DNA of 64,000 nt from positions 56,781,328 to 56,845,327 of the forward strand of contig CM038464.1 of the NCBI GenBank assembly GCA_021464415.1, in the 5' to 3' direction. Shown here one piece after another: positions 1-64,000 of this stretch; position 1 is the stretch's first letter; each line of letters opens with the position of its first letter. Position numbers and translations under genes: made by a program. The DNA is from Lonicera japonica (taxonomy: Eukaryota; Streptophyta; Magnoliopsida; Dipsacales; Caprifoliaceae). The notes below the pieces were generated by a model. It did no database searches. It was not told the origin of the DNA and worked only from the letters and a program-made list of their open reading frames with translations.

Positions 1-1830
1 CCTTGCGAAACTAATGCAATCAGGCCCTTAAAATGTAAAGTTACAAATTGTCATTTAACTACCTTCCCCTCTGTTGCTGCTCGGCTGGGTTGTTTTAGTA
101 CGTTGAGCATCAGGAGTCCAATTGCCTCTTAGAATTGCAACATTGAAGACATAATCATCTCTTTGAATCAGTTCAAAGCTGCAAACATCGCCCTCTTGCA
201 GAGTGTTATCTGCCACAAATTTTCTCCATCCACAAGAAATTACAATTCTGTTTCTATGGCACATCAACTTGACTAACCATGACTTATTCAAATGCATAAG
301 CCTATTAGTCTGTCTATGTGTATACATGTAGCTCCCCACAAATCCGGATGGAATGTACTGCACAAAGTACAAGTTTGAAAATTATTAAAAGGGTTTTGTA
401 TTTCCTCTGCAAAAAAGATATGGGCTTTTTTGACTTTGCCTTTATGTTAAATTAGACTTACTTCCCCTTCCCCTGTTGAGAATGGTTGGTTCAAACCATT
501 GATCCCACATGAAAAAATTGTAGAACTCAATATGGGTATATAAGTGGGGGAGAGTCTCCACATAGTAACGAGGCCTTTTAAGTTAAACCCCACACCTGTG
601 GCCCAAAGGTGTTTAAGTTGGGATAGTATCGTTACTATGTGTTGTCTTGTGTTATGGGTTCACGTGATAAGTTTGAATTAATTATAAGAATTGTAGAATT
701 AGAAGAGAAATAGATCAATTGGGGAAAAATATAATAATTTTGAGAGAGAGAACATATTCAAGGAGGAGAAAATATTCCATTTCATAGCTGCTGAATACAG
801 CATAATCACTCTGAAATACTCCAATACTATCAAAGCAACTAGACCAATCAGAATAAAGCTAATAAAATAAATCAAAAAGAGACTATTGAAGATAACCAAC
901 TCCTAACAAAACCCGCAGAATTGAAACTAAAATTGATTTCCTCCAAATCACTTCCAAATCTAATTTCCCCTGGTCCTCCATTCATGACATATTGATAATT
1001 GTCTGATTACAATGACTCGCAAAGAGGGTATATATAGGACACAAACTAACCCCTAAGATAATAATAAAGGAAAAAAAAGTAAAATAAATGAATAATATAA
1101 GGAAAGACTCCATCAATAAAATACCCTAGTTGTGATATGTTCTTTGACTTAAATCCTACGATTATGAAAACTAGGGTAAGTCAAATTTCACAAATAAAAT
1201 GAGGGGTAAAGTCAAAAAAAGCCCAAAAGACATTGAATGGGAGTAGGATGCACAGGGGCCTAGGTGCACCTTTGACAAATATGGGGTACCCCCAAGTAAA
1301 TGGTAAAACTCCAAGGTGGTGCGGCGATGAATTCAAGGGGTAAAGTCATGTGAAGCCCATGTGACGGGCATAGGTTGCACTTCACTGTTAGGCCTAGTAT
1401 CATATTATTTGGTACACTGTATACCCATTATTTTGCCTTACCTAGTTAACATTTTAGAATTATGATTGAATCACAAAGATTTACAACTAATTCATGTAAT
1501 ATGCATATTCATGTGATTGATGCTAGTGGTATTATGATTTCTCATGATATAGGACTCAAATAGATGATTGATTGTTAAACGAAAACTAAAGTACATTTAT
1601 CTTAATAGGGTCATGTTAGGTAGAAACAATCTCTCTCAAATACTTAAGCTATTGGGAAGAGGAACCACAACGGACATCATGATTTGCACCCTTCTTCACC
1701 TTCAACCTAATACTCGCACGTGGAGAGCAGACAGAAACCAGATCAGATAGATAACAAACAAGAAAATCATTAACAGATGGAGTTGGAGGTACCAAAGCTT
1801 GAACCTTGGACCTCCAAACAACTATGTACC

Positions 1831-1960
1831 CTCTGATACCTAGAAGAGGAACCACAATGGATATTATTCTTAAGAGTGTTAACAACATATGAAGAATCCA
1901 TAACCCATATATAGAAGCAAAAAGATCCTAAAGCAAGTGTTGAACAATGCATAAACATTC
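1831..1960 (-). repeat. possible Copia LTR end with methionine-tRNA PBS
   Basis: On the minus strand a GGTATCAGAG block (1840-1831) matches the core of the initiator-Met-tRNA primer binding site of many Copia elements. It is preceded by an LTR-like 3' end ending CCTCTTCTA. Part of this end (agaggaaccacaa) is repeated at 1656-1669. There is no terminal CA and no coding region, so this is tentative. Confidence 0.28.
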
Positions 1961-2290
1961 ACATATAGCCTTATCTTTACTATTTATAATAGATGCTTAA
2001 CATGAGCCTTTATGGCGCACATTGACCATGTTCCATCTTAATAGAACCTTAGTTCAGGAACTTACCATATACCCACAATGTACATAAGTTGGCTTTAAAA
2101 CACTTTCAAAGAAAGGATTTTTGAAGGCTAATTCGCTAGGAGTTTTGAATTGACATACTAGAAGTACCCATTTCTACGCTATCTACACATATCCTCTCTT
2201 CAGACTTACCTGCAAATGATAAAGCAACTATATGTGAAGTAAGTGGAAAGGAAAGTCCTTTTTTCCACTTTTGTAACTTTTTATAGAAAG

Positions 2291-2375
2291 CAATGTGGCA
2301 CCAATCAAATAAAATAAGGAGACCACAAAATTAATGTTTTATCTACCTTTCCTTCTATCTAATTGGTGCCACATC
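2291..2375. repeat. short hairpin-forming repeat
   Basis: An inverted repeat of about 20 bp (ATGTGGCACCAAT at 2292-2304 against ATTGGTGCCACAT at 2361-2373) flanks a short AT-rich loop. It could be a very small MITE. It lies in the intron between the two B3 halves. The rest of 2210-3300 shows nothing I recognise. Confidence 0.45.
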
Positions 2376-3618
2376 AGTTCGTACAAAAATTGAGTATGTT
2401 TAGAGTTACTCGGCCGAAAATTGGTTAGGCATGCATCCTAGCAATGTTCAAAAAAATTGATTAAGGCTCACGCCTCAAAGTCTTTAATGGAGGCTCGTGT
2501 GTTGAAGCTGCCACCTCATGGCCCTCAAGGCTTACGAGGCTTAAGCCTCAGACTTATATTGAAATTTTAACACAAAAGTTTTCCTTCTTTCTATTTTTTC
2601 TTCCGTTCTTTTCTTATCTTCCTTCTTTTCCATTATGTATCTATTACAATATAAATCAATGAACTGTTTCCTGTGCTCGAAGCTCTATCACATTAGTCCA
2701 TTTTAAACTTATACCCGAGACATCCTCAAAGTTGTTTATCAATTTAAAAGTAAGTTCTAGACGTTTCCCACTACTTTCCATAGAAATGTTTGTTGCCAAG
2801 ATTGTAGGTCTGAAAAGTTTTTTACAAAACAAAAAAAGTTAGTTCTTAAATATATGTTGGCATGCATCGCATATGTCGCAAAAGTTAAGATAAATATTGT
2901 TCGACTGAGTATTCTCTAAGCATGTGTGCATATAATATTTTGCAATTTATACTTGATCATACACTTGTATTTGTCATATTTATTACTTGTAAGATTCTAT
3001 ATATTTATTGTACGTACACACTTTAATATAAACATACACATATATGGCTGTGTGTATGTTATCTAACAGACCTTCAACATAACTCTATGGTATGTAATTT
3101 ATACTTTGTGATACACTTGCACAGTTGTACTACATTAAGTACAGTACCTTCGTGAAGGTAAACTATTTGTTATGTTATTTTATCACTCTTCTTTTCTGGT
3201 GAATTTGGGGATTACATCTTCTAGGAAAAACGCCTCAAACCCAACTTTATCTTTTTAAGACATTGCATGCTAGTAATTTATGAGATGCAAGAAACTTACA
3301 GGGTCCAACAGTCTAATCCCGTTGAAGCAATGGCTAGGGTCCATCACCATCCCCAGTAGCAATGGGAACCTCCTTTGGACAATTATTTTTCCCGAAAATA
3401 GTAACATAGAATTCCATGTTACCAGTGTAGCAGAAGATTAGAAAATCTCCAAACATTAAAGAATTATCTCGCACAAATTCCGGCCAACCCTTCTAAAAGA
3501 AGAAATTGTTGTCGACCTTGTTCATTTCAATGTGCCATGATCTTTTAGCAGGCATCTTAAGGATGGACTTAGAAGGCAAAATTTCCTTCAAGTACTTAAT
3601 GAATGCCAGTGGGATCCT

Positions 3619-5201
3619 CTATATGGAAACAAAAAAGACGCTCAACTTAGCTACGATCTAAGCAAATGTATATAAATAAATGTATGCAAGTATGTAACTA
3701 ACAATTTTTTGTACATGTATAAAGTACTTTTCAATATGCCATATAGAAATTAACAACACCAGGACCAAAAGAATATGGAAAAATAAACTTTGGTGCATGT
3801 GAAATCAAAATACTTGTAAAAACATGTGCAAAACGAAAATCTTAAGTTCTTAACCTTTGGGTTCTTTTTACGAAAAAGTTAGAAAATGATTCAAAGCACT
3901 ACTAATTTTCCCAAGAACTTGAAAGAGATAAGTGATTTGATAAGACGCTCTCCATCTTTTCCTTATTTTCAATCTAAAAATTTTCTTAGCCACCACCCAA
4001 AGAATTTTATTCCCCGAAAAACCCAAAAAGTAATAGTAAATTTCACTGAATCACTCCTCTTTTTTTCAAGTCCTCATAAAAATTAACAGTATTTTCAATC
4101 ATTTTCTAAGGTGTTCTATCAAACGCACCCTAATTTCTGTATTTCTTTATGAATTTATTGTAAATATTTTCATTTCAATGGCCATCGTGTAGTATTTTTG
4201 ACTAAATAATTTTCGAGCAATGTCCTTATACTGTCTTCTCTTATTCCAAGATTACTAGTTCAATTTGACTTTCACATACATACACTAATTCTAGTGTAAT
4301 GATCAAGTGGTTGAGAATGAAACTTGTTTACCATCCTAAAAACATGCTATAGTTATGTCAAAAATTACGAGAAACTACACCCAAAATTTGGGATGTATTG
4401 AGAATGGATATTATTAATTTAGGATGGAGGTAGTATTTAATAAGGCCCCAACTATCGACACTAGCCTAACATTTTCTACCCCTCCAAAATAGAGTGAAAT
4501 GATATATAGCCCCTTCAAGCGCTTTATATCTTTAATCACTCTAAAATTAAGTGGTTTGAATTATTGGAGGCTTTTTAGACGCACTTTATTTAGAAGTGCC
4601 AAAGGAGGTTAGGACATTGCCAATAGCTAGGCCCTTTAATCATTATTGAAATTTTATCAACATTTTTGTGTAAGATGAAGATATTAAACCCCTATTCCTA
4701 AGGTAATATTTAGGGTGCGTTTGTTTTTTTAACCATTGAATGTGTTGAATCCATGTTCTGAAGATGACATTTGTTCTTATTTTGAATGAGCCTCTGAATA
4801 TTAAGTGCATTTAAATAATGGTTTAAATTCAGCATTAAGCATTCAATAGGGCTAATATCTTTTAATGATGAATGCTTAATCATTTAAAAAATAGCCGTTA
4901 ATCTCTTAATTATTTAAGAAAACAGACAACTTATTGCATCTAGGGGTGGCAATTCATGTTTTTGGGTCGTGTGTTTCTGCCTGCCTAAAACGACCTGCCT
5001 AAACCCAATACAACTCAATAGACAAGATTACAGTTATTGCATCCTAATAAATATGTCCTAACACGAGCAAAAACAAATTATTTCTCTTATATAAACATGA
5101 CAAGACATAATTAACACATCACTCTGATTTCATATCAATTTCATTTCATCTCGAGACATATTTCTGTGTTGTTTACTCGTTTCTAAAATTGTGACTTCCA
5201 A
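3619..5201. other. intergenic, AT-rich, possible hAT-like MITE at 4712-4960
   Basis: No supported gene. The 4712-4960 segment starts with a GTGCGTTTGTTT-like end and finishes with a loosely inverted AAACAGAC...GCAT end, which resembles hAT-type MITE termini. From 4945 there is a short 'ggggtggcaatt' repeat of the dispersed kind common in plant genomes. Nothing else in the stretch is recognisable. Confidence 0.35.
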
Positions 5202-5908
5202 GAATGCATTTGTTTACTTGTCTGAATCTGAAAGTAGAGATTGGTTTCAAAGTATATATGAAAACTAAATTTAAAATATATGTTTGTTTTTATTCTTAAT
5301 GCTACATCTAAACATGTGATGTTTGTTTTAGTACATGATATATGAATGCTGAATGGATGTTATTTGAACAATTATTTTATAAAAATGACTAAGGTCGAAA
5401 AGTACCATTTATGAAGTGCCTCTTAACTTTTAAGAGGGAGGGAGCCTCTTAACTTTTAAGAGGAAAATTAAAATTTTAGATCTGAATTTTTTAAAACCTC
5501 ATGGACTACTCATTAAGAGTTCAGAGGTGCAAACAAACACCATCTTAGAGTGCATTTGTTTTATTGTCTGAATCTGAATGCTAAATCTGAAAACTAAAGA
5601 CTAATTTTGAAATTTGAAAATTGAGTTTGAAAAGTCTATTTGACTTTTGTCTGAATGTCGAGTCTAAATAGGTGTTATTTGTTTGAGCTAAACGAATGTG
5701 TTTTGGACAAATTTATCTTTATCTTCTTATTTTATAAAAAATGACTAAAGTAGGACAAAAGAGATATTTTACCTGTTTAAAAATTAAGTGACGAGGTAGA
5801 AAAACTACTTATTTTTTTAAGAGAAAAAATAAATGATCAAGCTTGAATTTTAAAACCACTTACCCATAACCCATTCAGACCTAAGAAGTGCAAACAAGCA
5901 GCACATTA
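5202..5908. repeat. two adjacent related hAT-like MITEs
   Basis: Two units (about 5202-5546 and 5549-5908) each begin with TGCATTTGTTT...TGTCTGAATCTGAA and each end with an inverted version (TTCAGA..TGCAAACAAACACC and TTCAGACC..GTGCAAACAAGCAGC). Interiors are AT-rich and related to each other, with no coding potential. Length and termini fit non-autonomous hAT-type elements; target duplications were not resolved. Confidence 0.5.
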
Positions 5909-6027
5909 ATATTTCAAAAAGTAAGCATATAGAATGAAAGAGATATGATGATCGATTACTAGAGATTGAGAGGAATGGTGAGGTACATAGAGTTTGAAGA
6001 ATTGAGGACTGTTTTCAGAGTAGTAAC

Positions 6028-7359
6028 TGTTAGTAAATTAGGGCAGTAATCATGCATCGCATACACTAATATACGCACTAATCATTGAATCCTATGATCT
6101 ATGCAGTTCAATAAAATCGACAGATGACATACCTTAATCGAGATTTGATGTCAATGAAACGAACATGATGGATCTGATCCTTCTGTTGTTGTCGTCCTTA
6201 GCGTAGAAAACACGACGCCTTTACGGTATGCACACACGAACGAGATGAGATCTTGCTTGGTGTACTAGCGCCCTCTAGGGTTCTCTCTGCTATTTCGAAT
6301 TTTCTTGCCTCTCTCAATTTCGTTGACGGCCAAGAAGAACAAAGGTTCCCTTTTATAAGGGAACCCTAGTGAGAACCCTAAGCAACAAACGAACTGGGCC
6401 CAAGTCCAACTTGGCCCGTTTTAATTCGTTTTGATCCAACTCGTTTTGGTGTGCGACCCTGTAGGTTTTACACTCTTTGGCCGTACAATTAAAACCCGTT
6501 TTATTATACGAACAGTAAGCGGTTTCTAGTAAAACATTACTATTATCCAAAGGGTATAAAGGTCAAAAACGACACAACCTTAAATTGATATTTCACACAT
6601 TAACTCCTTTTGTCAATCGATATCTAGATTGAACACAAGACTAGGCAAGTGTCATTCTTGTATAGTTCAATCTTTATTTCTTGATCTCTAAGTATAATTA
6701 ATCCAAAACAAATGACATCTCATTTGTGCATGGCCATGCAAATATTAATTACACTTATCAAGGGGCCCAACGATATCTCTCTCAATATATGAGAGTGACA
6801 AATCCCATCTTGATCAACCACATACCGCTACATAGTTCATAGTATGCTCGGTCATCATCTTTATAATTACTCGGTCAAGAGCAACGTTTGATAATGCCTG
6901 ACATGCTAATCCCTATGTTGGTAACCATGGCGATCTCAGGTCTGAGGATAATACGATATCACAAATGGGGAACATCACTGATGACATTATGTAACACTCC
7001 TCGCAGTGTCCCCAAAGCGGGTCAGTCCAATACTTTGTTCCCTAACAAGTATCAGTATGTTCAGCTTGATATCTCCATATCCATGACTTGTGGAACATAG
7101 TCATCAGCTGACCCATACTCTAATCATTATATCAATGTGATCCTAGGTTATTGATACATGATTAGGGACATCTAAACAATATTATTATTACATTACTAGC
7201 ATCCCACAATCTAGTCACGTACTTGATGAACTAGTATTAATAAATATTATTTACAAGAGATTATAAAGTAAAATAAATAAACTTTATTAATAACAATAAG
7301 CATAAGATATCCAAGTACAAATCATAATCTATGAATAGTCCTAGGACATATCTCTTTCA
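6028..7359 (-). mobile_element. solo LTR of a Copia-type retrotransposon
   Basis: A 1,332-bp segment begins TGTTAGTAAATT and ends CTCTTTCA, and is flanked by perfect 5-bp direct repeats GTAAC at 6023-6027 and 7360-7364. TG..CA termini with a 5-bp duplication are the standard mark of an LTR, and there is no internal domain, so this is a solo LTR left by recombination. A minus-strand TATAAAA box near 6360 sits upstream of the R/U5-like part, giving minus orientation; the start (TGAAAGAGATATGTCCTAGG) resembles known plant Copia LTRs. No genes inside. Confidence 0.85.
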
Positions 7360-7364
7360 GTAAC

Positions 7365-8389
7365 CACCACCACCACAATGTGAAGATGAAAACTTTCTCC
7401 TACTTTTTCTGTTGCTTCTACTTTTCATCATTCTCTTTTTCTCACACACTTAAAAACACTCTGTTTTGAGAGAGACAAGAAGGGTATGTGGTATTTGGTT
7501 AAAAATGATCAATCGATAATTTAATCAAGCAATTAAACACAGAAACTAAATATTAAATAATAACAGTAGCCTCTCTTTGAGTCATTGTCGTCCATGCATA
7601 AAGGCTAGCGTTTTGTGCATTTCATAACTACTAAAAATCTGACATAATTTTATAATAACTTTTGCTTTTATATAAGTAGACTAGGATATACTCGTGCCAT
7701 CCGCCATGGTAAAATAATAGAATAAAAAAGAGTAACGTGATCTAAATTTAAATAAACAAACATCATTAGTTTATTTTGACAAACATCAACGAAAAATGTA
7801 AAAATAATCCAACAATGTATAGATTCTTAAATGTTAATTACATATCTCACCCTTTAAGTTTACAGTTTGTCCCACTTTGGTCTATAAAGTATGAAACAGC
7901 ACTCATAAAACCCACAAGTATAATGCGTGTCCCACTCTGGTCCAAAATTGGACGGGCCGTCAGAAAAGGAAACGGAATCTCGCATGTGACCAACACGTGA
8001 CATATTTAAAGGGGCAATATTGGTAAATCACCTCTATTTTTCCCGTTAATATGCGCTTAACCTTGATTGAAACCCTAAAAAAAATTATAGTTATTTAGAG
8101 AGATAGAGAGTTATAGAAGTTTAGAACCCTAAAATTTGCAACATCAAACCCTAGATTGAGATTCCATTTATTCTCCTAATGACTTGGAACTTATGTACGC
8201 TGGAGTTAAAAGATTTTGGCACCCCAATATATGGTTAGAAGTTTTCTTTATTCTTATGTTTGGACAAAAAATTTCCCCCTTTTCATTTTATTTGCATTTT
8301 TAATAATTTATTTTGTGAATGGTGGCCCCTCCTGTTGTTATTATGTTGTTTAATGCATTGTCCTTTTATCCATTACTTTAATGCAGCAT
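7365..8389. other. AT-rich spacer; possible MULE terminus
   Basis: No supported gene. Around 7845-7940 the text 'cccactttggtc' / 'cccactctggtcc' is repeated, in the style of Mutator-like terminal regions, ahead of the PB1-like frame. A matching inverted terminus was not found. Confidence 0.25.
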
Positions 8390-8763
8390 CGGATGTATGT
8401 TTTACTATAAAAATACATTATGGGGGTCAATCAAATAGCACATGCTACACAGATTACTTCGGAGGTAAGCATTCGGTTGCCTATTTTGACTATTATGATA
8501 TCAATAAATTGTCAATCATTGAACTCACTTCTATGGCTAAAGAGTTGAATTTAGTTGGAGCATTAACTTTCTTTGTTCAAGGATTAACCCTCGGTGAACC
8601 TACATTTGTTAATTGCATTGACCATGATAAGGATATTTTCCAGATGCTTAAATTTATTAATAAAGAAGGTGAAGTTGATTTGTATGTGGAGTGTTCTGCA
8701 CCTGTGGAAGTTGTATTACCTGAGAAAGAAGTTGTACTACATAATCACTTAATTTTGAAATAA
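8390..8763 (+). pseudogene. PB1-like domain fragment of a MULE transposase gene
   Basis: From a possible acceptor (ATGCAG, about 8385) the frame reads FTIKIHYGG, then YFGGKHSVAYFDYYDINKLS, IELTSMAKELN and DLYVEC. This is the pattern of the PB1-like N-terminal domain found on plant Mutator-like (MULE) proteins: a beta strand with HHGG, an FDYxDIDxMS block, an xxMxKELGY block and a final VxVYVE strand. The frame is open back to 8260, but that upstream part is hydrophobic and looks non-coding. It stops at 8761-8763, with no DDE transposase or zinc knuckle following. I infer a truncated MULE remnant; a domesticated short protein is possible but unsupported. Confidence 0.6.
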
Positions 8764-9340
8764 GGAAAATAAAACAAGTAAGAAAGAGTTAACGAAAGAG
8801 AGACATACATGTTTTTATTTTATTTCATTATTTATATTATTTTCATAACATACATATCAAATATATAAACAAAAAACTCAATTTTATGTTTGAAGCATGA
8901 AGAAGGTTTATTCGGTTCTTTGTAACCGAGTTACAGGCTTGTACACTCGGCTGCTCTCAACCAAGTATGAAATCCCATAAAATGTCATGCTCTCGGGACT
9001 TTCATTCGGTTCAGAGAAACTGAGTGTGATTAGTGTAACTCGGCTGCTCACAGCCGAGCATAATATAGCAACACTCGGCTGCTCTCAACGGAATGAAGGT
9101 CCCGAGAGCATGACATTTTATGGGATTTCATACTCGGTTGAGAGCAGCCAAGTGTACAAGTCTACAACTTGGTTACGGAGAACCGAGTAAACCTTTTTCG
9201 TGCTTCAAACATAAAATTGTGTTTTTTATTTATATATTTGATGTGTATGTTATGAAAATAATATAAACAATGAAACAAAATAAAAACATGTATGTCTCTC
9301 TTTCATTAACTTTTTCTTACTTGTTTTCTTTTCCTTAGTT
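8761..9340. repeat. ~580-bp near-perfect palindrome (long hairpin)
   Basis: The left arm (8761 to about 9040) and the right arm (about 9060-9340) are inverted copies. TAAGGAAAATAAAACAAG at the left pairs with CTTGTTTTCTTTTCCTTA at the right, and blocks such as CTCGGCTGCTCTCAACC and CCCGAGAGCATGACATTTTA occur on both sides. Arms are about 280 bp with a short spacer. The left end abuts the stop codon of the PB1-like frame. Transcription would give a long dsRNA stem. It may be a foldback MITE with very long terminal inverted repeats or an inverted duplication; clear target duplications were not found. Confidence 0.8.
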
Positions 9341-10084
9341 CAAAGTTTCTCTTTTTTCTACCATTATTCTTAAATTTTGAGTTTTGCATCAATGGAGGTT
9401 TTTGTTTATATCATTCTCCTCAAATTTAGAGTTTTGCATTAATGGAGGTTTTGTTTGTAGTTTTGGTGCAACCAAAATTTGTTACTAGATAGATAAGAGA
9501 TAATTATATAATTAGTGGATTAATTAACTTTTGAGTTAAATTAAAACAAGTGGGGTGGAAATAACAATTGAAGTTCTTTTTTTTAGTGGGAGTGTTACCA
9601 AGTGATTGTGGGGTGCCAACATCACCACCCTTTAAGAACTCTTTGTCAAACTTGATATTTTTAATATAGATTAGTTCATTTCAAATATTTAATTTTTATT
9701 AAATTTTGAATTTAAATTTATGATATTTTAAGATTTAATTAAAAAATTGATAAGAGAGCACAAATAGTGTGGTGGAGAGAGAATTTAGTGTGTGAGTGAA
9801 CTTTTTGATGATTTGACATCTTGTTCTTATGATTATAAATTTGATCTAATAACTTATAAATATCAACACTATAAAAACTCATTTTTAACCTTTTAATTAG
9901 TTTACTTGTTTTTGGTGAAAAATGTTGTTTGATAGTATAGATTAGTTGATACATTGAGTTTTCTATTGTGAGAGAACCAATAGAATTACTTTCTTTTCAA
10001 GATAATTTTTTTTCTAAGAAAATTTTGTTAACCGATAATTGAGTTTTCTATTGTGAAAAAACTAAATTCTCTTATATTTTATTA
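9341..10084. other. AT-rich spacer with a short tandem duplication
   Basis: An imperfect two-copy repeat of about 56 bp (gagttttgcat(c/t)aatggagg) lies at 9370-9450. The 9980-10070 part is homologous to 17150-17222 (AAGAAAATTTTGTTAA then CGATAAT), so it belongs to a segmental duplication that also covers the 5' leader of the Deg-like gene. No gene seen. Confidence 0.5.
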
Positions 10085-10205
10085 TCTTTTTCAGCAGCAG
10101 CAGCTTCAGCTTCTCAGGTAGCTCCCTCTGTGCAACATTCAACTAACACAAACACAACACCCACGGTTCGTTTCCTTTCACTAGCTTGCCTGCCTTTTCA
10201 CACTT
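10085..10205 (+). promoter_or_regulatory. duplicate of the 5' leader of the Deg-like gene
   Basis: This stretch (cagcagcagcttcagc ... gtgcaacattc ... acggttcgttt ... tgcctgccttttcaca) closely matches 18190-18355, just upstream of the Deg-like gene, including the exon-end-like ACG|GTTCGT. It is a partial duplication of promoter and leader about 8 kb upstream. None of the Deg-like coding exons follow it. Possible unrelated exons occur at 10861-10911 and 11676-11758. Confidence 0.55.
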
Positions 10206-10860
10206 ATCAATAACATATATGTAAAACGGAGGAAGTTCTCCTTCTCTCCCATATTAATTATTTCGCATTAATATCTATCCCGTGTAATTGCTCCGTAATA
10301 ATCCGTAAATCATCCATCCCTCTGTGTCATCCAGATCCAACTTACATACCACTCTTCATCTTCTCCTCTCTTCGTCTTCTGTTCTCCCCAATTCAATGAA
10401 AACCCTAGCTTCCCCCCCCCCGGTATTAATATACCTCTTCCCTTATGTTTCCTATGTTTTTCTCTTCCGATCCCTCTTCTTTCCATTAATAATACACATA
10501 TAGTTATGGTCTATGATTCAGATTCAAATTCACAGTGTTTCTCTATTTCTAAAGAGCTTCTTTTTCTGCAGACTTATGTTAGACATTCCATAGGTAAGGC
10601 ATTCTTTGCTCCAATATGTTTCCTCCTACACTGAATAATAGGTTTCTCTTCATCTTTACTTTTTCTCTTTTGCTTTTTTTTTAGATATTCATATAATGAA
10701 TTCCTAGAGATCTAAACAATTAATTTCTTAGCTAGGTATGGTGTATATATTCTGATTGAACTCAAATTTTTTTTATTGTGATTTTATTTATTAATTACGT
10801 TGTGAGATTTGTGGATTTCTTTTTATCTTTCCTTTCTCTTTTTGCTGTTGTTGTTGTAGC

Positions 10861-11758
10861 TTTTCTTCTGCCCTGGCGCTGAATCAGAAAATTGGGCTTA
10901 AGTTCTTGAAGGTACTAATTTCTCTACTCTTAAGTTATTATCTTAAATCATGCTTCCACTATGTTGATTAAATGATTTTTTTCAATCAGAGGTTAAAATT
11001 TTATTGATACGAAGGCAATATACAACACAATTATTGCTTCTTCTATCACATATTTACCATCCCCATCCAACCTAATAATTCAGACTTTTAGGATGATATT
11101 TAATTAAATGCTTGAATGATGATAAAGCTATAAAATTGTTATTTTTGCTTTTATGTTCTTATTCTTGAATGAGGACACTTTATTCTTTTGCATTGAAACA
11201 TCAAAGTATAAAATAAAAAGAGGAAGAAATTGATATTGTGTATAATGATTTGGGTACTATAATCTTCTCTTTGGAGTTACCGTTAGAATTACTAAGACTA
11301 TGGAACTAGAACTCTCCAAGGTTTGGCTCATGCTTTGACATATTTTGAGGTAGTCGGTACAAAATTGATATGAAAATTTAAAATATTCATTTTATTTTTT
11401 AGTATAGTGTATCATCATGTATATAAAACGCAAGCAATGATAAGGTGTTTCTCTAGGATTGACACGTGGCAATCATAATTACAGCTCCACTTTCTAGCGA
11501 CCTCTCCAGTTTCTCGCCGTTTATTCTCCTTAACTCACCGTTCCACTATCTCTTTTCTCTAATCGTTTAAGTTTGTTCGCTCTATTTTATTCTCTACTTA
11601 GTATTGTTTATACTTGAAATTTATTCGATCATTCTTATTCTTCCTTTCTTTATTTCTTTCTTTTTATCTCAAATAGGCCATTGATGTGCTCTCCCAACTT
11701 TCGAAAGTGCACGTTTACCATTTGTGGAAATACCAGAATGAAAAAACCTGGCCATGGG
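10861..11758 (+). other. two exon-like blocks of an unidentified protein
   Basis: Block 1 (about 10860-10911) lies between a ttgtag acceptor and AAG|gtacta donor. Block 2 (11676-11758) lies between an aaatag acceptor and ATGG|gtatgt donor. Joined, they stay in frame through ALNQKIGLKFLK and then AIDVLSQLSKVHVYHLWKYQ. I do not recognise the family. The second block falls inside the probable Helitron, so it may be a captured exon or a chance frame. Confidence 0.25.
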
Positions 11759-13112
11759 TATGTTTTTAGTCTTTTCACTTGATTCAATAGTTCTATATTT
11801 TGTGTCCTCTCACTTAAATTGATATTTTGCTTCTGCTCCCAGCTCTTTTAATGTGTGATTTATGGGCTCTCTTTTTCATTATTGTGGCTATACTTTTTGC
11901 TCTGTGAAAAGTATTGAAAGATCATACCAAGAATAGCTTTCACCTAATTTGTCATATTTTCTCATGCTTAATTAAGTTGTCATTGTTTTTGGCATAAGTG
12001 GTTTTACTTTGTTGATTATACAATGGGGTTAGTTTTTTATGGTGATTTTACTTTTTTTATATTATTTGTGATGTTTGACAAAACATCCTTTTTTGTACTT
12101 TGGAAATGAACTGAAGCAATGACAAAATAATAATTATATTAATAACTTTTTGCATCTTGCATGAGGGGAAATTCCATTTTGAATTTCAGGGGAACTTATT
12201 CAGAGTCCCGCTTTAGATTTTTACACTATTTAAAGAAACAATAACTCCAACCTAATCGATAGATGAGATTACATGTTTTTTATTAAGAGATTTGGTACTT
12301 CATTATGTTTTGTCTCATAAAAAAAATGATACTTTGTGCATCACTATATGGAACGTTTATAGTATGCTCTTATATTTGTGTCTATGTAACTTTTTACTAT
12401 GTTCTCATGTTTATACAAATGTGACTTTCTTGGGCAAGAAAATTGGACAAGATAAAATATTGCCAATAGTTAGAATTATTATAGTAAATAGGTATATTAT
12501 ATATTATAACTTGAGTTATTCTTAAGTTTTTAGTTTTTATTTTATTCTAAAAGTTATATACTCTTCTACACATGAATTAATGAGATGAATGACCTTATTT
12601 TTGTTTTATCTGAATTAGATTCGTAATTAACATATCTATGACATCAACTTTCAAAATTAAAAGTTACTACTGGCATGTTTGCATGAATATTTTTGCTTTT
12701 TAACCTGCTGAAGCGTTTGAATTAATTATAAATATTTCTTACAGAGAGAGACAAAGTTAGTAGTTGCCCCTTAAAGCCAAGCTTCTTTTCCACTTCAACA
12801 GTTATAATAAGTTTTCTTTTTGGCTACAATAATAATTAATGTTCAATTGTTCACATATTTTTAAGTGGTTATTCATTTATTTTGTTGCAAGTTGTTTTTT
12901 TCAAGTTGAAGCAAGTAGAAACAAGACGGAGATGAATCTCTAAGTTCAATAATGAGAGTTTGTGATACTAGAAAAAGAAATACTATATTTACCGTGTAAT
13001 CTTACTGTCTATTCTTATTAGGTACATTTTAAATTTATGATTGCTTTATGAACTTAGTTATACAACATTTTACAATAATATGCCCACGCATCGCGTGGGT
13101 TACACTGTAGTT
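11411..13112 (+). mobile_element. probable non-autonomous Helitron
   Basis: The left end (TCATCATGTATATAAAAC, with TTGACACGTGGCA about 45 bp further in) resembles plant Helitron 5' ends. The right end carries a 3' hairpin (CCCACGC-ATC-GCGTGGG at 13083-13099) followed after a few bases by CTGT, where a canonical Helitron has CTRR. There is no Rep/helicase coding. The imperfect terminus and lack of an empty site keep this moderate. Confidence 0.5.
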
Positions 13113-15049
13113 AACTAACTAATATTGTGGAATTAAAAACATCTTATAAGCTTTAAAGTTTAAACTATGTTTTTCTTATACAAGCGAGAGATATATCAAG
13201 ATTATTCGAGGAGGGAAAGGGGATAGGGACGGATATTAAATCTGGGTGCTCTACTTAAATACTCAGGTCTTCTACGTTTGATAGACTACTTATAAAATTA
13301 TATAAAAATAAAATTAATATTAAAATGAAAAATACTACTACTCAGAATTTAAAACATTTATACACCTATTGTTGTTGTACTAAATTCACATAGGTTTGGC
13401 CTATTTTTTTTTTTAAAATATTCGGGCAGGTTGATCGAGACGGGTTTGAGGTTTAAGTGTATAATACAAAAGCAGATTTAATTTGGATTTTTTTTATGTC
13501 AAATTTGTTTGGCCAGGTTGGATATTTAGGCGGTTCGGGTTTGGCAAAAATCCCCCAATTCCGATTCATTGCTATCCCTATTTATCATAACTCAATAAAG
13601 CCTGACTAATTGCCATCCTCATCAACTTTTCTTAAAAGGTTGACTATATTTTAGTACATTGTACTGGCATCGAAATTTCATTCGATACAATATACTTTTT
13701 TTTTTCAAATATAGCAATCTACTTTCTATTATGTTTCGATCTAATACATAAATTTGTACGGAAATAACTCCCATATTGTACTAAATCGAGACAAAACAAG
13801 AAGTAGATTGTTATATTTGAAAAAAAAAGTATATTGTACTAAAATGTAGTTAATCCTTCTTAAAATCATAAAATACACTAAATTTAAATTAAATAATAAG
13901 ATGTATACATTGTGACAACAAAATTCTGTGTCAAAGAAAACTCAGAAAAAAAAAATTCTAACCCCGATTTTTCTCTTACCTGACATTTGCTTAATTCTTC
14001 CTCTAGTTAATTTTTTTTTAAAAAAATATAGGATTCTCATAAATCTTATATTACTTTGCAAAACTTGAACCAAACAAAGGAATCTTAAAATTAAGGGAAT
14101 CTAGGATCCCCGTAATTCTCTAAAACTCCAACCAAATGAGCCCTAAATAGTTTAGAAAAGCTCATACCTTTGCAAATTAAACAATGTTGTTATCAATGGT
14201 TTAATATATTTACAATTGAAATTTTGAGAATATATAATGTTGTTGTACTAATAATAGGGTAAATCAATTCTTCTTAAAATTATTTTTATTTATTTATTTT
14301 TGTATTTCATTGACAATATTGACAAACAAATCTTCTTACAAATCACATGTGAGTTTTTATACATCGTGATGTATGATTAGGGATGACAAAATGAAAATGG
14401 ATCAAACCTTAATGGGGAAGATTTGGTGCGTTCCTTTAACTGGACTGGGGCGAGTTAAAACTGTTTAAGTGTATAATATAGCAGCTATGGGCTTGAATAT
14501 TTCAATGTCAAACCCGCCTCAATGGGTTTAATTGGATATATATTTAGGCGGGTTGGGTTGGATATCTTTAGGCTGCTCGGGTTTGGAAAAAAACTTTTTC
14601 AGCTGAACCCATTAACACTCTTATCTATGATAGTTTAGTTACATGCGTTCAATAAAGACCAACTTTTGTGGTTTTCTTAATGTGTATTTGGGTAGTCGTC
14701 AAGACACAGAGTGTTGTTTTTTTTACTAATCCCAGTATTTTATAACTATCAATATTTTGCCATGCTGTTCGGCACACACAATACTTAGTTAAGATCTACT
14801 ATTATATAAAGTCAAAACCCTTATCAGGGATATTAAAGCCATGTTATGATTTTGGTTTTTCAATAGTGCCCTTGTAGCTTTCATTTTAGAAAAAATATTT
14901 TTATTTTAGCGTAAGCAATAACCAACACGACTCGAACCCTTGTTTGCTGTGAGGGCAATAAGGCTCTCAACACCACATAAAGTATGTCCTTAAATGTTAC
15001 TTAATAATAATAATTATTATATTTTTTACATAATCCTATGGTCATTTTT
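13113..15049. other. AT-rich intergenic DNA with a foldback MITE and two dispersed repeats
   Basis: At 13640-13853 an inverted repeat (TATTTTAGTACA... / ...TATTGTACTAAAATGTAG, with the internal pair TTTTTTTTTCAAATATA and TATATTTGAAAAAAAAA) marks a foldback MITE of about 215 bp. At 13425-13580 and 14370-14625 there are two diverged copies, same orientation, of a dispersed repeat containing TTTAAGTGTATAATA and TTTAGGCGGGTTGG-like text. No gene is supported. Confidence 0.5.
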
Positions 15050-16612
15050 CTTATTTTTTTTTACATAATTCTATAGTCATGATGTATCTTGTTCAATTAA
15101 TCTTGATTAGTAGATTTAAATAATAATTTTTTATTAAATTTCTTGATTAGTATATTTTAAATATTAAATATTTTATTTTAAGATGAATATTTTTTAATTG
15201 GTCTTGATTAATATATTTAAATTTTAAATTTTTATTAAATTTCTTGATTAGTAAAGTTTAAATATTAAATTTTGTGTACATTAAGTTATGGCATTTTTAA
15301 TGTAAAAAAATGATCTTAGCTCCACATGCATTTTTGGTGTGTGAGAGTTTACTTTGTGTATATCATTAGTGTTAAATGCTACTCAATAATTTTTATTTTT
15401 TTATATAATTCTATAGTCATGATGGATCTTGTTTAATTGATTTTGATTGGTAGATTTTAAATATTAAATTTTGAATTTTTTATTTTAAGTTATGGCATTT
15501 TTAATATAGACAAAATTATTGGCGTGTCAGAATTTGTTGTGTATATTATTACTTTATTAGTGTGAGTGTTTTAACTTTGATGTGACATCTTGATGTGTGT
15601 GTAAAATTCATTCAATGGTGTAAAATTAATGCACATCATAACATGTACTCCCTTCGTTCCAAATTGCTGGTCACTCTTTCCATTTTTAGATGTCCTAAAA
15701 TAAGTGTCAATTTTCCATAAAAAATAAATACATACCAATTTTGCCCTTTTGTACTTTCACTTTTCAAGAAAAAATTTGAATAAAAAAAGGGTAAAAGGGA
15801 AAAGTCAATATAAATTAAGCAAAAAGTGCAATAATAATGTTGGGTCCTTAAAAAGTTGGATTTTCTAAAAGGGACCAGCAATTTGGGACAGAGGGAGTAT
15901 ATTTTTAGCCATTGAATTTTTTGTTATGGCATGTTAATTGATCTTGATTAGTAGATTTTAAATATTAAATTTTGAATTTTTTATTTAAGTTATGACATTT
16001 TTAATGTAGAAAAAATGATTGGTGTGTGAAAGTTTATTGTGTGTATATTATTGGTGTTATATGTTACTCAATAAATTTTCTTATTTTTTTTACATAATTC
16101 TATAGTCATGATGGATCTTGTTTAATTAATCTTGATTAGTAGATTTAAATATTAAATTTTTACTAAATTTCTTGATTAGTATATTTTAAATATTAAAATT
16201 TAATTTTTTTTTATTTTAAGATGAATATTGTTTAATTGGTCTTAAATATTAAATTTTGTGTATATTAAGTTATGACATTTTTAACGTAAAAAAAATTATC
16301 TTAGCCCCACATGCATTTTTGGTGTGTGAGAGTTTACTTTGTGTATATTATTGGTGTTAAATATTATTCAATATTTTTTATTTTTTTTACATAATTCTAT
16401 AGCCATGATGGATCTTGTTTAATCGATCTTGACTAGCATATTTTAAATATTAAATTTTTATTCAATTTTCAATTTTTTATTTTAAGTTATGGTATTTTTA
16501 ATATAGAAAAAATTATTGGTGTGTCAGAATTTGTTGTGTGTATATTATTGATGTTAGTGTTTTAACTTTGATGTGACATCTTGATGTGTGTATAAAACTC
16601 ATCCAAATGTGT
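15050..16612. repeat. AT-rich tandem repeat, unit about 345 bp
   Basis: The segment CATAATTCTATAGTCATGAT, followed by a block ending in TTAAGTTATGGCATTTTTAA and GGTGTGTGAGAGTTTACTTT, recurs at about 15063, 15410, 16090 and 16390. That fits a unit of about 345 bp in diverged, partly deleted copies. One copy is interrupted by the MITE at 15648-15897. No coding potential. Confidence 0.65.
15648..15897. mobile_element. Stowaway (Mariner-type) MITE
   Basis: A 250-bp element begins CTCCCTTCGTTCC and ends GGGACAGAGGGAG, the plant Stowaway terminus, flanked by TA on both sides (15646-15647 and 15898-15899). Subterminal inverted repeats continue inward (AAATTGCTGGTC / GACCAGCAATTT). A related uninterrupted copy of the flanking sequence at about 17026-17070 has a single TA at the matching point, which supports insertion with TA duplication. 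No coding capacity. Confidence 0.92.
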
Positions 16613-16615
16613 AGA

Positions 16616-17021
16616 GGCCATCTCCAATGGTAGTTTCTATTTTTGCATTTCTATCCTATGTGTCAATATTATTTTATAATATTTCTATATCTATTGGCAA
16701 TATATTTACATTGGTGTAAAAGGATAGAAAAAATGGTCTCCAATGGTGATTTCTATTGTTACATTTCTTCCTTACTTTGTCCCCTATTTAATGAAGAGAG
16801 ATAATTAGTGGGTCTACAACAATCAATGAAAATTTTCCATGTCACATAGAGAATTTCTATCACCATTTTTACATGTAGAAATGGTGATAGAAATTCCCAA
16901 TTCCACTAAACTTCCACCTAGGATAGAAATGGAGATAGAAATGTCCATTGGAGAAGAGTTTTTCTATTATTCATTTCTATCATAGAAATTTGCTTGTGTA
17001 GAAACACCATTGGAGATGGCC
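16616..17021. mobile_element. MITE with GGCCATCTCCAATGG termini
   Basis: The left end AGGCCATCTCCAATGG is inverted at the right end as CCATTGGAGATGGCCT, giving terminal inverted repeats of about 16-18 bp around 405 bp. A central palindrome (16857-16898, ATTTCTATCACCATTTTTAC and its complement) and repeated 'atttctat' blocks would let the whole element fold. It sits in the same AT-rich repeat as the Stowaway element. Superfamily not settled (hAT or PIF/Harbinger-like). Confidence 0.7.
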
Positions 17022-17304
17022 TAATAATGCACACTATAACATGTATATTTTTAACCATTAGATTTTTATACCTTTTGAGAATAAATTTGGTCAAACTTGA
17101 TGTTTTATATACATAATATAAATACTTAGTTGTAATCCATTTATTTCTTTTTAAGATAATTTTTTTTCCAAGAAAATTTTGTTAATCGATAATAATGAGT
17201 TTCTTATTATGAAAGAACCAAATTATATTGGAAATGGGATAAAAGGTCTTGTGCGACAATATTTTTTGCAAAAATATTTAGTGAATAATAATTTTTGGCA
17301 ACTT

Positions 17305-17665
17305 AGGTAATGTTTGGTTGATGTTTTGAGTTGAGTTTTTTAAATTTGGTATTTGGTAGAATTTGAAAATATGTTGAAAATTGATTTTGGTTTTTGTTTG
17401 AGTTTTTTTCAACAAACTAAAAAATCTCATAAAAAATTTTTCAAAAATAATCACAATGGATCTTATTTTATAAATTTCGACGAGTATGTTTCAAATATAT
17501 ATATTTTTTTATCTAATTTTGATTTTTGGATTTAAAGTTATGGTGTTTTAAAAAATTTTTTAGAGAGAGAAAGTAAAATGAAATAAATTTTGGGAAGTTT
17601 AAAATAAAGTTGATTTTAAGTTGTGTTTTTAAAATTTTGAGAAAAAAACACCCACCGTACATGGC
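17305..17665. mobile_element. MITE copy 1 (TGTTTGGTT termini)
   Basis: This segment is the approximate reverse complement of 23255-23605: AATGTTTGGTTGATGTTTTGAG here against CTCAACCAAACAAACCC there, and TTTAAAGTTATGGTGTTTTA against TAAAACACCATAACTTTAAA. Ends of the TGTTTGGTT / AACCAAACA type are typical of small non-autonomous DNA transposons. No coding capacity. Confidence 0.65.
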
Positions 17666-18189
17666 CCTAGTTTTTTTTTTTTTTTTAAATAAGGTCTTAT
17701 TTATTAATTGTATTTTAAAATGAGGGTTTTGACCAAACTTGTATTTTGTGCAAACTTAACTTTTGTACAAAATTGCAATCCAAAAGATTTAATGCAAATT
17801 TGTTTTGTATAACGTCTTTATATATTTTAACAAGTATATTCTTATATTTTACTCATAAAACTCTTAAAAAATGTCAAATAAACCCAAATATATAGTTATG
17901 TTTTAAAAAACAAAGAGTGCAAACTTAACTTTGCATAAGTCTAAAAAAATTATCATGTATATTTTATTAATAAATAAATTTTAAATATATGATTTATTAA
18001 AATTATTGTAAAACTTTATCAATTAAATACTTATTTATAATAATCTAAAAAATTACAAAATTATTATACCCTAACTAAACAATTCTTTTAAAGTTGGTCA
18101 AATATTGCTCTTAATTTACAAAATTATTATACCCTAATTCGTGTATAAAAAACCTTTTCAAACCTCCCTTGTTTATTATATTCGATAAC

Positions 18190-18962
18190 AGCAGCTTCTC
18201 CTCGTCTCCTCAAAGAAAACCCTAGCTAATTTTCTTCTTTCGATAGCAGCAGCTCGCTCGCGCGCTCTCTCTCTGTGTGTGCAATATTCGACTCAACAGA
18301 ACGTCTACGGTTCGTTTTCTTCTTTCATTTGCCTGCCTTTTCACATTCATTAACTAACTAATTTTCTTGTTAATTAGCACTCTTAGTTTGAGGTTTTGAG
18401 ATTAATATGTATTCTGGTGTGTGTTTGTTAATACGTATTCTGGTGTGTGTTTTTTAATATTAAATTGGTCACCTATCCTCTGTAGTATTTTAATTAAAAT
18501 TTTGCATATGAGATACAATTATATATACTATGTATTTAAAATTGTTAACAAATGTTGTATTGTAGAGTAGACCACCCCTTTTCCTTAAAAGCCTTTACAG
18601 CCTTTACAACCTTAGCAACATAATCATCAAAACTATAACCATGAATTCCTTGATTCAACACGAAATAGGGCATGATTGACCCTTGAAAAGCAGAACGCTC
18701 CTTAACAAGGACAGATAATTTTATATATATACACGTTACACACACAATTAAAGGTTTCATAAATTAATTAATTAATTAATGCTGATCGACCATTAAGACT
18801 TTTTGCTTACATGTTAATGCCGAATACTTTGTACCACCCTTTCACCTTATCATATTAATATGATGTAGCAACGTTGTACGTTTTAACCCCTTTCCCAAAT
18901 TGTTATCATTCCTTGAGATATATGTCAGTAACATTTTTGTGTCTACCTTTGATGTTTCTCAG
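18190..18962 (+). promoter_or_regulatory. leader and first intron of the Deg-like gene
   Basis: A CT-rich leader with two copies of 'agcagcagct'-type text and a (CT)n block (18255-18275) ends near ACG|GTTCGT at about 18313, a plausible donor. The next recognisable exon starts after TTTCTCAG at 18963, with ATG at 18984, so the 5' UTR appears to hold an intron of about 650 bp. A TATA-like AT-rich stretch lies before 18190. A diverged duplicate of the leader is at 10085-10205. Confidence 0.5.
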
Positions 18963-18983
18963 CACCATCAAATTGCTTGCACA

Positions 18984-21900
18984 ATGGATTTAAATCATGG
19001 CGTTAAAGAAATGTTACTAAGGCATACGAAACTCCCGAAAGAGAGCCCATGGAAACGTGGGAGAGACGAAGTTGTGCTTCGACAAGGTAAATATTATTGC
19101 ACCTGTGCTTTTTTTTCTTTTTCTTTTAAGTTAGTATAATATATCTTTCTCTTTATAACTTTAATATTTTCTCAATATGAGCAGAATCTAAACGTAAGGT
19201 CACCATGAATACCATACATGAGACATTTACCGACCACAAATATGTCAACTTTGACCTCGACATTACGACCAAGAGAGCTGCTCTAAGAGCTTCAGCTTCC
19301 GTCGTCGGGCTTATTTCTCGACCTCGAGCAGGTACGTTTTTATATTATGATTCCATATCTATTCTGTGGTTTATAGTTTTTGTATGCAAATGTAGTGCTT
19401 AGGGGTATGCACACAGAACTGGGAAAAAAAAATCAAACCCGCATCGATTGCTTTTTCAAGTTGCTTGGTTCGGCTGGAGGTTGACTTTTTAAAGTTGTAC
19501 AACTTTATGTTTTAGCGGTTTCATAGTTGTCAAAAGTGCGCGCCTAGGCTCAATGCGCATCAAGTGTACATCATAGTTGTCAAAAAGTTGCCTGAATGAT
19601 GAGAAACTTACCCAAACTTACCTTTATCCTTCACTGAGTGTACATCATAGTTGTCATAGGATAAATTTTCCCCACTTATCCTACATAAACAAACCATTGT
19701 GGATGCTCATAACGCACAGATTGTTGAGTTCTGTAGCTGCTACATGAGCAGGATATGTGTTCATTCTTTGTAGGTCAACCCATTATTAAAAGATTGTACT
19801 GTGACGTTCCATTTTCCTTTTTTGTACACTAGAAATACTTTATTGAATATTTGTCTGCATTATCATTGTCCCAGCTGAATATATAGCTTGCTAAATAGAC
19901 CACAGTAACCCTCTGTGGTTCAGAAGAATATCAAAGGCGTGGGAGGTCCCACACTGCGTCTTAGCTTTGGTATAGGCTTTTGTGCATTGATTGGCCAAAA
20001 TCTTGTGGAGATGCTGCTCTATGGCAGTTGTGTGGTCGTTACAGCAAGAAAAGAATGCAAGAGTGTTTGAGGACAAGTATGCATGATGTAGAGGACGTGT
20101 GGAGCAAAATCAAGATGGTTGCTTCTCTTTGGTCCAGCACATCCAATTTATTGGGAAACTTAACAATCTCGGAGATTTCTAACAATTGGGGCCTTAGGGG
20201 CAATTCTGCTTTGATAATTTAGTGGGGATGCTTTGTCTGGATGATGCAGAATTTACTTTTATTTGTTTTATTTTTCTGTGATACAGAACCATATCTCATG
20301 TTCTAGGATTCTCTTTGGTCATTTCTTCACTTTATTGAAAATCAATAAAGCTGACCAAGAATAGGTATAGGCTAAATTTCAGAGGCCTAAATTTAACGAT
20401 CTGGTGCGTGAAGACACCATATTTGGGGTTGCCAAATATTATTGCATTTTATTTCCCTGCACCATTCAGTTTTTCTTTAACATCTTTACATTTTCAATGT
20501 TGGAATATCTTATCAATCCTTAAACTATACAATTTGGTTAGTGAACTATATTTTGTAAAACTGAAAGTTGAACCTATTGTAATATCCATCAAATGAGCCT
20601 CTTCTCTTTTGAAATGCCCAAATATAAACTAAAGGTTGTAAAAAAGTCAGAAACAATATAAGCCAAAAATTGGAAGTTAGGCCCATTGCCAAAACCGATA
20701 TGTCGGTTCGGGTAGAACTCATGCCCAAAATTGAACCGAACGTAAACACCCCTAATTGTAGACTTGGTTATTTTGTAAACAAAGGTTTTTCATTGTTATA
20801 ATTCAATCTAGTACTATCTAGGTTGCTATAAGGGACCTTAACTTGTCTATAAGAATAATTAGATAAATTATCACACAATAAAATTTGATTTTTTAAACTC
20901 CTTTTATTTTGTGCAGGTGGGGAAATATTATTTAAGGCTTCAGGGACAATATATGAGACTAGTGAGAATGGTGATGGTAGATACTTGAGTAGCATTATAA
21001 CTTCTGCCAGTCTCGTTGGATCTTCTGATGAAGACGTTGGATCTTCTGATGAAGACGTTGGATCATCTGATGAAGACGTTGGATCATCTGATGAAGACCT
21101 TGATATCAAGGTATGAACCTTTTTTTTTAAAAGATTTCTTTTTGGGTCATTTAAACTTAGATGCTATCATAATTGGGGAAAATGAATCAAAGTCAGTATT
21201 AGAGTGAATTCATCTTCTTCCTTAATACTTTTAGACAGACATATTCATATACATGTATATGTATATATATATGCGTATGTTTGGGTACACACACATACAT
21301 ACATCTATGAGGGAAAGCAGGAATCTCAATCCTTATTCGTGTGGGAAGATTGTGGGTTACAGCTGCCACACAAAGGTTAATTGACTTGAGGCATAAATAG
21401 ACTAAACAATAATGAATAAAACCATTTCTCTTCCATCTAAATTTTTTTTTTGGGTGAAATTTGATAAATTTGATTAATGAATAAAACAAATTAACAATAC
21501 AATCAGAAACCAACGAAAACGACGATAGGTGGAGTGATCCACTGTACACCTAACCCAAACAAACTAACAGACCCTTTTATACAAGCAAAAAATTGTCCTA
21601 TGCACATTAGGCCATAAGTTCTCCTACTTCTCCACTTCCAAGCAACATGTCTGATAAATTCTGAAATTCCTCTCTTTCCATACCAAGCATGTACTACAGC
21701 AGCCAAAGCGAGAGCCCTCAATCTAACTTTAAAGTCATTCCCTCTTGTTTCTTCAATTTCTTTTCCACTTTCAGCATCCCAATGACCAGCGCTTCTACTG
21801 ATGTTATTCCTTCTAAGGGCCTCCTTCCATATTGAATTTGGAATAACGACCACTCTTCCCTCTATTGAAATTTGAAAGTGAGGCTCTCCTCTTCCCTTCA

Positions 21901-24900
21901 CCGACTCCGCCACCAACCATCACATTTCTCTCAATCAAAAGTGAATCCCCAATTTCATTATGGTCTTCTACTCATCCAAATTTCCAAGCCAAACCTGTTT
22001 TGAATATTTCTCCTTTCTTCATTTTCATCAATTTTGGTACCCACATAAATAGGAAGAATGGGTTCCTTGAAGTGAATATATTTCTAATGTGACCCCAATT
22101 CATCATCAATCTCACTCTTTCTTCAATCAACCAACAGTGAAGTTCTCTCTTCCCATTTAATTCCCTATCTTCTACTCTCTCTCAATCTATAAAAATAAGT
22201 TTGCAATTTAAAAAGTGCTGTTTTTTTCTTTTACCGCTTTTGTGGTTGGTTGTGAATTGAAGATGTGATGAAATTGAGCTTTTGGACTGGAGTATTTTGC
22301 TTTGGTCAGCACTGGGTATGAACACAAGGATGGAAAAGATGATGACATTACGAGAAGCATGAGTTGAGTAAGTTTTGGTAAATGTCTACAAATCCTAATA
22401 TATGAAGCCAGCATTGCAGAATTTGACTTGTATCATTTGTTGTGTAGGATTGTATTTATTGGTATGAGATTTGATTGTTTCTCATGATAATAATCATATT
22501 TTTAGTGGAAAATTCTTTCTTTAGAAAACATTGCAAAACATTAACTTGGACTGTTCGCTGAATCTTTTTGAATTGACAAATTCAAGATTCCATAGCACTT
22601 TCTGTTTTCAAAAGTGATAAGAGCTACTCATTCCACCTGGACTTCTAAACCAGACAAATTGGTTGAGAGGGGATGTTGAGTTGCAGTGGTCGGCGGAGGA
22701 GAGCGGGACAGGGCTTTAGAGAAGTGAAGGGTTTTTTTGCTTGCCTACTCGCAATCCTTCCTGCACAAATAAGGAGCGGGATATTCCGGTTAAGATCCTT
22801 CTCTAACTTTTTCTTTCACTGATCTTACAACAGATGGTCCAGCCTTTCGGAAAACTACATGAGCTTAGAAAAGTTCAACCCAATACATAACCAAAACTCA
22901 CAACCTGCGCTTTATCAAATTGATCATTCTCCCCTTTAGCCTTCGCTTGAGCTAAAACACACTGCATAACCCACCTTTCCCCGATTAGTTATACTAACAG
23001 ATCCACAAACAGTAACACCAACGAACTATATCTCTAGCAACAGTAACACCCAAATAGAACATGCAAGAGTGATGCACCTTTATGTTTTGGACCATGCAAC
23101 CTCAACTCATTTTAGAATGACTAAGGAGGGTTTGGTCGGGAGAAAATAAGCCCATGTGAGCATATAAAATGTTTAATATGAGACAATAGTCCAATAAATA
23201 TGGAATTGATTTTTTTTTCTTGTTTTTAATACATGCGATGGAGAGATCCTAAGCCCCTGTTTGGTTCAATTTTTAAAACACAAATTTTAAGTTTTCTACC
23301 AAAAGTCAACTTTACTTTCACACTTCCCAAAATTCACTTCACTTTCTCTCATAAAACTTTTAAAACACCATAACTTTAAATCCAAAAAATTGGAATTAGA
23401 TAAAAAAAATATTTGAAACCTACTCATCGAGATCAATAAAATAAGATTCATTGTGACTATTTTTTGAATTTTTTTCATGAGTGTTTTTGAAATGATTGAA
23501 AAAAACTCCAACAAAAACCAATTCACTTTTCAATCCACTTTCACACTTCCCAAAAACTCAACTCAAATATTCAACTTAAAAACTCAACCAAACAAACCCT
23601 AGTGTTCAAATGGGCGAATAAATATGGAATTGATTAGCAAATTGAAAATGGACAATTTTAGTGTTACACTTGCAGCAGGTTTTAAAAAGAGATGGGTGCA
23701 TAAAAAAGGCATTGTTCACTTGTACTGCAGATTGAGGTTTATATTGCGGGAGGCAAAATGTTTGATGGCAATATTGTAGGATATGATGTGCACTACAATA
23801 TTGCTATCATTAACATTTTTTCTGATGTGCCATTGCCAGTTGCGACGTTGAGGATTTTAGACGATTCAGTATCTATAGATCCAGCATTGGTTCATTCTGG
23901 CCGGGACGATTTTCAGCTACGACCTCATTCGAGTGCGTTCAAATTTTGTGCTGAAGAAGCGGTGGTAGCTTTGGGGCGGAATTGCAAAAATTTTGATATC
24001 ATGGTTGCGCCTGGCAAATTTAGGTAAACTTAGTCAAATGTGTTGTTTGTTGAAAACTCAATTGAGTTTGAACTATTTTCATCGGAAAGAGTTTTTCATG
24101 CTAGTAAAATGTTGTGTTGTTTTGTTAGCAATGGTATAGGTAGGAAATTAACTACACTGCCCTTTGATGTGCAGTTGATTTGCATCAAAGTGCTAAAAAC
24201 ATTGTAAAAGTAAACCCCAGTCTTTTCGGTTGCCAACAAAACAATGTTTTTTAGTTTCCTTGGAAACCAATATTCTTATCGACATTTACATGTAACTAAA
24301 ACCGTATTTTATCTTATTTACATCATGTTGCAATTTAATACTCTAGTTTCTACAAATTGCGACCTTGTCAATTACGTATCCCTTTACTTGCTTTTGTGTA
24401 GTCTTGACGACTGCAAATACGATTGTATGGAGCTCATGATGGCAACATGCATGATTACCAAGGTATATATTAAGATATTATCTTTTGTATTTATTTTGCC
24501 TGTTAGTAAATTACTTGTATTTATGTCAATTTTCTAGACTAATTATAATTCATTTTGCTAGCCTGGTGTCGGGGGACCTCTTGTCAACTGTTTTGGGGAA
24601 GTGATTGGGGTGAATTTTATGAATGAAGACTTCACTCCCTTTCTGCCTATGAACATAGTTGACAAATGGTTAAATCACTTCAAGAAATACAAGAAATTTT
24701 GCCGACCTTGGATTGGAGTGATGGCGGCAACAAATCTTTATGCGGTAAAAGTAGAAGAGTTAGAGCATATTGTCTTAAACAATCCAAATGTCTCCAGAGG
24801 TGTTTTTGTTGAAGCGGTATGTTACTATTTTGTGTCTTTAAATTGTTCAATTTTGTAATGTTTCTCTCATGATGTTTAAAATGTGACTATATACAATTAT

Positions 24901-27609
24901 ACATGGGGTAATACTTGAGTATTGAATTATATTTTTGAAGCTTTGACTAATGAATTTATATAGTAACGCATTGTGAAGTTTACGAGTTGAAGGGAAAATG
25001 AAACATGTGTTAATGAAATCCGAGAATTTATATGGTAGTTCCCCTACAGCTAGGTTAGGTTATGTTGGCGTGGAAAATAATATTTAATTTATATTTACAC
25101 ATTTTTATGTTATTAGGAACTAACGACATCTTTGCCTTTTCTTTTTGAGTAAACGACCCTAATGGCCCTTGAACTATTAGCGAGCGTCACTTTGACCCCT
25201 TCCGTTCACATTTTCCGTTAAGTTGGATAGAAATGGAAGGCATTTTTGTCATTTTAATTAATTTTTTTTAAAAATAAATTTAATTAGATTTTTTATTAAA
25301 AAATTTATTAAAAACAAAATAAAAAAAGAAAGAGAGAAAGAAAGAAAGAAATGGATCTCATCATCCTCCTCACAGATCTCGATCTCATCATCACTGGCGA
25401 ACCTCGACTGGAAGAACGAAATCGTAACAGATCTGGACCGATGAAACGCATGCTCTCTGTCGATGAGATTCGACACTCTATCCACTGCGCCGGTGCAGGA
25501 GGAGAGGATAGAGAAGGAAGAGGAAGAGGAGAGGATGAGTAGAGGGAGAGAGATTTTGGGTCTGTTTTGAAGAATAGAGGGTGAGGGTTTTGAAGAAGAA
25601 AAGAAGAAATGAAGACAACCTTTGGGGGGGAGAGAGATCTTCGTTGGCCGGCGCCGGTGCTGGAGAACATTTCTTTGAGGAAGATGTCTGTATAAATCTG
25701 TTTCTAAATTGAACACACACATATATATATACACATATGTTTATAGATCTAAACAAAACAGATTTACTTCCATTTCAATTCGATTTTACCTCAATATGAT
25801 ATGTAGAGAGAAAATGGGGTTGATGGGGGTAGATATATATGGAGGTGGCGAGAGGGGATGGTCGTCGGAGATGAGGGGTGGAGAGGGGATGGTCGGAGAT
25901 GGTGACAAAGGGGTATACATCTCTCTTCTTTTTTTATTTTTTGTTTTTTAATAAAAAAATTAATTAAATATAGTTTTTTAAAAAATAATTGAAATGGCAA
26001 AAATGCCCTCCATTTCCGTCCAACTTAACGGAAAATGTGGACGGAAGGGCTAAATTGACACTCGCTAATACTTCAAGGGCTAAAGTGGCGCGTTTTTTAA
26101 TTTAGTGGCCAAAGTGACACTAGGCCAATAGTTCAAGGACCATTAGGGTAGTTTACTCTTTCTTTTTTACCTCAAGTTGGCACGTGTTTCATTCTTCCCT
26201 TTGTTTCGTTTCTCTTTCTCCTTTGTTGTACATCCCAATAGTTTTATTGATAATTAGTTTCTACGATGACTATAATTTACCAAGTCTGAATTGCGATGTT
26301 CTAACTAATTTTAATTGCACTGCTAAACTATGAAATAGGTGGTTATTGGCTCCCCTGCTGATCGTGCCGGGATGCAGTGCAAAGATGTTATTGTTCAATG
26401 TAATGGAAAATCGATTAAGGGTTTCTTGAAGGTATATAAATCACCTTTATCACTTCTTACCTGTTTTTTCATTTTCATTTCCTTGTCACATAAAATGCTA
26501 CGTTTGTTTAGTGATCTTAACTCAACCCCGCTTCCCCTCCGTCATCTTTTTCCTTTATCTTTGTGCTGATGATACTCCATTGACAAAACCATCAATTCTT
26601 CCCCAACTCACACCCGTCTCTTTACAACCCTGCGTATGTTTTTATCTCTTTTACTATTGAAAACAAATTTGTTGTTGATATTGGGGGGATTGTATTTGAC
26701 TCTATATCCTTCCTTTTTTGCTTGAGATCTTATAAAGCCTAGAATAGTTTTTCCCGCTCTTCATTTGATTGATTGATTGATTAGCATATACAGGGGTGTT
26801 CTCATCTGTTGGTTTGATCTTGATGAAACATGAAACTTCAAAAAATTTCCCACGGGAAGGGTATATATGTTACTGATTTTTATGGTAATTTTCATCTTTA
26901 TAGAAAAGATTCTCTCCATTCTCTTTTATCTATGGGTGGTGGTAAATATCAAGTCAGACTCCCTTCTGTGTTTGCGGGAGTTCGGAAAAACGCAAGCAAC
27001 GGCAGGGGGATGGTGTTACGTTAATACCATACCAGACGACATAGTATTGTCTGTTGTGTAATAGACTGAATGATGTATCAATATCAGGAGACTGAATGAT
27101 GTATCAATATATCAGGAGTGTTAAGTGAAGATGAAATTGTGAGATTCTTTAGCTTCACCCATAGAGTGAAGTTGAAGGGTTCACTTTAAAGGAACTCGAT
27201 CCCTGACTCTGCCTTTCTTGTTGGACCATTTATTGAAGGGTTTTTGGCTATAAGTTATTCGTCATTTGATATTGAATTGATATTGGTTGGTTGGTTGGAT
27301 CTAATTTTTTATTAATGGTTTCATAATCATCAGTTTTGTCGCAAAATGTTGGATAAGGCTGGAAAGAGTGTGGAAGTCGGCGTGATAAGAAGAGGCTATG
27401 ATGGCATCTTGAAGTTGAATATAGCAGTTGAGGAGTTCACGACGCCAGACAGATTCAACAGGTAACTAATTTTCTCTCTAGTATGTTATTTTCTTTTCTT
27501 TTCTTTATTTATTTTATAATTTATATAGCACATTTTGATTTGCACATTTTATCTTAGTTGGCCACTTCCGGAGGAATATGTTCTGCGGATCCAGAGGTAT
27601 CGAAAGTAG
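18984..27609 (+). CDS. Deg/HtrA-like protein (putative protease Do-like 14 type), catalytically degenerate
   Basis: Nine exons join in phase: 18984-19086, 19185-19331, 20917-21110, 23731-24023, 24402-24462, 24562-24816, 26339-26431, 27334-27461 and 27558-27609 (TAG). All introns are GT..AG. The product is 441 residues: a trypsin-like Deg/HtrA fold, then a PDZ domain (VVIGSPADRAGMQCKDVIVQ, about residues 352-420). The family's catalytic triad is absent. The His motif TAAHVV is ITSASLV, the Asp motif SDIAIV is YNIAIIN, and the Ser motif GNSGGPL is PGVGGPL with Val for Ser. Known plant Do-like 14 relatives show similar degeneration, so this is likely a pseudoprotease with a binding or chaperone-like role (inference). 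Exon 3 carries four copies of an acidic heptad VGSSDED. No clear transit peptide. The gene appears intact with no stops or frameshifts, but expression is unproven. Confidence 0.85.
19332..20916. other. intron 2 of the Deg-like gene, possible retroelement debris
   Basis: Intron of 1,585 bp. A plus-strand frame at 19980-20222 (LWQLCGRYSKKRMQE... EDVWSKIKMVASLW) has the general look of the C-terminal tail of plant LINE-type ORF2 proteins, but it is too short to be sure. Short 'atagttgtcaaaa' repeats occur at 19525-19650. Nothing else recognised. Confidence 0.3.
21014..21100 (+). repeat. in-frame 21-bp repeat, four copies
   Basis: The unit GTTGGATCTTCTGATGAAGA(C) is repeated four times within exon 3 and encodes VGSSDED four times. 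Copies differ only at single bases, so the expansion is recent. It inserts an acidic loop right after the position of the lost catalytic His. Confidence 0.9.
21580..21916 (-). pseudogene. possible LINE ORF2 C-terminal fragment
   Basis: An open minus-strand frame contains VRLRALALAAVVHAWYGKRG followed by a basic, aromatic-rich tail. This resembles the region after the zinc-knuckle-like domain at the end of plant LINE reverse-transcriptase proteins (pattern KLALAAxVYxIWxERN). There are no RT motifs in the fragment, so the assignment is weak. Confidence 0.33.
23255..23605. mobile_element. MITE copy 2 (TGTTTGGTT termini), in intron 3
   Basis: Begins CCCCTGTTTGGTTCAATTTT and ends AACTCAACCAAACAAACCCT, so the ends are inverted. 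It is an opposite-orientation relative of 17305-17665, sharing internal blocks such as TAAAACACCATAACTTTAAA. About 350 bp, no coding capacity. Confidence 0.7.
25147..26158. mobile_element. Mutator-like element (possible Pack-MULE) in intron 6
   Basis: A 1,012-bp element has long terminal inverted repeats of about 110 bp (GAGTAAACGACCCTAATGG at the left, the inverse of CCATTAGGGTAGTTTACTC at the right). It is flanked by a perfect 9-bp duplication TTTCTTTTT (25138-25146 and 26159-26167). Long TIRs plus a 9-bp duplication are the Mutator signature. The interior (25330-25900) is purine-biased and more GC-rich than the surrounding intron, with leader-like (GA)n text and a minus-strand open frame, so it may be captured host sequence. 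No transposase. The host intron is 24817-26338. Confidence 0.85.
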
Positions 27610-29033
27610 AGGAAATCTTGTTTTAGCCGTTGAGGCAAAATTTGAGATATTGCGCTTTTAATTAGTTAAATCTTTTTTTAATTTACTTTTAAGCTCCGTT
27701 TTCTTCTGGAGGATAGATTGCCATTTTGTTTTAGCGAGTTGGTTTGTTTAACTTATCCTTTTTATATAATGCCACTTTGAAGATTTGACTTTTTAAGTAA
27801 TTTGGTCTGAAGCTCAAACATAGTATATATATATTTTCCGAACTTATTGAAATACTTGATTTAAGTTCAATGAATGTAATCTTTTGACGTAAGGATTTAG
27901 AAAATTTGACTTTGAAGTAATCTATAATACAAATAAGGAATTTGCTATTCATTGATTTGACAGCCTAACTTTTACAATCTAAAAATTATAATTGTCCTAG
28001 AGAAATCTAAAGTTTCACTTTATTTGTAAATTTTTGTTTTATTTATAGTTGCTATTTTACTAACTATTTCGTGCCCTTGGGTATGGATATACCATAGTTT
28101 GACTTTTATAGTAAGGATTATGAAAATTTGACGTTAAAACTTTCTCCTCTTTGTGCAATGTCTCAAATGGCATTAAAGATTAAATCTTTCAGGAATGTTT
28201 GATGGTGTGTGAGAATTCGACATTTTATTTAATTGGAAAAAGTTACTGAGTTCTTTGTCATTTTCTATTTTGAATGGAAAGACTTAAAAGAATTAGATTC
28301 TGTGAAAAATAGAAAAAAACAATAGATCCTCATAAACTAGCTGTTTCCAATTGGCATTCAAACAACTCTAATATCGATATTGTTTGTGTGTTTTATTACT
28401 GAGTTCTTTGTCATTTTCTATTTTATGATAACTGTGTACCATTATCAAAGGCTATCTTATCATTTTGAGCAAGATTTGCCGTTTGAACATGATTTGGTTG
28501 ACGTCTTCAGTGGGGGAGGGGGGGGGGGTGGAGGTATGGGGAATATGGGTTCTGTGGAAGGAGGAATACGTGAAACCTCGTGTCAATTTCTTACCAACTT
28601 TATTTGATTATCATCTTCTTCTTGTTCAGAAGCTTCTAATACTTGGAGAAGAATATTGGCAGTGCAAAACTGAATTATTTGAGCATATATGAAACCTTTC
28701 CATGTAATCACACATTATTGAACATTCACAAAACCTTTACATTGAATGCATGCCAATTTCATTTTTTTTAAGGTGGTAAGTTTCTCGGTTCTAACCACAA
28801 ATAATATAACAAATAACAAAGACCCTTTCCAATTTAGGTAAGGCTCAAATCTAGGATCTCCTGGATACAAGAAAGTGCCTTTATCACTAGGCTAACCCAC
28901 TTGTTACTATTTGCATACATTTTTGCTGGCTAATAACACATTTTTTTTCTCACTTATATGTCTAATTAATTAATTAATCACATTTGCCATCTGTAGCTAT
29001 ATATATTCATAAATATTTCAATGGTTAAATGTA
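27610..29033. other. intergenic spacer after the Deg-like gene
   Basis: AT-rich, with a 10-base G run near 28517-28530. No coding region, RNA gene or complete repeat that I can support. Confidence 0.5.
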
Positions 29034-30699
29034 TCAAATTTCATCAGACCAATCACTTAGCTCATTGTCATAGAACAATCCATCGACGATTTGGTCAATT
29101 AGCGAATCGATGAATGTGTAACCAATGGAGAAGATTTGTCTTACCCGACCATGAGCACCGGAGAACAAAGCAAAAATCGATGTGAAAGTTACAGCTCCCA
29201 AGCGCACACCAGCAGCTTCAGCTATGCCTTGTATATCCATATTTCTGGAGAGGGTGTTTCCCGTCACAACCTCTGTTGTCACCGTCCTAGCAAAAACAAC
29301 CTGAAAAGAGATTTCCAATACAATCAGTTGTGGGGAACAAAACTTGTTAAGCTTCGCCAGATTTGGCATATTGATTTTAGAGACATGACTTTCACTATAG
29401 TAGTCAATAGTTTACACTATTTAATAAAAGGCTGAATTTGTAGCTGGTGTGACTCGAATCTGAGTTCATAGTGGAGTCCCAAACTCGTGTGACAAACCTA
29501 TAGTTAGAGGGATTTGTCGTGCGACAAACTAGATTGTTGCACGACAAACCTCCATTTATCGCACGACAAGCTGCTCTGACCTAGACAATCCACTCTCTGA
29601 CACATAAGTCTGTCAGGGACAACACTTCAGCTGTTTGTCGCGCGATACCTGGGTATATGTCGCATGATATTTTCACTTTCGTGGGAAATGTAGCGCGACA
29701 AACTCTCCTGAGCAATATAAATAGGCCAACTCCCCAAGGGTTTAAAGAAGCCAACTTTGCTTGGGAAAAAGACACTTTTTCTCTCAAAAATCTGATTTTT
29801 ACCAAGGTTCTAGTTATTATCATCTAATTCTCGAGGAATCTCCGAGTTCTCAATACTCGACGTCTTGCATTCTATAGTCGAATTCTTGACTATATTTGGA
29901 GAAGAAAAGTTAATATCCGCTGAATTTTATCTTCCGTCGTATTATATTTTCTCTATTTTCTTTTTTTTATATATATATATCATCGGGAAGGTAAATAAAG
30001 TTTATTTTAGTATTTAAATTTATATATCTGTGTACTTGTTTTCATTTATCTATATCTGTTATTTTGTCTTCTTTCTAATTGAATAAGCTTATTGTTAAGT
30101 GACAAATAGTCCATTGTTTTCAAAACCAAAAACCATGATAAAACTGTTTTTACAAAACTAGAAAAAGTAAGTACATTATCATCTAGACAAAACTAAATTT
30201 TCAAAATCAGGAACGATAAAACTTACTTAAGGATTAAAAATTGGGTATGTCCTGTCTCCCATATAGATTGTGATATAACTGATATACTATTCTCAAGAGA
30301 ACAAATCCATATTAAATCAATTTCAATCAAAGCTCGATCTTTTTTCCAAATAATCAAAACTAACATTATTATCTGAGGAAACAATATTATAATATCTTTT
30401 TTGAAATCTCAAAACTATAAACTTTGTCATTAGTATTTCATTTCTTATAAAACAAAAACATCAGATTAAGGAATACAAGACTTTTATCCCCTTCCCTGTT
30501 TCTCCCAAAATCAGGTTTCTTTACACATTTCTCAGAAAGTTCAAGCTCATTTCCATTTAAAAAATTAATAATATCCTCCCCATAATTTGGAGAAATATAT
30601 GTACAAGAATTTATTCCACTAAAAAAATACCTCTCCAGGAGGGAATAGAAGTGGAGCTTCAGTGAGCATGGTTTTATCTATTTCCACCTTGGAAGATTC
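29034..30699 (-). CDS. unidentified minus-strand gene, last two exons
   Basis: Two exons join in phase 0: 30699-30631 (gctgtag acceptor, GAG|gtattt donor, 23 codons) and 29300-29034 (tttcag acceptor, stop TGA at 29036-29034). The reading runs KTMLTEAPLLFPPGE | VVFARTVTTEVVTGNTLSRN, then IAEAAGVRLGAVTFTSIFAL, and ends in an acidic tail YDNELSDWSDEI. A middle segment rich in small and hydrophobic residues could be a membrane helix. A CT-rich leader exon with donor CAG|gtatga at about 31640-31540 may be its 5' UTR. I do not recognise the family. The intron holds a Tat LTR fragment (29490-30528). It may be a functional small gene or a truncated duplicate. Confidence 0.4.
29490..30528 (+). mobile_element. 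Tat-family LTR fragment (family of A and C)
   Basis: This segment aligns throughout with 37480-38520 and, reversed, with 43085-44070. It has the same TGTCGTGCGACA motif array (29513-29700), TATA box (TATAAATA, about 29718), 'ctcgaggaatctccgag' block and 'aagacttttatcccc' block. It lacks the TGTAGACACC start and the CTCACA end, so it is truncated at both sides. It sits in the intron of the unidentified minus-strand gene. Confidence 0.8.
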
Positions 30700-32059
30700 C
30701 TACAGCATTATAGACCTTCATATTAATAATTTAGCACAACGTGAGATTCAAAAAATGGTAATAAGTTAGTCATAGGTACCAAAATCATAAATAAAGTAAG
30801 TGCTAATTTGGTTAAGAGTGAAATGGTTTCATCTAGGTGGAAAAGTAAAATGGTGAAACGTAATTTCACATATTCAAGAAAATGCATCTAATTTGATCCA
30901 CATAACTATAAATTAATTATAAACAGGTAGCCTAATTGTAGATGCACCAAACACAAAGGGACTTTTGATATTATCTTTCTTGGTATTTCAAAGGCAGAGC
31001 ATTTGTGTGGGAATGAAAAATATTCATCACCTGTAGATTAATAATTCTATTTTTTAAGTAACCTTCAGAACAACCAAAACAAACAGATATATGGGTCTGA
31101 CAAGCATTCGAATTGAATAATTACAAATTTGGATCATATTTAACCACATAGTAAGCTTAATTGCCAAATTTTTAGGTGGAATTTCAACTTCAGGAGAATG
31201 CCCCCATTTTTCATTCTCTTTCTACTCTTACTCTATATTTCCTCCATGGCTCCATCAACTCCGCCGCCGACATTTTGCCGGTATCCACCCTTGCCGTGGC
31301 AAATCTAGACCAATACTAGACCTCCCTAAGCTCCACATTTCCCTTCGCTTCATAGCCGCCGACGATGACCCCGACACCCACTTCGCTTATCCAAATCCCA
31401 TTTAAACGAAATATATATATTTCCTTATCTATCTGCACTACCTAATCTTTCTGTACATATATATATATATATATATATTCAATGGTTCAAAGACAGCATC
31501 AAATGAAAGAGAAACGATTAGACAGATTTAGTTCATACCTGACCGTCTAAGGAGTGAGGATGAGAATGCCCTGCGGGGGTGAGCGTGAGCAAGAGAGAGA
31601 GATTGAAAGAGAGAAGGCACTGAGAGTGAGAGACCGGAGACGAGAGTGAGAGACCGGAGACAAGAGAAGAGAAGAGAGAGTGAGGGCACTGTAAGAATGA
31701 GAGACGTCGACGAGAGAAGAGATTTTGTGACTTTGTGCTATGGCCTGTGTGCTTTGTGCTGACTATTTGTGAGAGAGAGGCGGCAGTGCGGCATATATCA
31801 TATAATTAGGTCTTTTGTTTTTTTTTCTTTTTTAAGTTCGGGGCCATTAGGTCTCTTTCAGGTAAACCGAACCCGAACCCGAACCGACCCAAATTATTCG
31901 GTTTCGGTTTTTGCTTTTGCTTTCGGTTTTGGTTTTGCTTTCCGTTCGGAATATTTCGGTTTGTATCGGTTCGGTTCGTTCGTTCGGTTTTCGGATTTTC
32001 GACAACACCCTTAGCCTATGCAAGCCGAAGCCTCCAATACAAATCAACCCAAGAAAAAT
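30700..32059. other. spacer with GA-rich leader-like text and short repeats
   Basis: Contains a (TA)n run at 31455-31480, GA-rich tandem text (31590-31700) and a repetitive 'aacccgaacccgaaccg' / 'cggtttcggttttgg' stretch at 31860-32000. Apart from the possible leader exon of the minus-strand gene near 31540-31640, nothing coding is supported. Confidence 0.4.
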
Positions 32060-32322
32060 AGAAAATTTAGCAACCTGTCCACAACAATAATCAAAAGTCT
32101 TGAACTGCTACGGAATGCCGGACTGATCACTCTACTCAATCCACGCCCGCACTAAACCCCCTTCTAAGTACTTGGAGGATGAATGAGAATTGTTTATACC
32201 ATCAAGCAGCCGACCACGACACATATCATTGTTTAGCCCTCCAACACCGTATTCAAGATCTAATCAAAGTCGGGACCATCCTTGCACCGGGTGGACCAAA
32301 TGTGACCAAAAACCTGTTATAA
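32060..32322 (+). pseudogene. gag C-terminal fragment of Tat element C
   Basis: The frame aligns with residues about 400-480 of element B's Gag: LELLRNAGLI..LNPRPH, then a zinc-knuckle-like MNENCLYHQAADHDTYHC and LALQHRIQDLI, ending at a TAA (32320-32322). Frameshifts lie before 32170. Everything from here through integrase, about 5 kb in B, is missing: the sequence resumes at the post-pol conserved block at 32376. Confidence 0.75.
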
Positions 32323-32375
32323 TGAGTTAGCACGAGGAATGGTTGAAGGCCGCACCTAATTAGTAAAGCAAGCAG

Positions 32376-32505
32376 CACAAACCATTGGAAGAACTACGTA
32401 AACTTGAGCCCCAACTAATCTTTTGTTTTTGAAAAATCAAACGGGGGACGTAGGCAACCTAAGAAGTAACTTCAGGCCCGGTTTACTTATTATAATAAAA
32501 TTATT
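32376..32505 (+). other. post-pol conserved block of element C
   Basis: GAACTACGTAAACTTGAGCC, then GGGGGACGTAGGCAACCTAAG and AGGCCCGGTTTA. The same series follows the integrase stop in B (61104-61185) and in A (reverse strand, 51970-51870). It places the element boundary logic of C and shows that the pol deletion ended just before this block. Confidence 0.75.
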
Positions 32506-33161
32506 TTATTTCACCACTCGAGCTTCATCCATGATTTGGTATGCCAAGACAACACTTGCAAACAGGATGACAATTAGACTTTCTTCCACCAATCGCCAGT
32601 TAGAACAAAAGGATGTTAGCCTGGAGGAGATAAGATAAGCCAAAACCGTGCATAGTTAGATTGTTGAATCAGCCGTTCATGCCACGTACGCTCCATAGGT
32701 AAAGAAATGTGGGGGGTAACAAGCTTGAGTTCTGAGGATACTAGGACATCTCGAGCTTGGGTATTCAAGAAATCAGAATTAGTACGATAGTTGGACTTTT
32801 TATTTGTAATAGAAAACGAAAGAAAGAAATAGGTGTGGGAATGAAGGAAGGAACATGGAGTATTAATAGTAAAAAGTTTTTTGCCAAAAAGACTGCTTCT
32901 GTGTATGCATTGTGCTAATTTTGTTCTTTTGCAGGGGCCTTAGGGTTTGTAACATTGTTACAAATAGAAGGTATGTTTTTCAAAGTTATATATTATTATT
33001 TATACTTGTCACAAAAGAATAATTTTTTTTTCTATTATGAAAAAACCTTTTTACGAAAATATAAATTCCTACAAAAACAGTCTTAAAAAAAGAGATAAAA
33101 AAATTGAACTAACGACTAACATTTTGTCCAAAAGAGTCCCAAAACTATGCAGGAAAGTAAG

Positions 33162-34340
33162 CTAATCTACTCGAGCGCGCTTCGACACACTCTCACTATC
33201 ACCCGAAGTCTCATCGGGAGTAAGGACTACTACTGGAGCCGCATGGGAGGGCCCTGCAACCTAAGAAACCTGAGGAAGACCTGCAGTCCTAGTAGAAGCT
33301 GGGCGTCGGATCACCAAAGATTAAGAACACCTGAAAGCCCTAACTTATGCTCCTCCGAGACACGGTCTGCGTACAAGAAGATATCATAGGATCGTCCGCG
33401 TGTAAGGAAATCTCGACCGCCCTTCAATAATCATGCATGTAGGTGGTGGGATCCTGTCCTACAAGCTGCAACAAGTTTCAGTTGTATAAGGAACGTGTAT
33501 ACATAGCTCGCAAGTCACCCACACGGACCGTAACAGTCTGTCACCACAAAAATAAACTAAATCAGCAAATGAATAATAAAGGCACAAAATAAAAAAAAAT
33601 AAAGAAAGAAAAGAAGATAAGAAAAGAACCTCGTCGTCACGACAACCACCTAGGAAACTAAAGGAATCCTCAGGGAAGGGGATCTCTGGTACCGTATACC
33701 GATGAAGACCTGCGCCAACATACCCAATGTCCTGAGGAAGCAACAGTAAGTCCACTGAAGGGGCAATAGGTCCCACTGGAACAGAAGAAGAACCCCATCC
33801 TCGCACGTCGGATGTAAATGAGGCTGAGAAGACGAAGCATTCATGCCAAGAGATCGAGTCGGAGGGCCCATGGTAGTCGAACGAATTAGGGTCAATGTAG
33901 CAAAATTCCGAACACCGGGAGGATCTACAACAGTCGTCTCTTTCAAAGGAGGGGTCCCACCAGAAAGAGTCGCCACGGACAGCTGGAGGGATCCGCCCAA
34001 GCTGATTATAATCGAAGTTCACCGACTCCCACGACCTCTCCGAGAAAGTACCCCTGCCTCTCTCTGCAGCCTCTTCCCCATCGAAGATAGCTCCCAAGGA
34101 TATGGCAGGGCCAACATAAAACTAAAAAGTCTGTCGCTCCTCTCTAGGCACGGTCTGCGGCGTCGACTCAAGAATAACGGTCGCCCCTCCTCCATCACCA
34201 TCGTTGGGGCCGTCACCACCACCCTCTGCAGCCACACGTGCCACCCTATCCCCTTCGAGATCCTCGTCGTTCACATCTAAAGTAGCGTCCCTCTGATTGG
34301 GGACTGCAGCAGATGACCTGGGATCATCCTCGACAGGCCC
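33162..34340 (-). pseudogene. PMD-type antisense gene, 3' half (element C)
   Basis: Two exons on the minus strand, 34340-33630 and 33537-33162, match the C-terminal part of the PMD gene in element A. Shared blocks are VGAGLHRYTVPEIPFPED..FLGG.RDDE before the donor, and a terminal SGDSESVSKRARVD. Lesions include several stops and at least two frame changes; two TGA codons in the last exon lie where Trp or Arg codons are expected. The N-terminal half with the PMD fold is gone, cut at the junction with the Athila fragment near 34,350. Orientation is opposite to C's gag piece, as in A and B. Confidence 0.75.
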
Positions 34341-34368
34341 GACTGACCCCGGATGTAAGTAGGTTGGA

Positions 34369-35419
34369 CTAGAGCTGTTGAAACGATTGAGAGGGTTTCA
34401 TGGGGTTCCCTTCATAGTTGATACCAGACCAACTGAGGTTGGGGTGGTTCCTCCATGTTGGGTTATATCCATCCCCATACAAATTGCATTTTCCAATTGC
34501 CATGATAGCATTGAAATAAATGTTCAATACCTCTCTACAAGGTGGGATGGTCGGACAGTCACTGATGAGATGACTAAATGTATCGCAAATACTACAAGCT
34601 TGCTCCATGAACTGCTTAGGAGCTGATTCTCCTTTCTTTGTTTCTAAAGATTTAAGTTTCCGGCAAATAGTAGATAGCTTAGCACTAATTTCATTGTTAT
34701 CCTTTAGTTGGTACACACCAGTTGGTGCTACCTTTGCTCTAGTTGTACCTGCTTTAGCACTCGGTTCTCATTCCTAAGAAACTTCAGAAAGCCATTTGAG
34801 ATATCTTTCAGCATCTGTAGGATTATTTCCTAATAATTTCCCATTGCACATTGATTTTACAAACTGACGAGTGGAGGGAACTAGACCATCATAAAAGAAA
34901 CTAACGATTCTCCACTTTTGGGAGTAGTTTTGAATTGCCTTCTTTGAGTTGGAAATCAGATATAAAGGAAAGAATTTATTGAGGAATTGTTTTTGAAGTT
35001 CTTGCCACGAGTTGATGGATCTCGGGCGTAGAGAGATAAACCAAGTCTTAGCTTTATCCTAAAGGGAGAAAGGAAATAACTTCAACTTAATTGTATCTTT
35101 AGAATAGTTCTGGTCAGTGAAAGTGGTACAAACATCCTCAAAATCTTGAATATAAAGATAGGCTTGTACGCTTTCAAACCCATGATAAATGGGTAGAAGT
35201 TGAATCATGCCATTGCGAAAATGAAAATTATTTGCATTATTTGAAAAATTAATACAAGAAGGAGTAGCATTTCTGCCAGGAAGTAGGAGTTCACACAAAG
35301 TAAGATTCAGATTTTGAACTGCTTGATCGACTCAATTATTAACTGCTATGTTAGCTGCTCGTGCTGCTTGTGCTGCTACAAATACGGCTGCTTGTTCTTC
35401 GGCGTTCTGATCAGCCATC
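34369..35419 (-). pseudogene. Athila-type gag fragment
   Basis: From an ATG at 35419-35417 the minus strand encodes an Athila-clade Gag with the landmarks LLPGRNATPSCINF, GMIQLLP..HGFES, YIQDFEDVC and LKLFPFSL. Then come the retrotransposon gag region and a C-terminal YNPTWRNHPNLSW. Several in-frame stops are present (for example just after LKLFPFSL and near 34775), and the reading ends at a junction near 34,365. Protease and pol are absent, so the element is truncated. It is nested in element C. Confidence 0.8.
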
Positions 35420-37344
35420 ACGTGTTCAGATGCCCATGGGATAGTACTGTACGTAGAATCAGAAGTAACTTAACACTCTTATAGAGTTTGAATAGGTTTG
35501 AACGTGATTCAAATCAAATCCAACTTAAAAAGAATGCTGAAAGTCAAAACTAGCACTTTTTCGGCACTTACGTGAATAAATGCCAAAACAACGCCAAATC
35601 AGCCAATTCACTTAGGAAACTAACTCAACTAATTAGAGGATAAAGACCATCCTCAAATCATCCATGTTAGGGTTTTGGTGCAAAAATCCGTGAATTGACG
35701 TTTTACGGTTCTTAATCAAATGGAACTTTTGAGCTAACTTATGGAAACAAGTTTTTAACGCATGCAAAGATAAGAAAATACTCATACATTCAATAGGTGA
35801 TCTATAACCAATGAAAAAAATTATATTCAAACCTAATTTTGGATTAAATTCAAAGATTAATTACGCATCCTTCACTATGGACCCCTAACTAACGATTTAG
35901 CCAGACATGTTCAAATTAAACATGCAAACCAACTTAGAAATCATGAAAAACAGTGGAAACAGAACTAAGAATAAATAAAATCATATTTAAAATTTTTTGG
36001 CTTTGGAATTTCTCAATTTTGATTTAAAACGGAGATTTTACGGCTAAAATAGTAAACAAACACAAAACCGACAAAAATTGAAGAAAAACGACTAAAACCC
36101 TGAAGATTATAGAAAATCAGATTCTTTATGATGCAAAATGAATCACATATGAATAACATTGAATAATGATAAACCATTTGAATATAAAGCGAGAAACAAA
36201 CATTAATTAAAAAAAATCGAAAAACCGACAAAACAGACCTATAAACCCTAGAACCAACCCCTAAAATGAGGATTTAAGATTTATTCCAAAATGTATATGA
36301 TCTCAAACAACTAATATAAGAATAGAAAAGCAAACGAACAATAAAAAGAAATTGAATAAAAATAAAACAGAAAACTAGAATTTACTCGGCACATGATTGA
36401 AACTTGAACTGAAACTGAATTGAATGATGAATTATTGTACCATACACCGATGTTCTAGCCTCCAAATGTAATAAATAAACTAACCTAATAAATATTTTGA
36501 AGAAAAAATAAATCACTCAAAGTTCGATCAACAGACAAGCGTAAAAACTCCTAAGAATGTAATCGATTCTAAATTGTGCGTACTCTAAAATATGAGATAT
36601 ATGACCCTTTATATAGTACAAAAGTGCCTCTAGTCGTGGGTTGGATAATACTTGAAGAAAAGGGTTCGAAAAGAGCCAAAAATCGAAAGTGGGCTAAAAA
36701 CCAAGTCGGGATCGATCGTCATGATTTATATATATATATATATATATTTCTTTTGGCTGCATCTTCTTTCACTTATAACGTTTTGCTTTGAACTCCAATT
36801 GATGCACCGTTTTCGCCTACACGTAGGTAATTTAAGTCTCTATAATTTTATTTTTGGATATTTCTTCAAATTCTCAATTTAAAAAAACTTTGATCAGTTT
36901 CAACTTCAGACTTTTTACGGCAGTTCTCGGTTTTTCTCGAAAACTTTTAGAATTGATTCAATTGAGCTTCTTTCCTCTTGGGATCACTTTTAGACACTTT
37001 CATTCACTTCATTCATGCTTGGAGACTTGCTATTCTCTTCTTGATAGCGCTTTGGGGGGTAGTTTGCAGAGTTTTCTTCGCATCGGGCCTAGGAATGGAT
37101 ATTGACTTTTTCTTCGGACCTTCTTCTTGTGCATTTTTGCTTTCAACCTTCTATCTTGCATACAACCTCAGTTTCTTAACCACTTTAGGCCCACAACATG
37201 GCTTAGTAACACATAAATACAATACAACGCCTTCTTTTCATGCTTAAACTAAATTTACATGCAATTTTCAGTTTTAGACATTAACTATAAGCTAATTGAG
37301 CCTTGTTTATGGGTTTAGAAATGTAATTTCTGGGCTCCATCACA
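35420..37344 (-). mobile_element. Athila 5' LTR and leader
   Basis: The minus-strand LTR starts TGTGATGGAGCCCAGAAATT at 37344 and runs to about 35605, roughly 1.7 kb, the usual size for Athila. It is followed by a degraded Asp-tRNA-type primer site (TTGGCGTTGTTTTGGCA, about 35597-35581) and a short leader before the gag ATG. The short open frames inside are LTR sequence, not genes. The 3' LTR is missing. Confidence 0.65.
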
Positions 37345-37370
37345 AGCACGGAGCTTGAGTCAAGAGATTT

Positions 37371-38911
37371 TGTAGCCACCCTAATCCATGACCCATGCAA
37401 GAACCTTAAAACCATCGGAAAAACACTTTTTTGAATTTAATACTCGCCCAAAACACTAAAAACTGCTTCGAGAAGTGTGTACTTAACAAACCTGTTTCTA
37501 GAGGGCTTTGTCGTGCAATAAACCTATATTCAGTGGGATTTGTCCTGCGACAAATTAGATTATCACACGATAAACCTTCATTTATCGAATGACAAGCTCT
37601 TCTGACCCAGACCATCCACTCCTTGACACATCAATCTGTCAGGGACAACACTTCAACCGTTTGTCGCGCGACACTTGGGTGTGTGTCGCACGACATTTTC
37701 ACTTTGGTGGAGAATGTCGCGCGACAAACTCTCCTGAGCAATATAAATAAGCCAACACCCCAAGGGTTTAAAGACGGCAACTTTGCTTGGGAAAAAGACA
37801 CTATCTCTCTCTAAAACATCAAGTTTTTATCAAGGTTCTAGTTATTATCGTCTAATTCTCGAGGAATCTCCGAGTTCTCAATACTCGACGTCTTGTATTT
37901 TATAGTCAAATTCTCACCTATATCTGGAGAAGAAAAGCTAAAATCGGCCGGATTATCTTCTGTTGTATTATATTTTCTCTATTTTCTTTCTTATATATAT
38001 TGTCGGGAAAGCAAATAAAGTTTCTTCTACTATTTAAATTTATATATCTGCGTACTTTCTACTTTCTAATTGAATAAACTTATTATTAAGATACAAATAA
38101 TTTACTGTTTTCAAAACCAAAAACCATGATAAAACTGTTTTTACAAAATCAAAAAAAAGTAAGTACATTATCATTTGGACAAAACTAACTTTTCAAAACT
38201 TGGAACAATAAAACCTACTTAAGGATTAAAAATTGGGTATGTCATGTCTCCCATATGAATTGGGATATACTTGATATACTCTCGTCAAGAGTACAAATCC
38301 ATATTAAATCAATTCCGATCAAAGATCCGATCTTTTTTCTAAATAATCAAAATTAACATTATTATATGAGGAAACAATATTATAATATATTTTTGAAATC
38401 TCAAAACTATAAACTTTGTCATTAGTATTTCATTTATTATAAAACCAAAAACATCGGATCACGGAATACAAGACTTTTATCCCCTTTCCCATTTTTCGTA
38501 AAATTAGGTTTTTTTATAAAATTACTTTAGGAAAGTAGTATACTTCTTAGTAAAGGCATCCAATTTTTTTAACAAAGAATAAACCTATAAAGCCACTAGA
38601 GACTGAAAAGGCGGAATGGGTGCTTAACACCTTCCCAAACCGTAACATAGTTCCCGAACCCTATAGAATCCCAGTTTCGTAGACAAAACTTGTGAGGATA
38701 AGGCTTGCTTTGGCCTTTACCTCTACACGGACTTTTTGTATGTTTTTTCGTAAAACATGCTGGCAACTCTGAACGAACCCACTTGCATTTAGAAATAAAA
38801 AATAGAATTTATCTCTATATCGAAGCAAATGAAACAACGAAACACGTTCTGATGATTAAGACCCAAAAACTAGGGATTGAGATCCGAGGGTCGCATTTGC
38901 GGACTCTCACA
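37371..38911 (+). mobile_element. 3' LTR of Tat element C
   Basis: Begins TGTAGCCACCCTAATCCATG, clearly related to the start of A's LTR (TGTAGACACCCC) and B's LTR (TGTGAACACCCC), and ends GCGGACTCTCACA. Just upstream, CTTGAGTCAAGAGA resembles the purine-rich tract before A's LTR. Seven TGTCGCGCGACA-type motifs (37508-37735) precede a TATAAATA at about 37741. The body aligns with 29490-30528 and with the reverse of 42660-44203. Confidence 0.82.
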
Positions 38912-39199
38912 GGAAGTATAATGCATCAGAATGTGAGGTTAACACACACACACACATATGTAAGGAACAATAAGAGTATTTAGCTCATCGTCAACCGCAC
39001 AGACACAACCCACAATGCATTGGTACGTGAGGTTAACATACATATAAGAAATCATCTTCGTGGAGGTTGCAAGAAAGTATAATGCATCAGAATCTTAGGC
39101 TAACATATATATAAAGAACAATAAGAGTATTTAGCTGGCTGTCAGCTGCACGGATATGAACCACAATATTTCACATCACGTGGTAGTGGTCATGGTTTT
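38912..39199. repeat. two-copy tandem duplication, about 160 bp
   Basis: AAGTATAATGCATCAGAAT, GGTTAACA and GGAACAATAAGAGTATTTAG occur at 38914-39010 and again at 39072-39170, separated by (CA)n/(TA)n variants. No coding. Confidence 0.6.
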
Positions 39200-39337
39200 G
39201 CTCTGATACCATATGTAATCACCTAGCTTCTCCACCATAATAACTAGCTCAAGTTGCAAATTAGGGTCATTTTTTCCACATATATACCAAGGATCTTCCT
39301 ATTACATTATCGATGTGAGATATTTTGGATCTTTACA
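39200..39337 (-). mobile_element. short LTR with PBS (TRIM-like)
   Basis: On the minus strand a 124-bp segment begins TGTAAAGATCCAAAATATCT and ends GGTGATTACA. It is followed two bases later by TGGTATCAGAGC, a full match to the Met-tRNA primer binding site. The small LTR size and lack of coding suggest a TRIM-type element or its 5' end. Confidence 0.55.
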
Positions 39338-40404
39338 TATATGGATTTGTGTTCCCTGAGTTGACGTTTTTAATTTAAACATGTTATACGGGTTGATACT
39401 GAGTTACGCGAGTTAACCTAACCCGACCTATTTACTAAGCGTGTTAAGTGAGTCGATCAAAATTTTAACACAACTCTGTTTAAGCTTGACCATTGCCCTT
39501 TATTTCCGTTTTAGGTTAAAGTCGTATTATCGTGTCTTGTCACAAATTTCCAACCCTAACCACATGTATTTATTGGGTTTTGAATTCGGAACGTATCACA
39601 ACAAATGCTCAGTAGGAAAAATCCAGAAGATTATCTCTTGTGGTTACAATGATGTATTTAGGCCCATCATTAATAGAGCTATATGATTGAGGTTTGAAGT
39701 TGTTCATGCTTAGTCCATTTTATTTTGAGTACGCTCGAGTTCAGCCCAAATTAAAACTCACCGTATATACTCAAACTCAACTCATAATTTACAACGAGTT
39801 TCGTGCTAAGTTCGGGCTAGCTCATAAAATTAATAAGTATAGTCTAAAAGTTTCAAAAGTACTATGTAATACTTATTTAGCGTAGTCTAGACCATAATAG
39901 GAAAAATCCAAAATATTCTAAACAATATTTAAATTCAAAAATACAACTGCATAAAATTCTAATGACAATGGTGTATTGCATGTGGTTGAGGTTTTAACTT
40001 TAAGGAAAGTTGATTGATTTAATAAAAACAAGTTACATGACCTATTACAAGAAGCCGCTTCTACTTCGAGTTAAGCACTTTAAATTCAAGCTTGGATCAA
40101 AATTTATTTCAGACGTAAAATTTCATTCACACTCGGTCTAATGCAAACTCAATTAAAACTAGATCCTTAATTAAGCTCGGACCGAGTTCGGCGCGGGTTA
40201 GGGTTTTGCCTATTAAAAACCCGACCCGACTTAACCCGCTTACCTATATATAAATATATTAATATAAAAATTATATATATAGTATTTATTTTTTAAAAAA
40301 AAACTAGACATATTTTTACCAAATGTGGGCCGATAGATCGATAGATCATACACATTAACACATTTTTATATACATTAATATATTAACATCTCCCTTTTTT
40401 TATT

Positions 40405-40466
<62 letters not shown>

Positions 40467-41744
40467 TTGGGACGGGGCGGGCGGGGCGGGTCTCCTAGAC
40501 ATGCTTGTGCCCAGGTTTGGGTTTTAAAGAAAAAAATCCATCTCCGATTCGAGGCAGGTTTGGGGCGGGCTATTGTACATACGGGTCGGGTTTGGTAATG
40601 ACCAAACCCGCCCCATACCCGACCTGTTTCCATTCCTAACCAAATAGGTGGGCTTTGGTCCGACTCAGCCAATTCACATGCCTTCAATTCATGTATTACT
40701 AATTAATACATTAATTAATCAACTAAAACCGACTCGGCCAATTCACATACCTTCATGTATTACTAATACATTAATTAATTAACTAAAAAGTGTTGTGTAG
40801 TGGTAAGAAAGATGTTTTGAACTCTAAAGTTAATTGTTTGAGTACTACATAAGTTTGACTCCCGAAGACAATAATTGTAACAAAGACAACCTCAATTTTT
40901 GAGCAATCGAAAATTATTCGTAACTCGATGTATCATTTGTTAGGCTAGTTTGATTGCAAGGTAGAAAAGGAAAATAAATTGGGTTAGTTTTGGTGATAAG
41001 ATGGAAAATAAGTTGAGTGATGATGTGATATCCTCTTGATTTTTAAGTTTTTTCATGAAGAAAATTTCTTAGCTTGGTGGTGAGTGAAAATTTTCCATCA
41101 AAAATATTGAAGGATGGGGATATATACTTATAAAATAAGTAATATCTATCACCTTATTTTCTATCTTTTCACACAAATTAACTAAATTTATTTTTCTTTT
41201 TCATCTTTACAATCAAACAGAGCGTTAGTGTTCGAATTATTTTACAAGGAATGGTAAAACAATGGAAATACGAGGAAAAATTCTCATAAAATTTACTAGT
41301 GCTGGTCTACTATATATGAAACTAGCTATAAGCCATTGTGCTCAAGTGCTCCACCAAGAAATACTTGATATAGGAGGAGCATTAAATCCGCCTCAATCAA
41401 ATCATTGCCATTGAATATATAGTTTACAATAAGCACAAATAACAAGAAGTTTATTAATAAATAAGGGTAATTAGCAAAAATGACCCTTGAAATTTAACAC
41501 AATTTTCTCGCTCGTCCCTAGAGTTTAATTTCGGTTGAAACATTCTTAAAGTTCCTAATTTGTCCCTCGCTTGCCAAAATTGGATGCCGCATTAAAAATT
41601 TGAACTGAAAACCTCTGAGAATAATCCCTAAAGTTTGAAATTTGTCCCTTCACGTGTGTTTTCTGTCCAAGTTTTTAACGGTAATGGAAACATTTTTTCA
41701 CTTATTCGTTTTTAACTCTTGGTTAAATTGATCGATCATTGTTA
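39338..41744. other. AT-rich spacer with (AAT)n microsatellite
   Basis: Contains (AAT)n at 40406-40466 and a GC-rich dispersed repeat at 40470-40640 (CGGGGCGGGTCTCC, CGGGTCGGGTTTGG). AT-rich unique-looking sequence lies either side. No supportable gene. Confidence 0.5.
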
Positions 41745-42525
41745 CTTCTTGATGAAGAACCAAAGTTGTTTCCTTTTCCTTGAAAGCTTTTCCTCTTGGC
41801 TAGAAATTTCATGAATTTTCTAAAAAGAAGAGCCATGTCTTCATCACCTCCCATTACTCCTCATCATCCTCTCGTTGACTTGCTTTGAAAGCTAGAGTCT
41901 CTTTGGCTTTTGTATTAACGTCTTCTTCTCTTTTTAATTCTTTCTCGTGGGTTTTGAGAGAACCCGCGAGTTCATCCTTGCTAAGGGTTTTGAGGTTTTT
42001 GGCTTCTTGAATGGCCGTGACTTTCGGTCTCCATTTATTGGGGAAAGTTTTAAGGATCTTTCGAATCTTGTCCTCATTAGATTAAACCCTACCAAGAAGA
42101 TCTAAAGCATTAGTGATAATAGAGAATCTACTATACATAGAAGCAAGAGATTCATTTGACTCCATTTTGAATAGTTCATAATTATGAACAAGCATATCAA
42201 TATTGTCATATTTAACTTGTGAGGTTCCCTCATGAGCAACCTCTAGTTTATCCCAAATTTCTTTGGCAGTTTTACAACTAGAAATTTTGTTGTATTCGTC
42301 CATGGTCAATGCACAATGTAGAGAGTTTAAAGCTTCAGCATTGAATTGGATTTTTTTAATTCCATGCACATCATATTCGGAGATGAACTTAGGGAGAACA
42401 TTTCCCCTTTCATCGATTTTGGTAATCTCATAGGGTCCAATAAGTGTGAACCTCCATTGTTCTAAGTCACTAGCTTATAGAAAAATACTCATACGATTTT
42501 TCCAATAACTATAATTTTTGCCATC
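41745..42525 (-). pseudogene. Ty1/Copia gag (UBN2) fragment, host of element A
   Basis: The minus strand from 42525 reads DGKNYSYWKNRM, then IDERGNVLPKFISEYD, SCKTAKEIWDKLEVAHEGTS and MYSRFSIITNALDLLG, followed by the conserved SNEDKIRKILKTFPNKWRPK region. This is the UBN2/gag-polypeptide signature of Copia Gag. Stops at 42479-42477 and 42084-42082 show decay. The reading begins abruptly at the DG of the normal F-D-G-N-Y motif, exactly where element A's LTR ends, so A inserted into this gag. Confidence 0.82.
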
Positions 42526-44203
42526 TGTGAGAACCCGGGTCCTCGACGCCCGGGGGTCCTCTTGAGCGGCGATTCCGTTGTTGCTTTGAAAATCGATTTT
42601 GAAAAGAATAAGAGTCGCCAGTTTGTTTTACTAAACAAACAAAAAGGTTTGTGTAAAAGAGACGTATTTATGGATGTGAGAATCCGCAAATGAGACCCCC
42701 GGGTCTCGCTCCCGTTTGTTGGGCGTCTGGAACGTCGGAACGGATCCCGTCGTTCCATTTGCTTCGATCGGTGTGTTGATAATTCATATCGTGTGTCCCT
42801 CTATCCTATTTCTAGATGCAGGAGGGTTCGTTCAGAGTCGCTAGTACGTTTTACGAGAAAACATACAAAATGGTTGTGTAAGAGGAAATGCTACATATAA
42901 GCCTTTCTTTACACATTTGTCTGCGAAACCAGGATTCTATAGGGTTCGGAAACTATGTTACGGTTTGGGAAGGTGTTAAGCACCCATTCCTCCCTTTCGG
43001 TCTCTAGTGGTCTTATACGTTTATTTTATGTTGAAAAACTTGGATGCTTTTACTGACAGTCTACTACTTTCCAAGTGAGAAAACCCTAGTTTCTGAGAAA
43101 AGCGGGGAAAGGGATAAAAACCTTTGTGTTCCGAGATCCGATGTTTATTATTGTTGAAAGATGTAAATACAAATAACAGAACCTTTTATTTTGAAAGAGT
43201 GTCCCGTATTATTTCCTCAGATAATGACGGTTTTCTCGTGTTGTGATTACTTTTGTAAAAGTTCGGATTTTGTATCGGGACTACTTTAATATGGAACTAG
43301 AACTCTTTGAGGGGAGTTTTATCAGACACGTCTTAGTCTATAAAAAAGACAGGACATGTTGATTTTAATTCTTAGATAAGTCTTATCAGTCCGGGTTTTA
43401 AAAACAGAATTTTATCCGGATGATAATGTACTTATTCTTCTGATTTTGAAGATGGTTTTATCAGGGTCTTTTGTTTTAAAAACAGTAGACTACTTTGTAA
43501 CTTGGCAATAAGTTTATTCAAATAAAACGTGGACTGAACAACAGAAGTAAAACAAGTACACAGATATATAATTTAAATACTAAAAGATATTTTTTTAGCT
43601 TCCCGACGAGAATAATAATAAGAAAGAAAATAAGATGCGGCAGAAAGATCTCCGGTGATAATGATCTTTTCCTTCTTCAAATATTTTCGAGAGTTCAATT
43701 CCAGAGACGGGACACGTCGAGTGTCGTGAATAGATTCGATAATTCCTCGGAAATAAGATTACAATAGAAAATACTTGACGAAAGACTGGAAAATCAGATA
43801 TAAGCCAATAATTCTTCGAATCCCAGTTACTGTCCTTGAACCCTTGGGGTGTTGGCCTATTTATAGTGCGGGGAAGAGTATGTCGCGCGACACTTCCCCA
43901 AAAGGGGCATATGTCGGCGACAAACGGCTGAAGTGATGTCTCTGACAGACTGATTTGTCAGAGAGTGGATGGTCGGGGTCAGAGGGGTTTGTCGTGCGAC
44001 ATAGGAGTGATTGTCGCGCGACATACCAGTGATTGTCGCGTGACACACTGATATGTCGTGCGACAATCCCACTTAAAAATAGGTCTGTTGGCCAACAAAC
44101 CCTTTCGGGGTAGTTTCGGGTGCTTGGTTGGATCCCGGACTCCAAAAACAGTAGTTCTCGTAGGTCGTTAGGGTTCTTGCGGGGGTCACGGATCGGGGTG
44201 TCT
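42526..44203 (-). mobile_element. 3' LTR of element A
   Basis: 1,678 bp. On the minus strand it begins TGTAGACACCCCGATCC (44203) and ends GGTTCTCACA (42526). The upstream purine-rich GAGAGGGTC (44204-44213) is the likely polypurine tract. It shares its body with the LTRs at 29490-30528 and 37371-38911. The left flank is Copia gag; the matching target duplication lies outside the window. Confidence 0.82.
43857..44065 (-). promoter_or_regulatory. LTR promoter of A: TATA box plus six palindromes
   Basis: The minus-strand TATA box CTATAAATAGG lies at 43857-43866. Upstream are six TGTCGCGCGACA-type palindromes at 43881-43892, 43912-43922 (short), 43990-44001, 44012-44023, 44034-44045 and 44054-44065. 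Variation is confined mostly to the central CGCG (CGTG, GG). The same motif precedes both antisense genes of A. Confidence 0.8.
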
Positions 44204-44388
44204 ACAGACCCTCTCGAATCAAGTTTCTTGCTTGCAAGGAATTGAGGCGACTGGAAGAGACCGTAATCCATGGCTCCCGCAAGAACTCTAAGGAAGTGTG
44301 TGTATGCAAAAAGTGTTCGTGAGTGCCTCCGGAGAGGGCTTTTGTTACCTCATTGCCTCTTTCGAGGACTTTTATTTTGCTCCACTTG

Positions 44389-44950
44389 CCTCAGATGGGA
44401 GGACTACCATTGCTCCACTAGCCTCAGATCGGAGGACTACCATTGCTGCACTGTGCCTCTCGGGGGGGGGGGGCTTTCGATCTTCTCGCCTCAGGTGGGA
44501 GGACTACCATTGCTACACTGTGCCTCTCTGGGAGGGCTTTTGATCTTCTCGCCTCGGGTGGGAGGACTACCATTGCTACACTGTGCCTCTCTGGGAGGGC
44601 TTTTGATCTTCTCGCCTCGGGTGGGAGGACTACCATTGCTACACTGTGCCTCTCTGGGAGGGTGCCTCTCTGGGATGACTACCATTGCTACACTTTTGAT
44701 CTTTTGATTCTCGCCTCGGGTGGGAGGACTACCATTGCTACACTGTGCCTCTCTGGGAGGGCTTTTGATCTTCTCGCCTCAGGTGGGAGGACTACCATTG
44801 CTACATTGTGCCTCTCTGGAGGGCTTTCGATCTTCTCGCCTCAGGTGGGAGGACTACCATTGCTCCACTGTGCCTCTCTGGGAGGGCTTCGCCTCAGGTG
44901 GGAGGACTACCATTGCTACACTGTGCCTCTCTGGGAGGGCTTTTGATCTA
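44389..44950. repeat. 63-bp tandem repeat array
   Basis: About nine units of GCCTCAGGTGGGAGGACTAC + CATTGCTACACTGTGCCTCT + CTGGGAGGGCTTTTGATCTT, some truncated or fused. 63 bp is 21 codons, so several frames stay open on both strands without being genes. Tandem repeats in the region just upstream of the 3' LTR are known for Tat-lineage elements such as Ogre. From 44951 to 45918 there is pyrimidine-rich sequence with more decayed 'gcctctgg.gagggct' units and no gene. Confidence 0.88.
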
Positions 44951-45918
44951 TAAAAAGGAAAGGAAAATTGCCTCTGGGAGGGCTTTTTGTGAGTATTTTT
45001 GCCTCTGGAGAGGGCTTGTGCTTGTGTTTTTGTTTTTGGTGAGGGTTTTGTGTTTGTGATTTGCCTCTGGCGAGGGCTTGTTTTGCACTCTGGTGAATTT
45101 GATGCCTCTCTTAGACTGCTAGAGTGAGAGAGAGAATTTTGTGCGAGGGTGAAAGGAGCTCCTCGGGGTTTAATCTTTATCTGGATGTCCGTTTTCCTGT
45201 ATCTTTCTGAATTTTACTCTCATGTTTTCCTCGAGTGAAGATACTTCTCTCAGAAGGCAGTTTTCGGAATTTTTTTTGCTCTCCGCAGAGTGATGATTCA
45301 AGGTTTTCCAAACCAACTCTTCTGTATCGTGCTGAAAAGAAAATTTGTTTGAAAGTTCAATCTCGGATCTCTGTTTTCTCCTTAGTTTTCTCTTTTGGTG
45401 GGCCCACATCGTTTTCTGTTTTTCGATGTCCTTATTTCTCCCTCTTTTGGGAAAGACTTTTCCTGGCCTTCTCTGTTTTTTATCAGGAGTCTTTTTATCC
45501 CTTTGTCGTGATCAGGAGCCTTACTCACCCAAAACGAAGCCCTGAGCCGGTTTTGGCCTAGCTGTCACTTTTGGTGTGGCTCTCCCTGTCACTCTGTATT
45601 TTTGTTTCTCTCGCTCGCTCTGGGCGCTCATGCGGGCTCTTTCTCTTTTCTACTCTTTCAATTTTTTCTTATTCTCGTCTTATCTCGATATTTTTCTCTT
45701 TCTCATTGATGGTCTTGGTCCTTCTTTGGGAGATCAGAGACTACTTTAACCGTTGTTTTTCGTCCTCGCTTTTTCGGAGAGATGATTTGGAAGTTCTCCT
45801 CGAATTTTCATCCTGGGTGCGCGGTTTTTTAGCAATTTTTTGAAAACTGCTTCTCTGAAGTACCCCTGTAGGAGATAAAATGAGACAAAGATAAAAAAAA
45901 TCAGGGGAGGGGTAAATG

Positions 45919-46002
45919 TGTCGCGCAACACTTCGGTGTCGGGGATCTTTGTCGCGCGACAATGTGCCCATTTGTCGTGCGACAAACAGCTTCACTATAT
46001 AA
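45919..46002 (+). promoter_or_regulatory. promoter of antisense PMD gene (A)
   Basis: Three motif copies, TGTCGCGCAACA (45919-45930), TTGTCGCGCGACAA (45949-45962) and TTGTCGTGCGACAA (45972-45985), are followed by TATATAA at 45996-46002. The ATG is 139 bp further on at 46141. This matches the layout in the LTR promoter and in the DUF7745 promoter of the same element. Confidence 0.78.
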
Positions 46003-46140
46003 GTCCCTTGCTGAGCTCATTCCACCTCATTATCTCCTTTCTCTTTCTCTCTCTAGCTCTCCTTCTCCCTTCTCTCAAGCGCGGAAGCCCTGCCACTTTC
46101 TGACTTTTTCGATTTTTCTCCCTACTCTCTATATACACAG

Positions 46141-49100
46141 ATGGATCCCGCACAGCCGAATCGACTTGAGGGTGACCAGAAGGAGGTCACTTTTACCGAC
46201 GCTCAGGGTGTTCTCCGTTGCAGTCCTCATCATGACGACTGGGAGGACCTTGATTGGTATGGTGAGGACGGGGTGGACCGCGGTCGGGCGGTGGTCTACC
46301 GAGACGTTACCCGGGCTGCTCCGATTTTGGATGTTCCGTGGCTTTTGATGGAGCCTGTTTCTCACGAGATCCGTCGACGGTCTCTAGTATGTCTTTTTTG
46401 AAGTTCCTTTGTTTTGTGTATTTATTCGTTCTCTTATTCCTATTGTTTCCTGCATGTATTTTAAACAATGTTAGTATGCATGTCTGCCTAGAAATAACGT
46501 CCGATTTAGTGAACACATACTTTTACTTGTGATACCTCTTTGGATTTGGAAAATTACATAATTTACCCCTATAACCCTATAACTCTCATAATTACACCAA
46601 AGTACCCTCAGGTTTTGAAAATTACATAATTTACCCTTATAGCCCTATAATTCTCATAATTACACCAAAGTACCCTCAGGTTTTAAAAATTACATAATTT
46701 ACCCCTATAGCCCTATATCTCTCATAATTACACCAAAGTACCCTCAGATTTTGGAAATTACATAATTTACCCCTATAGCCCTATATCTCTCATAATTGCA
46801 CCAAAGTACCCTCAGGTTTCGGAAAATTTTATAATTTACCCTTATAGCCCTATAACTCTCATAATTACACCAAAGTACCCTCAGGTTTTGGAAAATTTAC
46901 ATAATTTACCCCTATAACCTTATATCTCTCATAATTACACCAAAGTACCCTCAGGTTTGGAAAATTACATAATTTACCCTTATAACCCTATATCTCTCAT
47001 AATTACACCAAAGTACCCTTAGATTTGGAAAATTACATAATTTTACCCCTATAACCCTATATCTTTCATAATTACACCAAAGTACCCTCAAGTTTTGGAA
47101 ATTACATAATTTACCCCTATAACCCTATATCTCTCATAATTACACCAAAGTACCCTCAGGTTTTGGAAAATCACATAATTTACCCTTATAGCCCTATAAC
47201 TCTCATAATTACACCAAAGTACCCTCAGGTTTTGAAAATTACATAATTTACCCCTATAGCCCTATAACTCTCATAATTACACCAAAGTACCCTCAGGTTT
47301 TGGAAATTTAAACCCTTATAGCCCTTACATCATAATTACACCAAAGTACCCTCAAGTTTTGGAAAATTACATAATTTACCCTTATAGCCCTATAACTCTC
47401 ATAATTACACCAGTAACCCTATATTGATTATATACATCACTCTTGTTGTCTACAGTGGGTTAGCCGAGGTTGGGGTTCTCCCAACACTATTTCTCCGGAG
47501 TGGCGATAGGCACCGGCCCCTGTCCAGGAGTTGCTCCTTGCGACTCCATTCGGTCCTCTTTTCGATGCCCTCCCGGAGCGGGTATCTAGGGCAGCTGTGT
47601 TGGTGTCGGCTCTGGCCTGCCACTGGTGGGACACCACTCATACCTTCCACTGGAGTTGGGGGGAGATGACGATGACCCCCCTTGACTTATTTGCTTTGAC
47701 CGGGATTCTTTCAGGGGGAGCCCCCGTACATATCGATGTCTCCTTGCGCCTGACAGCAGAGGGCATTGTTGGTGCACTTGGATGGTTCCCAGAGCGACGA
47801 AGTTCTGGAGATACGATTTCCTGGGCGGTATTGGTTACGTGGCTAGCCACAAAGAGAGCCCGGTTAGTTGCTTCAGGGGTGCCGATGACCCGTCAGGAGG
47901 CGTACCAGTATGCTCACGCCCTTCTTCTACTAACGCTCCAAGATTTGTTCGAGGCACGTGGGGGGGACACGGCCCATCTCTGGTGGTTGCCTTATTTTCA
48001 GGACTTTAGCATCATGTTCGACTACGACTGGGGCGGCTTTATCCTTGCCTTCCTTTATGACGCCATGGACCAGGTTTTCCGTCATTTGGCCCTGAACCTC
48101 AAGGGCTTTTTTTTGCTATGGGAGGTACATACTTTTGTTCCCTTATCTTTACTTTAGTCCCTTACATATTATCTGTTGATTGTTGCTGACATTCTTTATG
48201 TCCCTCTTCAGAGTTGGTTCGTGGCGTATACCCGTCTGGGTCGCGCCCAGGTGGATCTCCTCGTTGAGAACGAGGACCAGTTTCCCTTTCTCCGCCGATT
48301 CATCGCGGGAAACTACAGGGCTCCCTATGTATACCAGACTCAGGAGACCGGAGCTGCTGCCGTCCATGACCTGCTGGAGGAGCAGGTAAATATCTTAGTA
48401 TTCTTTCTTTTCAAGTAGATAAATAGTAAATGGAATACAAATAACTGAAATAAAATCTTGTTTTTGTTTAGATTGAGTGGGCCCCCTGGGGTGATCTGGG
48501 TCTCCACTTTGGATACGGCCAAGCTCTGACTGCCTCGAGGACCAGGCGGCTTATCCGGGATGAGTACGGCCTTTATTTCTATTTGGGCGAGAGAGTCATT
48601 CGCCAGCACACACCGGCCCAGTGGCCCTGAGTTCCCCTATTTTCGTCGGTTCTGATGAGGCAGACGGGTGAGATCGGCCCGGTGACGGTGCAGGCGTTGG
48701 TTGATGGGCTCGGTTTTTAGACGTTTACTGAGGAGGGGGACTATACTGCCTTCGTTGCCCGTTACTTGATGAGGGAGCCGAAGGGGACTCGGGGACGGGT
48801 CTTCTACGAGAGGTACCGGGCGTTGGGAGGTGATCCCAACTATATACGAGGGCAGACTCACTTGTCCAGGATGGTCCCCGGTCATCTGCCGCCTGTTCCT
48901 GATCAGAGGGACAACCTTTTGGACTCCGACGATGATGACCCTGAGGGAGAGAGGGGTATCCCTGCTGGCGCTGAGGGAGGCAATGATAGGCCCGAGGGAG
49001 GTGATGATAGACCCGAGGGCGGTGAGGGAGGTGGGACGGCGGCTGTTCCAGAGCAGCCTCCTCAGATAACGCCTAGAGAGGAGCAGCCTGCTGAGGATTT

Positions 49101-50058
49101 TGAGTTCCCCACCGGTCCGTTGGTATCCCCGGGGGTAGTTTTTGATGCTACGGAGGCTGTTGAGAGAGTGGGAGCAGCCTTTTCTGAGCGATCCTGGAGC
49201 CTGCGGACCTTGGGGTCGACTATGAGCAATTTGGACGGACCCCTCCTGCTGCTGCGACTACTCCTTCTAGCGGGGTTCTGCCTCTGAGAGCGATGACCGC
49301 TGTGGATCCTCCGGGTGTTCGTACTTACGCTACACTGACTCTGCTTCCGTCGACTGTTATGGGCCCTCCAGCCCGATCTCCGGGTCTCGGGGGTTCTTCT
49401 TCCCGGCCTCCTCTGTTCCCGATCCGCGAGGAGGGTGGGTCCACTTTTGCTGTTATACCGGAGGGTTCGTCTGTTCATCCGATAGACCTGTCGCCTTTTC
49501 CCCAGGATATCTCTTATGTGGGTGTCGGTCTACGTCGGTATACGGTGCCCGAGTATCCTCTTCCTGAGGATACGTTCGACTACTTGGGTGGTCGCCCTGA
49601 TGATGAGGTACATGCTTCCTTCCATATCCTTTCATATTCATATTTATTTATTTTAACTGTGCTGATTCTCTTATCTTATGTCTTTCACAGCGGGTGAGTG
49701 TACGGGTGACAGATCTGAGGGCTTGGCATGCCCAGTATCTCTACAGCTGAAACCTGCTCCAATACGTTGGTCGAGACCCCACGATATACATGCGCGATTA
49801 CCAGAGGGCGATCGACGTATCTCTTCGGGTGGACGACCCTCTGTCCTCTTCTCGTGCTCGGACCGAGTCTCGAAGGAGCAGCAGCCTGACCTTCGGCATT
49901 CTCGGTCCTCGGTGATTCGCCCTACAGCACCGGTCCAGTCAACAGGGCCTTCTCAGGCAGCAGTTCCCTCTCATCCGGATGTCCCAGCGGTCGATCCTAC
50001 TCCGGAGGAGGGTTCGGGTGATAGTGGGAGCGTGTCGAAGCGCGCCCGGATAGATTAG
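46141..50058 (+). pseudogene. plant mobile domain (PMD/MAIN-like) gene carried antisense in element A
   Basis: Five exons with good splice sites: 46141-46386, 47456-48124, 48212-48385, 48472-49607 and 49691-50058. Exon 2 holds the PMD signature, HWWDTTHTFHWSWGEMTMTP followed by LDLFALTGI. Exon 3 has WFVAYTRLGRAQVDLLVEN. Exon 4 is acidic and Gly/Pro-rich, and the C-terminus is basic. PMD proteins in plants include MAIN/MAIL factors linked to transposon silencing, and many PMD genes are transposon-borne. Breaks: stops at 47507 (TAG), 48628 (TGA), 48718 (TAG) and 49748 (TGA), a one-base loss near 49196, and another frame change in exon 5. It is therefore dead as a protein gene, although splice sites and promoter survive. 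Intron 1 holds a satellite-like array. Confidence 0.78.
46553..47415. repeat. ~69-bp tandem repeat inside PMD intron 1
   Basis: About 12 copies of a unit containing GGAAAATTACATAATTTACC, CCTATAACCCTATATCTCTC and ATAATTACACCAAAGTACCC. Copies differ by scattered substitutions. It fills most of intron 1 and is removed by splicing from the antisense transcript, but it stays in the element's genomic RNA. Confidence 0.88.
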
Positions 50059-50382
50059 CTTTTCTTTTCCTGTATTTAGTTAGTTCGGACAGATATGTAG
50101 TTTTTATTTCTAGATATTTGATATAGTTTCTTGAAAACTGTTCTTTTATTTTTTTATAAAAATCTTTATTTGTGTCTGATGATGCGTTTTTTATTCCTTA
50201 TCTGTGATGAAAAGGTAATAATTACGTGAATTGATAATTTTAGGAGCCATACCTTGTAATGTGGCGATACTTAGGGTTCCTGCAAAAGAACAGAGTGAGC
50301 ACAGTGCATGCAGAAGTGATTCTTTTGGCAAGAATGACTCTTATGTGTAAGAACAGCAAAAATAGGGTGACACAAAAGGGGA

Positions 50383-50464
50383 TTGTCGCGCGACAATCCC
50401 TCCTAGATGTGGGTTTGTCGCGCGACAAACAGGCACATGACCCTCTTCTTTTTTGCTATAAATA
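50383..50464 (+). promoter_or_regulatory. promoter of antisense DUF7745 gene (A)
   Basis: Two perfect TTGTCGCGCGACAA palindromes (50383-50396 and 50415-50428) precede TATAAATA at 50457-50464. The ATG is at 50502. The 50059-50382 gap between the PMD gene and this promoter shows nothing else. Confidence 0.8.
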
Positions 50465-50501
50465 CACCCATCTTCCTTCCTTCATCCATACACCTTCCAA
50501 A

Positions 50502-51741
50502 ATGTCTTCTTATCGCACAAATTCTGATTTTTCTTATGTTGAAGCTCGAGATACCCTGATATCTTCTGAGAATGGTTTGAACTTTAGTGTTTTTAGCCCC
50601 TTAGCGGGCTAGTGCCATCATCCTATAGATTTTTCCTTTTTGTTGGGCGCTTTGTATTTCTGGAGCCCTGCGGATCATCTTTTTCGTTTCGGGCTAGATG
50701 AGCTCTGCCCGACTTATGAAGAGTTCTCCTGGTTGTTGCGTTCTGATGTTTGTCTTCCGATGGCTGTTCCCATAGAAAAGATTGGTCCTCGAGACATGCT
50801 GATTGCCCTGTTGGCCATTCCCCAAGCGGCCTGTGATGGTTTCATTATCGACGGGCTTCTTGATCTCCACAAAATAGTGAGGTTCTTCCATCGTTATGAA
50901 GAGAGAGCCTCTTATAGCGTGTGGCATACTGCGGCGGCCTTGATCTGTCTTGTTTCTGATATGCTACTGGTGACGGGCTCTTCCCGTGTTGACCCAACTA
51001 TTCTGAGTCTGATTTATCATGCTAGGAATGGGGAGTCCATAGTGCCTATCGTTCTTACAGAGACTCTGAATGGCCTAGATGATCTTCAAAGGGGAGCCTC
51101 ACCCTTTTTCAAGGGAAGCCCTCGTTTGTTATACATGTGGCTGCTGGAGCGTTTTCGATCAGTGGGTTTCAACGGGGTGCGGCTTGACAACCCGACGCAC
51201 TTTTTCCGTCGTCCCCTCTTTGGTGCTTTGACCATGTCTTCCTCTAATTGGACGATGTGGTTTTCGGAGAACTTTTGGGCTATCCGGTGGAACATTTCTT
51301 GGTGGAAGCTGAGGGTGATGGTGCTTAGTACAGGGGGTCAGAACTATGTTCGGCTCCGCGGGCTCTGGTTTACCTCCTTTTATCTCCCAGGACGTCTTCT
51401 TCGGCAGTTCAATGTTCCTCAGGACATTCCCCTTGGTCTGAACAACTTCTCCTTTGAGTCTAAATTTGTGACCCCGCATGTTTCTTTATCGGTAGAGAGG
51501 ATGTGGCGTGCTCGACTGACTCGTCAGTTCAACTATGCCCATTTCGGTATTACCAGGCCCCTCTGGGCTGACATCATCTGTTCTCGTTGGGGGGTCTTTG
51601 GAAGGGGAGCTAATTGATGATCCCTTCAAAATGGAATGGTTCCGATTTATGGATTCTGAGCCTTCAAAAGAGAACATTGTCTTTGCGTACCAGATTTTGG
51701 ATGAGGCTCGAATTGATTTGGCTATTGAGGACCCTGCTTAG
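50502..51741 (+). pseudogene. DUF7745-type gene carried antisense in element A
   Basis: Single exon. The landmarks FWSPADHLFRFGLDELCPTY then EEFSWLLRSD, and LTETLNGLDDL, are those of the plant DUF7745 family (pattern FWDPxxxxFxxGxxDLxPTxEEYxxL). Function is unknown; members are widespread in plant genomes and often repeat-associated. Two lesions are visible: TAG at 50610-50612 (codon 37, where B's copy has Trp) and a one-base length change at the G run near 51590. Apart from these it aligns without gaps to B's copy. The stop at 51739 lies 234 bp from the end of pol on the other strand, tail to tail. Confidence 0.78.
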
Positions 51742-51975
51742 CCAACCCCCAGGGATTAGGTTTTTTTGTATGTTGTATCTCCTTTGTAACTTTCAGTGTT
51801 CTGAACCACCTTAATAATATATGAAAGAAGGTTTATGGGAAATAAATTTCTTTACAATGTTTTAAACAGGGCCTGAAGTCACTTCTCAGGTTGCCTACAT
51901 TCCCCCCTTTTTTATTTTCTAAAAACACAATTTCGAGTTGGGGCTCAGGTTTACGTAGTTCTTATCTATACATAT

Positions 51976-53520
51976 CTATTGATAATACTTCTTCAGTCGA
52001 TCCAGGTTGACTGGTGAATATAGTAACTGCCCGTCTAAGTCAGTGAGTATAACGGCACCCCCTGTATCAATCTCTTTGACGATGTATGGCCCTGTCCACT
52101 TTTGCTCGAACTTCCCTTTTGGGTCTCTGGCTGGCTCTCGAATTTCTTTTAGCATGATGTCGTTCTCATTGATACCCCGCGTCTTAACTTTCTGGTTAAA
52201 TGCTCGAGCAATTCTCTTCTGATACCCTTGGTGGTGGTATGCGATTTTCAATCTCTTTTCATCTAGTAGGGCCAGCTCGTTATAACGTGCCTGGGCCCAC
52301 TCCAGTTCATTGACTTAGTTCTCTAGAATTACTCTGATAGAGGGGACCTCTAACTTAACAGGGAGGACTATTTCCATCCCGTACGTAAGTGAAAATGGGG
52401 TAGCCCCGGTGGAGACTCTCTCAGTGGTGCGGTACCCCCACAATGCATATGGTAATTTCTCGGGCCAGTCTCGACAGGTGTCGGTCATCTTGCTTAGGAT
52501 ACTCTTCAGGTTCTTGTTAGCGGCCTCTACTGCCCCATTGGTTTGCGGTCTATACGCCGAAGATCTGTGTCGGGTGATACCGTATTCTTCCATGACTGTA
52601 TTAGCCTCTCCTTCGAAGTGAGTGCCATTGTCTGAGATGATCTCATGTGGGACCCCATACCGACAGATGATATTTTTCCTGATGAATCGGGCAACTTTCC
52701 TGGCGTCAAGGGTTTGGAAAGACTCGGCTTCTACCCATTTGGTGAAGTAATCGATGGCCACCAGTATGAACTCATGGCCGTTGCTGGCTTTGGGTAAAAT
52801 CTTCCCAATGACGTCGATTCCCCAGGTTGCGAAAGGCCAGGGAGCAGTCATATTGTACAATTTTTTTGGAGGAAGTTTCTGAGATTTAGCGTAAATTTGG
52901 CACTTGTGGCAACGGCGTACGTGGTTAACGCAGTCGTTCTGCAGGGTAGACCAGTAATAACCTTGTCTGATGATTTTGCGGGCAAGTGTATGGCCGCTCA
53001 TATGGGGTCCACAATCGCCCCCATGTATCTGATCCATTATTTTGACAGATTCTTCTTCAGTGAGACATTGGAGATGGGCTCCGTCGTAGTTCCTCTTATA
53101 CAGCCTTCCGGCGCAAAGTATGAATCTTGATGCTAATCTTCTGAGTGTAACCCGTGTTCTCTTGTCCGCTTTCTCGGGATACTGATGATTTTTCAACAGG
53201 TTCCAGATGTCGTAAAACCAAACGGTTAAGTCCCCGCTCTCTTCATTCTCTACCTCAAGGGCCATGCAGTGTGCTGGTTCTGATATTCTTTGCACTGTAA
53301 GAGTTATTTCTTCCATCCCCTCTGGGATGTCGATCATGGATGCAAGGGTTGCTAGTGCGTCAGCAAAGCTATTTTGTGACATGGGGACATAGTAAAACTT
53401 CGAACGCTCAAATCTTCCTGCGACATCCTCCAGTCGGGCAAGGTAGGGGACTAACTTTTCATCTCTAATCTTCCATTCCTTCAGAACTTGGTGGACCACT
53501 AATGCTAAATCTCCGTATAC
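51976..53520 (-). pseudogene. pol 3' part of element A: RNase H end and integrase
   Basis: From 53520 the minus strand continues an RNase H domain in mid-motif (VYGDLALVVHQVLKEWKI). It goes on through the HHCC zinc region (HMSGHTLARKIIRQGYYW, CHKCQIYAK), the integrase core with WGIDVIGK, SDNGTHFEG and NGAVEAANK (complete D,D,E set), and a C-terminal KWTGPYIV module ending RLKKYYQ. One nonsense codon (TAA, 52313-52315) replaces a Gln found in B. The reading is cut at 53520 by B's LTR, removing RT, protease and Gag from this side. Confidence 0.85.
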
Positions 53521-54327
53521 TGTGAACACCCCAATCCACGACTCTCGTGCGAATACTGATTTTCTTTAAGCATCCTGCATTTATCATGAATCATCATACA
53601 TGTAGAAAGACTGATAGGAAAGACTCTAATTTTGGACGCGTTGGGAGTCTAAGATAACCCTTGGCACCTCCTAACCGCACCCCCTAGCCGCACGCCCAAC
53701 CGTACGGCTACCTGCCAGCCGTACGGCTGGCACACCCCTGTCGCACGCCCCAGCCGCACCCCATGCGGCTACCCCTGCGGTTGGCCTCTTTTGGAGCGTT
53801 TTTGGCGCAAATGTTGCTATAAATAGGACCCTTGGGATCCCATTTTGGGATCATCAACATTGAATAGTATTTTTGGTAAGTAGGAGCTTTGTCAAAGTCT
53901 CTAGAAAGTCATTTTTAGAGAAATTCTGAGAGAGAAGGCTAGTGAGAGAGAAGGCTAGTGAGAGAAAGCTTTAGAGAGAGAAAGCTCTAGAGAGAGAAAG
54001 CTCTAGAGAGAGAAGGAAGTCAAGGCAAAGTCCTCCTATCTTCTTCAAAGCGCAACAGGTATAACTTTCTACCAAATCCTTAATTTCAGTACTGCATTTA
54101 ATTTCAATTTTAATACAGAAAATTAGATAACTTGCAAAGAAGTTCATTGCTTTCAAAACAAATCCTTTCTAAGTTTTACAAGAAATCTAAAACCTGTTTT
54201 GACACGTTTTCAAAACAAACAAAAATACAAAAACAGTTTCCAAAAGAATGGAACTACGAGACTCTGATTTCATTCTACGAATGAATACGTAGGCGCTCGC
54301 AAAGCTCCGTTACCGAATCCCGAAGAT
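53521..54327 (+). mobile_element. 5' LTR and leader of element B
   Basis: The LTR starts at 53521. Its 3' boundary cannot be fixed without the other LTR, but it must lie before 54328. It contains (AGAGAGAAGGCT/AGAGAGAAAGCTCT) short repeats at 53930-54015. CAACAG|GTATAA near 54053-54065 could be a splice donor or the start of the leader. The block GAACTACGAGACTCTGATTT...ACGTAGGCGC at 54251-54297 recurs after pol. No primer-binding site was assigned. Confidence 0.65.
53671..53825 (+). promoter_or_regulatory. LTR promoter of B: palindrome array plus TATA
   Basis: CCAACCGTACGGCTA (53696-53710), the perfect palindrome CCAGCCGTACGGCTGG (53715-53730), and half-type copies (TAACCGCAC at 53672, CAGCCGCAC at 53751, TGCGGCTA and TGCGGTTGG up to about 53783) precede TATAAATA at 53818-53825. 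This motif is unrelated to the TGTCGCGCGACA motif of A, but it is placed the same way and recurs before B's antisense DUF7745 gene. Confidence 0.78.
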
Positions 54328-57300
54328 ATGTATCGAATGTTGATGAACTTGAACCAAAGCATGACCATGTTATTAAGTGACAATAAAAATACTCGTGCCA
54401 AGTTGGACGAGTTGGCTAAAGGGCGCATGACAGAATCACCAAGAGAAACTCCGGTTATTCTACCACCACCACCGCCACTCTCAGTTCATACCGAAGTACC
54501 ACCGCCGTATGAACAGTTGAACCAACCCAAACCCATGCCTGATCCGGTCGGCAATTGGTTACAACAAGACCTGACCAATCAAGCCCCTCCACAGATGCAA
54601 CCGATCCATGAACCATACCACGATCCGTATTATGACCCAATGAGAAGGCCCATGAGTATCCAAGGGGAGGGCCCCACGCCAATAGAAACTCACCGGGGGG
54701 ATAGAGACTTGTCTGAGCTTAAGGAGCAGTTGAAAGCACTTACCCAAAAAGTAGCTGAGAGTTCGAACGATTTGACCCAGATGCAAAGCTACAACTTATA
54801 CCCTGAGGCTCGTTATCCCGTGGGTTTTAAGATGCCCTCCATCCCAAAATTTACAGGCACTACACCACCAGAACTCCATCTGAAATCTTATGTCCGTTCA
54901 ATGAGAATTTATGATCTCGGTGAGGCTGAATTAGCCAATTCCTTTCACCTCACTTTGGCAGGACCGGCCCAGAGTTGGTTTTTGAACCTTGAAAAGCATC
55001 GTGTTAGATCATGGTCCGCCATTGTCCAAGAGTTTGTGTCACAGTACAAAACTAATGAGGAACTTAAAGTTACAAGGAAACATCTAGAGATGGCTAAGCA
55101 GAAGGAGAATGAGAGTATTAGTGAGTTTGTAACAAGATGGAGTGAACTGGCTGCCCAAATGGTGGAGCGCCTAGATGAAGAGGAACAACTCGGAATGATT
55201 GTGAAGAATTTGAAACCAGATATTCAGACCCAAATGGGACACCAGTTCTTTGGCAGGTTCAAAGCCCTACTCCACGTAGGTAACGGAATTGAGGAGGAAT
55301 TAGCCAAGCAGGCTGAAATCAAAAAGTCCGCTTCACAGTACAAGAAGACTTCCACGTCTGCCATCAATCAAGTTACGTCTTCTGGGTCCTACGGTCGGGG
55401 GTATTCCGGCAACCCCTTTGGTCAAAACTCTGTGAAAAACATTGGGGATTTGGGATATCGTAACAACAACAACAGTAATCTCAGGACATTTGATCAGAAT
55501 CGCTCACGAGATAGACATTTTTCGCAATTACCGGGACCGTTGGGAAAGGTTTTCGAACAACTGAAAGAAGCCGGGATTATGTATCCCATGAATCCGAGGC
55601 CATTACCACAACAGATACCACCTCATTGGAACATGAATGAACATTGCGAATATCACCAAGGTTTCGGACACACTACCAATAGTTGTATGGCCCTGCGGCA
55701 TACTATCCAGAACTTAATCGATAGCAAAAGAATTCCTGATCCGTCAGCCCCGAATGTCGCAAGGAATCCCCTTCCTAATCATCGGATCAATGCTATCGAG
55801 GAGGATTCAGATTTACCAGATCCTGTACTCTTGATTAAACCCGCCGGGAATATGGAAAATGCTGAAGTTTGGAAATTCAGTTGTCCAAAGCCTTCCCCCA
55901 CAGTCATTCAATATACTCCACCGAGGTCCCAGAAATCAGTTGAAGAAGTCGAGGATGAAACATTATTGGGGTTATCCGTTGATGAAACATGCACCATGCA
56001 GTCACAAGAGATGGTTAGCCCAAAAGTTATGGGCTGGATGAAACAAATGCAGTTCATGCCAGGTTTTGGGCTCGGTAAACAGAATCAAGGGATCGCCCAC
56101 TTTCCACAGTTTAAAGGCAACCCGAGGCGACAAGGGCTCGGGTATAACCAAGGAAAAACAATAAAAAAGGACACCCATCCAAGAAAGAATTGCTCACAGA
56201 TAAACATGATCGCCTTTGACTGGAATACAGTTTCGCAAGTCAATGAGGGGCCACCTTCAACTCCAGTTGAAACACCTAAAGGGGCAAGTGATCCAGTCGC
56301 GACATGGGTCCAACAATTGACCCGTTCTGGGAGAGTGTACCAACCGCCAAAAACCAAGCAACCTATTGATGTCGCTCTTCCCAACGAACATGCAAAAAAC
56401 CCGGAAGAAGGGCGTGTTGTTGAACAGTTAAAGAAAACACAAGCCCAAATTTCAATCTGGGGACTCCTGGTAGCATGCAAGCCACATCGTATGGCACTAA
56501 TGAGAATGTTAGATGAATCGGTTGTTCCTCTTGAAGCCACCCCAAATGAGTTAACAGCGATGATCGCTTCAATGGGGGTACAAAAACAAGTTCTTGGGTT
56601 TTCTGATGAAGATTTATCACCACTGGGTCGGGATCATAACCAAGCTCTACATATCACCGTTGTTGCTTATGGAATGTCTATACCGTACGTGCTTGTGGAT
56701 AACGGTTCTACAATTAACGTATGCCCGTTGAAAACTGCTGTTCGTTTGGGTATTGATTTAACTGCCATGGAAGAATCACCAGTCACAGTGCGAGCATACG
56801 ACAATACCAAGCGGGAGGTATTAGGTTCCGTCATGCTGAGTATGCAAATAGGACCGGCTTCATTCACCACTGAGTTTCAAGTCATAGATATCCCTTCGAG
56901 CTTTAATTTGTTATTAGGACGAGTTTGGTTGCATGAGGTTGGCGCACTGCCTTCTTCCCTTCATCAAAAAATGAAAATACCCTTCAACGGGGATATCATC
57001 ATCATCAAGGGAGATCCTGAAAGGGCAATAGTCCCAAAAAACTCGCCAGTATTGGGAATCGGAAGCCAAGATGTCCAACTCGGGGGATTTTCGTATGAGC
57101 CAAAGGTGCAAACTCTTACCACGCAGATTGTGAATTATCTGCCCCCTGATGATATGTCGACCATGAATACGCAAGTGATAAAGATGATGAGGAAAATGGA
57201 ATTTTTACCAGGGATTGGTTTGGGAAAATATCAAGCCGGCATTGCCCAAATGATCGAACCATTCCAACAACCGAGTCCTCTTGCTGGGTTGGGATATGTG

Positions 57301-60300
57301 GGAGATGTTAGCCGAATGAAAAGTGCCGTATTTGCCGATAGTTCATTAAACGGATGGTTTATAAAAGAGGGTGAAGACTTTCCTTACTGCGGGTTTCAGG
57401 AACCATGGGTAAATGAAGAGAGGAAAAGACAACCGGGATTAGAAATTTTCTTTGAAGGAGACTTATATATCAGTGAAGGATTTACTCACACCTTCTCATC
57501 TCGGTTAAAGATTACCCGGCCACCTGTCGAGCCACTGGAAGAGGAAGATATGCTGGGTAATATGTTTGAGGTCATGGCAATTGAGGAAGATTACCTTGGG
57601 GATCCTGTGCATCTTATACGCCCTATCGAAGGAACGAAGAAGCAGAGAGAGAGAAATATTGATAGAAATGTACGAAATTTAGAATGTATGCTATCTGTGC
57701 AAAGTGATGTTTCTATCAATAAAATTACCAATCTTTTCCCTTACTTTGATTCTTGTGATGTTGAGATTATGAATGAAAATTTGAATGATGAGCAGCGAAT
57801 ACAACCCATTGAAGGAGACACGGTCACAATAAATCTGGGAACAACCGATGATATAAAAGAAATAAAAATTGGGGCCGAATTAAGCCATGATGAAAAAACA
57901 GACTTAGAAAATTTGTTGAAAGAGTTTGTTACTGTTTTCGCTTGGTCATATGCTGATATGCCGGGTTTAGATGCCACTATTGTGATGCATGAAATACACA
58001 CTAAACCCGAATGCAAACCTGTCAAGCAAAAGTTAAGAAAACTAGTACCTGAATGGTCACTCAAGGTGAAGGAAGAAGTCACAAAGCAATTGGATGTCGG
58101 ATTCATACGGGTTGTTGAATACCCTACTTGGTTGGCCAATATAGTGCCGGTGCCAAAAGCCAATGGCAAAGTACGGGTTTGTGTTGATTATCGCAATTTA
58201 AATGCTGCATGTCCAAAAGATGATTTTCCACTGCCAAACATTGATCTCATTGTCGACAACACTGCAAATCATGCTTTAAAATCATTCGTCGATGGATTTG
58301 CTGGGTATAATCAGATCAAAATGCATCCTGATCATCAGGAAAAGACAGCCTTTATCACACCATGGGGTACTTATTGTTACACCGTCATGCCATTTGGGTT
58401 GAAAAATGCCGGGGCCACATATCAGAGAGCCGCAACTACTCTATTTCATGATCTGATTCATAAGGAAGTAGAAGTGTATGTCGACGACATGATCATCAAA
58501 TCATTAGACCGGGCAAGTCATGTGGAAACTCTTCGTATTTTCTTTGAACGGCTTATGCAATTTCAGATGCGTTTGAATCCTCAGAAATGTGTATTCGGGG
58601 TCACCAAAGGCAAGATGCTGGGGTATATAGTCAGCAGAAAGGGAATCGAGGTTGATCCGGCAAAGGTTAAGGCTATTCAAGAAATGCCAATCCCTAAAAC
58701 TGAAAGGGAAATTCGGGGTTTCCTCGGGAGGTTACAGTTCATCAGCAGATTTATTTCACAATTGACTCGAACATGTGAACCAATTTTTAAGCTACTCCAA
58801 AAGAGTTCGGATGGGCAGTGGAATGAGCAATGCCAGGAAGCGTTCAATAAGATCAAGCAATATTTGTCTAATCCGCCAGTCTTAGCACCTCCCCAAGTAG
58901 GCATTCCATTGATACTATACATGTCGGTCAATGACTCCTCAGTTGGAGCAATGTTGGCACAGCATTTGTTGAAAACAAGAATTGAGCAGGCAATATATTA
59001 CCTCAGTAAAAAGCTTTCTCTGGGAGAACAAAATTATACAGCTTTAGAGAAATCATGTGCTGCGTTAGTTTGGGCTACCCAGAAGTTGCGACATTATATG
59101 TTGATATTTTTCGTGATCTTGATCTCTCGTCTAGATCCCTTGCGGTACTTGTTCGAAAAGCCGATGTTGAATAATCGAATGGCTAAATGGATGTTCCTGC
59201 TTTCAGAATTCGACATTTCTTATGTCACTCAAAAAGCCGTCAAAGGGCAAGTCATAGCAGATCACTTAGCAGGCAATCCAATCATTGATGCCGAGCTACA
59301 GGACTTCGAATTTCCCGATGAAAGTATCATGGAGATTACCAAAGACGATGAATGGAAAATGTATTTTGATGGGGCTTGTAATCGGAATGGGAACGGAATT
59401 GGGATCCTGTTAATTTCGCCAGATCAGACACATGCACCTATGTCTTTTCGATTAGAATTTCCCTGTACCAACAATATCGCGGAATACGAAGCTTGTATTG
59501 TCGGGTTAGAAATTGCTTTGCAGAAAGGGGTTCGTAAAATTCAGGTGTTTGGGGATTCCGCTCTCATTATTCATCAGATCTTGAAAAAATGGAAGATCAA
59601 AGAAGAAAAACTTGTGCCCTTCTTAACCCAACTCGAAGAAACTTCTGAGAAATTTGAGTGCATTGAATTCTTCTACATCCCGAGAACACAGAACAATTTT
59701 GCTGATGCCTTAGCTACTCTGGCCTCGATGATTGAAATTCCGGGGGAGAAAGAAGAAATTCAGATTCAGATTCAAAGGCGAATAAATCCGGTATTTTGCC
59801 TATCACTCGATGTTGAACGTGGAAATAAGATCGATCAGAAGGTTTGGTACTACGATATCTGGAAATTACTCAAGCATAATGAATACCCATCACATGCTGA
59901 CAAAACCACTCGGGTCACGCTTCGCCGCCTCGCATCCCGGTTTATCATTTGTGCCGGAAAACTATACCGAAGAAATGATGACGGTATACACCTTCAATGC
60001 CTCGATGAAGAAAAGTCCCGAGCAATGATGGAACAAATCCACAGTGGAGAGTGTGGCCCACATATGAGCGGTCATACATTGGCACGAAAGATAGTTCGTC
60101 AAGGGTATTACTGGTTAACGATGCAAAAAGATTGTTTTGAATACGTCAAAGGGTGTCACCAATGTCAAATATACGCCAAGGCACAGAAGCTCCCTCCAAA
60201 AGAATTATACCCTATGACATCTCCTTGGCCGTTTTCCATCTGGGGTATTGACATAATCGGTAAGATCTCGCCAAAAGGAAGTAATGGGCATGAGTACATC

Positions 60301-61089
60301 TTAGTAGCTATCGACTATTTCACCAAATGGGTTGAGGCCGAGTCCTACAAGGAGTTGAATGCCCGAAAGGTGGCACGATTCATCCGACACAACATCATAT
60401 GCCGATACAGGGTACCGCATGAGATAATATCCGATAATGGTACGCATTTTGAAGGCGCAGCCAACGAAATCATGGAAGAATACGGAATCAGACGCCACAA
60501 ATCCTCACCATACCGCCCACAAACTAATGGGGCCGTAGAAGCTGCTAATAAGAATTTGAAGAATATCATTAGCAAAATGGTTAAATCCGGTAGAGATTGG
60601 CCCAAAAAGCTCCCGTACGCACTTTGGGGATATCGAACTACTGAGAGAGTTTCTACGGGATCAACGCCTTTTTCACTTACATATGGCATGGAAGCGGTTT
60701 TACCAGTGGAAACGGAAATACCTTCTTTACGGGTTATCCTGGAAAATCAAGTCACTGAGAATGATTGGGTAAAGGCTCGGTATGAAGAGTTGGCAATGAT
60801 TGATGAAAACCGATTGAGGGCTTCATATCAACATCAAGGATATCAAAAACGTGTTGCCAAAGCCTTTAATAAAAAAATCCGAGACAGAAGCATCATAGTT
60901 GGGGACTTAGTCCTCAAAGAAATTCGTGAACCAGCCCGAGACCCAAGAGGAAAATTCTCGCCAAAGTGGACAGGCCCTTACATTGTTACTAAAATCCTAT
61001 CCGGGGGTGCCGTTCTCCTTACCGACATTGATGGCCAAGAGTTAAACTTACCAGTCAACCTCGACCGATTGAAGAAATACTATCAGTAA
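54328..61089 (+). CDS. gag-pol polyprotein of Tat-lineage Ty3/gypsy element B
   Basis: One open frame of 2,253 codons with no lesions. In order: proline-rich N-terminus, retrotransposon Gag (about 200-290), zinc-knuckle-like CEYHQGFGHTTNSC (about 438), two G-patch-like segments (about 568-610 and 956-995), and an aspartic protease with active-site DNGS (Asp791, where DTG/DSG is usual). Then reverse transcriptase with YVDD at 1384-1387, the RT-linked RNase H and connection, and a second archaeal-type RNase H (Asp1681, Glu1719, Asp1743), a Tat-lineage hallmark. Last are the HHCC zinc region, integrase core D1975, D2036, E2071 (35 residues between the last two) and the terminal GPY-type KWTGPYIV. 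It acts in cytoplasmic particles and at nuclear integration. Gag and Pol are fused in frame, so their ratio must be set by processing or splicing. Probably still coding-competent. Confidence 0.93.
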   Translation: MYRMLMNLNQSMTMLLSDNKNTRAKLDELAKGRMTESPRETPVILPPPPPLSVHTEVPPPYEQLNQPKPMPDPVGNWLQQDLTNQAPPQMQPIHEPYHDPYYDPMRRPMSIQGEGPTPIETHRGDRDLSELKEQLKALTQKVAESSNDLTQMQSYNLYPEARYPVGFKMPSIPKFTGTTPPELHLKSYVRSMRIYDLGEAELANSFHLTLAGPAQSWFLNLEKHRVRSWSAIVQEFVSQYKTNEELKVTRKHLEMAKQKENESISEFVTRWSELAAQMVERLDEEEQLGMIVKNLKPDIQTQMGHQFFGRFKALLHVGNGIEEELAKQAEIKKSASQYKKTSTSAINQVTSSGSYGRGYSGNPFGQNSVKNIGDLGYRNNNNSNLRTFDQNRSRDRHFSQLPGPLGKVFEQLKEAGIMYPMNPRPLPQQIPPHWNMNEHCEYHQGFGHTTNSCMALRHTIQNLIDSKRIPDPSAPNVARNPLPNHRINAIEEDSDLPDPVLLIKPAGNMENAEVWKFSCPKPSPTVIQYTPPRSQKSVEEVEDETLLGLSVDETCTMQSQEMVSPKVMGWMKQMQFMPGFGLGKQNQGIAHFPQFKGNPRRQGLGYNQGKTIKKDTHPRKNCSQINMIAFDWNTVSQVNEGPPSTPVETPKGASDPVATWVQQLTRSGRVYQPPKTKQPIDVALPNEHAKNPEEGRVVEQLKKTQAQISIWGLLVACKPHRMALMRMLDESVVPLEATPNELTAMIASMGVQKQVLGFSDEDLSPLGRDHNQALHITVVAYGMSIPYVLVDNGSTINVCPLKTAVRLGIDLTAMEESPVTVRAYDNTKREVLGSVMLSMQIGPASFTTEFQVIDIPSSFNLLLGRVWLHEVGALPSSLHQKMKIPFNGDIIIIKGDPERAIVPKNSPVLGIGSQDVQLGGFSYEPKVQTLTTQIVNYLPPDDMSTMNTQVIKMMRKMEFLPGIGLGKYQAGIAQMIEPFQQPSPLAGLGYVGDVSRMKSAVFADSSLNGWFIKEGEDFPYCGFQEPWVNEERKRQPGLEIFFEGDLYISEGFTHTFSSRLKITRPPVEPLEEEDMLGNMFEVMAIEEDYLGDPVHLIRPIEGTKKQRERNIDRNVRNLECMLSVQSDVSINKITNLFPYFDSCDVEIMNENLNDEQRIQPIEGDTVTINLGTTDDIKEIKIGAELSHDEKTDLENLLKEFVTVFAWSYADMPGLDATIVMHEIHTKPECKPVKQKLRKLVPEWSLKVKEEVTKQLDVGFIRVVEYPTWLANIVPVPKANGKVRVCVDYRNLNAACPKDDFPLPNIDLIVDNTANHALKSFVDGFAGYNQIKMHPDHQEKTAFITPWGTYCYTVMPFGLKNAGATYQRAATTLFHDLIHKEVEVYVDDMIIKSLDRASHVETLRIFFERLMQFQMRLNPQKCVFGVTKGKMLGYIVSRKGIEVDPAKVKAIQEMPIPKTEREIRGFLGRLQFISRFISQLTRTCEPIFKLLQKSSDGQWNEQCQEAFNKIKQYLSNPPVLAPPQVGIPLILYMSVNDSSVGAMLAQHLLKTRIEQAIYYLSKKLSLGEQNYTALEKSCAALVWATQKLRHYMLIFFVILISRLDPLRYLFEKPMLNNRMAKWMFLLSEFDISYVTQKAVKGQVIADHLAGNPIIDAELQDFEFPDESIMEITKDDEWKMYFDGACNRNGNGIGILLISPDQTHAPMSFRLEFPCTNNIAEYEACIVGLEIALQKGVRKIQVFGDSALIIHQILKKWKIKEEKLVPFLTQLEETSEKFECIEFFYIPRTQNNFADALATLASMIEIPGEKEEIQIQIQRRINPVFCLSLDVERGNKIDQKVWYYDIWKLLKHNEYPSHADKTTRVTLRRLASRFIICAGKLYRRNDDGIHLQCLDEEKSRAMMEQIHSGECGPHMSGHTLARKIVRQGYYWLTMQKDCFEYVKGCHQCQIYAKAQKLPPKELYPMTSPWPFSIWGIDIIGKISPKGSNGHEYILVAIDYFTKWVEAESYKELNARKVARFIRHNIICRYRVPHEIISDNGTHFEGAANEIMEEYGIRRHKSSPYRPQTNGAVEAANKNLKNIISKMVKSGRDWPKKLPYALWGYRTTERVSTGSTPFSLTYGMEAVLPVETEIPSLRVILENQVTENDWVKARYEELAMIDENRLRASYQHQGYQKRVAKAFNKKIRDRSIIVGDLVLKEIREPARDPRGKFSPKWTGPYIVTKILSGGAVLLTDIDGQELNLPVNLDRLKKYYQ

Positions 61090-61364
61090 AAAATTGTATC
61101 CATGAACTACGAAGACCTGAGCCCCGAAAAAAAAAAAAAAAAAAAAGGGGGAAACGTAGGCAACCTGAATATCAGGCCCGGTCTATTCATTGTAATAATA
61201 TTCATTCATTTGGACGCAAGAAGAAAGGCAGAAAGAGATTTTCCATACATCAAAAAGTTCTTTCGTACAAGATAACCTACATCAGTTCTTACATACTTTC
61301 CCTATATATTTTACCTACCTAATACCAGAAAGCTTTCATAAAGAAGCTGCCTACCACACCTAAC
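61090..61364 (+). other. post-pol block of B with long purine tract
   Basis: GAACTACGAAGACCTGAGCC (61104-61123), 20 adenines (61127-61146), five guanines, then ACGTAGGCAACCTG and CAGGCCCGGT. The same blocks lie after pol in A (reverse strand) and C, and a related GAACTACG..CGTAGGC pair precedes gag in B. A20G5 resembles a polypurine tract but lies at least 2.9 kb from any possible 3' LTR. This is the gap between convergent gag-pol and the DUF7745 gene. Confidence 0.65.
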
Positions 61365-62601
61365 CTAACCGTCATCAGCAGAATATAAGATCCTCTCTCG
61401 ATCCATGGTCTGATACGAAGCAAGCACTGTCTCATCAGTCACCGGCGAATCTGCAAACCGAAACCACCTCATCATCATAGGCTCATGCTCAATGGTCTGC
61501 CGAACTCGACTCCAAATATGCAGCACGATATCAGAACGGGTCACCTGGGTAATGCCAACCTCTCCTCCATGAAATCGCCGAACAAAGCGGGTAGACCAAA
61601 GACCTCGTAGGGTCGTCTCTAGTCTCGGGGTAATAGGAAGAGCGATCGAAGAAAAGTCTCTCAGCGGAAGGGGTATACTCAGGGGAACACCGAACTGCCT
61701 CGTCAGCCGTCCGGGGATGTAGAATGATGTCTCTCTCAAACCACGAAACCGAAGATAGTTCTGCCCACCCATACTCATGATCATGGTCCTCATACGCCAC
61801 CATGGAACCTCCCAACGAATCGAAGAAGAGGACTCAGAAAACCGAACAGCCCAATCATATGATGACAGACGATGAATCTGGGCGTAATCAGGACGCTGGA
61901 AGAAGTGCCGAGAATCCCAGGGAAGCCGAGTCTCCAGATACCGAAACCTCTCAGTAACCCACATGTACAGTAGATATGGGCTACCTCGAAAATGACTAAG
62001 TCGAGACTGAACCACGGCATCCAAACCATTCAGTGTCTCCGCCAGTAAGATGGGAGTCACCAAATGGCCGCGTCTAGCCTCAGATACAACTCGGATAATC
62101 AGAGGGTCTACCAGAATAGCATCATCGGTAACCAAGAGCATCTGAGAAAAAGCAAAAAATCATACAAGCAGAAGTCCGACCTGAATAATAAGCCGGGTCG
62201 TCGCCATGATGAAGGAAAAAGTCTGCCAAGTGACGCAGATGGAGTCGACCGTCGACTATCATAGGCCGGCACTCACTCTCCCGCAGACCCAGAAACTCCG
62301 CCAGCATAACACGAGGACTCCTAGCATCTCGCAAGGAGGCCAGTGGCCATAAAACATCCTGCCGCATCAATAGTGTGAACTCCTCAATCGTCGGACACAA
62401 CTCGTCTAAACCGATGTGGAAACAGTGGTCCTCAGGATCCCAGAACTCAGCAATACCAAGCAAAAAAGAAAAATTGATATCATGAGAACACCAGCGATGA
62501 AGGTGGCTCAGATCGCCCCAGTTGAGACCATAGTCGGCCTCAGCCATAGACACGAAATCAGACAAAAGGGAGAAAGAAGCGTGGGTATGAAAGGTAGACA
62601 T
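61365..62601 (-). pseudogene. DUF7745-type gene carried antisense in element B (one frameshift)
   Basis: Single exon on the minus strand from ATG at 62601 to TAG at 61367-61365. It contains FWDPEDHCFHIGLDELCPTI followed by EEFTLLMRQD, LAETLNGLD and a C-terminal WFRFADSPVTDE, matching A's copy along the whole length without gaps. The only break is a two-base loss (62143-62146 area), where A reads GATATG and B reads GATG. TATA and a palindrome array lie upstream. It faces gag-pol tail to tail, 275 bp away. Molecular function unknown. A single small lesion in an otherwise clean frame suggests very recent loss. Confidence 0.78.
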
Positions 62602-62673
62602 GGTAATAGAGAAAGAAGAGGCTATAGGGTGAATAGTGACTTTGATGATGGAAAAAAGGACAAATTCGCGCTC

Positions 62674-62796
62674 TATTTATAGTATAACTGCACATGCCAA
62701 CCGCACGGTTGGGCCCCAACCGTACGACTGGCTGGCTAACCGTGCGGCTGGCTCCCAACCGTACGGCTACCCCGTGCGGGTGGGGCGTGCGGTTGG
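62674..62796 (-). promoter_or_regulatory. promoter of antisense DUF7745 gene (B)
   Basis: Minus-strand TATA (CTATAAATA, 62682-62674) with upstream CCAACCGCACGGTTGG (62697-62712), CCAACCGTACGACTGG (62716-62731), TAACCGTGCGGCTGG (62737-62751), CCAACCGTACGGCTA (62755-62769) and two partial copies up to 62796. It is the same motif family as in B's LTR promoter and differs from the motif used in A. The ATG is at 62601. Confidence 0.8.
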
Positions 62797-63293
62797 CTCT
62801 CCCCCTTTGGTTAAAATCTTCAATTTTTCAAATCTTCTTTACAATACATCATGACACGAATATTGCCAAACTTTGTTCAGGAAGAACGATCCATCATAGC
62901 ATGCATATAGATTTGATAATTACTTGCCAACATATGTACTTAACCATTTTTCGCAACTTAACTGTATCACATTCTTTCAACGCGTGCCGTTAAACTCTTG
63001 TATAATTAAATAAGTAATAATTCCGCCACCACATAATCATTTTTCAATTGCACTCACAAATAACATTTACATCACGTCACACACAAACATATTTTCAAAA
63101 TAAACATAAATATTTTATTCATAAATTAAAACCGAACACATCGATAAACCAACATTTTTCTTAACAAATAAACATATTTAAATTAACCACTAAATTAAAA
63201 TAAGTTTTTTCTAAAAATAAAATACACCTAAGTTAACTACTTAATTTAAAATGTTTCTCTCAAGCAAAACAAAACGCCGAGCCATCAGAACCA
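62797..63293. other. AT-rich spacer between the two antisense genes of B
   Basis: AT-rich sequence (mainly 62820-63240) separating the PMD gene end from the DUF7745 promoter. It corresponds to the 50059-50382 gap in A. Nothing recognised. Confidence 0.5.
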
Positions 63294-64000
63294 TCAACGC
63301 TGAGGAGAAGGGGGAGGATCCATCGTCCGCGGGCGCTTCGCTTCTGTCTCTCCAGCACCCTCCGCTGGACTCTCTGAAACCGTGCGACCTGCGCCCTGAT
63401 GAGAAGGAGCAAGCCGGGAGGTGCGCCTCGACTGCTGGACCGACTGAGAAGGAACCGCCGATCGGGACCGCGAACGTGACGGATGGTAGGTAGCAGTCGT
63501 ATCGCCCGCCAAGCGTCTGCTGTACCGCCCCATGTACTCCACCGGGAAAGGAGCCGCAAATGTCAGCAGTCCGTACATGTTGAAGTAGCTCTTCAGCAGC
63601 TCAGCTACCTCGCGAAGTAGGAACGAGCCCCTCTGTCAAAACCAAAATTACCAATCAGTAACATTCATAAATCACATATACTCAACTGTTTAAAAAAGAA
63701 ACCTTACCTCCTCGCCCGAGACGTGTGCTAAGGCCCCCACCCGCTCATCGCCCTCAGGTATGTCAGGGATCCGGTATTGCTTGGGTAGGCCGAAATTCAA
63801 GTTGGGGATATCCCGAGGGTACTCCGGGATCGAGTACGACGCCAACGCCCCACCCTCCGGAGCCTGTGACGGACCAGCTCCGCCAACGCCGCCTACCGGG
63901 GGTATGTCCTCCCCGGTGTCCTCTCCCGTCTCCGACTCGGGCGCCACCGCCTTCCCCTTCCCTTTGTCGCCACCTTCACCCACCGGAGTCTGGCCTATGC
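63294..64000 (-). CDS. PMD-type gene carried antisense in element B, C-terminal part
   Basis: Two minus-strand exons: one from beyond the window edge to 63708 (donor GAG|gtaagg) and one at 63632-63294 (acceptor ttgacag, stop at 63296-63294), joined in phase across a 75-bp intron. The first reads YSIPEYPRDIPNLNFGLPKQ and ends in an acidic stretch before the donor, matching the position of A's YTVPEYPLPEDTFDYLGG..DDE. The second exon is Arg/Ser-rich and ends with a basic AKRPRTMD tail, like A's KRARID. No stops in the visible part, in contrast to A and C. The PMD fold itself should lie beyond 64000. Confidence 0.65.

Follow-up and report, generated by a model that had tools for sequence, protein, structure and literature searches.

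The closest precedents for the promoter arrays described here are, by analogy, the palindromic repeats of Sireviruses and the VANC/VANDAL motifs. Sireviruses are Ty1/copia elements with env as the extra gene; many CpG palindromes stand right before their LTR TATA box and more lie 5' of the extra gene, the symmetry and a CGG-CCG core are kept while the flanks diverge, and the motif is described as similar over distant elements and species (PMC2829016). VANDALs are DNA transposons with short family-specific motifs that are dense in non-coding DNA and rare in relatives, evolve by repeat gain and loss and differ among related families; the VANC21 motif is non-palindromic and also found in introns, and binding and demethylation are reported from experiments (PMC5735166, PMC10398659). 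The Tat lineage of Ty3/gypsy elements (Ogre/Retand type) is defined by the placement of a second RNase H (PMC6317226). Antisense genes, for example gene23 of Grande and TRP28 of Retand, lie after pol and before the 3' LTR in such elements, and 57% of Ogre elements are reported to have a PMD in their extra ORFs; Grande gene23 has a known promoter of its own, a regulatory role has been proposed for antisense extra genes of this kind, and no promoter palindromes shared with the LTR are described in the available text of these reports (PMC7264820, PMC11963269, PMC6317226). PMD genes are carried by Gypsy elements across flowering plants and have common ancestry with the host silencing genes MAIN and MAIL1, the function of the domain being described as still to be established (PMC5418596). 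The Arabidopsis PMD-C proteins MAIN and MAIL1 are tied to the expression of genes sharing the DOWN promoter motif, with direct binding left open by the authors (PMC7156037).

The window analysed here is a stretch of 64,000 nucleotides from Lonicera japonica, with a family A copy split by an element of the sister family B and a second A-type copy, A2. Its features are as follows.

~29485-38500 (+), A2, whole second A-type copy
29485..29701 (+), A2 5' LTR array, 7 sites with at most 4 mismatches; TATA from 29716
37508..37727 (+), A2 3' LTR array, 7 sites with at most 4 mismatches; TATA from 37742
43858-43865 (-), family A 3' LTR TATA, array upstream; LTR start ~44206 on the minus strand
43881..44066 (-), array in the family A 3' LTR, 5 sites with at most 2 mismatches
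45918..45985 (+), promoter array of the family A antisense PMD gene, 3 sites; TATA 45996-46003 (+)
46142..50059 (+), family A PMD gene, several exons with borders placed by eye; core 47510-48157, Pfam PF10536, E 2.8e-19
50383..50428 (+), promoter array of the family A antisense DUF7745 gene, 2 sites spaced by 32 bp; TATA 50457-50464 (+)
50502..51740 (+), DUF7745-type gene of family A, PMD-like and broken in the window copy
52315..53520 (-), family A pol (second RNase H end, integrase), split by element B
53671..53785 (+), array in the family B 5' LTR, made up of degenerate B sites and an A-type half-site TGTCGCACG; TATA 53818-53825 (+)
54268..61089 (+), family B gag-pol, single open frame
61365..62676 (-), antisense DUF7745 gene of family B, with two overlapping frames in the window copy
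62697..62796 (-), promoter array of the family B DUF7745 gene, with six CGYRCG cores; TATA 62674-62681 (-)
63270..64000 (-), family B PMD gene, 3' part, running on past the window to ~L005:2540
L005:2647-2830, outside the window, family B PMD promoter, B array at L005:2683-2800

The 5' LTR of the family B copy starts at ~53521, and the end of this LTR and the PBS are missing from the window copy. Its frame runs through gag, two G-patch stretches, protease, RT, RNase H, a second RNase H (RVT_3) and integrase, with pol matches to RT, RT_RNaseH, RVT_3 (589-707) and Integrase_H2C2 (803-858). The second, archaeal-type RNase H lies between RNase H and integrase as in the Tat lineage, and the integrase follows RT and RNase H, which is the Ty3/gypsy order and not that of the Ty1/copia Sireviruses. 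Extra ORFs with PMD matches, an Ogre-type feature, are present in both A and B and are antisense by their coordinates; in contrast to the Tat elements cited, two PMD-like genes stand in tandem. Identity between A and B is 72% in the integrase part, 45% in the PMD core and 45% in DUF7745. The family A DUF7745-type gene was assigned by this last figure, its Pfam DUF7745 and PMD scores lying under the curated cut-offs. Other family B copies have DUF7745 as open 411-aa frames, and the family A PMD has a basic C-terminus, KRAR.

A first-pass annotation of this DNA had listed five promoter arrays, all of which were found in the window at the places it gave. It had put them just upstream of the TATA box, and at all five promoters a TATA box on the right strand follows 10-32 bp past the array. 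Palindrome arrays before the LTR TATA box and 5' of an extra gene recall the Sireviruses, whereas the extra genes here are antisense PMD and DUF7745 genes and the core is CGYRCG, not CGG-CCG. The array in the family B LTR is present, but its sites are more degenerate than the CCAACCGTACGGTTGG ascribed to them. The same scheme predicted an array before the family B PMD gene, which lies outside the window, and one was found there. That all visible promoters are marked proved true of the A type but not of each copy, because the largely lost DUF7745 gene of A2 has no array in front; the rule therefore applies at the level of the type.

The arrays are specific in sequence. Up to 2 mismatches being allowed, TGTCGCGCGACA gave 19 matches in the window against a mean of 0.54 and a maximum of 3 in shuffles, and CCAACCGTACGGTTGG with up to 3 mismatches gave 6 against 0.08. 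Motif A or B sites within arrays made up 12 of the 18 near-perfect 14-mer palindromes with at least two CpGs in the window. The 886-Mb host genome has 8135 copies of TTGTCGCGCGACAA per strand and none of its reversed control, and 1799 copies of CAACCGTACGGTTG and two of its reversed control. Both motifs have the CG-YR-CG core and differ in their flanks, and the central YR step is kept in 141/141 strictly matched B sites and in 154/156 A sites. As a sign of DNA bending this step is weak, because transitions by themselves preserve YR. Neighbouring A sites are spaced by 20-23 bp (51 cases) or 30-34 bp (69 cases), approximately two and three helical turns, and also by 80-81 bp; this last spacing and those of B sites (19-20, 13 and 26 bp) do not fit whole turns. 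A literature search with three motif strings matched 151 papers; among the matches listed, 15 in number, only CCGTACGG is present, and the titles look unrelated.

A check on genome copies had been proposed with the annotation, and copies were sampled by U5, exon 1 or protein, the motif not being used as a criterion. Arrays were present in 20/20 A-type LTRs picked by U5 (6-8 sites each, at most 3 mismatches), 19/19 A-type PMD copies picked by exon 1 (2-4 sites, at most 4 mismatches), 20/20 A-type DUF7745 copies picked by protein, 20/20 B-type LTRs picked by U5 (2-9 sites) and, as scored by eye, 30/30 B-type DUF7745 loci with PF24924. Thirty-six perfect A sites, fetched among the first 50 listed, fell in 23 loci, and all 23 are element promoters: LTR (12 arrays), PMD (8) and DUF7745 (5). 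A TATA box in the correct orientation was matched in 22 of them, with L047 as the exception. Different motifs in the same promoter use, as the annotation had it, are thus seen both in the window and across the genome, and sister families within one genome differ in concert at all three promoters, unlike the Sirevirus motif. The A-type half-site is retained in 19/20 B LTRs and the B-type half-site in 0/20 A LTRs. With the palindromes masked, the likeness between arrays of different promoters was at shuffle level in 8 of 10 comparisons, the exceptions being two marginal A pairs of LTR with DUF7745 (p 0.09 and 0.04). Each family therefore has a single motif at LTR, PMD and DUF7745 and little else common to its arrays, which is the regulon layout first proposed; because one motif recurs at three promoters with otherwise dissimilar arrays, the pattern resembles the regulon of a trans-acting factor.

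A wider survey with a conserved stretch between pol and DUF7745 gave 878 places on one strand and 844 on the other, and 20 loci from the first 100 listed, mostly rare variants and chosen deliberately, were scored by eye. B-type sites were seen in 10/20 (L076-L084 and L095; those of L084 only degenerate, those of L083 in an LTR), A-type sites in 1/20 (L093), and neither type by eye in 9/20 (L085-L092 and L094).

The two antisense gene products were assessed as candidate binders. DUF7745 is under purifying selection (dN/dS 0.07-0.39, 48 pairs). Pfam matches above cut-off in the candidate proteins were to PMD and DUF7745, and the same search recognised no DNA-binding domain in either. Among solved structures DUF7745 had no relative and the PMD core two chance-level matches (E 0.22 and 0.71); viral contigs gave no confirmed relatives of the A DUF7745, and the papers available for search made no mention of DUF7745. 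An AlphaFold2 model of DUF7745 from an alignment of 10 natural copies reached a mean pLDDT of 38 and was discarded as unusable. Sixteen other PMD loci were taken from 162 reported matches, and in 16/16 the 1.1 kb preceding the PMD match held no array, although the promoter may sit farther upstream; on controls, the palindrome-repeat script was positive for 7/7 array-bearing stretches and for 0/10 window stretches. These loci oppose a simple rule that any PMD gene brings palindromes, and because of them DUF7745 ranks no lower than PMD as a candidate binder.

Two further families were each represented by one decayed-looking copy. Family I, whose LTR is over 960 bp 78% like that of B, lacks B sites as well as any recognised PMD or DUF7745, and fits a pattern of no antisense genes and no arrays. 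Family F, with an LTR 87% like that of B, has B sites in its LTR, and the 8 kb examined held no clear PMD or DUF7745 and one DUF7745 match at E 0.015; it does not fit this pattern unless it is non-autonomous.

To the reading that the palindromes are putative sites of a family-specific factor, probably an antisense-gene product, that co-regulates sense and antisense promoters, we give an even chance. The palindromes would be dimer-type sites for a sequence-specific DNA-binding factor, which would work in trans at its own family's promoters, namely the sense LTR, the antisense PMD and the antisense DUF7745. Most likely this factor would be encoded by one of the antisense genes or by both, their products being two PMD-like proteins, and the self-regulatory loop would keep the family's own copies transcribable. 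In favour of this reading are the placement and sequence specificity of the sites, their recurrence through the genome, the use of one site in otherwise dissimilar promoters, the concerted difference between sister families and the purifying selection on DUF7745. Protein binding and an element-encoded binder are inferred, as is an effect by activation or anti-silencing in preference to repression. Counted against the reading are the B sites of family F, the array-free PMD loci, the absence of a recognised DNA-binding domain and of a relative of known structure, the B and 80-81 bp A spacings, and a conservation of motif columns only slightly above that of the flanks.

Captured host transcription factor sites could instead drive the element promoters, each family using different host factors, which is the less probable but best surviving alternative. 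Binding of host factors to upstream LTR elements is common in plants, and the CGTGCG in some variants presumably resembles brassinosteroid-factor sites. Sirevirus palindromic repeats are near-identical in very distant elements and species and resemble stress-factor sites, which would suit a host factor (PMC2829016). However, the sampled perfect sites sit in elements at 23/23 loci, and the flanks differ between sister families while the use at three promoters is identical; a host factor need not change, so the motif change between sisters counts against it.

A reading of the arrays as tandem repeats, spread through slippage or template switching and with a promoter position that is historical and without present function, is improbable. 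Array length does change fast, since the two LTRs of the B copy have one and three 66-bp units and 32-bp units expand in A DUF7745 promoters. Conservation between copies is also little higher in motif columns than in flanks (PMD 0.916 vs 0.895; DUF7745 0.964 vs 0.899), and CpGs are kept at 155/177 inside the motif vs 31/38 outside, and at 123/126 vs 92/101, so that selection on single sites is only weakly indicated. Yet the palindrome is constant while units and spacers vary among the three promoters, the site is retained in copies with different repeat units, and each of the two motifs is consistent across the promoters of its family.

Least probable of all is a role as RNA hairpins or cruciforms feeding small-RNA silencing or affecting reverse transcription, as was reportedly suggested earlier for Sirevirus LTR palindromes: tandem perfect dyads could pair mutually, and the arrays lie in U3 and antisense promoter DNA, both probably part of the genomic RNA, but the dyads have no loop, a CA or TG centre breaks perfect symmetry in 68/141 strictly matched B sites, exact sequence beyond symmetry is common to promoters and copies, and structure does not need a position right before the TATA box at three promoters.

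For a putative family-specific factor encoded by the element, VANC is a parallel, with which a short family-specific motif dense in element non-coding DNA is shared. The comparison made in the first-pass annotation is sound as an analogy, with the differences that VANC sites are also intronic and intergenic whereas the sampled sites here are at promoters (PMC5735166), and that the present regulon is proposed from sequence. MAIN and MAIL1 are host genes of another PMD clade, and they are likened here by description, not by motif letters (PMC7156037). More tentatively, and with the odds somewhat against it, Gypsy PMD-superfamily proteins (DUF7745 and/or PMD) may be sequence-specific regulators that have changed their specificity from one sister family to the other in step with the sites at three promoters per element, forming a trans-acting anti-silencing or activation regulon and a retrotransposon counterpart of VANC. 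If true, this would be a first function for Gypsy PMDs, and the regulon would number thousands of sites within a single plant genome.

The arrays provide exact candidate targets, and with two proteins, two motifs, three promoters and two families, the question of cross-binding has a plain answer, yes or no. Binding by an element protein would mean that retrotransposons, like the VANDAL DNA transposons, evolve private control of sense and antisense promoters, and would show how motif and protein change together. The thousands of sites could also spread control sites through the host genome. The arrays resemble docking sites for a private control protein, a directly testable lead on the role of the extra genes.

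The first-pass annotation had claimed one palindrome before three family A promoters (the sense LTR and the antisense PMD and DUF7745 genes) and a second palindrome before two family B promoters, and reading of the sequence confirmed each of these arrays. A scan of the window gave 19 matches to the A palindrome vs 0.54 in shuffles and six to the B palindrome vs 0.08, with TATA boxes about 10-32 bp past the arrays on the correct strand. The scheme of a shared motif also foretold an array before the B PMD gene, which had gone unseen; this array was found in L005, the continuation of the window's B copy past the window end. The features are as follows (window positions unless marked L005).

8751-9347: large inverted repeat, its 277-nt arms 90% complementary and separated by 43 nt
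about 29485-38500, plus strand: A2, a second A-type copy, with arrays in both LTRs and none before its DUF7745 gene remnant
about 43940-43970: second dyad, TCTCTGACA-spacer-TGTCAGAGA, between site groups of the A LTR array
about 29590-29620: near match to this dyad in the A2 LTR
44420-44944: array of tandem units of about 63 bp in the stretch that separates the A PMD promoter from the 3' LTR
46562-47375: presumed first intron of A PMD, with a repeat in eight register copies at mostly 68-bp spacing
53521-64000 and L005:1-6192: the window's B copy, with arrays of unequal length in its LTRs (one vs three 66-bp units), the B array of the 3' LTR, beyond the window, being the longer
54268-57600: gag region of B, with two G-patch stretches
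L005:2647-2654: TATA box of the antisense B PMD gene, with a B-type array immediately upstream

B is inserted in the pol of A with the 5-bp repeat TATAC on both sides, and its 5' LTR lacks the 3' end, the primer site being lost with it. The gag-pol of B is a single frame comprising gag, G-patch, protease, RT, RNase H, a second RNase H and integrase, an arrangement that matches the one described for Ogre/Retand members of the Tat lineage; the same source reports that 57% of Ogre elements have PMD in extra ORFs (PMC6317226). G-patch is described as an RNA-processing domain atypical in LTR elements (PMC9289625). The integrase part of A lies on the minus strand and is followed by the same gene order as in B, both families having two antisense genes between pol and the 3' LTR. 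One of these is PMD (Pfam E-values 2.8e-19 in A and 9.6e-23 in B), with basic C-termini, KRAR in A and KRPR in B, that suggest nuclear import. The second gene of B is DUF7745 (E 2.6e-11, open copy); that of A scores below the cut-off with both models and is classed with DUF7745 by its 45% identity to the B gene. On the same residues the B DUF7745 additionally hits the PMD model, at 7.1e-7 and thus short of Pfam's cut-off, so the pair of antisense genes seem to be related. The A and B DUF7745 copies in the window are broken, but frames of at least 411 residues stay open in other copies. The dN/dS values of DUF7745, 0.07-0.39 (48 pairs: 45 B, 3 A), indicate purifying selection. Families F and I (L172, L173) have an after-pol spacer and B-like LTRs in common. 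Their antisense gene is a different one, apparently decayed, with an exon end that by eye is similar to PMD exon 1.

In the host genome (886 Mb), TTGTCGCGCGACAA occurs at 8135 places and its reversed form at 0, and CAACCGTACGGTTG at 1799 places and its reversed form at 2. The 36 A sites fetched among the first 50 places listed lie in 23 loci, all of them at promoters of the three kinds (25 arrays: 12 LTR, 8 PMD and 5 DUF7745), and a properly placed TATA box was matched at 22, the exception being L047. The complete element L040-L042 carries nine sites per LTR, three before PMD and two before DUF7745.

Copies were also sampled without use of the motif, each sample comprising the closest copies. 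A DUF7745 genes picked by protein had 2-4 sites in 20/20 (of 119 other matches listed), mostly with a 32-bp period, as read from the alignment. A PMD copies picked by exon 1 had 2-4 sites at up to four mismatches in 19/19 (of 39 other matches; one more piece, taken from the wrong side, was left out). LTRs picked by U5 carried arrays in 20/20 for A (of 39 other matches; 131 sites vs 1.8 in shuffles) and in 20/20 for B (113 vs 14.8, at a loose threshold). By eye, arrays preceded B DUF7745, picked by Pfam model, at 30/30 loci (of 118 reported); the printed stretch of L006 stops short of the TATA box, and in L033 the TATA box is altered. A conserved-spacer survey targeting rare variants found sites in 11/20, the rest coming from different families, decayed families or a wrong stretch. 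At other PMD loci, arrays were found in 0/16 within 1.1 kb upstream.

With the palindromes masked, arrays of different promoters within a family were no closer than shuffled sequence in eight of ten comparisons, so the same site has been assembled, or kept, in differing surroundings; two A pairs, LTR with DUF7745, were marginal (p 0.09 and, for the A2 LTR, 0.04). A and B use different motifs at each of the three promoters although the elements are clearly related, with identities of 72% in the integrase part and 45% in both the PMD core and DUF7745. Both motifs have the core CG-YR-CG, its centre being mostly CG in A and TA, TG or CA in B. TGTCGCACG, an A-type half plus core, is kept at recurring places in 19/20 B LTRs (L136-L155), and was found before B DUF7745 at 0/30 loci; the B-type half was found in 0/20 A LTRs. 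The shared core and the A-type half in B LTRs suggest that both motifs descend from one ancestor with altered outer halves, and the TGTCGCACG sites are possibly a relic of that change.

One site at three dissimilar promoters, differing in concert between sister families, would be most simply caused by a family-specific dimeric protein that reads the palindrome. Binding of the arrays by host factors is still a serious rival, because similar arrays occur in Sireviruses, both at the LTR and 5' of env, and their core is common to distant species (PMC2829016). Several results weigh against the regulatory reading, among them the missing arrays at the 16 other PMD loci and before the A2 DUF7745 remnant. 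Motif columns are only slightly above their flanks in conservation, CpG retention is alike within and outside the motif, and neither the 80-81 bp A spacing nor the B spacings fit whole helical turns. Family F has arrays but no clear antisense genes, and a domain search of the candidate proteins found no DNA-binding domain.

A natural source of the putative family-specific reader would be the antisense genes, because DUF7745 is selected, their A-B divergence exceeds that of the integrase part and arrays stand at their own promoters, which would close a loop. Grande antisense gene23 is reported to have a nuclear product and its own promoter (PMC7264820), and regulatory roles have been proposed for Retand antisense proteins (PMC11963269). 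Ikeda et al. describe PMD function as undetermined and speculate on anti-silencing use by MULEs (PMC5418596).

Sireviruses are already known to carry palindromes upstream of both their LTR TATA boxes and an extra gene (PMC2829016), and VANC/VANDAL to have family-specific motifs (PMC5735166, PMC10398659). Listings from the open-licence literature showed no prior description of the A and B arrays. As far as searched, A and B are new in their lineage, in having a pair of antisense PMD-like genes that stand under the same site, and in a motif that switches from one sister family to the other.
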